Shown here piece after piece: positions 1-64,000 of a stretch of 64,000 nucleotides of DNA. Position 1 is the stretch's first letter, and the number at the start of each line of letters is the position of its first letter. The position numbers were made by a program, and so were the translations under genes. Source of the stretch: Flammula alnicola (lineage: Eukaryota; Basidiomycota; Agaricomycetes; Agaricales; Strophariaceae); the NCBI GenBank assembly GCA_015499995.1, contig JADNRV010000149.1:62001-126000 (forward strand), written 5' to 3'. The notes under the pieces were generated by a model. That model was given only the letters and a program-made list of their open reading frames with translations. It did no database searches and was not told where the DNA came from.

Positions 1-162
1 GCCAACTCAGGGAGTCGACCCCGCCAGGACTGGAACGACCAGCCCTCTCGCCTCTCGCGAAGTCCGCCATCACTGTAACGCAATGCAGAAACACCTGTGG
101 GCAACAGGCCGCTTTGACCGCGGCGCCGCTCGCACCCAGAATCGCCCCCCACCCAGAGTCCC

Positions 163-3100
163 TCATCCGACTCCAGCAGGGTGCCGGGAGAAGGAGAACG
201 CCGTAGGGTGCTCCAACAGATACGTCGCCAGCTCCGAAACAAGTTTCGGCTTCCGGCGAGTCCAAGGCTGTTTCTTGCACTTGAATATATGATCGCGAGT
301 CTGAGGATAAACCCCACACTCACAACCGAGGGCCCTAGGGTCATCGATTTTGAACCGCTCGTAGTACGAGCCGATCGGAGCATGATTCGTAATTAAACGG
401 CACATGCGGGCAAAGAGCGAAACGCTCTGACTGCCGGCTTCAAGCCAAGGTCCCCCGCGAGTGAGACTAGGCTAGACAGGGTCTCCGTTCAACCCTTGCA
501 GCTCCATAAAGTTGGAGCCAAGCAGAAATGGCTGATCGGAAACTCTTTGTTTCCAATCTGCGCGTGCTGATTTGTCCACAAAGTCGCGGACATACTGGAG
601 GCAGAGTTTGGTGGTAGGAACGACGGCAACGCCGCGCATACCAGCAACGAGATCATGTGCTTCATTTTGAATATCCCACTCCATATCGGAGGGAGACTCG
701 ATAAAAGTAACCTTGTGGTCAGGCGAGCGTCTGAACCACGGCTCAAGTATACGACACACCATCAGCGACTGAGACTGAAAGAGTGCGGAGAGGGATCCAC
801 TGAGAGGCGCGCAGCATGCATCGCATCAGTGAAAATAGTAACGCGTTCGACATCCCCAAAGCCAACGGCATTGGAGATGGCTATGCGAATAGCAAAGAGC
901 TCTGCATCCGTAGATGAGGCCCTCCCGGCAGCATGACACCCAGAATAAACCTGTGCGCCCTGCCGCTTGATAACGATGCCAGTGGCGGCTTGCCACCCCG
1001 GAGGGCAGGAGCCGTCAACACCAGCATACGCAGCGTCTGGATCGTCCTCGAGAGACTCGAGAGACGCATCCAGGATAAGCTTCCAAGCCGCTTCAGGATC
1101 TTCGGACCTGCTAAAGCGTGGCTTGGAAAGCCACTTGAACCGATCGGCATACCGATCGAGGAGTCGATAACCTGGACGAGCCTCAGGAGCAAAAGGCTCC
1201 GTAGACTCAACAGGGACACTGGAATAATTTACATTATCCATAAGAGCACCCGTCACCTTGCGGCGATGGGCGGCAGGCATGCGTTCGACTGACATGGGAT
1301 GGGGGGTCGCGCGCTTAAGTGATGACCCAGCCATGAATGACCGAATCGGGTGAGTATCTGAAAGAGTGGCGACCCGCACTGCAGAGCGGTCGCGCAGTCT
1401 TTCGAGAAGTATAGGGATGGGTAGGAGGCCCGCAAGGGCCTCCACCCCTCCCGAGGGCGAAGTACGGAATGCACCCGTAATCCAGAGAGCAGCCTTACGC
1501 TGAACTTGCGTAAGCTGTTTAATGAGGCCCTTGTTGCGGGCACCCTTGAAAAACCACATGCGGTACCCATACGTGAATATGGGGACCACACAGGTGCGGT
1601 ACAGGAGTCGCTTCTGCATAGGCAGAAGCCCCCGAGTAGAGGAACCAAGCATCTTCATCGAAACAACCGATGTGAATCCCTTGGTGGAGTAATAACGCAC
1701 ATGCTCATTGAAGGTGAGCTTGCGGTCAAAGTAAAAGCCCAAGTACCGCCAAAACGGCTTGGGCTTGAGGTAGTTAGCACGACCTCCGGTGTAGGGTGCA
1801 TACCCGAGGTCAATACTAGGATTATAATAAGCATGAGATCTATCAAAATGATAGATCTCAGACTTATCGTGCTCGAGCGCCAAAGCGAATGCCTTGAACA
1901 ATTGAAGATAACAGCGTATGCCTTCTTCAGCATCGCAATATTGTGATCCAGCCACTCATCTTGGACTATGAGTGTGCCATCATCAACATAAGAGAGGAGG
2001 TCAACCCTCAACCCAAGGTCGAGGCACCGCTTCTCGAACAGGCGCATGATAGGCGCCAGGTAAATAGCCGACAAGACAGGGGACAAGGCCGATCCCTGGC
2101 CCACCCCCACGTCTGCCTGTAGCGGGTCTGACAAAAAGGAATTCCACGCATACCGCGTCTTCCTCTCTACCAGATAAGATGCGAAAAACTTGACCACCAA
2201 TGGAGGGAAGCCAAGTTTCCGAAGAATAATCACAAGCGCGTCGTGATTAAGTGAAGGGAAAAACTGAGCGAGATCGAAGGCGACCACGCTAGTCTTTAAA
2301 CCCTTAGCCCAGCCTGCACGCACAATGTGCGTGAGGAAGAGCCCAGCATCCTCAGTGGAGCGCTGACGCACGCCACCCACCTGGTTCGGATGGAAAATGT
2401 CCAGCCCGACAGCGTCGAACTGGATGCGGTTTGAGATCATCTTCTCAATTAATTTACCAACGGTATTCAGGAGAACAATAGGCCTGAATGCCTTAGGTGC
2501 AGAGTAGGATGGCTTATTCGGTTGGGAATAATCACCGACAGCGAATCCTTAAATACAGATGGCCAATAGCCCACACGCATGCAGGCATTAGCAACCGAAA
2601 GGAGGACCTCAATGGAATGAGAGTCGCAACGTACTATCCCCTTCAGGTGGGACCAATTGACATGATCCGGACCCGGAGCGGATAGACCAGAACACGCAGA
2701 GAGAGCCTCCGTGAGTTCCAGCGCAGAGAAGCGAACCCACTCCCTAACAGGCAGGGTGGGGAGAGAGTTCAATAAATAGCATCAAACACTCTGTCAGAGG
2801 CAGAGTTGTATGTGCCGTGGAGCGCGTCCCAAAGGGCGGGCATGTCATTGCAAGGCTCACCACGATAATGGAGAGCCTCACAAGGAGGAAGCTTGCGCTG
2901 CTGGACCCATTCATGAGGTCCCACGGGCGCTTGTTAGCAGACGCGATTTCATGGATCCGTTGATCAAAGAACTCGCGCTTGACATCTCGGATGATCTTCC
3001 GAAAGATTTCCAGTCCTCGGGCAGGCGACTGCGCCGGAACGTGTCAAGGGCGTCTGAGCACTCCTGGGTCCACCAGGGCTTAGATCGCCGGGTAACAAAG

Positions 3101-4033
3101 GACTCTTTAGCATGGGACTCCCATGCAGAAGAGAAGACCAAAGCCACCGCTTGCGCAGCAGCCTCGATCTGTTCCTCGGGTTCAGAGGGGCAGTCGGGTC
3201 AATGGCCCGGAGCCCAGAACTGATAGAATTGATGAATGCCGGAACATCATCAGTAGGAAGAGACATCCGAACCGCCCCGTTAGGGGCGGGAGAGATGTCC
3301 AGTGTAATCGAAATCGGAATGTGATCCGATTTGAGTTGAATGTCCGGGCATCGGACAACAGTACCGTCAATCACCTGGTTGGGTGGGACGAAAGCGAGAT
3401 CGATCACCGTTTTGCGCTTGGTGGGATCTCTTGGTATGTGCGTGGGCCCTGGGTTGCCAAAGGCAGCCAGTTCAAGCCCAAGAATAGCAGCGGACTGCTG
3501 CAGTGAGAGAGCGCATCCCTCCCGACCACTGTGACCTTCGTCCCAGTCCTCGGAGTGTGCGTTAAAGTCCCGCCCATGAAATGGAAGCGAGGAAGTGCAG
3601 TGTCGTGGGCCTTGAGCCAGTTAATGGCCCCATGGTCCGCGTCAGAGTAGACGTTCATCAAAAAGAAGGTCTCGGCACTTGTTGAGAGTGACAGGACCTG
3701 TATATCGGGGTGATCGATCACATCCCTTCGTATAGACGGACGATACCGGGCTAGCCTAGTCGAAACGTAGGTCATAACCCGGGGTCGCTCATCAGCAGTA
3801 GTGGGCGCACGGACCATTGCCAGCCAATCTGGGTGGTTCGGTGCGCCTATGACATCCTCGCCCTTTCTGGTTTTAGCAGACGGGGCGTCCTTATGAGTCG
3901 CCAAGGGGGTTCTTGACGAATATGATATCATAGATGTTGTTACATGTAGATAGTATTACATCCAGGGACATCCCGTCCCTGGCACGTTCCAACTCAACAC
4001 CCGCACCTCATCCAGCATGGGTTGTACTGGCAT
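163..4033 (-). pseudogene. LINE-P ORF2 (endonuclease / reverse transcriptase / RNase H), multiply frameshifted
   Basis: The start ATG at 4033 overlaps the ORF1 stop. In order on the minus strand there is an AP-endonuclease-like domain (about 4000-3280), where the P3 motif GDFNAH is broken by a frameshift near 3565. An EN-RT linker follows (about 3250-2800). The reverse transcriptase (about 2770-1500) has FDLAQFFPS and YVDDGT motifs. An RNase H domain (about 1090-780) has AGVDGS, DAELFAI and FTDAMH as its acidic positions. The C-terminal CECGVYPQTRDHIFKC motif lies at about 320-270, before the stop at 163. At least six frame changes (near 3900, 3565, 2960, 2770, 2440-2470, 1880 and 760) make it non-functional. 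P3 carries the same protein in one frame. Confidence 0.9.
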
Positions 4034-6055
4034 TAAGCTACGTTATGTGAGCAATGGGTGGGATGACGATTTAGCCAGAAATCACGTACCTCAGCATATT
4101 TAGCCTCGATCCAAGGACGGACGAAGCGGTGACGCCAGAACGAGCAATGGCTCGAAGTGGCCCAATGATCCTTGCGGCACGAAGGGCACCGCGCGGTGTG
4201 GGGGCAGTCCGTACCAAGCGGAGTGCCTTTGGTCGGGGGCTTAGCCTCCGGGTGAGGTTTGCAGCACGAGGCGGCGATGCGATGAACATCGGCCTCGTGC
4301 GGGCCAGAGCAGCGCGCGCAGATCGGCTGGCGTGCTTTGCAGGAATTCCTCGGGTGGCCCCACCTCCAGCATCGAGTGCAGAGGGGGACTCCGGGGCTAA
4401 CAGCGGTTGGGCGAATGAGAATCACCCTTCCACGGAACATGAAGGTCTTGTTGATAAGACGCTTCGCGCGTTGACCCGATTGTGAGTCGTAGATTTCGAA
4501 GAAGGCATGAGCTGTGGAGCTCGCCTTCGAATTGCGGATGACGCGAGGGGGGCCCGCGAGCATGATATCCATGGACAGAGGAGAGGCGAGCATTGCCATC
4601 TTCACCTCCGTCGCATTGGTGGGGGTCCTAGTGTTGTAATCACTGAACGCAGGTAGATCGAGAGCCTTGAGATAAGACTTCGAGGTGGGGAGCCCAACCC
4701 ACACATCAAGGGTGTCGGATGTGGGGGTGATTGCATGGACGAATCCACGGATAACGTTGAGGTCGGCCTCGTTGGCCACACCAGAGGTAGCGAGGGAGAT
4801 GCCCTCGGAGTCCTTTGTCGATCTTATCGCGAAGCTCGACGATTTTGCTGTCCTTGGGGCGTTCCCCAGGGCCAGAGTATTGGATCAGGACCTGCTTGCG
4901 AGTAGGTCCAGACGAAGTATACGACGGGGTAGTCTTCTGCTTCTTCGCAGAGGCCGGCCCTATCGGGGACGACAGGAATCGTTTATTGCCCCTGAGCTCC
5001 GCCTGCATGGCAGGAACTCGAGGCGCGGGTGGATAGCGAGGGGGTCCACCACCAAAGGCACTAGGGCCCATGGCGGGGTCCCTCTGGGACAACGGGTTGG
5101 CCGCAGCCATCTGAGCATAGCTCTGACGGGTGGACGGATAACCAGCTGGCCGGGGGGGAATAGGAGGCGGGGGCCTCAAGTAGGAGTCCGCCGGCCTCTT
5201 GCGAGGCTGACGGGGGGCAGGGGCACCAGATGGCGCTGTGAACGCCGGCGCCCTAGCCTTCCCAGTCGGCTTCCTAGTTGTGGGGGCGGGGGTGGCAGAT
5301 GACATCCCAGTGTCCGTGTCAGTGTCCATAGGACCCGACCTGGAAGCACCAGGGAGGATGGGGGCCGTGGAGGCATGAATCGTCTCCTCATGATGGGAGA
5401 CCGAGGCCACAACCGTCGAAGTAAGCTCATGGACGGTGCGATTACCGTCCACGTTGAGTGTAGTGGCTTCCCACCACGAAGATGAGTACACCGCTGAGAT
5501 AAACCCAACGATGGACGATGCGAGAGGTCGAGAGACCTCCGAACCAGCACTGTCGAAGGCCTCGCCACCGGAGCGACGAAACCAAGACGATGCCATCCGA
5601 AGAGACTCAGAAAGTCGATGCATCACCTCGTCGTCTGTCTCCGGAGGTGCGGTGGTGCTATCGCGGGTAGAAGGGCCTGCAGGGGGGGCTTCCTCCCCAT
5701 ACATGTCCTCGTCTTCGTCGCTAGGATTGCCCTCTTCGCCGTAGGGCACCTCACTGTCATCGTGGATAATCGAAGACCTCGATCGAGGTCGATCGGGTCT
5801 CGGTGTGAGTTGCCTCGTCTGCTGAGGAACTGGAGATGCATACACCTGCCTCTGGGGAGAGGGAGATGCAGTAGACTGCGCTGCCTGAACAGACGCAGTG
5901 GTAGAGGGGGCCAGCCTTGCGAGGGCGGCCTGCTGAACAGCGAGCCTCTCCGCTGGGGTCAAACCAGCCAGCGGATCGGCTAAAGCAGGTGTGGCGGGCG
6001 ATCGGGTAGATCGATCGCCACCACCTTTGGGATTCGGATTGGTTTTGGGCGGCAT
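4033..6055 (-). CDS. LINE-P ORF1 (gag-like, CCHC zinc knuckles), read in two frames
   Basis: The start is the ATG at 6055 (MPPKTNPNPKGGG). The first 1.2 kb encodes a Pro/Ser/Thr-rich, low-complexity protein. At about 4790-4800 the readable frame changes by +1 and continues as ...ISLATSGVANEADLNVIRG to a TAA at 4033. The second part carries the nucleic-acid-binding module: CTRCWRWGHPRNSC fits CX2CX4HX4C, followed by two further Cys/His clusters (CARCSGPH..., CPSCRKDHW...). ORF1 proteins of this type coat the LINE RNA in the RNP. The same frame change at the same site occurs in copy P2 (about 17847-17858), so it is either a programmed +1 shift or an old mutation carried by the source. The ORF1 stop overlaps the ORF2 start (TAATG). 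Confidence 0.82.
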
Positions 6056-6174
6056 TGCTTGCTAGTAACGGAGCGCCCAAGAGCGCTCGACGGTGTGAAG
6101 CTGTGGGGGACGATGTTGCTGGTTGCTGAGTTTGTTCCCACGGTCGACCGTAGTAGTTACTGGAAAAGGAGAGG

Positions 6175-6259
6175 TCGTCCTACTATTGGATCCGCGCTTA
6201 ATACTTCATCTGCACCTCCTGCGCTCAAATGCACGTTTTGCGGTATGTCCAATCACCCA
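6175..6259 (+). pseudogene. Ty1/copia gag fragment, first half of a CCHC zinc knuckle
   Basis: Eighty-five bases of copia sequence are left between LINE P1 and chimera C1. Translation gives ...ALKCTFCGMSNHP, the first part of a CX2CX4HX4C knuckle. The remaining residues (QDKC) are found at 10886 after the C1 insertion, which proves that 6175-6259 and 10871 onward are one element. The last 15 bases (6245-6259, ATGTCCAATCACCCA) are the left copy of the C1 target duplication. Confidence 0.88.
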
Positions 6260-6268
6260 GGGGCGTGG

Positions 6269-6338
6269 TGGCTTAGCGGTTACTGCGTTGCCTTTAAGGG
6301 TGGCTGTGCACCATCCGAGAGGTTGTGGGTTCGATTCC
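6269..6338 (+). promoter_or_regulatory. tRNA-like pol III promoter of C1 (box A and box B)
   Basis: Box A TGGCTTAGCGG lies at 6269-6279 and box B GGTTCGATTCC at 6328-6338, an exact consensus B box. Box A starts about 10 nt into the element, as in tRNA genes. The 48-nt gap fits a class II tRNA (long variable arm). The head does not fold as a clean functional tRNA gene that I can read. Confidence 0.8.
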
Positions 6339-7345
6339 TGCACATAGCAAGTACCATAAGCTTGTGACCGGGGTTCCATTCCGTGGAATGCTGATGTAAT
6401 TCGTCTGCCGTTGGGCGCGTTGTCGGTGTATCGTGGTCTAAGGGCTTCGGCGGACCACTGCGGTCACCTTTGGGCGACATGGGGGAATACTTTGGAGCTG
6501 GCATAAATCGTCTGCCATGTTGTGGGGCGTAGCAGGTGCACCGTGGGACGGTCTCCTCGCTGTAGTGAGCAATGGCCTAAGGGCTGCCGCAGGGGTTGGG
6601 CACGATGAGCGCTGTGTAGGCCTACGTCGACAGTGCAGAGTGTCCGGGGTCCAAGCGATTCCGCGGAATGCTGATGTAAATCGACCCTGGCCCATTTGGG
6701 ATCGTCGCTCGGCCTTATAGGTCGGTAAGTCGGCCAGGCTCGGGCAAAGCCGTATTGGGGCACCTCGGATAGCAGCCCGTAAAGGGTCCGAAAGGATAGG
6801 GCACGGTAAGAACCGGGAATTGGGCTGATAACAACCCGACCATGGGTAGACCACCGGCATTGTGATCCGGGTTTCGGTTGCATACCCACCAGCAGATAAC
6901 GCACTGCTTGGATGTGGGAGGCCTGTGGGCTGTCCAGGTGGGGCGCCGTTCGGCAAGGACAGGGCACCCGGCACGTCGCAATAGAGTAGTGAGCGGCGTC
7001 GTTAGTCGCGAGTCTAAATGGCTTATCTCCCGGTTGCCATGTGGGAGGCTATGTGGGCTGTGGCATGTGAAGCACAACTGGGTTTGGATCGCGGCAAGAC
7101 AGTGACTCTGGACAGGATTGGGGATCCGCGCCGAAAGGCATTAGCGAACCACCTGCCAGGGGACGGGAATGTACGGCTGGGGGTAGCGCCCTGGTGTCGG
7201 CTGGGCCGTAGCGGTACTCGGATAGTCCCCTTGTACTGGCTCGACAGATCTATATCCACTGTCGCTCGATTGGGCATAATAAGTTCCAATTCGGGTTAAG
7301 TTGAAGCGGCAATGTTGGGGGAGTGGCATTAAGATCGCCTCCAAT

Positions 7346-7369
7346 CGGTCTCCCCGCAAGGGGGGCCTA
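7346..7369 (+). other. 3'-terminal stem-loop of the C1 module (GCAA tetraloop)
   Basis: GGTC-TCCCC-GCAA-GGGGG-GCC forms a stem closed by a GNRA loop, followed by TAAA and then the LINE-P junction at about 7373. The equivalent hairpin sits at the same relative place in C2 (8694-8719), C3 (27669-27694) and C4 (32463-32489). Confidence 0.72.
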
Positions 7370-7690
7370 AATTGCGCACTCATCGTGCAAGATGAGTGGC
7401 TGGATAGTAATGTTGCGATGCTCAAGAAAGCATACGCTGTTATCTTTGAGCTATTCAAGGCATTTGCTTTGGCGCTCGAGCACGACAAGTCTGAGATCTT
7501 TCATTTTGATAGATCTCACTCTAGTTATAATCCTAGTATCAATCTCGGGTATGCACCCTACACCGGAGATCGTGCTAACTACCTCAAGCCCAAGCCGTTT
7601 TGGCGGTACCTGGGCTTTTACTTTGACCGCAAGCTCACATTCAATGAGCATGTGCGTTATTACTCCACCAAGGGATTCACAGGGCCACAG

Positions 7691-7766
7691 TAGCCCAGTG
7701 GTCTCGATCACTAAAGACCTGTTGAGGTGGCTGTGCAGCTGCTGGAAAGGTTGCGGGTTCGATTCC
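7691..7766 (+). promoter_or_regulatory. tRNA-like pol III promoter of C2 (box A and box B)
   Basis: Box A TAGCCCAGTGG lies at 7691-7701, a perfect match to TRGCNNAGYNGG. Box B GGTTCGATTCC lies at 7756-7766. The head differs from that of C1, C3 and C4 while the downstream body is related, so the family may have taken its promoter from two tRNA sources. Confidence 0.8.
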
Positions 7767-8693
7767 TGCTCACCCCTTCTACCTGATTACAAAGGAAGGA
7801 GTTTGTGACAAACAGTTGGTTACTGTCACAATCGGTACTGTATTCGGTAAACGGATACAGGACTAAGGCTGGTCGTCATGATCCTCCGGCCGTGTGGGAT
7901 GCGGATCTCCGGGCCTGGCAAGCCTACGGCATATCGGGGGGAACGATCACCGTACCCCAAATTGGCAGGCTTGATACACCTGTCGTACCCATTGCGGGAG
8001 CGAAAGCACAGGGGGCAGTAAGCGGGGGTAGTTATATTTAGAACAAGCCGAATGTCCTGAGAAGGGCCAGGCCACCCTCCACCGCTGAAGACCGGTCCAG
8101 CGCCAACTGGCATAAACTGAGTCGGATGGTTGTTAGTCAGCATCGAAGGGCAGGGTCGATCTGCAAGCTGTAAAGTGCGGCATCGTTGGTGGCCTCTACC
8201 AGGGTCACTCAATGGTTGGGCGAATAGTCCGGGGACCATGAACCGCCTTACTGGGAGGCCGTAGGGGTTAGCCCCGGGCCGTTGCAGACACTCCGGGGGG
8301 TATCTCCGCAAGGCTGGCCCCTTGGACCGAGCATACCAATAGGGAAGGTAGCCCGAAATAACTCCATGCCGAGACTTGTCTGTCGGATCAGTTCTCGGAT
8401 GCACAACATGGTTGGTTGCTGGCAAGACAGAGAGTGGGGACAGATGGGGATCCGCGCCGATTGGCTTAAGCGAACCAGCTGCCCTGCAACGGGAAACCGA
8501 GTACTCGGGGCTCTATATGAACTCCCCGGGGAGACGCGAGCCGTAGCGGGCCAGGGCAGTCCCCTGCGACCCGGCTCGAGTAGAGCACTAAATCCTCTGT
8601 CGGTTCACCTGGCTGATTAAGCCAGGTATTGAGTCTAAGTTGATTCCGGGTACCAGCGCAAGCTGGCGTCTGCCCCGCAAGGGCGCAAGATGG

Positions 8694-8719
8694 TAGGGCT
8701 TCCCTTCGGGGGGGCCCTA
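8694..8719 (+). other. 3'-terminal stem-loop of C2 (TTCG tetraloop)
   Basis: TAGGGC pairs with GCCCTA around an inner CCC-TTCG-GGG stem-loop. The outer stem is identical to that of C4 (TAGGGC/GCCCTA), while the loop is of the UUCG type here and GCAA (GNRA type) in C1, C3 and C4. Both are exceptionally stable tetraloop classes. Confidence 0.72.
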
Positions 8720-8734
8720 TAGCTCGTAAATTGT

Positions 8735-8770
<36 letters not shown>

Positions 8771-10832
8771 AAGGGATTCACATCGGTTGTTTCGATGAAG
8801 ATGCTTGGCTCCTCCACTCGGGGGCTTTTGCCTATGCAGAAGCGCCTCCTTTACCGCACATGTGTGGTCCCCATATTCACGTATGGGTACCGCATGTGGT
8901 TCTTCAGGGGTGCCCGCAACAAGGGCCTCATTAAACAGCTTACGCAAGTCCAGCGTAAGGCTGCTCTCTGGATTACGGGTGCATTCCGTACTTCGCCTTC
9001 GGGAGGGGTGGAGGCCCTTGCGGGCCTCCTACCCATCCCTATATTTCTCGAAAGATTGCGCGACCGCTCTGCAGTGCGGGTCGCCACTCTTTCGGACACT
9101 CATCCGATCCGGTCGTTTATGACCGGATCATCACTTAAGCGCGCAACTCCCCACCCTATGTCGGTTGAACGCATGCCTGCCGCCCATCGCCGTAAGGTGA
9201 CGGGTGCTCTTATGGATAATGTCAATTACTCCAATGTCCCTGTCGAGTCCACGGAGCCCTTTGCTCCTGAGGCTCGGCCGGGTTATCGAATCCTCGATCG
9301 CTATGCCGATCGGTTCAAGTGGCTTTCCAAGCCTCGCTTTAGCAGGTCCGAAGATCCTGAAGCGGCTTGGAAGCTTATCCTGGATGCGTCTCTCGAGTCT
9401 CTCGAGGACGATCCAGACGCTGCATACGCTGGTGTTGACGGCTCCTGCCCTCCGGGGTGGCAAGCCGCCACTGGTGTTGTTATCAAGCGGCAGGGCGCGC
9501 AGGTTTATTCTGGGTGTCATGCTGCCGGGAGGGCCTCGTCTACGGATGCAGAGCTCTTTGCTATTCGCGTAGCCATCTCCAATGCCGTTGGCTTTGGGGA
9601 TGTCAAACACGTTACTATTTTCACTGATGCGATGCATGCCGCGCGCCTCTCGGTGGATCCCTCGCCGCACTCCTTTCAGTCTCAGTCACTGATGGTGTGT
9701 CGTATACTTGAACCATGGTTCAGGCGCTCGCCTGACCATAAGGTTACCTTTATCGAGTCCCCCTCTGATATGGAGTGGGACATTCAGAATGAAGCACACG
9801 ATCTCATTGCTGGTATGCGCGGTGTTGCCGTCGTTCCTACCACCAAGTTATCTCTCCAGTATGTCTGCGATTTCGTGGACAAATCGGCACGCGCAGATTG
9901 GAAACAAAGAGTTTCCGATCAGCCATTCCTGCTTGGCTCCAACTTTATGGAGCTGCAAGGGTTGAACGGTGACCCTGTCCAGCCTAGTCCCACTCGCGGG
10001 GGACCTTGGCTTGAAGCCGGCAGTCAGAGCGTTTCGCTCTTTGCCCGCATGTGCCGTTTAATTACGAATCATGCGCTGATCGGCTCGTACTACGAGCGGT
10101 TCAAAATTGATGACCCTAGGGCCCTCGGTTGTGAGTGTGGGGTTTATCCTCACACCCGCGATCATATATTCAAGTGCAAGAAACAGCCTTGGACTCGCCG
10201 GAAGCCGAAACTTGTTTCGGAGCTGGCGACTTATCTGTTGGAGCACCCTACGGCGTTCTCCTTCTCCCGGCATCCCGCTGGAGTCGGATGAGGGACTCTG
10301 GGAGGAGGGCAATCCTGATCGCGGAGTGGGCCGCGGTCAAATCTACTTCACTACCCGTGATGTGTTTCCGTTTGGCGGCGGCGAAGTTCCGCAAGTGCCT
10401 AGGGCTCTGGTCGTCCCAGGGCCGGTGGCGTCGACTCTCTGAGCCGGTGTCATGCGCCGCTGACGGAGGACCCAGTTCGGTGGACGGCGGTGGGGGCTTC
10501 GGCTCCTGCTTAGCTATTACAACGTGAATTTTACCGTTGAACCGGGGAGGGTCTGGCAGGCTCTCTTCGCTTTCGGGTGACCCCTCTTCCCATCCCAACA
10601 CTCCTATCTGCCGTTCGTGCGGTAGCGTTAACAACGCCGCAACGACGGACAATCTGTGGTTGCGAGACTACCTATCTGGGTTTCAGGCGGCTGCGCCGTC
10701 TCACCCGCGCCGCGCTCGCGCGCGTCGCATGCTCGCCGTCGAGCCAACTTCTTTCTTTTGCACGCGTAGTATACCGCCTTCGTTTGTATTAGTTAGAGAC
10801 CGGACTGCTTTCGTGCACCGGTATAAAATTGT

Positions 10833-10870
<38 letters not shown>

Positions 10871-10873
<3 letters not shown>

Positions 10874-13311
10874 TCCAATCACCCACAAGACAAGTGCAAC
10901 CGCTTTATCAAAGCGCAGCAGAACGCGCAGGAGAGCGTGCGAGAATATCGCAAGAAGGGCAGAAAAGCGAACAAAGCGCAAGAGACCACTCCAAAGTCCG
11001 AGGAGAATGTTACAGAGTATGCTGGAAATGCGAGTGCTCTCTCTACCTATGATCCATCCACATTGCAGAGTGATGCTGACTTCCATTGGCTTGCAGATAC
11101 AGGGGCCACTTCTCATATGACCCCTCATCGTCACTGGGTGCGCAATTACACGCCATATCGCGTCCCAGTCAAGCTAGCAGATCACACAATCATCTACTTT
11201 GCAGGTATTGGTACTGTGTTGTTCAGTCCCATTATCAATGGAAAGGAATCTCGTTCTGTAGAGTTAACAAGAGTCTTGCATGTACCCCAACTCCGAAATA
11301 ACTTATTGGCCTGTCTTTATCTCACAAAGCGCAAACACATCAAACTGGAAGTTGATGAGACTACCATGTACTTTAAACGCGCTCAAAAGACACTATTTAC
11401 AGCCACAGTGACTTCGGAGAACACAGGTGTACTTGATGGTGTTACTGAGCCTATTCCGGAGTTTGCCAATGTCTCTGCCACTCTGCCATTTGATTTAAAC
11501 CTCTGGCATCGTCGCCTTGGCCACCATAGCTACGACGCGATTCAGAAACTGCTCAAGGGCGAGTTGGTGACTGGACTTGTGCTTGACTCCAAGTTGCAAC
11601 CAGATCCTATTTGTGAACCATGTCTCGCAGGCAAAATGACGTCCAATCCATTCCCAACCTCCCATAGTCATTCTACTACTCCACTAGAATTGATTCACAC
11701 TGATCTCCATGGTCCTCTTCCTGTTCCTACTCCAGAAGGTTACCGTTACTGGGTGACCTTCATTGATGACTGCACCAAGCTTCGCGCTGTAATGCTGTTA
11801 AAACGGAAGAGTGACACATTTGACGCATTCAAGACGTTTAAAGCACATGCTGAAAACCAATTGAATTGCAAGATCAAGTCTATGCAGGATGACAAGGGTG
11901 GTGAATTTATGTCTAATGCTTTTATTCACTTTACGGATCAATGTGGCATTGTGCGACGCCATACTACGCGTAATCGCCCCCAACAGAACGGAGTTGCAGA
12001 GCGAGCAAACCGCACTATTGCGGATCATGTTACTGCTATGCTCAATGAAGCGCACCTTCCTGCATCGTTCTGGGCGCACGCTTTGGCTGCATATATACAT
12101 GTCTGGAATCGACTTCCTACTGCACCTCTGCCTAATACTACTCCGTATGCAGAATGGTACAAGAAGAAACCAGATGTGAGCCATTTGCGCGTTTGGGGCT
12201 GCACTGCATATGTCTACATTCAAAGAGACAAACGCAAGTCGCTTCAGCCACACATGGAGAAGTGCATCTTTGTTGGTTACCCTGCTGGTTACAAGGGTTG
12301 GCAGTTCTACAACCCTGCCACAAAGAAGTTTGTTATCTCTGAACGTGCTGTGTTTCATGAGCGTCACTTCCCTGGCATTGCTGGCTCTGGCCCACTCGCC
12401 AAAAATGCTCTTATGCCAATTGGCACACCTTTGGAACCGGAGACTGCTCCTTTTGTGCCGGAAATCGGGGGGGATGATGATGATGATAATGTGATTCCTC
12501 CTGCGCAAATTCCGCGTCCTGCTGTTATTCCTGCTCCACCCGCACCTCCTGACGCACCTGATGCTCTTCCTGAGCCGCCCGTCGTACCTCCTATTCTAGA
12601 ACCGCCTCCTGCACCTGCATCTCGCACTCCAACACCACCACCACAGCCTAGACGCTCTATGCGTATTTCTAAGCAACCTGGTGAATGGTGGAAAGTCACA
12701 CCTGCTCCGCCACCTCCAGTTGAGGAAGACGATGATGCAGCTGATGATGAAGGTCTTGAGTATGTGCAATTTGCTGGTGCTGCGTCGACTTCAGATCCTC
12801 GCAACTACAGGCAGGCAATGAAGGGCGACGATGCGGACAAGTGGCGTGATGCTGCAAATGCAGAGTACAATACTTTGCTTCAGAATGGCACTTGGGAGTT
12901 AGTTGATCTCCCACCTGGAGAAAAGGCTATTGGCTCTGGTTGGGTGTTTAAAGTCAAACACAATGTGGACAAAAAAAAAAAAAAGAACCTTGAACTGCGC
13001 TCTGTTGACATTTCAGCTGCTTTTACCAATAGTGACCTAGATGAGTGGATATACATGATGCAACCTGAAGGTTTCCACCAAGGTGGACCTAATATGGTTT
13101 GCAGACTCCGAAAATCCCTCTATGGTCTCAAGCAGTCTGCGCGTCAATGGAATATCAAGTTGCATGCTGCTCTCACTGAGATGGGCTTCAAACGCGTTGA
13201 ATCTGACCGCTCTGTCTATATCTACTCTAATGGACAGGTCAAGATCTTTGTGCCCATTTACATTGATGACATTACCTTTGCATCCAAGTCCACTGCAGCT
13301 GTTGACAATGC
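10871..13311 (+). pseudogene. Ty1/copia gag-pol: end of gag, protease, integrase, N-terminal part of RT
   Basis: One open frame continues from the knuckle interrupted at 6259. It carries the aspartic protease (WLADTGATSHM, about 11085), the GAG-pre-integrase motif (LWHRRLGHHSYD, about 11500) and the integrase core (HTDLHGPL, IKSMQDDKGGEF, NGVAERANRTI; about 11690-12020). A Pro-rich linker (about 12420-12720) leads to the copia reverse transcriptase (GTWELVDLPPGEKAIGSGW, then SLYGLKQSARQW and PIYIDDI). At 12971-12984 an A14 tract replaces the RT segment that normally contains the YKARLVAKGF-like motif, so a piece of RT appears deleted in frame. The copy is cut at 13311 by LINE P2. The frame runs on into LINE 5' UTR, and those last residues are not copia. 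Confidence 0.9.
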
Positions 13312-13630
13312 CATCTCTCCTTTTCCAGTAACTACTACGGTCGACCGTGGGAACAACTTCAGCAACCAGCAACATCGTCCCCCACTGCTTCACACCGTCG
13401 AGCGCTCTTGGGCGCTCCGTTACTAGCAAGCAATGCCGCCCAAAACCAATCCGAATCCCAAAGGTGGTGGCGATCGATCTACCCGATCGCCCGCCACACC
13501 TGCTCTTGTCGATCCGCTGGCTGGTTTATCCCCAGCGGAGAGACTCGCTGTTCAGCAGGCCGCCCTCGCAAGGCTGGCCCCCTCTACCACTGCGTCTGTT
13601 TAGGCAGCGCAGTCTACTGCATCTCCCTCC

Positions 13631-13634
<4 letters not shown>

Positions 13635-13670
<36 letters not shown>

Positions 13671-16600
13671 ACAATTTTTATTCCGAAGCACGATCGCAGC
13701 TCGGACTCTAACTAATACAAACGAGTACGCTACAATACCCAATGCAAAAGAAAGAAATTGGTCGCTCGCAGGGGAGCGTGCGGCGCGCGCGAGCGCGACG
13801 CGGGCGAGACTGCACTGCAGCCTGAAACCCAAATAGCGGACCTCGCAGCCCAGGAAATACAAACGCGCGGCGTTGTTAACGCTACCAAACGTAAGGTAGA
13901 TATGGATTAAAAGGGTGGACAGGGGGGTCACCCAGATGAAGTCGGAGCTTGCCCGGCTCTCCCCACTTCGTTGGCAAACTCGACGTTGTCGTTACACCAT
14001 GGCGGGTCCTCCAAGTGATGCGTGCCATAGACTCAGAGAGTCACAGGCGAAGCCATGCAACGAACACGGCTGCGGCCCTCGCGGGATTTGTCACACCACA
14101 ATGGAAACACCTTTGGGCACTAGGTCTTGGGCCAAGGCCCCAACGACACCTAGGATCACCCCCCGTCCAGAGTCCCTCATCCGACTCCGGCCTGGGGCCG
14201 ATTGAACGCAAACGCACTAGGGTTGTCGCTCAAAAATTTCTCAAGACCCCATACTAGGTACGGGGCCCTGTGAGGTAGCATCAAGAGCTTGGGGCACTTG
14301 AAAATATGTGCACGAGTCTGTGGATATTTCCCGCACACGCACCCGAGAGCCAACGGGTCGTCGATTTTGAACCGCTCGTAGTACGAGCCGATCGGAGCAT
14401 GATTCGTTATTACACGGCACATGCGGGCGAACAACTGAGAGTTGCGGCCGCCGACTTCAAGCCACGGCCCGCCGCGAACGGGGGTCGGACGGAGAGGATT
14501 ACCCTTTAGATCCTCTAACTCCAAGAAACTGGAGCCAAGTAAATTAGGAACCTCGTCGACCTCTGTCGACCAGGCCTCCCGCGCTGCAGTGTCAGCTTTG
14601 TTCTTAAGCCAAGCGATAGATAAAGGGGTGTTCGGTGTAACAGGTACACCCGGAAACCCCAGGACGAGGTCATGAGCCTCTTGATGAATGTCCCACTCCA
14701 TATCGGAGGGAGACTCTGCAAAAACGACTTTCCGGTTCCCACCACCTTGGAACCATCGTTCAAGTGTCCTACATACTATCAGAGATGAACCCTGATGAGA
14801 ATGCGGGGAAGGATCAACGGCCATTCGAGCAGCATGCATCGAATCCGTGAAAATAACTATCCTGGTGGCGTCTCCGAACGCTACCATTGCAGAGATGGCC
14901 ACCGAGATGGCATCGAGCTCAGCGTCAGTGCTTATTGCCCGTCCGGAAGAATGGCATCTGGCCAAAACCAGCGCACCCTGCCGTTTGATAACAATGCCGT
15001 TGGCGGCCTGCCAGGGCCCCGGAGGGACCGAGCCGTCGACACCAGCATATGCGGTACCTGGCTCATCGTCACATTTTTCGATGAGTTTGTCCAGGATGAT
15101 CTTCCACGCAGCATCAGGGTCTTCAGCCCTGCTGATACGGGGTTTATCCATCCATGTAAACCGGCTCGCATGCCGGTCCATCAGACGATATCCAGGCCTG
15201 GCGTCTGGAGCAAAAGGCTCCAGCTCCTCCAGACCAGCGGGGTGGAACAATGTATTGCCCACAAGTCCTCCACGCAACTTTTCCCGTTGACGCTCGGTAA
15301 AATTCTCAATCGCCATCTTGTGAGGAGTGGCTTTCTTAAGTAAAGGACCAGCCATAAATGACCGGACCGGGTGGGTATCAGACAAGAGAGAGATCCGGGC
15401 CACCGCCCGAGAGTTCAACCTGTCCAGAAGTAAGGGCATGGGCAGAAGGCCGGCAAGGGCCTCGACGCCATACGAGGGAGAAGTGCGGAAGCACCCAGTA
15501 ATCCAAAGCCCAGCCTTACGCTGAACGTTGGTAAGTTGCGCAATAAGCCCTTTATTTCGAGCCTTGCGGAAATACCACATGCGGTAACCATAAGTAATTA
15601 TGGGGATAACGCACGTGCGGTAGAGGAGGCGCTTAAGATGCGGCGGCAGCCCTCTGGTAGAAGACCCAAGCATTCTCATCGATACGACCGATGTGAACCC
15701 CTTGGTGGAATAATATCTCACATGCTCCTTAAAAGTGAGCTTGCGATCAAAATAAAACCCAAGATATCGCCAGAACGGCTTAGGCTTGAGCCATTTGCCT
15801 GCAGTATAGGGTTCTTCACCCAAATCAATGGCAGGGTTATAAACTGAAGCAGTGTTGTCGAAGTGAAAAATCTCCGACTTCGCGTGCTCCAGAGCGAGAG
15901 CGAACTTGGTAAAGAGCTCAAATATAATCTTGTAAGCCTTACGAAGGTTTACAACATTGGGATCGAGTCCGGTCTCCTGAGAAATCAAGGTACCATCGTC
16001 CACATATGACAGAAGGTCAACCGCAAGATGAATCTCACGGCACCTCTTGTAGAAAAGACGCATGATAGGCGCCAAGTAAATGGCCGACAAGACAGGGGAC
16101 AGGGCTCTGCCCTGTCCCACGCCCACATCTGCCTGCAGAGGGTCTGACAGGAAGGAATTCCACGCATACTGCGTCTTCCTTTCCACCAGATAAGAGCTGA
16201 AAAACTTGACCACCAGCGGTGGAAAGCCAAGCTTCCGAAGAATGATCACAAGAACCTCGTGATTAAGAGAAGGAAAGAACTGAGCAAGGTCAAAGGCAAG
16301 GACGCTAGTCCTCAACCCTCTAGCCCACCCAGCCCTCACCATGTGTGTCAAAAACAGACCCGCATCCTCGGTGGAGCGTCCCCTGACGCCACCAACCTGA
16401 TTCGGGTGAAATATATCCTGTCCGACAGCATCGAACTGGATGCGATTCGAGATCATCTTCTCGATGAGTTTCCCCACGGTGTTCAGAAGCACAATAGGCC
16501 TGAACGCCTTGGGGTAGAGTACGAGGGCTTGCCGGGCTTGGGGATAATAACCGACATAGACTCCTTAAAGGGCGACGGCCAATGACCCACACGCATGCAG

Positions 16601-16792
16601 GCATTAGCAATCGAGATAAGGACCTCCACAGAGTGAGGGTCCCGACGTACAATCTTCTTCAGGTGGGACCAATTGACATGATCCGGACCCGGAGAAGAAA
16701 GACCGGAACACGCAGAAAGAGCTTCCGTGAGTTCCAGCGGGGAGAAGGGAGCCCATTCCCGAACAGGAAGTTGCGGGATGGACTCCAAGAGA
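13635..16792 (-). mobile_element. LINE-Q copy Q1, 5'-truncated
   Basis: Inserted in P2 ORF1 with the 16-bp duplication GCATCTCCCTCCCCTC (13619-13634 and 16793-16808). On the minus strand it runs from a truncated 5' end in the EN-RT linker, through RT and RNase H, to a 3' UTR and a poly(T)-facing tail at 13635-13664. LINE-Q is clearly related to LINE-P throughout ORF2 but diverged in sequence. Its 3' UTR nevertheless ends in the same GTATTAGTTAGAG...TTGTTGATTT(A)n as LINE-P. Confidence 0.92.
14177..16788 (-). pseudogene. LINE-Q ORF2 (RT, RNase H, Cys/His tail), one frameshift
   Basis: The first frame covers 16788-16483 (RT N-terminal region, VREWAPFSPLELTEALSAC). A single-base loss near 16510 (PSYS-TPRRS instead of PSYSAPKAFRP) shifts the frame, and the protein continues to 14177 as one 771-residue frame. 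Visible motifs are FDLAQFFPSLNH and SYVDDGTLIS (RT catalytic Asp pair) and RNase H AYAGVDGSVPPG, DAELDAISV and FTDSMHAA. The C-terminal motif is CVCGKYPQTRAHIFKC. The endonuclease is absent through 5' truncation. Apart from the one indel, the reading frame is clean, so this family was active fairly recently. Confidence 0.88.
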
Positions 16793-18722
16793 GCATCTCC
16801 CTCCCCTCAGAGGCAGGTGTACGCATCTCCAGTTCCTCAGCAGGCGAGGCAACTCACACCGAGACCCGATCGACCCAGATCGAGGTCTTCGATTATCCAC
16901 GACGACAGTGAGGTGCCCTATGGCGAAGAGGGCAATCCTGGCGACGAAGACGAGGACATGTATGGGGAGGACGCCCCCCCTGCAGGCCCTTCTACCCGCG
17001 ATAGCACCACCGCACCTCCGGAGACAGACGACGAGGTGATGCATCGACTTTCTGAGTCTCTTCGGATGGCATCGTCTTGGTTTCGTCACTCCGGTGGCGA
17101 GGCCTTCGACAGTGCTGGTTCGGAGGTCTCTCGACCTCTCGCATCGTCCATCGTTGGGTTTATCTCAGCGGTGTACTCATCTTCGTGGTGGGAAGCCACT
17201 ACACTCAACGTGGACGGTAATCGCACCGTCCATGAGCTTACTTCGACGGTTGTGGCCTCGGTCTCCCATCATGAGGAGACGATTCATGCCTCCACGGCCC
17301 CCATCCTCCCTGGTGCTTCCAGGTCGGGTCCTATGGACACTGACACGGACACTGGGATGTCATCTGCCACCCCCGCCCCCACAACTAGGAAGCCGACTGG
17401 GAAGGCTAGGGCGCCGGCGTTCACAGCGCCATCTGGTGCCCCTGCCCCCCGTCAGCCTCGCAAGAGGCCGGCAGACTCTTACTTGAGGCCCCCGCCTCCT
17501 ATTCCTCCCCGGCCAGCCGGTTATCCGTCCACCCGTCAGAGCTATGCTCAGATGGCTGCGGCCAACCCGTTGTCCCAGAGGGACCCCGCCATGGGCCCTA
17601 GTGCCTTTGGTGGTGGACCCCCTCGTTATCCACCCGCGCCTCGAGTTCCTGCCATGCAGGCGGAGCTCTCTGGCAACAAACGATTCCTGTCGTCTCCGAT
17701 AGGGCCATCCTCTGCGAAGAAGCAGAAGACTACCCTGTCGTTTACCTCGTCCGGACCTACTCGCAAGCAGGTCCTGATCCAATACTCTGGCCCTGGGAAG
17801 CGCCCCAGGGACAGCAAAATCGTCGAGCTTCGCGATAAGATCGACAAAGGACTCCGAGGGCATCTCCCTCGCTACCTCTGGTGTGGCCAACGAGGCCGAC
17901 CTCAACGTTATCCGTGGAGTCGTCCATGCAATCACCCCCACATCCGACACCCTTGATGTGTGGGTTGGGCTCCCCACCTCGAAGTCTTATCTCAAGGCTC
18001 TCGATCTACCTGCGTTCAGTGATTACAACACTAGGACCCCCACCAATGCGACGGAGGTGAAGATGGCGATGCTCGCCTCTCCTCTGTCCATGGATATCAT
18101 GCTCGCGGGCCCCCCTCGCGTCATCCGCAACTCGAAGGCGAGCTCCACAGCTCATGCCTTCTTCGAAATCTACGACTCACAATCGGGTCAACGCGCGAAG
18201 CGTCTTATCAACAAGACCTTCATGTTCCGTGGCAGGGTGATTCTCATTCGCCCAACCGCTGTTAGCCCCGGAGTCCCCCTCTGCACTCGATGCTGGAGGT
18301 GGGGCCACCCGAAAAATTCCTGCAAAGCACGCCAGCCGATCTGCGCGCGCTGCTCTGGCCCGCACGAGGCCGATGTTCATCGCATCGCCGCCTCGTGCTG
18401 CAAACCTCACCCGGAGGCTAAGCCCCCGACCAAAGGCACTCCGCTTGGTACAGACTGCCCCCACACCGCGCGGTGCCCTTCGTGCCGCAAGGATCATTGG
18501 GCCACTTCGAGCCACTGCTCGTTTTGGCGTCACCGCTTCGTCCGTCCTTGGATCGAGGCTAAATATGCTGAGGTACGTGATTTTTGGCTAAATCGTCGTC
18601 CCACCCATCGCTCACATAACGTAGCTTAATGCCAGTACAACCAATGCTGGATGAGGTGCGGGTTTTGAGCTGGAACGTGGCCAGGGACGGGATGTCCCTG
18701 GATGTAGTACTATCAACTTGTA

Positions 18723-19457
18723 TAACGAATCATGCTCCGATCGGCTCGTACTACGAGCGGTTCAAAATCGACGACCCGTTGGCTCTCGGGTGCGTGTGCG
18801 GGAAATATCCACAGACTCGTGCACATATTTTCAAGTGCCCCAAGCTCTTGATGCTACCTCACAGGGCCCCGTACCTAGTATGGGGTCTTGAGAAATTTTT
18901 GAGCGACAACCCTAGTGCGTTTGCGTTCAATCGGCCCCAGGCCGGAGTCGGATGAGGGACTCTGGACGGGGGGTGATCCTAGGTGTCGTCGGGGCCTTGG
19001 CCCAAGACTGCCCGCAGGTGTTTTCATTATGGTGCGATAAATCCCGCGAGGGCCGCAGCCGTGTTCGTTACATGGCTTCGCTTGTGACTCTCTGAGTCTA
19101 TGGCACACATCATTTGGAGGACCCGCCATGGTGTAACGACAACGTCGAGTTTGCCAACGAAGTGGGGAGAGCCGGGCAAGCTCCGACTTCATCTGGGTGA
19201 CCCCCCTGTCCACCCTTTTAATCCATATCTACCTTACGTTTGGTAGCGTTAACAACGCCGCGCGTTTGTATTTCCTGGGCTGCGAGGTCCGCTATTTGGG
19301 TTTCAGGCTGCAGTGCAGTCTCGCCCGCGTCGCGCTCGCGCGCGCCGCACGCTCCCCTGCGAGTGACCAATTTCTTTCTTTTGCATTGGGTATTGTAGCG
19401 TACTCGTTTGTATTAGTTAGAGTCCGAGCTGCGATCGTGCTTCGGAATAAAAATTGT

Positions 19458-19488
<31 letters not shown>
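18723..19488 (+). mobile_element. LINE-Q copy Q2, short 5'-truncated 3' end
   Basis: Flanked by ACTATCAACTTGTA (18709-18722 and 19489-19502) in the P2 endonuclease. It contains only the last 77 codons of LINE-Q ORF2 (ITNHAPIGSYYERF...CVCGKYPQTRAHIFKC..., stop at 18953-18955), the whole 3' UTR and a poly(A) at 19463-19488. The 3' UTR matches that of Q1. It is a typical dead-on-arrival LINE insertion. Confidence 0.9.
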
Positions 19489-19489
<1 letters not shown>

Positions 19490-22400
19490 CTATCAACTTG
19501 TAACAACATCTATGATATTATATTCGTCCAAGAACCCCCTTGGCGACACATAAGGACCGCCCCGTCTGCTAAAACAAGAAAGGGCGAGGATGTCATAGGC
19601 GCACCGAACCACCCAGATTGGCTGGCAATGGTCCGTGCGCCCACTACTGCTGATGAGCGGCCCCGGGTTATGACCTACGTTTCGACTAGGCTAGCCCGGT
19701 ATCGTCCGTCTATACGAAGGGATGTGATCGATCACCCCGATATACAGGTCCTGTCACTCTCAACAAGTGCCGAGACCTTCTTTTTGATGAATGTCTATTC
19801 TGACGCGGACCATGGAGCCATTAATTGGCTCAAGGCCCACGACACTACACTTCCTCGTTTCCATTTCATGGGCGGGGACTTCAACGCACACTCCGAGGAC
19901 TGGGACCCAGGTCACAGTGGTCGGGAGGGATGCGCTCTCTCACTGCAGCAATCCGCTGCTATTCTTGGGCTTGAACTGGCTGCTTTTGGCAACCCAGGGC
20001 CCACGCACATACCAAGAGATCCCACCAAGCGCAAAACGGTGATCGATCTCGCTTTCGTCCCACCTAACCAGGTGATTGACGGTACTGTTGTCCGATGCCC
20101 GGACATTCAACTCAAATCGGACCACATTCCGATTTCGATCACACTGGACATCTCTCCTGCCCCTGACGGGGCAGTTCGGATGTCTCTTCCTACTGATGAT
20201 GTCCCGGCATTCATCAATTCTATCAGCTCGGGGCTTCGGGCTATCGACCCGATTGCCCCTCTTAACACCGAGGAACAGATCGAGGCTGCTGCGCAAGCGG
20301 TGGCTTTGGTCTTCTCTTCTGCATGGGATTCCCATGCTAAAGGGTCCTTTGTTACCCGGCGATCTAAGCCCTGGTGGACCCAGGAGTGCTCAGACGCCCT
20401 TGACACGTTCCAGCGCAGTCATCTGCCCGAGGATTAGAAATCTTTTCGGAAATCTGTCCGAGATGTCAAGCGCGAGTTCTTTGATCAACGAATCCATGAA
20501 ATCGCGTCTGCTAACAAGCGCCCGTGGGACCTCATGAACTGGGTCCAACAGCGCAAACTTCCTCCTTGTGAGGCTCTCCATTATCGTGGCGAGCCTTGCA
20601 ACGACATGCCCGCCCTCTGGGGCGCGCTACACGGTACCTACAACTCTGCGTCTGACAGAGTGTTTGATGCCAACTTGTTGAACTCTCTCCCTACTTTGCC
20701 TGTTAGGGAGTGGGTCCGTTTTTCCGCGCTGGAACTCACAGAGGCTCTCTCTGCGTGTTCTGGTCTGTCCGCTCCGGGTCCGGATCATGTCAATTGGTCC
20801 CACCTGAAGGGGATAGTACGTCGCGACCCTCATTCGGTTGAGGTCTTCCTCTCGATTGCCAATGCCTGCATGCGTGTGGGTTATTGGCCATTGGTATTTA
20901 AGGATTCGCTTTCGGTGATTATTCCCAAACCGAATAAGCCGTCCTACTCTGCACCTAAGGCGTTCAGGCCTATTGTCCTCCTGAATACCGTTGGTAAATT
21001 AATTGAGAAAATGATCTCAAATCGCATTCAGTTCGACGCAGTCGGGCTGGATATTTTTCATCCTAACCAGGTGGGTGGCGTGCGTCAGCGCTCCACTGAG
21101 GATGCTGGGCTCTTCCTCACGCACATTGTGCGTGCAGGCTGGGCTAAGGGTTTAAAGACTAGCGTGGTCGCCTTTGACCTCGCTCAGTTTTTTCCTTCAC
21201 TTAATCACGATGCGCTTGTGATTATCCTTCGGAAACTTGGCTTCCCTCCTTTGGTGGTCAAGTTTTTCGCATCTTATCTGGTAGAGAGGAAGACGCGGTA
21301 TGCGTGGAATTCCTTCCTGTCAGACCCACTACAGGCAGACGTGGGGGTGGGCCAGGGATCGGCCTTGTCCCCTGTCTTGTCGGCTATCTACTTGGCGCCT
21401 ATCATGCGCCTGTTCGAGAGGCGGTGCCTTGTCCTTGGGTTGAGGGTCGACCTTCTCTCTTATGTTGATGATGGCACACTCATCGTGCAAGATGAATGGC
21501 TGATCCACAACGTTGCGAAGCTCAAGAAGGCTTACGCTGTTATCTTCGAGTTGTTCAAGGCTTTTGCTTTGGCGCTCGAGCACGACAAGTCTGAGATCTT
21601 TCATTTCGATCGGTCTCATGCTTATTTTAATCCTAGCATCGATCTCGGGTATGCACCTTACACCGGGGATCGTGCCAACCACCTCAAGCCTAAGCCGTTT
21701 TGGCGGTACCTGGGCTTTTACTTCGACCGCAAGCTCACCTTCAGTGAGCATGTGCGTTATTACTCCACCAAGGGATTCACATCGGTTGTGTCGATGAAGA
21801 TGCTTGGCTCCTCCACTCGGGGGCTTTTGCCTATGCAGAAGCGCCTCCTTTACCGCACATGTGTGGTCCCCATATTCACGTATGGGTACCGCATGTGGTT
21901 CTTCAGGGGTGCCCGCAACAAGGGCCTCATTAAACAGCTTACGCAAGTTCAGCGTAAGGCTGCTCTCTGGATTACGGGTGCATTCCGTACTTCGCCCTCG
22001 GGAGGGGTGGAGGCCCTTGCGGGCCTCCTACCCATCCCTATACTTCTCGAAAGATTGCGCGACCGCTCTGCAGTGCGGGTCGCCACTCTTTCGGACACTC
22101 ATCCGATCTGGTCGTTTATGGCCGGATCATCACTTAAGCGCGCAACCCCCCACCCTATGTCGGTTGAACGCATGCCTGCCGCCCATCGCCGTAAGGTGAC
22201 GGGTGCTCTTATGGATAATGTCAATTACTCCAATGTCCCTGTCGAGTCTACGGAGCCTTTTGCTCCTGAGGCTCATCCGGGTTATCGACTCCTCGATCGG
22301 TACGCTGATCGGTTCAAGTGGCTTTCCAAGCCACGCTTTAGCAGGTCCGAAGATCCTCAAGCGGCTTGGAAGCTAGTCCTGGATGCGTCTCTCGAGTCTC

Positions 22401-22688
22401 TCGAGGACGATCCAGACGCTGCATACGCTGGTGTTGACGGCTCCTGCCCTCCGGGGTGGCAAGCTGCCACTGGTGTTGTTATCAAACGGCAGGGGGCACA
22501 GGTTTACTCTGGGTGTCATGCTGCCAGGAGGGCCTCGTCTACGGACGCAGAGCTCTTTGCTATTCGCGTTGCCATCTCCAATGCCGTGGGTTTTGGGGAT
22601 GTCAAACATATTACTGTTTTCACTGACGCGATGCATGCCGCTCGCCTCTCAGTGGATCCCTCTCCGCACTCCTTCCAGTCGCAGTCAC

Positions 22689-22719
<31 letters not shown>

Positions 22720-25700
22720 TCAACAATTTTATACCGGTGCACGAACGCAGTCCGGTCTCTAACTAATACAAACGAAGGCGGTATACTACGCGTGCAAAAG
22801 GAAGAAATTAGCTCGACGGCGAGCATGCGACGCGCGCGAGCGCGGCGCGGGTGAGACGGCACAGCCGCCTGAAACCCAGATAGGTAGTCTCGCAACTACA
22901 GATTGTCCGTCGTTGCGGCGTTGTTAACGCTACCGCACGAACGGCAGATAGGAGTATTGGGATGGGAAGAGGGGTCACCCGAAAGTGAAGAGAGCCTGCC
23001 AGACCCTCCCCGGTTCAACGGTAAAATTAACGTTGTAATAGCTAAGCAAGAGCCGAAGCCCCCACCGCCGTCCACCGAACTGGGTCCTCCGTCAGCGGCG
23101 CATGACGCCGGCTCAGAGAGTCGACGCCACCGGCCCTGGAACGACCAGGGCCCTAGGCACTTGCGGAACTTCGCCGCCGCCACACGGAAACACATCACGG
23201 GTAGTCGAGTAGATTTGACCGCGGCACGCTCCGCGATCAGGATCGCCCCCCTCCCAGAGTCCCTCATCCGACTCCAGCTGGGTGCCGGGAGAAGGAGAAC
23301 GCAGTAGGGTGCTCCAACAGATAAGTCGCCAGCTCCGAAACAAGTTTCGGCTTCCGGTGAGTCCAAGGCTGTTTTTTGCACTTGAAAATATGATCGCGAG
23401 TCTGAGGATAAACCCCACACTCACAACCGAGGGCCCTAGGGTCATCGATTTTGAACCGCTCATAGTACGAGCCGATCGGCGCATGATTCGTAATTAAACG
23501 GCACATGCGGGCAAAGAGCGAGACGCTCTGACTGCCGGCTTCAAGCCAAGGTCCCCCGCGAGTGGGACTAGGCTGGACAGGGTCTCCGTTCAACCCTTGC
23601 AGCTCCATACAGTTGGAGCCAAGCAGGAATGGCTGATCAGAAACTCTTTGTTTCCAATCTGCGCGTGCCGATTTGTCCACGAAATCGCGGACATACTGGA
23701 GAGATAACTTGGTGGTAGGAACGACGGCAACACCGCGCATACCAGCAATGAGATCGTGTGCTTCATTCTGAATGTCCCACTCCATATCAGAGGGGGACTC
23801 GATAAAGGTAACCTTATGGTCAGGCGAGCGCCTGAACCATGGTTCAAGTATACGACACACCATCAGTGACTGAGACTGAAAGGAGTGCGGCGAGGGATCC
23901 ACCGAGAGGCGCGCGGCATGCATCGCATCAGTGAAAATAGTAACGTGTTTGACATCCCCAAAGCCAACGGCATTGGAGATGGCTACGCGAATAGCAAAGA
24001 GCTCTGCATCCGTAGACGAGGCCCTCCCGGCAGCATGACACCCAGAATAAACCTGCGCGCCCTGCCGCTTGATAACAACACCAGTGGCGGCTTGCCACCC
24101 CGGAGGGCAGGAGCCGTCAACACCAGCGTATGCAGCGTCTGGATCGTCCTCGAGAGACTCGAGAGACGCATCCAGGATAAGCTTCCAAGCCGCTTCAGGA
24201 TCTTCGGACCTGCTAAAGCGAGGCTTGGGAAGCCATTTGAACCGATCGGCATAGCGATCGAGGATTCGATAACCCGGCCGAGCCTCAGGAGCAAAGGGCT
24301 CCGTGGACTCCACAGGGACATTGGAATAATTGACATTATCCATAAGAGCACCCGTCACCTTACGGCGATGGGCGGCAGGCATGCGTTCAACCGACATAGG
24401 GTGGGGGGTTGCACGCTTAAGTGATGATCCGGCCATAAACGACCGGATCGGATGAGTGTCCGAAAGAGTGGCGACCCGCACTGCAGAGCCGTCGCGCAAT
24501 CTTTCGAGAAGTATAGGGATGGGTAGGAGGCCCGCAAGGGCCTCCACCCCTCCCGAGGGCGAAGTACGGAATGCACCCGTAATCCAGAGAGCAGCCTTAC
24601 GCTGAACTTGCGTAAGCTGTTTAATGAGGCCCTTGTTGCGGGCACCCCTGAAGAACCACATGCGGTACCCATACGTGAATATGGGGACCACACAGGTGCG
24701 GTACAGGAGTCGCTTCTGCATAGGCAGAAGCCCCCGAGTAGCAAGCATCTTCATCGAAACAACCGATGTGAATCCCTTGGTGGAGTAATAACGCACATGC
24801 TCATTGAAGGTGAGCTTGCGGTCAAAGTAAAAGCCCAAGTACCGCCAAAACGGCTTGGGCTTGAGGTAGTTAGCACGACCTCCGGTGTAGGGTGCATACC
24901 CGAGGTCAATACTAGGATTATAATGAGCATGAGATCTATCAAAATGATAGATCTCAGATTTATCGTGCTCGAGCGCCAAAGCGAATGCCTTGAACAATTC
25001 GAAGATAACAGCGTATGCCTTCTTCAGCATTGCAATATTGTGATCCAGCCACTCATCTTGGACTATGAGTGTGCCATCATCAACATACGAGAGGAGGTCA
25101 ACCCTCAACCCAAGGTCGAGGCACCGCTTCTCGAATAGGTGCATGATAGGCGCCAGGTAAAGAGCTGACAAAACAGGGGACACGGCCGATCCCTGGCCCA
25201 CCCCCACGTCTGCCTGTAACGGGTCTGACAAAAAGGAATTCCACGCGTACCGCGTCTTCCTCTCTACCAGATAGGATGCGAAAAACTTGACCACCAATGG
25301 AGGGAAGCCAAGTTTCCGAAGAATAATCACAAGCGCATCGTGATTAAGCGAAGGGAAAAACTGAGCAAGATCAAAAGCGACCACGCTAGTCTTTAAACCC
25401 TTAGCCCAGCCTGCACGCACAATGTGCGTGAGGAAGAGCCCAGCATCCTCAGTGGAGCGCTGACGCACGCCACCCACCTGGTTAGGATGAAAAATATCCA
25501 GCCCGACTGCGTCGAACTGAATGCGATTCGAGATCATCTTCTCGATCAATTTACCAATGGTGTTCAGAAGGACAATAGGCCTGAACGCCTTAGGTGCAGA
25601 GTAGGACGGCTTATTCGGTTTGGGAATAATCACCGAAAGCGAATCCTTAAATACCAATGGCCAATAACCCACACGCATGCAGGCATTGGCAATCGAGAGG

Positions 25701-26432
25701 AAGACCTCAACCGAATGAGGGTCGCGACGTACTATCCCCTTCAGGTGGGACCAATTGATATGATCCGGACCCGGAGCGGATAGACCAGAACACGCAGAGA
25801 GAGCCTCCGTGAGTTCCAGCGCAGAGAAGCGAACCCACTCCCTAACAGGAAGCGTAGGGAGAGAGTTCAACAAATTAGCATCAAACACTCTGTCAGACGC
25901 AGAGTTGTAGGTACCGTGGAGCGCGTCCCAAAGGGCGGGCATGTCGTTGCAAGGCTCGCCACGGTAATGGAGAGCCTCACAGGGAGGGAGTTTGCGCTGT
26001 TGGACCCAATTCATGAGGTCCCACGGGCGCTTGTTAGCAGACGCGATTTCATGGATCCGTTGATCAAAGAATTCGCGCTTGACATCTCGGATGACTTTCC
26101 GAAAGGATTTCCAGTCCTCGGGCAGGCGACTGCGCCGGAACGTGCCAAGGGCGTCTGAGCACTCCTGGGTCCACCAGGGCTTAGATCGCCGGGTAACAAA
26201 GGACTCTTTAGCATGGGAGTCCCATGCAGAAGAGAAGACCAAAGCCACCGCTTGCGCAGCAGCCTCGATCTGTTCCTCGGTGTTAAGAGGGGCAGTCGGG
26301 TCGATAGCCCGAAGCCCCGAGCTTATAGAATTGATGAATGCCGGAACATCATCAGTAGGAAGAGACATCCGAACCGCCCCTAACGGGGCGGGAGAGATGT
26401 CCAGTGTGATCGAAATCGGAATAGGGGCGTGG

Positions 26433-26502
26433 TGGCTTAGTGGTTACTGCGTTGCCCTTAAGGGTGGCTGTGTACCATCCGAGACGTTGGGGGTTCGATT
26501 CC
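26433..26502 (+). promoter_or_regulatory. tRNA-like pol III promoter of C3 (box A and box B)
   Basis: Box A TGGCTTAGTGG (26433-26443) and box B GGTTCGATTCC (26492-26502), with the same spacing as in C1 and C4. GGGGG/CCCCC flank the B-box loop as in a tRNA T arm (GGGGG-TTCGATT-CCCCC). Confidence 0.82.
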
Positions 26503-27668
26503 CCCAGATTCACATACGATAATTGTGGTCCGTGGGATCGTTCCGCGGGTCGCTGATGTAAGTCGCGCTCCATGTTGGGTTCGCTGTTGGCTGCTCGTAG
26601 GGCGGGACCCTCGGCAATCCACTGTAGTCCCGTTGAGGGCTTGTGGCGCCGCCTTGTAGGACCCTTTGTGTAAATCGTCTGCCATGTTGTGGGCGTGTCG
26701 GGGGCTGCAGGCCGTTCCGTGCCTTAGGGCGCAAGGGCGCGATGCCGCTACAGGGGACGGGCACAATGACCACCTCGCAGGCCTACGTCGGGGGCTGGGA
26801 GTGTCCGGGGTCCAACCAATTCCGCGGAATGTTGACATAAGTCGACCGATGCAAAGCCGTATGGCCGATGTAAGCCGACCCTGGCCTTCGGGCAAAGCCG
26901 CTACGGTTCTGTAAATCGACCCTGGCTGAGGCTCGCTGTTGGCCCGTGGGAACCCCGCAAGGGGCCGAAAGGATAGGACACGATAAGATTGGGGGAATCG
27001 GGCGAAAACCATCCGACCATGGGGAGTTCCGGGGTGAATCCCGGATCAATGATCCAGCCCGGGTTTCAACAACCCGGGGCAGTGACAGGATACCCAACAC
27101 GGCAAGTAGATGTGGATGCCGTCGTTAGTCGTTTGAAACGTACTCCCGGCTCCACGGCTGGGTAGAGTTTCAGGGCAAGACAGTGACTCCGGACAGGATT
27201 GGGGATCCGCGCCCTTCTGGGCTGAAGCGAACCACCTGCCGGGGGACGGGAAGTTCGGCCTGGGAGTAACACGCCTAGGAGTCACCGGATGGGCCGTGGC
27301 ATGGTCGGGGCAGTCCCCTTACCTTGGCCCGAGAGATCAAATCCACTGTCGGTTCACATGGGCATAATAGACTCCTGTGGGCTTAAGTTGTAGCCGGGGT
27401 GTTGGTGGGCTTACGTCGGCATGCCGACTGATGGATTGGGGACGGAATATATCGAACTCGAAAATGAACAGACCTAATAGGAAGGCGGGATGAGTAGCCG
27501 GTGCAGCCGACCTCCCTTGCCGTGTAAGCCGGAGGTGACTAGTATCCGCAGCACCTACTAGGCAGGTCCCCAAAGTGGGGCCGTTGATGGACCCCGAGTT
27601 CTGATTCATCCGATGGTTGAGTAGGTAGGGTAATAACTCCCTACTGAAATCCCGAAGTAGCCCGCCAA

Positions 27669-27694
27669 TAGGCCTCTCCGCAAGGAGGGGCCTA
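27669..27694 (+). other. 3'-terminal stem-loop of the C3 module (GCAA tetraloop)
   Basis: TAGGCC-T-CTCC-GCAA-GGAG-G-GGCCTA: the inner stem has become CTCC/GGAG where C4 has CCCC/GGGG, and the outer stem TAGGCC/GGCCTA where C4 has TAGGGC/GCCCTA. Both changes keep pairing. Confidence 0.75.
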
Positions 27695-28180
27695 AACTTC
27701 GGTGATGTGTTTCCGTGTGGCGGCGGCGAAGTTCCGCAAGTGCCTAGGGCCCTGGTCGTTCCAGGGCCGGTGGCGTCGACTCTCTGAGCCGGCGTCATGC
27801 GCCGCTGACGGAGGACCCAGTTCGGTGGACGGCGGTGGGGGCTTCGGCTCTTGCTTAGCTATTACAATGTTAATTTTACCGTTGAACCGGGGAGGGTCTG
27901 GCAGGCTCTCTTCACTTTCGGGTGACCCCTCTTCCCATCCCAATACTCCTATCTGCCGTTCGTGCGGTAGCGTTAACAACGCTGCAACGACGGACAATCT
28001 GTAGTTGCGAGACTACCTATCTGGGTTTCAGGCGGCTGTGCCGTCTCACCCGCGCCGCGCTCGCGCGCGTCGCATGCTCGCCGTCGAGCTAATTTCTTCC
28101 TTTTGCACGCGTAGTATACCGCCTTCGTTTGTATTAGTTAGAGACCGGACTGCGTTCGTGCACCGGTATAAAATTGTTGA

Positions 28181-28211
<31 letters not shown>

Positions 28212-29790
28212 TCGAAATCGGAATATGGTCCGATTTGAGTTGAATGTCTGGGCATCGGACAACAGTACCGTCAATCACCTGGTTGGGTGGGACGAAAGCG
28301 AGATCGATCACTGTTTTGCGCTTGGTGGGATCTCTTGGTATGTGCGTGGGCCCTGGGTTGCCAAAAGCAGCCAGTTCAAGCCCAAGAATAGCAGCGGACT
28401 GCTGCAGTGAGAGAGCGCATCCCTCCCGACCACTGTGACCTGGGTCCCAGTCCTCGGCGTGTGCGTTGAAGTCCCCGCCCATGAAATGGAAACGAGGAAG
28501 TGCAGTGTCGTGGGCCTTGAGCCAATTAATGGCCCCATGGTCCGCGTCAGAATAGACGTTCATCAAAAAGAAGGTCTCGGCACTTGTTGAGAGTGACAGG
28601 ACCTGTATATCGGGGTGATCGATCACATCCCTTCGTACAGACGGACGATACCGGGCCAGCCTAGTCGAAACGTAGGTCATAACCCGGGGTCGCTCATCAG
28701 CGGTAGTGGGTGCACGGACCATTGCCAGCCAATCTGGGTGGTTCGGTGCACCTATGACATCCTCGCCCTTTCTGGTTTTAGCAGACGGGGCGGTCCTTAT
28801 GTGTCGCCAAGGGGGTTCTTGAACGAATATAATATCATAAATGTTGGTACAAGTAGATAGAATTACATCCAGGGACATCCCGTCCCTGGCCACGTTCCAA
28901 CTCAACACTCGCACCTCATCCAGCATGGGTCGTACTGGCATTAAGCTACGTTATGTGAGCGATGGGTGGGACGACGATTTAACGAGAAATCACGTACCTC
29001 AGCATATTTAGCTTCGATCCAAGGACGGACGAAGCGGTGCGATCGGCTCGTACTACGAGCGGTTCAAAATCGATGACCCTAGGGCCCTCGGTTGTGAGTG
29101 TGGGGTTTATCCTCAGACTCGCGATCATATTTTCAAGTGCAAAAAGCAGCCTTGGACTCGCCGGAAGCCGAAACTTGTTTCGGAGCTGGCGACTTATCTG
29201 TTGGAGCACCCTACGGCGTTCTCCTTCCCCCGGCACCCCGCTGGAGTCGGATGAGGGACTTTGGGTGGGGGGCAATTCTGGGTGCGAGCGGCGCCGCGGT
29301 CAAAGCGGCCTGTTGCCCACAGGTGTTTCTGCATTGAGTCACAGTGATGGCGGACTTCGCGAGAGGCGAGAGGGCTGGTCGTTCCAGTCCTGGCGGGGTC
29401 GACTCCCTGAGTTGGCTTCGTGCATCACTTGCAGAGGACCCGACCTGGTTGACGGCGGTGGGGGCCTCGGCCCCTGCTTAGCTATGACCACGTTGATTTT
29501 ACCGGTGAATCGGGGAGGGCCTGGCAGGCTCTTCTCACATCTGGATGACCCTCCTGTCCATCCCAATATTCCTATCTGCCGTTCGTGCGGTAGCGTTAAC
29601 AACGCCGCAACGTCGGACAATCTGTAGTTGCGAGACTACCTATCTGGGTTTCAGGCGGCTGCGCCGTCTCACCTGCACGTCGCATGCTCGCCGTCGAGCC
29701 AACTTCTTTCTTTTGCACGCGTAGTATACCGCCTTCGTTTGTATTATTAGTTAGAGACCGGACTGCTTTCGTGCACCGGTATAAAATTGA

Positions 29791-29832
<42 letters not shown>

Positions 29833-29843
29833 GTTGACAATGC

Positions 29844-30161
29844 GGTCAAGCAACTTGCTCAGCACTTCAAATGTCGCGATCTCGGACCCACTGAGTTTCT
29901 ACTTGGTGTTGCAGTCACTAGAGATCGCCAGAAGCATCTTGTGTCGCTCCATCAGCGCCAATTCATTCTGGACATGCTTGAGCGCTACAGTATGACTGAT
30001 TTGCACCCTGTCCTCACTCCCATTGCACCTGGCACTGTCTTGTCCAAAGAGATGGGTCCTCAGAATGCCGCAGAAGTGGAAGCTATGCGCAATACTCCTT
30101 ACCTCAGTGCTATTGGGTCTTTGCAGTATTTGGCTATTATGACTCGCCCAGATATTGCGCA
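29844..30161 (+). pseudogene. Ty1/copia RT C-terminal part (between P2 and P4)
   Basis: This continues the RT of 10871-13311 (AVDNAVKQLAQHFKCRDLGPTEFLLGV...) through MLERYSMTDLHPVLTP to the copia motif YLSAIGSLQYLAIMTRPDIA, where P4 enters. The junction codons match the other side at 36177 (HAVSYLARF). This is the RT connection region leading to RNase H. Confidence 0.9.
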
Positions 30162-32462
30162 TTTTTTTTTCTTTTTTTGTTTTTTTTTAAATCAACAGTT
30201 TATATTCCGGTGCACGAAAGCAGTCCGGTCTCTAACTAATACAAACGAAGGCGGTATACTACGCGTGCAAAAGAAAGAAGTTGGCTTGACGGCGAGCATG
30301 TGACGCGCGGGTGAGACGGCGCAGCCGCCTGAAACCCAGATAGGTAGTCTCGCAACTACAGATTGTCTGTCGTTGCGGCGTTGTTAACGCTACCGCACGA
30401 ACGGCAGATAAGAGTGTTGGGATGGGAAGGGGGGGTCACCCGAAAGTGAAGAGAGCCTGCCAGACTCTCCCCGGTTCAACGGTAAAATTTACGTTGTAAT
30501 AGCTAAGCAGGAGCCGAAGCCCCCACCGCCGTCCACCGAACTGGGTCCTTCATCGACGGCCATGACGCCAGCTCAGAGAGTCGACGCCACCGGCCCTGGG
30601 ACGACCAGGGCCCTAGGCACTTGCGGAACTTCGCCGCCGCCAAATGGAAACACATCACGAGTAGTCGAGTAGATTTGACTGCGTGTCACTCCACGATCAG
30701 GATCGCCCCCCACCCGAAGTCCCTCATCCGACTCCAGCTGGGTGCCGGGAGAAGGAGAACGCCGTAGGGTGCTCCAACAGATACGTCGCCAGCTCCGAAA
30801 CAAGTTTCGGCTTCCGGCGAGTCCAAGGCTGTTTCTTGCACTTGAATATATGATCGCGAGTCTGAGGATAAACCCCACACTCACAACCAAGGCCCTAGGG
30901 TCATCGATTTTGAACCGCTCGTAGTACGAGCCGATCGGCGCATGATCCGTAATTAAACGGCACATGCGGGCAAAGAGCGAAACACTCTGACTGCCGGCTT
31001 CAAGCCAGGGTCCCCCGCGAGTGGGACTAGGCTGGACAGGGTCTCCGTTCAACCCTTGCAGCTCCATAAAGTTGGAGCCAAGCAGGAATGGCTGATCGGA
31101 AACTCTTTGTTTCCAATCTGCGTGTGCGGATTTGTTCACAAAATTGCGAACATACTGGAGAGAGAGTTTGGTGGTAGGAACGACGGCAGCGCCACGCATA
31201 CCAGCAACGAGATCGTGTGCTTCATTTTGGACGCCCCACTCCATATCAGAGGGAGACTCGATAAACGTAACCTTATGGTCCGGCGAACGCCTGAACCAAG
31301 GTTCAAGTGTACGACACACCATCAGCGACTGAGACTGAAAGGAGTGCGGAGAGGGATCCACTGAGAGGCGCGCGGCATGCATCGCATCAGTGAAAATAGT
31401 AACGCGTTTGACATCCCCAAAGCCAATGGCATTGGAGACGGCAACGCGAATAGCAAAGAGCTCTGCATCCGTAGACGAGGCCCTCCCGGCAGCATGACAC
31501 CCAGAATAAACCTGTGCGCCCTGCTGTTTGATAACAACGCCGGTGGCGGCCTGCCACTCCGGAGGGCAGGAGCCGTCAACACCAGCGTATGCAGCGTCTG
31601 GATCATCCTCGACAGATTCGAGGGACGCATCCAAGATAAGCTTCCAAGCTGCTTCAGGATCTGGGGACCTGCTAAAGCGTGGCTTGGCAAGCCACTTGAA
31701 CTGATCGGCATACTGATCGAGGATTCGATAACCCGGACGAGCCTCAGGAGCAAAAGGCTCCGTAGACTCGACAGGGACATTGGAGTAATTGACATTATCC
31801 ATAAGAGCACCCGTCACCTTACGGCGATGGGCGGCAGGCATGCGTTCAACCGACATGGGGTGGGGGGTTGCGCGCTTAAGTGATGATCCGGACATGAATG
31901 ATCGGATCGGATGAGTGTCCGAAAGAGTGGCGACCCGCACCGTAGAGCGGTCGCGCAATCTTTCGAGAAGTATAGGGATGGGTAGGAGGCCCTTTTTTTT
32001 TTTTTTTTTTTTATATCAACAGTTTATATTCTGAAACTCGAACGCAGCTCGGACTCTAACTAATACAAACGAGTACGCTACAATACCCAATGCAAAAGAA
32101 AGAAATTGGTCGCTCGCAGGGGAGCGTGCGGCGCGCGCGAGCGCGACGCGGGCGAGACTGCGCAGCAGCCTGAAACCCAAATGATGTACCTCGCAGCCCA
32201 GGAAATACAAACGCGCGGCGTTGTTAACGCTACCGAACGTAAGGTAGATATGGATTAAAAGGGTGGACAGGGGGGTCACCCAGATGAAGTCAGAGCTTGC
32301 CCGGCTCTCCCCACTTCGTTGGCAAACTCGACGTTGTCGTTACACCATGGCGGGTCCTCCAAATGATGCGTGCAATAGACTCATAGAGTCACAAGCGAAG
32401 CCATGCAATGAACACGGCTGCGGCCCTCGCGGGATTTATCGCTCATAATGGAAACCGAAGTT

Positions 32463-32489
32463 TAGGGCCCCCCTTGCGGGGAGCCCTAT
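32463..32489 (-). other. 3'-terminal stem-loop of the C4 module (GCAA tetraloop)
   Basis: On the minus strand: TAGGGC-T-CCCC-GCAA-GGGG-G-GCCCTA, the cleanest version of the family hairpin, followed by AACTTCGG and the switch to LINE-Q sequence. Confidence 0.75.
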
Positions 32490-33598
32490 TGGCGCGAACC
32501 TCGGGATTTCAGCGGGGATTAGAACCCCGCTTACTCAACCAACGACCAGCTTTATCCGTCGAACTCCACCCAGTCGGTCGACCTTCACTCAGAAGGCCTT
32601 CCTATATGGTGCTGCTCCTTTTTTAGGGGCGTCTTACACGGCACCAGGGTCGGCTTACACTCGAGCTACGGCTTTGCCCTAGGGCCAGGGTCGATTTACG
32701 TCTCAAGCTACGGCTTTGCACCTCCCATATGGGTAACTGAACTCGGCCTGACTGCCTTCTTTCAGATTACCCGCGATCACGCGCCAACACCCCGGCTTCA
32801 ACTTAAGCCCGAACACGGTTATATTATACCGGGTCAGACCGACAGAGGATATAGATCTCTCGAGCCAGGTTAGAGGGACTGCCTCAGCCTGCTACGGCCC
32901 AGCCGACACCGGGCGCTACCCCGGCCGTACCTTCCCGTCCCCTGGCATACGGTTCGTTTACACCTATGTCGCACAGCCCACAGGCCTCCCACATGCAACG
33001 GCGGCACGGATCCCCAGTATGTCCAGAGTCTCTGTCTTGCAGGAGGCGCCCCGGCTGTGCGGCCGGGGAGAACAGACTCCTACTAACGACTGGGTCCACA
33101 TAATTCCCAGCGTCGGGTGTCCTGTCCCAGGTTTCGGCTGAGGTCCCTCGCGGGGAGCCTAGCCCGGGTCGGATGGTTCTCAGGCCTATACCCGATATCT
33201 TATCGTGCCTTATCCTTTCGGCCCCTTGCGGGGTACTATCCTTGGCGCTCAACCTTAGTCAGCATTCCGCAGAATCGTTTAGGCCCCCGGACACTCCCAC
33301 CACAGCCCACAAGCCTCCCACATGGTATTCACTGTGCCCACCCCCTGCGGCAGCCCTTAGGCCATTGCTCCCTACAGCGAGGAGACCGTCCCACGGTGCA
33401 CCTGCTACGCCCCACAACATGGCGGACGATTTATGCCAGCTCCAAAGTATGCCCCCATGTCGCCCAACGGGGACCGCAGTGGTCCGCCCAGACCCTTAGA
33501 CCACGATACACCGACAATGCGCCCAACGGCAGACGAATTACATCAGCATTCCACGGAATGGAACCCAGGTCACAAGCTTATGGTACTTGCTATGTGCA

Positions 33599-33668
33599 GG
33601 AATCGAACCCACAACCTCTCGGATGGTGCACAGCCACCCTTAAGGGCAACGCAGTAACCGCTAAGCCA
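33599..33668 (-). promoter_or_regulatory. tRNA-like pol III promoter of C4 (box A and box B)
   Basis: On the minus strand, box A TGGCTTAGCGG is at 33668-33658 and box B GGTTCGATTCC at 33609-33599. Both are identical to those of C1. Confidence 0.8.
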
Positions 33669-36176
33669 CCACGCCCCCTATGGGTAGGAGGCCCGCAAGG
33701 GCCTCAACCCCTCCCGAAGGCGAAGTACGGAATGCACCCGTAATCCAAAGAGCAGCCTTACGCTGGACTTGCGTAAGCTGTTTAATGAGGCCCTTGTTGC
33801 GGGCGCCCTTGAAAAACCACATGCGATACCCATACGTGAATATGGGGATTACACATGTGCGATATAGGAGGCGCTTCTGCATAGGCAGGAGACCCCGAGT
33901 AGAAGACCCAAGCATCCGCATCGATACAACCGATGTGAACCCCTTGGTGGAGTAGTACCGAACATGCTCATTGAAGGTGAGCTTGTGATCGAAATAGAAA
34001 CCTAGGTACCGCCAAAACGGCTTGGGCTTGAGGTAATTAGCCCGATCTCCAGTGTAAGGTGCATACCCGAGATCGATGCTGGGATTATAGTAAGCGTGGG
34101 ACCTATCGAAATGATAGATCTCAGACTTGTCGTGCTCGAGCGCCAAAGCAAAAGCCTTGAACAGCTCGAAGATAACAGCGTATGCCTTCTTGAGCATCGC
34201 AATATTATGATCCAGCCACTCATCCTGAACAATGAGCGTGCCATCATCAACATACGAGAGGAGGTCAACCCTCAACCCAAGGTCGAGGCACCGCTTCTCG
34301 AACATGCACATAATAGGCGCCAGGTAGATAGCCGGCAAGACAGGGGACAAGGCCGATCCCTGGCCCACCCCCATGTCTGCCTGTAGTGGATCTGACAAAA
34401 AGGAATTCCACGCATATTGCGTCTTCCTTTCTACCAGATAAGATGCGAAAAACTTGACCACCAACGGAGGGAAGCCAAGTTTCCGAAGAATAATCACAAG
34501 CGCCTCGTGATTAAGTGAAGGGAAAAACTGAGCGAGATCAAAAGCGACCACGCTAGTCTTCAAACCCTTAGCCCAGCCTGCATGCACAATGTGCATGAGG
34601 AAGAGCCCAGCATCCTCAGTGGAGCGCTGACGCACGCCACCCACCTGGTTAGGATGGAAAATATCCAGCCTGACAGCGTCGAACTGAATGCGGTTGGAGA
34701 TCATTTTCTCGATCAATTTACCAATGGTATTCAGGAGCACAATGGGCCTGAATGCCTTCGGTGCAGAGTAGGATGGCTTATTCGGCTTGGGTATAATTAC
34801 CGAAAGTGAATCCTTAAATACCGATGGCCAATAGCCCACACGCATGCAGGCATTGGCAATCGAGAGGAGGACCTCAACAGAATGAGGGTCGCGACGTACT
34901 ATCCCCTTCAGGTGGGACCAATTGACATGATCCGGACCCGGAGCAGACAGACCGGAACATGCAGAGAGAGCCTCTGTGAGTTCCAGTGCGGAGAAACGAA
35001 TCCACTCCCTAACAGGCAAGGTGGGGAGAGAATTCAACAAATTGGCATCAAACACTCTGTCAGAGGCAGAGTTGTAGGTGCCGTGAAGTGCGTCCCAAAG
35101 GGCGGGCATGTCATTGCAATGCTTGCCACGATAATGGAGAGCCTCACAAGGAGGAAGTTTGCGCTGTTGGACCCAATTCATGAGGTCCCACGGGCGCTTG
35201 TTAGCAGATGTGATTTCATGGATCCGCTGATCAAAGAACTCGCGCTTGACATCTCGGACAGATTTCCGAAAAGATTTCTAATCCTCGGGCAGATGACTGC
35301 GCCGGAACATGTCAAGGGCGTCAGAGCACTCCTGGGTCCACCAGGGCTTAGATCGCTGGGTAACAAAGGACTCTTTAGCATGGGAATCCCATGCAGAAGA
35401 GAAGACAAAAGCCACCGCTTGCGCAGCAGCCTCGATCTGTTCCTCGGAGTTTAGAGGAGCAGCCGGGTCCATAGCCCGAAGCCTCGAACTAATAGAATTG
35501 ATGAACGCTGGAACATCATCAGTAGGAAGAGACATCCGAACCGCCCCATCAGGGGCGGGAGAGATGTCCAATGTAGTCGAAATCGGAATGTGGTCCGATT
35601 TGAGCTGAATGTCCGGGCATCGGACAGTAGTTCAGTCGATCACCTGGTTAGGTGGGACGAAAGCCAGATCGATCACCGTTTTGCATTTGGTGGGATCTCT
35701 TGGTATGTGTGTGGGCCCTGGGTTGCCAAAAGCAGCCAGTTCAAGCCCAAGAATAGCAGCGGACTGCTGCAGTGAGATAGCGCATCCCTCCCGACCACTG
35801 TGACCTTCGTCCCAGTCCTCGGAGAGTGCGTTAAAGTCCCCGCCCATGAAATGGAAGCGAGGGAGTGTAGTGTCATGGTTCTTGAGCCAATTAATGGCCC
35901 CATGATCTGCGTCAGAATAGACATTCATCAAAAAGAAGGTCTCAGCACTTGTTGAGAGTGACAGGACCTGTATATCGGGGTGATCAATCACATCCCTCCA
36001 TATAGATGGATGATACTGGGCTAGCCTAGTCGAAACATAGGTCATAACCCGGGGACGCTCATCGGCAGTAGTTGGTGCACGGACCATTGCCAGCCAATCT
36101 GGGTGGTTCGGTGCGCCTATGACATCCTCGCCCTTTCTGGTTTTAGCAGACGGGGCGGTCCTTCAGATATTGCGCA

Positions 36177-36740
36177 TGCTGTGTCCTATTTGGCACGCTT
36201 TAACTGCAATCCTGGTCCCAGGCATTGGGCTGCTGTCAAGCATTTGTTCCGCTATCTCAAGGGCACCTTAGAGTACAAGTTGCAGTATTCTGGTGAAATT
36301 GGCTCTGAGCTATTCACCACTTACTCTGATGCTGCTCATGGTGATTGCATTGACACTGGCCGCTCTACTGGTGGTTATGTGACCATGATGGCTGGTGGTG
36401 CTATTGGCTGGGGCAGTAAACTGCCAAGTCTAGTTACTTTGTCCACTACTGAATCTGAGTATGTGGCTGCAGTTGAGGCTGGCAAGGAGATTGCCTGGAT
36501 GCGCAATATCCTTGGTGAATTTGGCTATATTGTTGACCAGCCATCTACTTTACACATGGACAATCAGTCTGCTATCAGTGTGTCCAAGAATCCTGAGCAT
36601 CATGGACGCATGAAACACTTGGATCTGCGCTTTTACTGGCTTAGGGATGCTATTAATGACAAACACATTGCCCCTTCTTATATTCCTACTGCAGAACAAA
36701 TTGCAGATATTCTTGTTAAAACTGCCTGCACATGTCTCCA
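36177..36740 (+). pseudogene. Ty1/copia RNase H (3' end of pol)
   Basis: The copia pol frame resumes after P4 as HAVSYLARFNCNPGPRHW, then the RNase H domain: YSDAAHGDC (first Asp), TLSTTESEYVAAVEAGKE (Glu), HMDNQSAISVSKNPEHHGRMKHLD (Asp). It ends at PTAEQIADILVK, the usual copia C-terminus, after which the frame enters non-coding repeat sequence. The segment is open, but the element as a whole is dead because of the four insertions and the RT gap. Confidence 0.9.
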
Positions 36741-36743
36741 AGT

Positions 36744-36790
36744 TATCTTATCTTATCTTATCTTATCTCTTATCTTATCTCTTATCTGCA
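36744..36790 (+). repeat. Short tandem repeat of the TTATC/TCTTATC type
   Basis: Imperfect repeats of TTATC (ATCTTATCTTATCTTATCTTATCTCTTATC...) lie directly after the copia pol frame and before the putative LTR. They replace the expected polypurine tract region. Confidence 0.8.
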
Positions 36791-37045
36791 CTTCCTCCTT
36801 TTCACTTGTTGTGCATTTGTAGATTAGATTCTTATCAAGTTCTAGATCATCTCCAGATCATCCACAGATGCTTTCTAGATCCTTTCTATTTAGTATATAA
36901 AGTCTTTTGACATTTGCCAGAAGTCCTTAGTTACTCACTCTGGACTTCAGCTTACTATAGCTCCTGTGTCCCTCGCTTCGAGTTGCTCATATTAGGCGCA
37001 CAGCTGCGTCACACGTTCCCGTGCTTGCCACCTTTAACACCGAGC
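36790..37045 (+). repeat. Putative 3' LTR of the Ty1/copia element
   Basis: Non-coding sequence follows pol with a TATA box (TATATAAAG, 36894-36902) and a pyrimidine-rich downstream region. The 5' LTR lies outside the window beyond P1, so the ends cannot be fixed by comparison. The boundaries given are approximate. Confidence 0.45.
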
Positions 37046-37052
37046 CATATTC

Positions 37053-38714
37053 ATGCTCACTGACAAGGATTTCTCTGAAATCAATGCATTTATGGCAAAG
37101 TTTCTGAAGGCCAAATGCCAGCTTTGCTTTTGGCATTGTTTATGGGCAATAAAAACATGGCTATCTATTCTTCGGAGGCGTCCAAAATTCTACAATGCAC
37201 AGGAAGCAAAAGCAGAATTCACCTGGATTGACGAAAATTTTGTTCCTTGTGCACAGATTAAAGATCCTGCTGGAAAGATGTGTTATATCCATTGCTATAG
37301 CAAGTTAATTTATCTAACATCTAATTACAGTCGCAGTCACAATACATCCCACAGAAGCTCATCCCAAGGGTTACCATTTTTCTTGGAGGTGTTATTATGA
37401 ATGCAAACAAGCCTCCGCTGCTGCCACTAGTGCAGCAACCAGCTTTACAATTAAACGCGCATGTTCAGACTATTCCATGCCCAAGTGCAGATGCAGCTTC
37501 AGGTGACCAAGAAGATGCAGAAACAGAAGGCAATTTAGTCGATCAAGTTAATAAATTAGTCGACGGCAATGCACAGGATTCCGAAGACAGCCCAGACTGG
37601 ATGTTTGATGCAGATGAGACAGTTTTACCTGACCCCAACTATGTCTTTTGCCCTTCCGCACACTGCAAGCAGATCCTCCACCTATTCACAAAACATTTCT
37701 GCCAGCATCCATTATTCCCGGAATGCCGCGAGACTTCCCTCACCGCAGATGAGATCCGCCGGGCTGCTGTTTTTGAGATGTATGATTTTTGCCATAAGTG
37801 CGGCCTTCAAGAAGTCTGGGGCTATATGTGGACAAGTTGGTACTCTTCAAAAATGTGGAAGCTTTGGGCAAGATCGACTTCACCTTATCTTTCACAGCTT
37901 CGAACAACTATGGGTGTTGAAAACTTCTGGCGACAGCTGAAACACAATTATCTTCACAGTGTTCTGTGATCCCGACTAGACCATCTCATCTGGATCCTGA
38001 TCTACAAGGTCACTCCGTCATACTATGCTCGAACACAAATTCTCATCGACACTCACTGCTTGGGTCAGTCAAAACCATTGACTACATATCAGAGTGCCTT
38101 CAAGGAATCCTGGATCACACTCTTGAAGATGACAGTCAGTGATAAACCCTATACAACAGATGTCAGCAAGTGGACATGTAACTGCAGGCAGCAAAAATAC
38201 CACTGTCACCATTTGTGCAAGCATCTCGTGCAGGCTGTTGGTACTCCTGAAACGTGCTTGTTTAGGAATATCGTACGTCGTCATGTCACACCCAGCCTTG
38301 GTTGTCAAAGGCTCAGACCATGGAGAATACATTGAACCAGATGGCAGCATTATGGACGGTGATGACAATACTTGGTCAGGTGATAAGAAGGTTCTTGAAG
38401 GCGATGGCGATGGCGGGTGGAAGGAACTGGTGGGAAGGTCAAATTCCGCAATCAGCAGTGCTATTGCTGTTGGGGAAACAATGGCATCTCCTCCTTCATC
38501 CAGAAAATGGAGATATCGGCCAAGCTCCAAGGATGAGAAAGTAAATAACAACTCACCAAAGTGCATCTACAACCCAGAGCCCGAGGTCATCGATCTTACC
38601 ATGAGTTCTCCGCTTCCAGATCACGTCAAACTCCCTCAATCAGAAGTTGAAAGGAGATGGGTAAAGAACACCATAGGCTACATGTCTCAAGTTGAGCGGC
38701 CTTCTCACGACTGA
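37053..38714 (+). pseudogene. Mutator-like (MULE) transposase remnant with SWIM zinc finger
   Basis: The remains are spread over three frames. 37053-37400 (KAKCQLCFWHCLWAIKTWLS...) resembles the core of fungal MULE transposases. 37397-37969 gives VFEMYDFCHKCGLQEVWGYM and TMGVENFWRQLKHNYLH. 38060-38335 carries the SWIM finger WTCNCRQQKYHCHHLCKHL (CxC...CxH). 38250-38714 holds an acidic tail (PEVIDLTMSS, a SUMO-interaction-like patch). The N-terminal half and the terminal inverted repeats are not seen. Stops and frame changes show it is inactive. Cut-and-paste DNA transposition is the family function. Confidence 0.72.
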
Positions 38715-38861
38715 AAGATGCATCATGTCCTCGGAGGGAAATGGACTAACTTACATAACCTAGTATAAGGGTTTTTTTTTTTGGCTTAGGTCTTCTTTTC
38801 TTTTTCAATATTAATTGACCTTATGAATATATAAAACTACCTAAAGTATTGCATTGAATTT

Positions 38862-39611
38862 ATGTTATTGAATTTCTGTCAGAACCGGTCACGAATGTCA
38901 AAACTGCCTCTGAGACGCGCGTCAATCACGAAGTCCCTTTGCGGTGTTTTCCAGATGTCACGTGTTTTTGACAAACCTGCTGGGTCAATGGCTTTCAATC
39001 AAACTCAGGCTTCTCTTATCCAACACTTATCCAACATGCAACTTATCAACCAGGCTGAGTCTTAACTCCGATCTGCTGAAGCGAAAATGTTTGCCCTGCA
39101 GGCAACTGCGGACAGTACCACCCTGCTCCTAGCATTCACGACAACCAATGAAGGTCGCCTCGCCATTCAGGACCACCTTAATTCACTGAATGGCCATATC
39201 AGATCTTCTGAGGCCACTGTAGATCAGATGATGACTAACCTTGCTGCGCTCCACTCGCGCCTCCTTCCCGTTGTCCCTGCTGCCAGTACGTTTGTTTCCG
39301 ACATTGCTCACGCCCAGGGCGACATTCCTCCCATGGCCAATGTCTCTCCACAGCCTACCATCTCAAACAAACGTGCCAGATCATCAATGGAAGACAATGA
39401 TACTGACAGCGAGAACAACAAGGGCATTAACAGGGCCGAGCATGCTGTTAGAATTGAGAATACGCGGGGAACTAACACTTCCAAGGCTGCGAATGCCCTG
39501 ATGGAAATTGACGATCACAACAATCCTCGCCAGGTACATCTTTCACTTCCTCATTCTCTTTCTTTCTATTTTAATGCCTCTCCTCCGATCGCCATAGTAA
39601 AATCTCGTTGA
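38862..39611 (+). pseudogene. ORF1 of the old LINE
   Basis: One frame from about 38862 to 39611 is broken by a TAA at 39063-39065 (likely CAA to TAA). Heptad-like stretches (EGRLAIQDHLNSLNGHIRSSEATVDQMMTNLAALHSRL) suggest a coiled coil, as is common in LINE ORF1 proteins, followed by a charged segment. No zinc knuckle is seen. Confidence 0.5.
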
Positions 39612-39618
39612 TACCTCA

Positions 39619-41052
39619 ATGCTTGTGGACAAATTATGGCCCGCATCCCTCCGCTCCCATATACTATGTCCTTACTACATTAATAGGCATCGGTCAGACG
39701 AGAATTATTCTACTTCTTCTCCTTATCTTCTTTCTTTGAGCTTTAAATTTCATTTTCCTTTACAAAATCATTCGCCCTGCCACTATAACTCTCGCCCATC
39801 TCCTCTTCTTTTATTTGTTTTGTTAATTTTCATATTTCTCTCCCTAATAAAAGTGGCCATCGCTGCCAGTCCTTTACCTTTCCGCACTATAGCCATTAAC
39901 GCCAATGGACTGGCTGATGTTTCAAAGATCGCCACTATCGAGGAGATGATCATTGCCTCCCAACCCCATGCTTTCGTGATTAGTGAGACAAAGACCACAC
40001 ATCATGTTTCCTCTCAGTTGGGCCATCTCCGTTCACAGGGCTATGACTTCCATGAGAGTCCCGGCTGCCCTGTAAACTCGCGAAATGCTGGAAAATGGGG
40101 GGTAATTATAGGCTTTTGCGCTGGGCTATTTTCCTCTCAACTTGTCTCATTACCTGCCCATCTTTCTGGTTGTACTGTAGCTCTTGATCTCATGATCCCT
40201 ACATCCACTGGCCATTGTTTCACACATTGGCTCATTGGGCTTTATGCACCCTGGGATCCTGGGACCACTGATGATGACAACTCACTCTTCTGGCCTTCTA
40301 GTATAGATTTCTGCAACAGCTCCCCCTTCTCGTGGTCAACCATAGGCAATGTCAATGCAACACTATCCTCCGTGGAGACCAGTGCTCAATCTTACACCAT
40401 GACTCCTGCCCACCGCGCATATATGGACTTCCTCAATCATGTCGATGGCATCGATCTTTGGTCCATCCAGCCTCAACCTAATCTCCGTACACAATACACT
40501 CATCGGGGATTTTCCAGTGCATACTCTGGTGCTGCCCATTGCACACCATGCAGCATTATTGACTGTGTGGCATCATCTCACATTGGTGTTGTATCTGGCC
40601 TGATTGAAACTATGCGGGCCTTTATCCCTTGTACAGACCATCGACCTATCACATCCTGTCTTGTCCTCTCAGCACCTCCACATTCCGGTACTCCAGCGAT
40701 TCCTGAGGAAAAACCGCCCTCCTCCTATGCCCCTCATTTTTGCTATCCCTCTGACACTTTCACTCAAATCATTGATGAGGCCATCTCTTCTGAACCAAGT
40801 CCACTCGCCAATATCACCGATGACCTACAATTTGAGAAGAGATATTCTTCTCTTTCTCAAATCTTCATCTCAGCTGCGCACACTGCTTTTATTCTCCCTA
40901 CTTCAAGAACCCCATATCGTACAACCAAACCCACTAACCCGACCATCCGTCTTGTTCTTCGAGAGAACCAATGCATCAACTGTCTAATCGCAGCTATGAA
41001 CACATTCTTGGCATGTGGCCAAAATACCTACCCTCCTGCACCATGGGTCTGA
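39619..41052 (+). pseudogene. ORF2 endonuclease domain of the old LINE
   Basis: From about 39870 the translation reads as an AP-endonuclease-like domain: RTIAINANGLADVSKIATI (N-terminal strand with Asn), ISETKT (catalytic Glu), VIIGF, IGNVNATLS in place of the usual GDFN motif, and DHRPITSCLV (C-terminal catalytic Asp-His). The frame ends at TGA 41050-41052, and the same frame continues as RT beyond it. The Leu/Phe-rich leader from 39619 is probably untranslated sequence read through. Confidence 0.75.
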
Positions 41053-42652
41053 TCCTATTTCACCAGCTTCTATGCCTCCCATCGACCCCCTGAGGATTCT
41101 GCCACCCACTTCTGGGACTATCTATGGCACCTTCATCGCATGCTCCACAAGATTTGTTTTTCTGAAGAGTGTTGCGAACTCGAAACTCGTCAGCAGAAAA
41201 CCTCTTCTGCAAAGATTTCATCTGTGCTGAAGGGCAGTTCAGCAAAGATGTTATTTGACCAAAAATACTTGGCACTACCCCTTGCGCTTTCCCCTTCGCC
41301 TGATTCCAATTTACAGAACCTCCGAACTGGAGAAGAGAATATTAAGCGTACTACTGCAGAATATTTTCAAACTCTTTACACATGTTCACAGTGGCCACCC
41401 CAGGATAAGCCTTGGCTAACCTGTTCTGCTGTGAAAGCTGTAAAAGACCGCACATCCTCTGACCCATTTACTTGGCCTTGCCCTATGACCCTCAACAATC
41501 TCTGACAGATCTTATCAAAGGGCAACCCCAAGCCCACCCCAGGTTCTGATGGATGGGAGAAATGGTTTGTCAAACGGTTAGGTGATCGTGCACTTGAGGC
41601 AGTGCTCGACTTGCTTAACTACATCATCACCTGCTCTCATTTCCCCGATTGTGTAAAACAAACCAATATTTCCACCATTCACAAGCATGGTCCTTCCGTT
41701 TTTCTACAGAACTACCGTGGTATTGCATGTAATAACCTTCTCCTCAACCTTGTCTTCGGTTGGCTCAACTCGCTCCTCATGCCTTACATTGCAAAGCACT
41801 CGGTCATCCCAGAATGTCAACTCACAATGCAACCAGGTGTCCAGGGTTGTGACCTCCTTTCCTTCATATCTCAGATGGAATGCTGGGCTGAACGTGAAAA
41901 TATCCCCCTATATATTCTCCAGCGAGACCAGAAAAAGGGTTTTGATATGCTAGAACCCCAGGGCTTCTACGACGCACTTGAGGCATATGGCCTTCCATCC
42001 ACTATCTCCGACCTCGACCGTTCCTCCTAGGAAAATGTGCCCTATCATGTTAAAACTGCCTACGGTTTCACTGAACCCTTTATAGTAAATGGCGTCACCA
42101 AGCAAAGGAGGCTCTCTCTCTCCTCTCAAATGTACCCTCACCACCAGTTTGGCAAACCATTGGATATCCGACCTCATTATGCACCATGCTGGCCATATTA
42201 CAATCTGGTCTCACAATGCCTGCCTCGCCCAACCTCACACCCCCGCCGACCATCTATCCCAATCAATTTGCATGGTCGAGGCCATGGACGACAGCTTGGT
42301 CATAACATCAAGCATGTCTACCATGCTTTACATTGCTCATCTCGCTGATCGATTCCAGGCCACTTATGGTTGGGAAACAGAATGGCATAAAAGTATGTTC
42401 TATGCTTACTGTGCACCCGAATTCCCTCCTACCATCCCAACCGACCAAACTGTTGATATACCATCTGTCAAACCCGAAAACCCTTCCTCCAATGAAACTA
42501 GACTGCACTCAGTCCCTGTGACAACTAGCAACACAGTGTTCCTCTGCATTCCAATTAATCGCCCAGACCTCTATTTCCAACATCTGCAGGACTTAGTCTC
42601 AAACTTTACCTTTTCGCTTTTGTCTCAACCACTTCCTGTGATGGCTCTGTGA
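41053..42652 (+). pseudogene. ORF2 reverse transcriptase region of the old LINE
   Basis: The frame continuous with the endonuclease resumes after the stop and includes KGNPKPTPGSDGWEKW, ISTIHKHG...NYRGIA (RT block 2-3 style), LQRDQKKGFDML and GLPSTISDLD. In-frame TGA (41503) and TAG (42028) break it. After about 42089 the frame shifts. I do not see an intact YxDD, and the best-placed segment (MVEAMDDSLV, about 42270-42300) keeps only the DD. Confidence 0.7.
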
Positions 42653-44470
42653 CGAATCCTATCACAATGCTTGGTCTCCAAACTTCGACCTTTGCTGAGT
42701 TTTCAAACGATATCCTCCAAGCATGCTGCCGCACTTGACCAGCAAATTGCTCACAAAGTTCACTCATATTTGGGAATGCCATTCCACTTTCGCACCTCCA
42801 TCCTTACTGCCCCAATCGACAACTGGGGCCTTGGATTCTCCTCCCGCCTTAACGACTCTCTCTCAGTTGCTGGCCTCCAGTGAGACCTTAACCATCACAT
42901 TCCCTCTTTTCAGAATATGGCTCACATCTCGCTCGCAGACTGGACATGTTTATATAACAAATGTCGGTCACCCCTTACCTTACCCAATCAGTCCTGCTCT
43001 TTTTCCCGCCTCCACTGTTACCTACCAGCAACATGGATCCACGCTTTCACAAACCTTCAACAGACCCACACTTCCCTACTCTCTACCGATCTCAGCTACA
43101 TCCTTCTCAGTTCTGTATCTCTCCACCACCTTAACAACCTTCTCCCAATCGACCATCATCTGCCAAGTCGCCTTGTTTTACAGATATGGGTTTACTTTCC
43201 TCTCCCAACTTGGCCAATGGGATCTCGACCTTACCTCCTATCTACCGCTCACTTTCTGTCCTTTCCACTTGGCCTTTTCGCCAGCCCAGAATTTGATTGC
43301 AAGAGATTGGCCTATTGTTTCCTCCTGGCTCTCCTCTCTTCCATCCTACCTATCCTCTCTCTCCTATCCTGATATCACCCTTCTTTTCCCTCAACTATTC
43401 CGCCAGTATCTCGCTGAGCACATTATTCTTGCGCTCTCTCAGTTTTCGTCCGCATTCCCACACCAAGCCCCCAGACACCTCTTTTCTTCCAATGCTTCAC
43501 ACGTTAACCATGGACATTCTTCTTCAGTCAACTTTGCTGTCATCACCAATGGCAACACGTTCTCTGCCTCGCTTAATGCCTTTGGTCCTCGACCTACAAT
43601 CCTCCAAGGCGAGGCCTATGGCATAGTAGCAGCATTCTTGCTCGCTCGGCAACATCAAACACAATGTTCATCCACAAGAAATGCAGGAATAGATGCTGAG
43701 GATTTTGGATTAGCAGGAATAGACAACGGGGCCTCCACAACAGTATACACTGACCATCTCAATTCCGTCCATTTCATTAACAGTTTCAACACTTCTACCT
43801 CACTTACATCACACCCCGCCTGCTCCCTCTATTGTTGGATCCTTAATATTCGTAGTCCTACATCCCCTCGTCCTACATCTCCTTCTCCTGCCCAAGTCCC
43901 CACTGCAACCCTACGCCTAGAACATGTCCGTGCCCATACATCATCAACATCGTTACCCAGTGCACTGAACTGTCTCGCAGACCACATTGCCTCATCCTCA
44001 CAATGGTTCTTTGTGCCACCTCCCGCAGTACCTGTTCCCACATTCACGATGGATCTGTTTACACCCTATTCCTCATCCAGCGGCTTCATTGAATCCAACC
44101 TAGCCACCCACATTGATCAAGCCCTGTCTCGGAACATGTCTACCTATCCTCTGTGCATTGTTTCTCACCTCCTATATGATGCCAACAGCCCACCTCAATA
44201 TCCCTACCTTCATGCTCTCTCATCATATTCGGCCGTTATTCAACTCTATAGCTGATCCAACCAACTCGACTCTGCATACACTCTATCAGCTCATCTCGGC
44301 ACTCTACAACAACCCTGGTGTCGTTTCAACTGTCAATGTTTCGAAACACCACACCACCTCTTTACGGTTTGCCCACGTTTTGCTGAATTCCGCGATGACG
44401 CGACTCAGTCACTCCGTGCTGCCGTTTGTACCACCCTCGAAACCTTCCAGTTGAACCCGACAAACCTCCC
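42653..44470 (+). pseudogene. ORF2 RNase H and C-terminal region of the old LINE
   Basis: From 42723 a third frame is open to 44255. An RNase H-like domain is visible at about 43520-44000: FAVITNGNTFSASLN (first acidic position replaced by Asn), LQGEAYGIVAAFLLA (Glu), TTVYTDHLNSVHFIN (Asp) and LEHVRAHTS...ALNCLADHIAS (His and Asp of the last motif). A His/Cys-containing C-terminal region follows after another frame change. Replacement of the first catalytic Asp fits decay. Confidence 0.65.
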
Positions 44471-44950
44471 CGAGATCATGATGATAATAATGAATCTCTT
44501 TGCAGACTCATCTTGTTGGCCCACTGCACGATCTTTTTATTACCTTGGCATCATACCTCCCATTCACTTCCCTACTGGCGAGATACTGCAACACCTAACA
44601 GGGATACAACACCAGCGTCTTCATCAATGACTTATGGATGATTGCCACATCACGGCTATTCGACTAGCAGCACACATTTGGGGAACTGTCTGTCGTACCT
44701 TTTCTCCTTTTTTCACTTCTCGTAGACCTACAAAATCTATCCCACTTCCACATCATCTCTCCCACATTGTATCATCTACCCCTCGCCTCACTATTTCCTA
44801 TATTTAACTACTGCGCATATTATCTATCTTTCTTTCTTTTCTATCTTTCTTGCCTTCTTTTCTTCTTGTCTTTCCTCTTTTCTTTCCGACGACGAGCTGG
44901 CGAGGTAACGTAGTTACCTGAATTACTTATGTAATGTAGTCAGCCAAAAC

Positions 44951-44974
44951 TAATTCTAATTCTAATTCTAATTC
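44951..44974 (+). repeat. (TAATTC)4 LINE 3' terminus
   Basis: Four copies of TAATTC close the old LINE. Such short tandem repeats, instead of poly(A), are the usual 3' end of one class of fungal LINEs. Confidence 0.85.
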
Positions 44975-44975
44975 A

Positions 44976-45125
44976 CTCTCCGATCCACAGCCGTCCACGG
45001 AGTCGGAGCTGCCAGATCCTGCCAGATCTTCGAAAATTTGAGCCCTTTTGCAAAGCTGCGGGCGCACCAGCAGAGGATTTAGGCGCCTTTTTCGAGGGAG
45101 ATTGCTTCTTTGAAGTGCGAGCCAT
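44976..45125 (-). pseudogene. Possible 5' end of a host gene cut off by the LINE
   Basis: Read leftward from an ATG at 45125: MARTSKKQSPSKKAPKSSAG, then APAALQKGSNFRRSGR, continuing without a stop to the (TAATTC)n end of the LINE. The Lys/Ser/Pro-rich start resembles the basic tails of nuclear (histone-like or chromatin) proteins but is too short to assign. The remainder of the gene would be expected beyond the LINE 5' end near 38.8 kb. I see no obvious continuation there. Confidence 0.35.
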
Positions 45126-45411
45126 AGGATGAAAAGACTTGGGCAGTGGTAAATTTGCTCAATGGATGTCGTGTACCATTGTAAGTTGTAACTGCGCTTT
45201 TTAATTAAGGTGCGATGTAAGTACAGACTATTCTACAGTTACAATGAAGTGTTAAAGTCTACAAGGTAATCTTTTTTAACAGCTCACTCGAGCGGTTCAG
45301 TTGATGCGTTGACTCACGCATTGGACAAAGGCTGATTTACGGAATTCAGCACCTGTCTAAATTTCACACTTCGGCTACCTTAAATCTTGCCCAACTATGA
45401 CCTACATAATA

Positions 45412-46188
45412 TTAGGGAGCAGGCGCCAACGCGATGCAGGAAAAGCGCATATTGCCGCCAGCCTCTCGCTCGATGTGCATCAGCCTTTCCAATCCCAACT
45501 TGAGCGCCTTTTCACTAAGCGCGTCCTCGTCATCTCCCAGGACACCTCTCTGCAACGGGCCCTTTCTCGAGCCCTCGAGCTCCCACAACCTCCCATCCTT
45601 GGTCTTGACAAACGAGACGAAATGATTACCCAGCCTATCAGCGTTTTCTGCGGACGGCGCCTCTGACTGACCGAGAGCCGCAGCAGCCTGGTGCGCATCT
45701 TCCAAAACCTGGCTGTCTTCCAAGACCTTGGCGCGCGCCGCCATCTTTAGCGGAACAGCCTCCCTCCGGATCCTCTCCAACTCTGTGCCAGGGAGAATGA
45801 AATCAGCAGCACGGCCATTCAAGAGCGAGTGCAAGAGGGCGATGGAGCCACACGCGTGCCCGATGGTCTGCTTGAACCAGATAACAGGCTCGTCTGGACC
45901 GCAGGCTTCGTAGATTCCCTGTGGCGCATCTTCTTCCTGACGGGATTGGAGCCAGGTGGGTGTCATCGGGATGGTCACCAGGAGAGCAAAAACGGGACGA
46001 GGGACAAATGCGAGGAGGTCTGGATCGTGCAGGGAATAGATGTCATGAAAAGCGAGGTCCTTTGAGAGACCGAGTTGGTAGGCGAGTTGGTTCATGACAT
46101 CGGGGTTGTTTTCTGAGTATGCTGTCAGTGAGTACAGTCGTCAGTGAGGAATGGTAGTACCGAGGACGGTGAATGTTTTCCTAGGCAT
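45412..46188 (-). CDS. Ubiquitin carboxyl-terminal hydrolase, UCH-L3/YUH1 type (peptidase C12)
   Basis: Two exons, 46188-46161 and 46112-45412, joined across a 48-nt intron (donor GTACTA, acceptor CTCAG) that restores MPRKTFTVLENNPDVMNQLAYQLGL; 242 residues. The family cleaves small adducts and peptides from the ubiquitin C-terminus. All catalytic residues are present and spaced as in UCH-L3: oxyanion Gln91 (WFKQT), nucleophile Cys97 (GHACGS), His173 (GNHFVSF) and Asp182 (KDGRLWEL). The length is normal for UCH-L3 enzymes (about 230). A crossover loop (about residues 145-170) is Ala/Glu-rich. It is divergent from the PTC7-like gene with only 129 bp between start codons. Cytosolic, by family. 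Confidence 0.93.
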
Positions 46189-46317
46189 GGTGGATGTAAT
46201 GGAATGAGAGAAGGCGAGTCATAGTAGAAGTGATGTCTGCTGATCGATGACCGACCGCACTAAAAGCGAGCCAAGAGGAGCCCGGAAAAGTCCGATTGAG
46301 CTCTTTCTTTCTCTACG
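46189..46317. promoter_or_regulatory. Bidirectional promoter between UCH and PTC7-like genes
   Basis: Only 129 bp separate the two start codons. The segment must hold both 5' UTRs and both core promoters. I see no clear TATA box. Confidence 0.55.
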
Positions 46318-48718
46318 ATGAGTCGGTCGATGCGCCAACGACTGCAGCTATACTCAAACATCCGCTCAAACTCGCTGTCCACTCTAGCTGTAGCCCCACC
46401 CGCATCGACCTCGAGACCTGTGCCACGGCTGCCCAGCGAAGCTCCGAAACAGTCGCAGCACTCGCAGCTTGCACTCACCCAGCCCACTCCCGGCCTCCAT
46501 CCGCCTCTCTTCCCCTGCACTCCTCCTCTCTCTCCCAATTTCATACCAGTCCCAAGCCCAGCCACCTCTTCGCTCGCCCACCCCAACCCCGACACCCCCC
46601 GCGCACATAAACGACAGCGCCTCCGGTACCAGTTCGACGTCGGTGCATATGGCATCCCAAAACACCGCAACACCCACCCGTCCCGCTCCTTTCACTCCAG
46701 AGCACACACCCCACCCACCACCGCCTATCCGCACACATCCCTCTCTGTCCAGATCGGCGAGGATGCCTACTTTATCCGAGAAAACGCCATGGGCATCGCA
46801 GACGGTGTCGGCGGCTGGGCCAGATCCACGCCCCATTGTACACAGCATCCCACTCCCAGTGCCCTCTTCTCTCGCCGCCTCATGCACTTTTGCGCAGCAG
46901 AAATAGAAGCCCTCAATGACCCATCAACCCAATTCTCCTTCCAACACCCCCCAACAACAACCCACTACGACTCTTTCTCCTTTTCCGACATCGAAGACCC
47001 TCTCCACTCCTCCCTCGAGGAGCTCTCAGAAGGCATCGACGTTCTCAACATCCTCGAGCGCGCCTACGACAACACCGTCAAAGCTCACCTCTTACCCTCC
47101 ACACCTACCCCCACCCCGCTCACCACCGGCTCCTCCACCGCCCTCCTCGCCGTCCTCGACCACCCTCCGCCCTCTTCCGCGCCCCTGCTCCAATCCCCCG
47201 AAGCCCCCCACAAAAACTACGCCGCGGGCTCGCTCTACACCGCACCCGATGCCCCTCCTACCCCGCACGGTCTAGACCCTACCCCAAATCCAAAAACCCC
47301 GGAAGGCCTATCCGACGGAACCCCCGCGTCTCTGGACCCGCACGCCCCAGCTGACCCCGCAAATCCTCCCTACGACGCCGTCATCCGCATCGCCCATCTC
47401 GGCGACTGCATGGGCATGCTCGTCCGCGGCGACGCCATCGTCTGGCGCAGCGACGAGATGTGGTGGGGTGTAAGTCATCTTCTCCTCTTCTTTTACACCA
47501 ATTGATTATCTCCTTTCCTTTTTGCAGTACAACCACCCTCTGCAACTCGGCCCCCCACCCTTATCCACCGCCGACGCAGCAGCTACCCCGATCCCGCTGC
47601 CAGTGAAGCCGCACACGTTCACGCTTCCCGTGCGCGCAGACGACATCCTCATCCTCGCCAGCGACGGCCTCAGCGACAATCTCTGGGACGAAGACGTCCT
47701 CGACGAGGTGCTCAAGTTCCGTGCCCAGGGCGCCTGGGGCTTCGGGTTCGGCCCCTCTCTTCCCACTACTACTACTCCTCCTCCTTCCACCACTACTCCC
47801 ACTACTCCACCAACAACTCCTTCCACCACCACCACCAACTCCTCCGCAGACACCCTCCACAAAGCCCTCGCCGGCCTACGCATCGACGCCCCAAGTCCCA
47901 GTGCGACGGAAGACCACCACCACCACCACCACCAGCACCAGCACCAGCTCCTGCGGCGCAAAGCCTTCGCAGGCATGCTCTCCGAGGCGCTCTGCAGCCG
48001 CGCCAAGCGCGTATCCGAGATGCGTCCTTCCGCCAAATCCACGTCCACGTCCGCGTCGCCCCGCCGCAGCCGCAGTCCCAGCCGCCCCGCATCGCCTGCG
48101 CCCGTACCTGTGGCCAAGGTCAGCGTTGTCGCTGGTGCCGCGGGCTCTGGTGGCGTAGATGGACCGGGGGGGAAAGTGACGGAGACGTGCAAGTTGGTCA
48201 CCTCCGACGAGTTCGTTGACGAACAGGAGAGAGAACAAGGCAGAGAACAGGAGAGAGAACAGGGGCAGGAGAGAGAAGAGGAGAGAGAGGAGGAGAGAGA
48301 AGAGGACCCCATCGCGCCAGACGAGGTGCCCTTTGCGCGGAGGGCCAAGTTGGCGGGCAAGGTGTTTAGAGGTGGGAAACATGATGGTTCGTCTGTCTCT
48401 CTTTTTCTTTCGTTTCGCTTCGTTTCGTTTCGTTTTTTTTCCTTCCGTCTTATCCTATCCCATCCTTTCCTCGAATCTTTCCTTTGTGTCATCTTCATCA
48501 TCCAACCACTATATTGTATGCTGACGAAAAGCTTTTACCTTTTACCTTTAACAGACATCTCCGTCATCGTCGCCGTCATATCGCCCTCGCCCGCACCCGC
48601 ACCTGCCGCCGCGTCGGACACTGCCTCTGAGTCTAACCCGAGTGCAAGCGCGAAGGCGAAGGCGAGCGAGAGACACACACAAGAGAGACAGAAGACGAAC
48701 GGACACGCTGAGCTGTGA
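46318..48718 (+). CDS. PTC7: PTC7-like PP2C family Ser/Thr phosphatase with long low-complexity inserts
   Basis: Exons 46318-47469, 47528-48386 and 48555-48718; 724 residues. Introns of 58 and 168 nt have consensus ends. PPM motifs appear in order: GEDAYFI and ADGVGGW (metal-binding Asp residues), IAHLGDCMGML, ILASDGLSDNLWDEDV, and KHDDISVIVAVI across the last splice. The GEDAyF/GIADGVGGW pairing is typical of the PTC7/PPTC7 branch, which acts in mitochondria and in yeast controls coenzyme Q synthesis by dephosphorylating Coq7. The first 100 or so residues are Ser/Pro-rich with scattered Arg and could include a mitochondrial presequence. Unusual are Pro/Thr and His repeats near residues 460-530 and a Glu/Arg/Gln repeat near 620-645, which double the usual length. 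Confidence 0.88.
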
Positions 48719-51227
48719 TCTCTCGGCGCCGCCCAGGCGCTCCGAATCTCCTCCATAACTACCTAACTACCTAACCAACCAACCAACTACCTAACTAACT
48801 AACGATGCGGAAACGATGGTCAGAGATAAATAAAGACAAGAATATTCAATCCTAGAGAAATGCTATAGATCCATCCCACATCACAAATCCTACTCTCATC
48901 TCCGCGACTCCCAGCTCGTCCTCGGTCCTCCGCACACCTCGCTCGCTGGAGGAGCGCCTCGTCTTGCCGGCCGTATCCCGATTATCGTGGAACGTCGTGC
49001 GCTCTTTGTGTCTGTGCTGTTCCTGGATGTCCTAACCACGCATCAACCGCGCGCTATCCCACGTGGCGAAGGAGAAACCTACATAGCAAGCATCTCTGCG
49101 GGATGTGGATCTCCGTACATCGTACGTTCGAACGGCGTGCACGCGATGATGATATGGCAACTTGCTTTGCTTTGCGTTGCAGTGTGACGAGCGAGCGACG
49201 GAGCAGGGCACGGCAGACGAGGCCGAGCATCCGAGGTCGAGGTCGAGGTCGAGGTCGAGGTCCACGACGCATAGATGTCAGCACTCTTCGCTTCTGGGCA
49301 GTGGTGGGGGCGTGGGCAGGCGGTGGGTTGAGTTGGGTCAGTGCTTTGTGTTCGTGTACGGATACGTATGCGACGCGGAGAGGTGTCTGTCTGAACGGTT
49401 TTCTCCATTTTAAATTTTTTTCACAGGGGCGACTTCTCGTTCCATGTCTTTCATTCTTTCCATCCACCATCCATATTTCTTTACCATCCAAGTTTCAACT
49501 GACAAAATGTACAACAACCTATCTATCCATCCACCTTTTAAACCCATTTTACCTTTCACGTGGATTTTAATTATCTCCTTTCCCTTTACAACAACCTCAA
49601 CCCTCTTAAGTACATTCAACATATCCATATCCCATTTCCTTCCATTTTCATTTTACCAAGCTACATATCATGTGTACGTACCCAACGAACGATGTATGTA
49701 CATCTGTTTCTCCCTCGCATTTTCTTTTCGTGTGTGTAAAAACTGTATACGTATACCGATATTAGCTGGCTAGCCAGCGAGGCGGGCTTAAAAGGAGCCC
49801 CACGATAAAGAGGAGACTACGTATGTACGTATGTAGAACTTTTTAAATAAATGAGGTTGATAAACTCGTATTCAAGTCGAAGGCATTCGTGTGTATGGGC
49901 TCAAGTTTCGAAAACCTTCTATTTAGTTCAAGTTCTTGACGGAGCCACGGGCGATGTCATTTTATGCGCGTGCAGAAGTCCTGGACGGTCCTCGCTCCTG
50001 CCTGAATGACTTCCGGCCAACCGTTCGCATCTGTCGATGGCGAGACGGGTTAGGAAGGTTCAATCGTTTGTCGCGCGACGACGAGGGTTCGCGTCCAACT
50101 TGAACTAACAGATCTCATCTACAAATTTCTTGAAAAAGGTATGTCAGATATTACGAACAAAGAAAATCCACTACTTGTTTAATCCCTCGCTGGCGACGAC
50201 GACGATTGCAGTGGCACCGCGCGAGGTCGAGTCGAGTTGAATTTACTGTAGGTATACTGGAGTTGATTAGATCTCTACTTGGCCGAGTTGAATTCCCCTA
50301 AACACAATCCGGCTAAAGCCTAAGCGTATGGTTTCGTCAAACGAATTGAGTGCGAACCCATCTTTCTCGAGTAAGTATATTGCCGTGAAGGACGAACAAA
50401 CTTGTTGCCACACCGGCCACAAATTGCATCGATATCGAACGCCGTTAGTAAGTAGCTCCGAATTCCAATTCAGCCAGTAAGACGATTCCCTGGCCGCCGA
50501 CGAGAGCTGTGCCAAGGGCTAGCTAAGCCAACCAAGTGGGTGCAGGAGCAGATTCCATAAAGAAGGAATAAGGTCAACGCCTATCGAGGCGGAACAGAAA
50601 ACTAAAAGCCGGTAGTTGCAGTCCAAAGAACGCATAAGGAGAACCTCCGAGTTACTTATTTGTGGGAGATGCTCAAGGGAGCCAGACGACTGGAGAGCTG
50701 AGGAATACAGCGGCGGAAAGCACAAGTTACTTCTGGAGACCAGTAAAATTTCAGGATGGAGAAATATCGCAAGACAGTCGGATACCGGCCCTTTGACGTC
50801 GGATGAGAGATTGGAAGAATCGAGTTGGACAGATTCCAGTCAGCGTTGCTTGCTATAGTTGGCAACCCTGTGAGGACGCGTTGGGAGCAGGGAATTTGTA
50901 GATTGAGCCTAGGAATTCGTATACGATACGATGTAGTAGAAATTGCAACATGATATCCAGGTGGAAGGCGATGAATGGCGCACGGACCCCAAGTATCGCG
51001 GCTCTGGGTCTCCGAATTGAGGCATAACATACACAGAGTCACACCCTCATTCTCCTCGCCATCCTCGTCGTTCGACTACAGCTACCAACCACGGCTGAAC
51101 CAAATACAACCAGTTCATCCCCACCCCCTCCCACCACACAAGTGCACCCAGTAGCACTCCCGCACCTTCGACCGCTACCACCACCACCTCTAACACTTTC
51201 TCCACCGCAAACCTCAAGCAAGCAGCC
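48719..51227. other. 2.5-kb intergenic region with simple repeats, no gene recognised
   Basis: It contains CTAAC/CCAAC-type repeats (about 48758-48805), a GGTCGA hexamer repeat (about 49220-49262) and AT-rich pyrimidine tracts (49400-49700). Short frames on both strands lack family resemblance or spliced continuity. A B-box-like GGGTTCGCGTCC at about 50089 has no partner box A in a tRNA fold. Confidence 0.5.
49220..49262 (+). repeat. (GAGGTC)n hexanucleotide repeat
   Basis: About six imperfect units of GAGGTC are seen. On the minus strand it would read Asp-Leu repeats in one frame, which explains apparent short coding frames here. Confidence 0.75.
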
Positions 51228-52577
51228 ATGGAAGGGTGGTCCAAGCTCTCGTCGAGCCTGAACAACATCAACTTTGCCCAGGCAGGCACCAAGTTCACCA
51301 AGGGCTTCAGCTCCAGCGTCCAGGCGACTCGCGAGCGTCTTGGTCAAGTCGCGCCGGATGAGATCACCGAGCTGCCTCAGGGTGAGTTTAGCTTTCTGCA
51401 AAGGGTTTCCTTCAGTCTTCTTGCAGGGTATTCGTGTTTCAGTTGGATGGTCTTCTGTCTGGCATCTTTCTTTGGAGCAACGTTTATGGAGGAAGGAAGG
51501 ATGCATGCTAATCATGTTCCTCCTTTCATCACAGAATACAAGGACCTCGAGGCCCGCGTCGATGCCCTTCGCGCTGCGCACATCTCTATGCTCAAGTACG
51601 TTCCTCTCCACCTCCACCTATATCCACGTCTTTCAACCCACACCCCACCAGGATAACCAAAGTCTACGAATCAGAAACCTACGACTACCCCGTGCAAATC
51701 CAAGAGTCACTCTCCGAGTTCTCCTCGTCTATCGGGTACAACATCACCTCCTTCGCCGCGACCAACCTCAAGGGCACGAACCTGCCCGCCCCCGCCGCCC
51801 CCGCAGCACCGCCCCCGTCCCAGCACAAGACCCTCCCACACGCACTCACCCGGGCGGCGCACTCCGCCGCCGCCATAGTGTCCGCTGGCCCCGCCGAGGC
51901 CGACCGTCTGGGCAAGGCCCTCGGTCTCTACGCTGGCGGCTTCGAGAAGGTCGCGACTGCGCGCCTCGAGCAAGACGCCGCCATCCAGGACAACTTTTTG
52001 CACCCCTGGCAGACGACGCTGAATGCGTCGATCGCCGTCGCGATGAAGGCGAGGCAGGCGGTTCGGGTCAGCAGGTTGGAGTTGGACGCCGCGAAGCAGT
52101 CGTAAGTTGCTGTTGCTACTGCTCTTTCTCAAGCCACATTCTGATATGCACCTATAATAGACTCAAGAATGCCAACCCGGCGAAACAGGAGCATGCCCGG
52201 CTCGAAGTCGAGAACGCAGAGGATGACCTTGTCCAAAAGACAGAAGTGGCCATCACGCTCATGAAGACAGTCTTGGAAAACGTGTGTCTGCTCTCTTCTC
52301 CAATATCATCCCGCCTGTCCTTGCACTCGTACTCACCTCGTTTTCCCAACCCAGCCCGAACCCATCAAGAACCTCAACGAGCTCGTCAAAGCCCAGCTCC
52401 TCTACTTCAGCGTAGCCGCCGAGGCACTCTCCACCGTCCAAGGCGAGATCGAAGAGCTCAGCGTCGCCGCCGAGGGCGAATACAGGTGCGTCCGCGTTCT
52501 CGCTTGCCCATATCCTTACCTTGATACCCGTCAGCTGACAACATCCGGTTCGCACTAGGAAGTCCAGAGACCACTGA
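51228..52577 (+). CDS. Gvp36-like BAR-domain protein
   Basis: Six exons (51228-51381, 51535-51595, 51652-52101, 52161-52281, 52355-52485, 52559-52577), 311 residues; all junctions have GT-AG ends and keep one frame. It starts MEGWSKLSSSLNNINF, followed by an amphipathic segment (FTKGFSSSVQATRERLGQV). It then forms long helices typical of the fungal BAR_2 family: ELPQEYKDLEARVDALRAAH, TLNASIAVAMKARQAVR, and EVENAEDDLVQKTEVAITLMKTVLEN. BAR dimers bind curved membranes. Yeast Gvp36 is Golgi/vesicle-associated and takes part in endocytosis and vacuole integrity. An Ala/Pro-rich loop (about residues 112-125) lies between helices. Confidence 0.88.
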
Positions 52578-53045
52578 GATCCCCCTCACGTAAAGGTCTC
52601 GCATCTCGGCGCGCGAGGAGTAGTAGGACAAGGGACCGCAGTGGGCTGAGCCGTGCCGTCCTGCTTCTCTCTTTCTTCTATTCTCTTAGAACTTGCATAA
52701 TATGTTTTCTCCCCAACCCCGCTACGCTACGCTTCTCGGTTCAGTGTGCCGTCTCGCTTCCTATGCTTCTTCCTTATGAACCCCATATTTTGCTTCTTTC
52801 CTTTCTGTCGTGACACTTGGCAATCGTTTCTGTTTTCTGGTTGTCCGGCATGATGCACTCATCCAAGTAGTAGGATAAGACTAGAAAAAAGCAATACGAT
52901 AATGGACCTTGGACATTCAAGGCATGACTGAGGCAGGGAATCCTTATGAGGCTACGTTTGAATTGACTTTCATATACTTGAGTACCAATACATAACTAAT
53001 TTTTCTGAGGCCAAGATTCAAACCTCAACATGAAGACGAAATCGT
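52578..53045. other. Intergenic region between convergent genes
   Basis: 3' flanks of the BAR gene (+) and the p24 gene (-). It is AT- and pyrimidine-rich and no further gene is seen. The ACCGGCCGGCCAG palindromic stretch near 53112-53124 lies inside the p24 last exon. Confidence 0.5.
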
Positions 53046-54086
53046 CTAATATTCCAGGGGGCCATAAATACATGAGAAAACCAAGTTGTGTACGATCAGA
53101 TTTACACCTTGTACCGGCCGGCCAGTTTTCGTGAAGAATGTCTGGAGGATGTAGACTTGGAGACTGACGAGATGAACGCCGAATAAGTTGAAAACACAGT
53201 TGAAATTCAACAAACAGAACTTACACAGCCATAGAGATGACACCCAGACTTTCGAGGACTGCGTACCAGAAGAGTCGGCTGAAACGCAGATACCAGGTTT
53301 AGCTCAAGTCAAACTAAGCAGGAAAAAGTGATGGTACATACTTTTGTGTTGACTTGACTATCGAGAAACCGCGGTTCTCCTGTGTATGATGACTGCGAAA
53401 TACCGTCAGCAACGGACCACACAAAATACACACAAAACCGAAAAGCAGAGAAAAATACAAAGATATGCGAAACTCACTGTTTCTGCATCCTCTTGATATT
53501 CATCAACATCCCATTCAGCCTGAACACACTCTCTTCCAGCGCGCTCGTGTGCTCCGCGATCTGGCCGGGCTTCGCAGGCGGCTCGCGCCTTGGCTCGCTC
53601 TCCACCATGATATCAAAGTCCACGAGCTTGTCCGTGAGCGTGGACATGTCGTTCTCAAAGCAGAACGAGTATTCGCCGACGGCGTTGGCGGTCAGGACGT
53701 AATCGCCCTGCCGCTCGCGCTCGCCGTCCAGGAGCACCTTTTGGTTCGGGTCTTTGATGTCAAAGTCGATGTCGAACGAGCCTCCGGATTGGACCTGCCG
53801 TGGCGGAGGGTTTCGTTGGTTTTCAGGACAAGAACAGATACGTAGAATGGACATACAGCATAGTAGAACTAAAGCCCACAATCCCAAATGTCAGAACCGT
53901 CTTCTTTCGTGTTCATAGAGAACAAGACAGACGTACCCCGATCTTCTCTCCAGCTTTATCCACATCCGCGAAGAAACAGACACGCTCGTTCGGTGCAATA
54001 GCGGTCGTCAAAGCTGAGGCTTTGACCGCTATTGATAAGTAAAGAAGGACGAAGAAAGAAAAGAGGAAATGCAGAAGCGAAGGCAT
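53046..54086 (-). CDS. p24 family cargo receptor (emp24/gp25L/p24, Erp-like)
   Basis: Minus-strand exons 54086-53937, 53868-53857 (12 nt), 53794-53478, 53392-53342, 53278-53225 and 53163-53046; 233 residues. Signal peptide MPSLLHFLFSFFVLLYLSIAVKA. The GOLD domain has the two conserved cysteines (RVCFFAD and YSFCFEN). A coiled-coil segment (EESVFRLNGMLMNIKRMQK) is followed by RLFWYAVLES and a single membrane span (LGVISMAVLQVYIL), then FF. p24 proteins cycle between ER and Golgi as COPII/COPI cargo adaptors. The tail after QTFFTKTGR is longer than usual and lacks a terminal dibasic signal. A further small intron there is possible, so the last about 20 residues are uncertain. Confidence 0.88.
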
Positions 54087-55138
54087 TCTCTATTACTATT
54101 AGCTAGACGTCAACGTCGATGTATACCACGCCCACACTGGCTGCCGCCACGTACATCGGAGTCCGAAATCGGAAGTTGGTTGCGGCCCGTCTCGCACCAT
54201 CTCGACACCAGCAGTACTGGTAAACAGAAAATTATACTTCATACAAAGACGATACATGAGAGCATAATACATGTATATACAGGACAAGTACATAATAGGT
54301 TAACTTCATAATCTGTTGTGGTTACCATATATTCCTCGCCGACCAAAAAAAAATCAAGATACCCAGCATGCCGCTCATAACGCGACATGCTGGTCACCGT
54401 GCACCCATTAAGACAAAAGAGAGAAAAGAACGAAAGCAATAAAGAAAGCAGATAGACAGCAGCTCAACAAGATGTCAGGGTATAAAAGACCGTCCTTTTC
54501 AGGACGAACCTCCTCTAACCGAGGATGGTAAGTTCTGATCAACATCCCCTCGCAGGCGAGGAGCAGCTCAAGAATAAGTAGGTATTCTTAGTCTACAAAA
54601 AGACATTGTCAGATTCGACACCAAGCCCGAATAAATCAGAAAAAAACTCACCATGCAAAACAAGGCAATGGAGGCTGGGGGAGACAGGCCTTGATCACGC
54701 TCGGTACACCAAAACGGTCACACGAGACGAGAAGAACCATGTTCCAAGATGAATGGCGTTCCGAGGAACGCGGAAAGAAAAAGGGAAAAGCCCAATTGAG
54801 GAGTTAAGGTCCTGAATTTCCTGGGCTGACTGGTCTTGATGGGTAAATGCTTAGGCTGCATATGGATGGAGCCTATGGGTGACATGGCATGTCGTCGTAA
54901 AAGGCCAAGAATGGCCGCGAGGAGAGAACGGGCGACTGTGGCAAGAAAAACAATCAGCCTCGTGAACGCCACCACGAGTACGAAGAACCACGTACAACGT
55001 CTCCAGCGTCTCGTTCCGTATATACTCTTTTCATGGTTCCTATCTCCGCCGCGCATTGCAAGCTTCGCAATATCTCCCTCCTCCACTGCACTGGCGCTGC
55101 TTTCACTGGCGCTGCGGTGTCCGTGACCAGAGGAACCA
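54087..55138. other. Intergenic region with a cluster of strong hairpins
   Basis: A TATA-like TATAAAAG (54481-54488) is followed within 80 nt by CGTCCT-TTTC-AGGACG, a second stem (CCTC...GAGG) and CCTCG-CAGG-CGAGG (about 54553-54566). On the minus strand GTGAGTTT...TTTTTGTAG (about 54651-54594) looks like an intron, so this may be a spliced 3' UTR or a non-coding RNA. No known snRNA/snoRNA boxes were matched, and no protein gene is supported. Confidence 0.35.
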
Positions 55139-55139
55139 T

Positions 55140-56335
55140 TGTTTTTTGGGTGGGATGGTCCAATCGTAAACATCGTCATACTCGACCCCGACCACGTTCC
55201 GCCAAACCTTTGAACAGATTTCGCAGGCCTTCATAATCAGGAAGATCGTCCGAATTCCAATGTTCGAGCATAACGATAAAGAACATCAAATTCTGGAGGC
55301 AGCCCAAGAGTGAGGAGCTCCTCGTTCGCGATCTTGGCATCGCGGATTAGGTCCCAGGTAGCGGACACAGGGTTATAATGTTGTCGGATATGTTCTTGTT
55401 CGAGGGCGAAGCGCCAGAAATATTAGGTGGCTCATTAGGTGCTCGTATTTTCCGCCACGGTAGGGTTCCGCGTAAAAAGTAGATGAGCATATACGCCAAC
55501 GATTCCAGGTCGTCACGCCTAGAAGATTCTGTGCCACAAAAAAAAACACGTAAGATATCGGAAGACCACGAGGAGGAATAGAACATACCAACACCAAGAT
55601 GCGTGTTGATGGCAGCGAACAAAGAAGTTCCCACACCGTGAAAATCGTCTTGCTTGTAAGGAATATGGGTGGACGTCCTGGAATCGCGGAATTTCTTCGC
55701 AAGACCAAAGTCGATAACGTTGACCATATGAGCAGCCTTGGCTGTGCCCATTACAAAGTTGGCAGGTTTAATATCACGGTGCACGATTGAGTTGGAGTGA
55801 ATGAACTCGATGCGCGATATCTGATGAGTTTGAATCAGTATACCGATCGAATAGGAGAGAAAGACGAAAGCAGTCCAACACGTTATGCCACTCATGAAAA
55901 TTATGAAGGGGATGCACATACCAGTTGATCTACCAGCAATAACACGGTCTTCAACGAGAAGTGGCGGTTGCACCTTTTGAAGAGATCCTCTAGTGAAGGA
56001 CCCAAGAGATCGATGATCATCACGTTATAGTCCCCTTGTCGTCCAGACCACATAATCCATGGGACGCCCGTCCCACCCATAAGAGTTTTGTAAATTCTGG
56101 ACTCCTGCTTGAGCGGACTATGCTTCGCGATAGCAGGCTCAAGTTTGATAGCCACTTCTTTCCCGGCGACGGTATGTACGCCCAGGAATACAGTACCTGA
56201 AGGCACGAAGCTTGTTAGATCATCACGAGGAGAGACAAGGACGTGTACAAGAGAAGACTGACCACATCCACCGTTGGCTATTTCTTCTTCCAACCGGTAT
56301 TTCCCTGCAAAAGTCGTGTAGTCCATCGTGTGCAT
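55140..56335 (-). pseudogene. Casein kinase I, C-terminal lobe frameshifted
   Basis: Minus-strand exons 56335-56263, 56196-55922, 55820-55589 and 55528-55347 splice cleanly into 253 residues. They include [18 protein letters not shown] (glycine loop), VAIKLE (Lys), IVHRDIKPANFVMG (HRD), VIDFGLAKKF (DFG) and RRDDLESLAYMLIYFL, typical of CK1 Ser/Thr kinases. The frame then ends at a TAA, yet CK1-like sequence continues: VSATWDLIRDAKIANEELL in another frame, then DDLPDYEGLRNLFKGLAE back in the first (about 55250-55200), and GVEYDDVYDWTIPPKKQ in a third to about 55140. Three small indels are implied. The glycine loop (NGGCG instead of GSGSFG) and N in PANF also deviate from orthodox CK1. Either a recent pseudogene or sequence error in the last exon. 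Confidence 0.78.
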
Positions 56336-57795
56336 GTAATCACTGCGACGGCGAGGAGAAGAGGTGTGAGTTGATGACGATTACAGACAGAAGCGCCCTT
56401 GTTATGTCGTGGCGTGCAGGTAAGAGGGACAAAACGGAATAAAAGTGGGTTCAGGGGAGGAGAAAAAGAGAGTTTCCACAAAATGAACCACCAGAGCTCA
56501 ACAAACGCGTGTCTTTGTCAGCACCCGGCTTCTCGGCTTTCCTTTTCTGGCCTCTTCAGTGACGAACGCCAGCCGTCACACGCGCTTTTGAACAAACTTT
56601 GGATTCGCGATACCATCTCGTCCCCAATTGTTATCCGCATGCATGATAGTCATTCTTTTTCCATTTTATTATTGATATGTATATCAAATATTTGTCCCAG
56701 AACAAGACAAAGGTATAACAATTCTACCATCGTTGATGGTTAACATGGGAAAATTCATCTTGGTCTCTTCTTCTGATAGGAAAAAAGAATGCCGTGAAGG
56801 GGGTTGATGTTATTCCGCTCCAGCTCCGCCTTCAGGCTATCACAGATTGTGTCAGTATATGGCTAGAACCTCTTCTTGTTACATCCATTGAACAGACTTC
56901 TTGAGCAAGCTTCCTGCTCACGATTGAGACTCGTTATAACTTATTCTTGGACGCTAGTTATCGACCTCACCTACATCTGTTTACTTGCATCAAATCCAGA
57001 CCCCAGACAGGACTATGTCTGATATTGGCTAACTTCAGGCTGTCTGTCGCCTCCTCAGGGCTTCACTGCGTTCTGTCGACGAAGATTCCTTCCAGTCAAC
57101 CAGTCAACGAGGTGTCTTGAAGGCTGCAATATTGTCGCATCGAGTCCAAACCTTTCTGCTTTCGCCCTGCAAACATTACTAAAGCCACGAACTGTGCAAT
57201 TAAGCTGTAAATCAGGCGTGTGTCTTCGTGATTTTTGGATTCTCTTGGACAACATCAGTAATTCCGCCTGCGTGTCTGGATTGGACATGGACAGCGTGAA
57301 GACCACCTGGCCTCGATCTTCAATTGTATGGCAATGAGTGAAGCAGCCGTGCCAGTGTCCTGTCATAGACCTGCAAGGTCAGTAACAGTCTTTCTCGACA
57401 TAGAATATTACTGATTACGGCACCATAGCTCAGATGAACCGCGTTGATGGTTTTCGTCCTCCTTTTTTTTTTTTTTTGTTGTGCGACCACAAAAAAAGGC
57501 AAGACGGCAACCTGTTACAGCCAACGACTCGTTTTGTGCAACTGAGGAGAGCTGCCAGCTTAGGTGAGAGATTTATACTTATCCGCTTTGGGTGCAGAAT
57601 TCGTATTCATTAACACCAGGCCATCTTTACAAAGAAGCGGAGCATACATACAATTCGCTTGTACGAAACCGTGACGGTCTTGATCTGTGAGCAAAAGCTT
57701 GCGGCTGCTCCAATCACCAATCTTCTCCGCAACGCAATTCAAGCGCTGCCAATGTGTTGCTTAGCAGATAAGTAACGGGGAGAGGAAGAAATATT
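56336..57795. other. Intergenic region, nothing recognised
   Basis: About 1.5 kb is mostly AT-balanced with poly(T)/poly(A) runs near 57463-57500. Short frames on both strands (for example 57366-57055 minus) show no recognisable family and no linked splice sites. Confidence 0.45.
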
Positions 57796-58421
57796 ATGCG
57801 CCTCATGACTCCAGCGAGGTTTCCTGCTCTCTTCTTTCATACTAGCAATGCTTACAAAACTACATACAAACTCCAGAAGAAATCGCCTGAACCCTTGGAG
57901 ATGACTGAGTTGGCGGTTCTAACTTCAGGCGACTCTGATACCCTAACAAGTCATTTCCGACATGGAGATTCTTTACTTGAGGTATACGCTCACAGTCCTG
58001 TTCAGGATGAAGTTGACGACAAGGAGCTTATTCAAGGTTTTGCCTTCTCCGCCGGACAGACATCCCTTTTTATGCGTATTTTTTGGAAACCATGTGGGCT
58101 ATTTATATTGTGGCCTTGAGTCCCACTCAAGTGCGGTGCCGTTGTGGGGTTGCTGCATGGTGTCGCCATGATCGTGCAATTTATGATCAATTTGTGTGTA
58201 TGACACTAAAATATCCATGGTCGAAGAAACAGCCCTATGTCTGGACTGCTGAAGGCCATTGTTGGTCGGTATCTCACAAAAATGTAGGCGCATATGATGT
58301 TGAGAGCGTTACTGATGCCTATCGTGAGGATAGTCTGACAAATATCATCAAGCATTGTATATATACAGGGTCACAGACCATTCCTCGCAGATTCGAATAC
58401 AAAAAAAAGACTAAGGACTAG
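57796..58421 (+). CDS. Hypothetical protein(s), possibly one intron-containing gene
   Basis: Two overlapping + frames are open: 57796-58119 (LEMTELAVLTSGDSDTLTSHF...DEVDDKELIQGFAF) and 58083-58421 (QVRCRCGVAAWCRHDRAIYDQF...RRFEYKKKTKD). The second has paired Cys (CRCGVAAWC) and a basic end. I do not recognise either, and the join between them is not resolved. Coding status is uncertain. Confidence 0.3.
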
Positions 58422-58538
58422 TACTATGAAGCTCCGAGTCTAAGAAGATATTGATACAAAATTAATTAGATCAAGGACGAAGAGCAGTAAGTAAATCGCG
58501 AAATTTTTCAGAAGTTGTAGTAATGCACTATCATTTTA

Positions 58539-59030
58539 TTATTTGTATTTCCTTGTTGGGAGTTTCACTTCTTCTGGGCACGGCCCCTTCTTCGAGTCGA
58601 TGACGAATAGTCTAGAACCGAAAAGTGAGAACACCAAGAAGACACAAGCAATCACGAGCCTACCAGCACCCAACACCTCTTCCTCCGTCTCCTTGTCGAC
58701 CAGATGCAGGTGCGGATTCAACCACCCATCTTCCATGGATAGATGCTTCTTGTGTCGACTCTCGAGCTCAGCCACCCGCTGGTTGATGTGGATGAGCCAC
58801 TCGTCGACTTCTGCCAGGAATGACCCTAATGCAGCAGAGTCACTTGCAAGGTTGGGAGACGAAGTGGGCGTTGTTGTGGGTGTCGTAGGGGTAGGCATGC
58901 CTGATGACGTCGAGCTGTCGGACGAGACAGGAGATTGTTCCTCCCGTCGTTGATCAGGTTGGAAGATGCCTGGCATAAGATTGAAGATCGAAGATAAGTC
59001 GGCGAGTGAGAGAGAACAGCGATTCTTCAC
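58539..59030 (-). CDS. Hypothetical protein with Ser/Thr-rich linker and short helical domain
   Basis: An ATG at 59030 opens 163 codons: a Ser/Thr/Pro-rich segment (PVSSDSSTSSGMPTPTTPT), then LGSFLAEVDEWLIHINQRVAELESRHKKH (amphipathic, coiled-coil-like), and an acidic VDKETEEEVLGAG. Read unspliced it ends with a hydrophobic stretch (LVIACVFLVFSLFGSRLFVI) like a membrane anchor. A 51-nt GT...TTCTAG intron across exactly that stretch would instead give ...VLGADYSSSTRRRGRAQKK and a stop, a basic nuclear-type tail. Since introns here are about 50 nt, the spliced form is likelier. No family recognised. Confidence 0.45.
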   Translation of the reverse strand: MKNRCSLSLADLSSIFNLMPGIFQPDQRREEQSPVSSDSSTSSGMPTPTTPTTTPTSSPNLASDSAALGSFLAEVDEWLIHINQRVAELESRHKKHLSMEDGWLNPHLHLVDKETEEEVLGAGRLVIACVFLVFSLFGSRLFVIDSKKGPCPEEVKLPTRKYK

Positions 59031-59705
59031 GATGTATTGTTAGGTGGTGCGGATGAGAAGTCCAGAGGGCAACAGCACGGAGGTCTAAGGGAAACCTCGC
59101 TCATGGAAACTCAATATATAACTATGCCTCGGGTTGTAGAGGGAGATAAGACAGATGCCGGCGGTGGTTATCCTCGGTGGCGACCGGACACGGAGAGGGT
59201 TACCATGTTGATCAACAGCAAGCGGAGCTATTTCACTGCTCTAGAAACTCCGTTGAGCGCTGGAATCACGTTGCTGCAACCTCGACTTTGATGGCAAAAC
59301 CTTAAACGAGGAATAAAATGAGATTTAGCATCTCATCGACCGATATTAGCACAAGAATGGAAAGCAATGGACCCTCGAAGAGTCATTGTCAATGAAAACT
59401 GGCAAGGCTACAAATTCAAAGCTTTCATCGTTTATAGAAGACAAATGCAATCGTTTCATTATAGAACTTTAGAGACTGGATCAGCATAACGAATAGCTTC
59501 GAAAAGGGAGCCCATCTCACCTGCGATACAACATGCAGGCTTTCTTGACGAAGTTTTTAGGCAACTGGAGTTCTCCTGATGATCAGCGAGAGTGATGAAG
59601 TAAACAACAGTTCTTGCTTCGGAGATGAAATATAAACACTCACAAGAGAAAGGGGACATCTGTATTCCCTAGCCATAACTACATACGTTTTGCTAATATA
59701 CATGG
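59031..59705. other. Intergenic region between MAGO 3' end and the hypothetical gene
   Basis: No supported gene. It contains the upstream region of 58539-59030 (minus) and the 3' flank of MAGO. Confidence 0.45.
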
Positions 59706-60475
59706 TTATATGGGCTTGATCTTGAAGTGCAGAGAAATCAGGGAGAAGATCAAACACTGAACAGGAATGGTAAGTTGGCTTGTGATGCAAGAGAGAAAGG
59801 ATGACAAACCCTAAGATCTTGCACAAGATAGTAGAAAATACGAAGGCCTTCAGGATCCTCGCTGTCCTGAATATCGACTAAGGAACCGATTTTGGCCGTC
59901 TATGGACACCATAAGCAAAAAATGAAAAGCAAGTAAAAACAGTGAGAACTTACCTCAAAGGCGATGTGGTCGTTGCCAATACGGATCTCGAGCTCTTGCT
60001 TCCCAACAATGTTCTTTTTTGGCCAGTTGGTATCGTCTTCCCTGATGATTGGAACTATCGTCAGATATCAGTTCGCAAGAGACGAGATATAGCGTACTTG
60101 GTGATCTCGCTGGCTTCCACAATGCGTTTGAGCTCCTTCACGACGAGAGGACCGATCCACACTGGAAGTAACAAACATTAAGCAGTGCGTTCGATGAATT
60201 AATGACTGTGCTCACTTTCTTTTCGAATGAGACTGTCATTACGGTAATTGGAATTGTTTGCGTAGCGAAGACGGCCATGCGAGTACTCGAACTCGAGGAA
60301 TTCATGGCCATGTTTGCCAGAGTGACCTGTGCTAAAAATCGATGTCGACACAAGCGGTCGTCATGGAGGCAAAATGACTCTTACTAGTATCTGCAGGGGT
60401 ATTAGCAATGCATTATTGCAAAAGGAAACACTTGACATACCTCAGATAAAAGGGATCGTTTTCGAGGTTGGACAT
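59706..60475 (-). CDS. MAGO: Mago nashi, exon junction complex core protein
   Basis: Seven minus-strand exons: 60475-60441, 60390-60385 (6 nt), 60331-60216, 60161-60098, 60041-59954, 59899-59810 and 59756-59706. They give 149 residues in one frame, matching the usual family length (about 146). Motifs follow the family closely: [75 protein letters not shown], and [17 protein letters not shown] ending HFKIKPI. Mago pairs with Y14/RBM8A and locks eIF4A3 onto spliced mRNA, acting in mRNA localisation, export and decay. Gene structure is odd only for the 6-nt exon ATACTA, which supplies R-Y-Y codon parts. It is divergent from SUS1. Confidence 0.94.
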
Positions 60476-60906
60476 TGGAGTTGGTTGGGTGCAAGATGCG
60501 CGAAGTGTGGATGATGTTTGGTTAAGTCAGCATAAATTCCCACGATCAAGCCGTCTCGGCCTCGGTGTTTTTTCCACGATGGTCTAAAGTACTTACTTGC
60601 ATCATAGGGGTTGAAGCTCTTCCTCGAGACTGGCGTAGTGTTTTAAGCTGAGATACGGGAACGCATTCAGGTATGATGTACTGTTGCAATTCAAGGAACC
60701 GACTGTCTGACACTGTTGTCAGGTCGAGTAGGACCAGCTAACTACTAGTCTGGAATCACACCAGTTACGCACTTCGGTTTCTTAGGACGACAGGAAGAAG
60801 TAGAGATCATCTTCTTGAACGGTACGAGACATATATCGCGATGTAGTTCCGAAATCCGTGCACTAACCATTTTTTGTTATGTTACTAGTTTTCGCCTCGA
60901 TCCATT
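60476..60906. promoter_or_regulatory. Divergent promoter region between MAGO and SUS1
   Basis: 431 bp lie between the two start codons, with no other gene seen. Both products act in nuclear mRNA processing/export, so shared control is plausible but not shown by any motif I can name. Confidence 0.45.
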
Positions 60907-61360
60907 ATGCCACACGTAGATGTAAACGCCCTTTATCTCCAAGTTCGTAAGCGCCTTATAGAAAGCGGAGAATGGGAGCAGTGAGTATCTCTGCTTCCTT
61001 CCATCATCACCTCAACGAGCTCACACTTTCTCGTTTTGCTACAGGATACGCGCCGTCATGTGTGCAAAGCTCAACGAGAGCGGATGGAGTGATGACATGC
61101 ATCACAGAAGTAAAGGTAGAATATTTTTAAACGCGTTTATTGTAATCGATTGAACGTGTTTTCTAGAGATGGCAAGAAACATGGACCCGCTCTCGTTCAA
61201 TAAGCTGTTGTCGGAAATTACTCCTCGTGCCCAGAGTACGTTCCTGGTTTTAGTGCATACTGACTTTATTCTGACCCCCTCCTTAGCGTCGCTTCCACTA
61301 GCAGTGAAGCGAGAGGTATCGGCTGTCATTCGTCAGCATATTGAGAAACAGTTCGAATGA
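60907..61360 (+). CDS. SUS1: Sus1/ENY2, SAGA DUB module and TREX-2 subunit
   Basis: Four exons (60907-60980, 61045-61115, 61167-61235, 61287-61360), 95 residues, about the length of yeast Sus1 (96). The sequence MPHVDVNALYLQVRKRLIESGEWEQ runs into IRAVMCAKLNESGWSDDM, then FNKLLSEITPRAQTSLP and EVSAVIRQHIEKQFE. This is the five-helix family pattern with the conserved SGEWEqi, L.E.GW and LP..V...V...I. Sus1 links histone H2B deubiquitination by SAGA to mRNA export through TREX-2 at the nuclear pore. All introns are 51-64 nt. Intron-dense SUS1 genes are also known in other fungi. Confidence 0.94.
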
Positions 61361-61615
61361 ACTCGTTTTTCCTGATAACGTGTATATTAGACCCCTTGCA
61401 ATGAACAACATCTTTAGCTTAGATGGAAGTAATGAATAGATATTCATATTCTGTGCTTCTACTTGGATGCAAGGGACTTGTGACAGCGCACTTCAAGCCC
61501 TTCGACATCTCTGAGTACCCAGCAATTATCTCCGATGCACGACTAATTTATATACAGAGCTGATGTTCTTTGTTGAACTTGTGTTGAACAGATATCAAAT
61601 GACAAGCAGGACGCG

Positions 61616-62102
61616 TTAATGATTATTACTGTCAGAAAGTTCCAACTCCCTTTTAAGACGCACTGCTTCCTTCATCTCTTCAATGACCTCAGCCGGAGTC
61701 ATCGTCGACTTCCCGATGGTCATCCTTTTCGGCTGTATCCCTTTTGCTGTGATCTTTCGGTTATCTAGTAAACTGATCCACTTCAGTTCGTCGGCCTTGA
61801 CACCTGCACCATTCATTAGCCACTCTTTGGCAATAGTACGATCCCTCAGGCTCTCTTCCCAATCTTCAGAATCGGGCATGCCATATGGAATATACTAGAG
61901 CGGCCGTCTGTATCCTCACCCATCACATACAAAGCCCACCACACACCTTGAAGCTGGACACCAGCATCATACCAGGTTGGGCGTCCCAGTGAATGTACGC
62001 GGCCAAAACATCCAACTTATCATGATCGCAAAGCCAGAAGTTGATGGCGAACTCGAGAAAATGGATTCGGTATTGCCAGCGCTTCCATTACTTTGTGGAC
62101 CG
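61616..62102 (-). CDS. Hypothetical protein, 3' part
   Basis: A likely last exon 61891-61616 (YIPYGMPDSEDWEESLRDR...AVRLKRELELSDSNNH) joins across a GTGTGT...CTCTAG intron of about 53 nt. The upstream exon reads RIHFLEFAINFWLCDHDKLDVLAAYIHWDAQPGMMLVSSFK. The aromatic- and acid-rich composition is gene-like, but I do not recognise the family, and the 5' exons could not be traced. Confidence 0.45.
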
Positions 62103-62267
62103 TGGAGAATGACATAAAGTAACCACCGATTCTGTAAGGCATGCTGGAGGCGTAGATTAACATTCATTTACACCAAGGGCTGAGAATGCATTCTGAACAT
62201 TCCCACCTGCAGTGAAAGAGACGGAATAGGATTAATTTCAATGAAAGACGTCGGTGTCCACCTATGT

Positions 62268-62640
62268 AGTATGTCACTAACGGCACTACTGTATCCGATA
62301 TCATTGCTTTTATGTCGGAGCGCCGGCCCTATATTCCTCGTTTACCCGCACTTTTCAGCTATAGATTCTACATTGCAATTTGCCGGACAATCCGCGCCAA
62401 TTTTAGGGCTGCAAACCATGAGGAAGCTCGGAGTGGGACCTATGACACATTGTGTTGGCCTTCTTGGCGGAGGTATGCTATTTAGTAAATATTCCTTGCG
62501 TTCTCCTCTCATCGTTCTCTAGGTTCCGAAGATTGGGAACAATGCGCTCTCGATTTGGATGGAAGCCTCAAAGATGCCTCTCGAGTGGGTCAAGGAGATG
62601 ACGAAGCTTCAACTGCAGGACTATCTAGAGATGTTGTATT
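62268..62640 (+). CDS. Hypothetical coding segment
   Basis: After a possible acceptor (TATGTAG) the + strand reads YVTNGTTVSDIIAFMSERRP, then LFSYRFYIAICRTIRANFR and SGTYDTLCWPSW, with a donor-like GTATGC at about 62472 and an acceptor-like CTCTAG at about 62523. The composition is protein-like, but start, end and frame after the intron are unresolved, and no family is recognised. Confidence 0.3.
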
Positions 62641-62765
62641 GTATGTCCAACCGTCACGCAGTTTCAACAACATATGAACTGCATGGCCGTGGCTTCCGTA
62701 ATAAGAATACCATTGTAAGAGAGGCTTGTCGATGGAGGACGTCATCTGATATGGACCAACAATCT

Positions 62766-63735
62766 CTACGCAAAAACGACGACCGCATTTGCACATATGG
62801 CATCCTCTCGATATACAACTGCTTCATGATAGTTCACTTTCCCGCCTTCAGGATACGTAGCGGCAGTGACCTACGATGCAACCCCTTAAAATCTTCACAG
62901 TGTTAAGCATGATGGTACAGACTTACCGAATTGTACATGTGGGGCGCATGTTGCATCCCGTGCGAAGCTTCGTACATCGTTTTAGATCGCCCCAGAGCGA
63001 CATGGTTGACTATCATGACTCGGTTCCGCAAGGTGGTATTCACGTTACTGGTGTAGTCATCAGCTTTGGATGAAACCCTGGTCGAGTAAATGCCAGGTCC
63101 GAACATTCTCTCTAACAGAGTTTTTGTCAATTCCAGGAATCTACTTCGCGATAATAATAGCCATCAACTTACTGCCTTTCGCCCTCTCCATGTTATACGA
63201 TCCTTTCAGGATGCTACAGAGATTGCAATTATACAGACTACATGACTTAACGTCATTAGGGCTCTCGGCGATTCTGCATGCCCGCTGTGTCCCATGGAAG
63301 AGCATTTCGGTGTTTCCGACTTTGTTACTGCACAAATTCAGATTAACACTGGCCCATTTGATCCATGCAATAGCTCACCTATAATCACTAAATTTACCAA
63401 GATGTTCCAATGCTTCTGAAGAAGAGTAGGCGACGTAAAATATGTTCTTAACGGTCGGCTTGGATTTATGAGGGTGATTCCATCCATCCCAGAATTTCTG
63501 TGCGACTCGACGTATGTTTGGACAAATGTTGAAAGAATAATGTACAAGGCATACTTATGTGATATTCTGGATCATTAGAAGGGACGTGGATAAGATTCTG
63601 GAATGAAGAGATGATCAGGCTTCGAGCAGGATGATTATAACAAGATTGCTAGCCCTCACTCACCACAGGTGCATTATAACACGAATGCAGATGAACGCAT
63701 CCTGATGCATCAAGGGCTGCATGGAGCATAGCGTA
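62766..63735 (-). CDS. Poly(ADP-ribose) polymerase (PARP) catalytic-domain protein, 5' exons not resolved
   Basis: Six minus-strand exons keep one frame: 63735-63664, 63597-63555, 63505-63379, 63327-63173, 63111-62927 and 62870-62766, giving 228 residues to the TAG at 62766. The PARP catalytic signature is present: NTEMLFHGT (His of the H-Y-E triad), CNLCSIL, FGPGIYSTRVSSKADDY (Tyr), VMIVNHVALGRSKTMYE (nicotinamide-pocket strand) and KVNYHEAVVYREDA (Glu). It transfers ADP-ribose from NAD+ to targets. The Glu supports polymer-forming capacity. Further coding sequence probably extends toward 63860 or off the window. An FVQLRGGINQAPNYNFEF segment near 63833-63780 is a candidate upstream exon, but its splice could not be fixed. 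Confidence 0.8.
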
Positions 63736-64000
63736 CTAAGATATCCGAAACGATCACCGCTAGAGGAGATGGGAGTCGAACTCGAAGTTGTAGTTGGGCG
63801 CTTGATTGATGCCTCCTCGGAGTTGAACAAAGCAAAGGCCACACACAGCCCACGCTATATTTGGCAACAAGTCCAGGTACATGGGTCCTGTGGATTGTGT
63901 AATTTTGTAGGTCAATCTGCACACGTTAAAATTCATATAAGTATGACAGAATTCGAAGAAACGGCTGACTTGATTCTAAGCAATTCTCCTGATTGAAGGG

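Follow-up and report, generated by a model that had tools for sequence, protein, structure and literature searches.

How does a non-coding RNA come to be joined to LINE 3′ ends that start at different points in different copies? The question is raised by a stretch of 64,000 nucleotides from the basidiomycete Flammula alnicola (the window), which holds four elements, C1 to C4 (Table 1). All four were found where the original prediction had placed them, with one target duplication each (15 bp for C1, C3 and C4, 14 bp for C2); in C3, the duplication lies two bases away from the module start. C1, C3 and C4 are single insertions of a tRNA-headed structured RNA module together with a LINE part.

Table 1. 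Coordinates of modules, guide triplets, LINE parts and target duplications in the window
Feature	Position	Strand	Details
C1 target duplication, 5′ copy (ATGTCCAATCACCCA)	6245..6259	+	3′ copy 10871-10885
C1 module, lineage A: tRNA-like head, structured body, fixed end CCTAAATTGCG	6260..7376	+	
C1 guide triplet GGC	6823..6825	+	opposite +1: 6822 G; C1 target GCA mispairs at -1
C1 LINE-P part and poly(A), split by C2	7377..10870	+	LINE target GCA^CAC
C2 module, lineage B, nested within C1; end ...CTATAGCTCG	7681..8726	+	
C2 fixed LINE-like tail TAAATTGTTGATTT and poly(A)	8727..8768	+	flanking duplication on both sides: ACCAAGGGATTCAC
C4 target duplication, 5′ copy	26409..26423	+	3′ copy 28211-28225
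C4 module, end CCTAAACTTCG	26424..27701	+	
C4 guide triplet GGG	27000..27002	+	26999 C pairs with +1 G
C4 LINE-P 3′ UTR part and poly(A)	27702..28210	+	LINE target CCC^GTG
C3 module, end CCCTAAACTTCG	32456..33677	-	
C3 guide triplet GCC (minus-strand reading)	33183..33185	-	
C3 LINE-Q 3′ UTR part and poly(A)	31993..32455	-	LINE target GGT^GTT
C3 target duplications	31978-31992 and 33680-33694		

The module family and its partners

Sixty-three module ends, representing 59 distinct records, were collected, and of the latter 58 lead into LINE-P, LINE-Q or a Q-like LINE and one into another SINE. The expectation of a fixed module end with a variable LINE start was borne out across these 59 records for the joining lineages, as was that of at least two LINE partners joined anew repeatedly, namely LINE-P and LINE-Q, to which the Q-like LINE is added. 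The notion of a parasitic RNA family without a LINE tail of its own likewise holds for lineages A, A′, A2, C3, C3/A and C4; the fixed, LINE-recognised tail of a SINE is absent from A, A2, C3 and C4. We also checked whether most copies share one junction and whether module and LINE parts were duplicated separately, and found neither in the tail-less lineages. Agarics account for the named relatives of the LINE, in keeping with the basidiomycete host of the original prediction, and a protein search with a chance open reading frame of the module returned a single match, from Flammula alnicola itself.

The modules of composites are 1,003-1,279 bp long and homologous to each other. In a core alignment of 24 sequences with 36 predicted pairs, 97.9% of cells are paired, both sides have changed in 12 of the 36 pairs, and the structure signal is strong (z -10); one of five measures, further pair types, was unremarkable (41/500 shuffles). 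The module heads carry sequences resembling box A and box B by eye, and ARAGORN called no tRNA on them. TTTT is absent from 60 of 69 module sequences; since shuffles lead one to expect only about one such run (P(0) 0.15-0.41 per lineage) and AAAA is likewise scarce, this is only suggestive of pol III.

A target duplication directly follows the A run in 27/44 composites and 23/25 C2-type copies (duplicates counted), as compared to 1/214 and 1/119 when flanks were swapped between copies. About half of the 17 composites lacking a duplication end before the LINE 3′ end (e.g., L015, L023, L060, L061, L063, L065, L067), while others, such as L011, L018, L027 and L056, are not cut off there.

A triplet within the module is complementary to the junction

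The last three LINE bases before the join are specific to the module lineage and complementary to one triplet within the module, which is GGC in lineage A, GUC in A2, GCC in C3, GGG in C4 and UGC in C3A. Among 45 distinct combinations of guide and junction, 41 are paired at all three bases, with 3.6 expected from the LINE sequence, though the 45 are not independent guides because copies of one lineage have their guide in common. The misses are C1 and L014 (GGC with GCA), L027 (GUC with GUU) and L058 (AGG with CCC). The first LINE base kept in the composite (+1) pairs with the module base immediately 5′ of the guide in 37/45 cases (22.0 expected); pairing at +2 (21/45 versus 16.3 expected) is not significant. 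Across 47 distinct junction contexts, LINE positions -3, -2 and -1 are constrained, -2 by lineage, and +1 weakly so, and from -4 outward there is no signal comparable to that at -3 to -1. When the joins were aligned, 58 of 59 needed no extra bases, with a few first-base mismatches.

In a consensus alignment, the predicted complement is present in A, A2, C3 and C4 at exactly one site, where C3A fits as well. A per-copy scan of 884 columns (34 junctions, 31 of them fully paired) ranked this column first, with 97% paired and a runner-up at 88%; shuffling the targets among copies (300 shuffles) gave it a mean of 68% and a maximum of 75.5%. Its z-score lead over other columns is modest (3.1, next 2.6). 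The column was identified after the junctions were known, such that only the copies retrieved later are prospective. Eleven predictions were fixed before their retrieval; nine guides could be located and all nine fit, two were not located, and most of these copies carry the same guide as the rest of their lineage. The guide of L070 was located by eye, the automatic match pointing elsewhere.

Guide GCC fits its own targets in 9/9 cases and those of other guides in 1/36, and GGC in 14/16 and 1/29, respectively, whereas numerous targets of other guides are compatible with GUC (9/37) and GGU (16/44) too. Single copies have a changed guide together with a changed target: L056 (AGG/CCU), L057 (AGU/ACU) and L067 (GGC/GUC). 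In addition, L057 and L077 have one extra base between the AAU upstream of the guide and its 3′ flank, and join the LINE one base earlier than their siblings (6147/6148 and 6155/6156). For both, the fit requires alignment by the 3′ flank of the guide; anchored on the upstream AAU they miss, and full pairing would be 39/45 instead of 41/45. The success of L077 hence hinges on this choice of register. RNAalifold gave a weak signal at the guide region (z -2.2), and we therefore claim no structure for the guide loop.

Junction triplets follow the module lineage rather than the LINE partner: C3 uses GGY sites with both LINE-Q and LINE-P (the latter in one copy, L060), and C4 uses CCY-type sites with both. 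The joins of C4 cluster at the start of the LINE 3′ UTR, which the triplet does not account for. Micro-homology between module end and LINE was rejected, because A and A2 end alike and differ in their triplet. Site recognition by way of the ribosome was provisionally set aside, since the one site inspected by eye, that of L013, lies within a codon and the C4 sites lie past the ORF.

Joining of RNA to RNA or jumping of the reverse transcriptase

What the sequences establish is the fixed module end, the varying LINE start, the target duplications and the guide/target rule, several changes within lineages and the predictions included. Judging from these, we think it probable that the module is joined to LINE RNA under the direction of its guide, either by intron-like reverse splicing or by guided cutting and ligation, and that LINE reverse transcription follows. 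The module would be a mobile non-coding RNA without a tail on which the LINE machinery can start. Its internal guide of 3-4 nt would pair with the LINE RNA, which would be opened between -1 and +1, inside this short helix. The downstream LINE piece would become attached to the 3′-terminal G of the module, the same product as results when an intron begins to reverse-splice. Because the joined RNA would carry the LINE 3′ end, the usual target-primed reverse transcription by the LINE protein would suffice to copy it and would leave a single insertion with one target duplication. On this view, the joining of RNA to RNA would precede reverse transcription, and either the module RNA itself or a ligase of the host would carry out the chemistry. 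Presumably the module is transcribed by pol III, and composite transcripts may be cut at the module end, which would release free module RNA. Among the points that count against such joining, three to four pairs are very few for a free RNA, and the pairing would also be expected if the guide merely positioned a jumping reverse transcriptase.

This latter alternative, in which the guide holds the module 3′ end beside a paused LINE reverse transcriptase and RNA is neither cut nor joined, is in our estimate unlikely, yet it deserves to be taken seriously. It accounts for the guide rule and needs only template switching by the LINE enzyme, which is the reading given for MINE elements in the passages of PMC2104539 considered here. 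However, the join lies within the paired stretch, as the pairing at +1 indicates, so that a jumping enzyme would be obliged to copy +1 from within the duplex. Also, the joins need no extra bases, and in two copies a one-base change in the loop accompanies a one-base shift of the join.

A plain template jump, the original prediction and the view of the MINE authors, is weighed here with pausing motifs added; it would take the enzyme off LINE RNA and onto the module 3′ end, and it agrees with the fixed module end, the variable LINE start and the target duplications. As stated, unguided jumping is not supported, since the join site tracks the pairing of an internal module triplet with the LINE. 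Junction triplets that go by lineage rather than partner, the co-variation of guide and target in single copies and the fulfilled predictions contradict it unless the guide/target dependence is an artefact, and we regard it as very improbable.

Equally improbable is that a single chimera, or a small number of them, arose just once and multiplied in composite form, which we reject as a general account of A, A2, C3 and C4, given the 47 distinct junction contexts. Some C4 junctions are indeed shared (P6148, P6156, Q2689), and the LINE-P tails of copies with a common junction (95-97% alike, compared to 93-97.5% between junctions) are no less similar than copies should be, such that copying of a ready-made composite is possible there. 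However, C4 modules are not grouped by junction (96.3-98.3% within, mean 97.5% between). The L054 tail at LINE-Q site 2689 resembles the others at just 81-82%, with modules 96-98% alike, so that this site was used more than once. The LINE-Q piece of L058 ends early and is, over 320 bases, 81-94% like the other three.

For lineages B and B2, each of which has one shared junction, amplification is the right account. The predicted variable LINE join holds for C1, C3 and C4, but not for C2, where there is one fixed LINE-derived tail per lineage. B and B2 have one short tail each, with 12 and 14 exact genomic matches, and 20 retrieved C2-type copies led to the same reading. With a fixed LINE-derived tail, poly(A) and the target duplications noted above for C2-type copies, they are ordinary long SINEs.

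Comparison with introns, SINEs and LINE chimeras

Group I and II introns reverse-splice into RNA with a guide that spans the join, and the intron 3′ end joins the downstream target piece. The modules resemble them in having an internal guide across the join, a 3′ end joined to the downstream piece and mostly a terminal G. Group I introns end in G, as do 54 of 59 distinct module ends; their targets carry U at -1, whereas the LINE targets have C in 29, T in 14 and A in 4 of 47 cases. In the EBS1/delta geometry of group II introns, a short internal guide pairs from -1 and its 5′ neighbor pairs with +1. A like geometry is present in the modules, which is an analogy and not proof of kinship. Rfam gave no known structured RNA above the gathering score for the module, and no group I or II match up to E 5 (C1, C2, C4) or E 10 (seven further copies); neither group II domain V/VI nor any other group II model matched the copies searched. 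Unlike group II introns, the modules have no group II ending, and unlike introns of either group they ride LINE proteins. Strings in the core resembling group I R and S were dropped from consideration, the S-like string lying within its own co-varying hairpin.

Transfer RNA-headed SINEs with LINE-derived tails are a known class, and B and B2 are like them in their pol III-like head, LINE-like tail, poly(A) and target duplications. They differ in their length of approximately 1.06-1.1 kb and in the structured core that they have in common with the joining lineages.

The MINE elements of Magnaporthe combine the WEIRD RNA with a 5′-truncated MGL LINE, and the passages of PMC2104539 drawn upon here give 28 join sites in 33 elements and one SINE partner. 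As in our composites, a full-length non-coding RNA, there of about 1.1 kb, is joined to variable LINE 3′ parts within one target duplication, and one SINE partner occurs here as well. The reported site motif is GCC, with GTC and GCT (PMC2104539); in our own reading of its Table 3, a GGC guide allowing G.U pairs would select 17 of 18 representative rows. Neither pairing nor micro-homology was found by its authors, who do not count WEIRD as a transposable element. The present family departs from WEIRD as described there: it comprises several lineages, its guide varies together with the target, its head is tRNA-like and it has tail-bearing sister lineages. Chimeras of U6 and LINE-1 also consist of a small RNA and a variably truncated LINE, in sense orientation and within one duplication, and both RNA ligation and template switching have been proposed for them (PMC13174262, PMC4476161). 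The passages of these two papers considered here contain no guide/target rule. U6, however, is a host RNA, while here the joined RNA itself is a mobile family.

Implications

We entertain, tentatively and at somewhat less than even confidence, that the module is an unclassified ribozyme, which would release itself at its 3′ G, find a 4-nt site on a LINE or LINE-dependent SINE through its own guide, splice itself on, be copied by the LINE and be retargeted by guide mutation; the WEIRD RNA of Magnaporthe would be alike and the class would span fungi.

In a non-exhaustive literature search, none of the matches listed described such a pairing rule in its title or the beginning of its abstract. If guide-directed joining is true, this would be, to our knowledge, the first retroelement whose RNA picks its attachment site on a helper RNA by base pairing. 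It is predicted to explain the GCC motif reported for MINE elements, and the question of whether LINE chimeras arise by ligation or template switching becomes directly testable. It also suggests an origin for SINE tails: B and B2, and probably D, may have been freed from joining by retaining one joined short LINE end as a fixed tail.

Results

Composite elements and fixed-tail SINEs

The composites C1, C3 and C4, in which a tRNA-headed, structured non-coding module precedes LINE sequence, bore out the original observation that each lies inside one target duplication enclosing both parts. A search of the whole fungal assembly (74.4 Mb) returned at least 67, 42 and 61 matching pieces for three module queries, with 40 candidates scored per query; an exact 3′-hairpin pattern occurs at 59 places (control pattern, 0). 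Together with four non-matching ends (L011, L020 minus, L061, L068), and after removal of four exact duplicates, these gave 59 distinct module-end records. The expectation that module copies elsewhere in the genome would meet LINE sequence at varying points was upheld, in that 58 of the 59 run, at many positions, into one of LINE-P, LINE-Q and a third LINE that resembles LINE-Q at about 77% (Q-like LINE). The module end reads CCTAAATTGCG, CCTAAATCGCG or CCTAAACTTCG, with minor variation, in the joining lineages A, A′, A2, C3, C3/A hybrids and C4, and its terminal base is G in 54/59 distinct ends. The best-placed named LINE relatives listed are agaric (Cyclocybe, Candolleomyces, Psilocybe), and a chance ORF of the module matches a Flammula alnicola protein; the host is therefore very probably a basidiomycete.

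C2, which is nested in C1, had been taken for a further variable LINE join, and this did not hold. The lineages B and B2 (C2 type; 20 copies read) end in a short LINE-like tail, AAATTGTTGATTT with minor variation, plus poly(A), with 12 and 14 exact tail matches in the genome; they are fixed-tail SINEs of unusual length. In lineage D, three copies (L071-L073, of which L072 is diverged) have a common LINE tail of about 40 bases. Three hybrid modules (L063, L065, L067) consist of a C3 5′ half and an A/A2 3′ half and are joined to the third, Q-like LINE, and at two further places (table) lineage A pieces run directly into lineage B pieces, which are possible module-module fusions.

Coordinates of the elements discussed (window positions unless a contig or copy is named)
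Feature	Position	Strand	Remarks
C1	6260-10870	+	module + LINE part in one target duplication; C2 nested inside
C1 host site	10886-12000		Copia-type element by eye, protease/integrase-like reading
C4	26424-28210	+	one target duplication around module + LINE part
C3	33677-31993	minus	module then LINE part, single target duplication
Second SINE	L066:1283-1900; G000 contigs C72, C121, C859, C235, C43		the five G000 copies each start GGGGCGCGGTGGCACAG, next to a different flank
L031	C223:1221600-1222990		B2 element apparently within D-lineage module; module flank with GAGAAAACCACCC context, cf. L070
A then B pieces	C534:288159-288883		
A then B pieces	C170:5475-6585		

Identity between lineage representatives is 66-94% inside the joining group and 47-52% between this group and B/B2. 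Their common core folds far better than column-shuffled alignments (24 diverse sequences, 60 shuffles, z −10). It has 36 pairs, with 97.9% of cells paired; 12 pairs are changed on both sides, a number reached by 3/500 shuffles, the covariation score was reached by 0/500, and every slid version scored less than half of the real one.

Independent joins and choice of partner

Aligned with LINE copies that bear no module, the joins fall into 47 distinct contexts (L066 excluded), which show many separate joins and sustain the proposal of repeated joining to at least two LINE partners. C4 modules are 96-99.5% alike with or without a common junction. At LINE-Q 2689, three tails agree with one another at 93-97% but with that of L054 at only 81-82%, which means two or more uses of this site; at common LINE-P junction sites the tails are 95-97% alike, compatible with re-use or copying. 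The partner is LINE-P in 15/16 A/A′ records, LINE-Q in 8/8 A2 and 9/11 C3 records and the Q-like LINE in 3/3 C3/A records, while C4 is mixed (9 P, 7 Q). The LINE then active may account for this preference. In C4, every one of the 16 records is joined early in the LINE 3′ UTR (LINE-P 6116-6156, LINE-Q 2651-2689), which the target triplet alone does not explain; there is likely to be a second determinant.

A putative guide triplet inside the module

Over the 47 contexts, G predominates at LINE base −3 (37, against 7 with C and 3 with A; non-G only in C4 and L070), and −1 is C in 29, T in 14 and A in 4. Base −2 goes by lineage: C/T in 14/15 (A, A′), A in 6/8 (A2), G in 9/9 (C3) and C/T in 8/8 (C4). 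Because A and A2 have an identical 3′ end, recognition lies in another part of the module. In the consensus alignment, GGC, GUC, GCC and GGG-or-GGU of A, A2, C3 and C4 coincide at exactly one position, about 550 bases upstream of the module 3′ end, where the C3/A hybrids carry UGC, fitting their targets GCA and GUA. Scored per copy, this column ranks first among 884.

The guide is known in 45 of 51 distinct guide/junction combinations. All three guide bases pair in 41 of these 45, and the first retained LINE base (+1) pairs in 37; C1, L014, L027 and L058 do not fit. The three-base count is 40/45 when automatic reading puts L057 in another register (MAFFT itself sets its AGU in the guide column), and 39/45 if L057 and L077 are read from an upstream AAU, where both miss. 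In these two copies the stretch is longer by one base and the join lies one base earlier than in their siblings, as if its position were measured from the guide's 3′ flank.

In L056, L057 and L067 the guide departs from that of the lineage and the target is changed correspondingly; L058 is a counter-example. Guides were predicted in writing for 11 copies of which the target alone was known, before 12 windows were read, one of them lacking a prediction. The guide was located by pattern in eight, all fitting, and by eye in L070, as predicted (G-GGG); the L092 window proved to be a LINE end and that of L093 contained no guide match, while the remaining 9/11 were all located and fitting. These nine comprise six distinct combinations and three repeats of a known guide and site. 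For L077 the prediction was G-GGU, against C-GGG of its own lineage; its window, CGGGUUAAAAACC, has G-GGU in the 3′-flank register and C-GGG one base earlier.

In L066, the 59th record, the module runs into another repeat rather than a LINE, namely a second tRNA-headed SINE, present in five further copies that agree at 98% over 617 bases. The preferred join position follows the SINE's 5′ GGGGC, whose triplet GGC fits the C3 guide; the first retained base is A in L066 but G in the SINE copies.

Discussion

The overall pattern is like the opening step in the reverse splicing of introns, since the join falls within a short duplex, the 3′ G is near-constant, no extra bases are needed and the register follows the loop. 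Such joining could be self-catalysed, or be carried out by host enzymes following guided cutting. Alternatively, guided template jumping may take place instead of RNA joining. Neither a group I nor a group II assignment was adopted, as no Rfam model of either intron class matched the ten module copies compared and, for group I introns, the base at target −1 differs from the C that mostly stands here.

The nearest kind to these composites are the MINE elements of Magnaporthe, with a hot-spot rule GCC*A/U and GTC and GCT variants in Table 3 of their description (PMC2104539). A GGC guide would make that choice in 17/18 Table 3 rows, though the authors report no pairing (PMC2104539). For U6/LINE-1 chimeras, the published account leaves both RNA ligation and template switching possible (PMC13174262). 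If the module is joined at the RNA level, the LINE proteins would copy an already-joined RNA, and a single target duplication would result for this reason.
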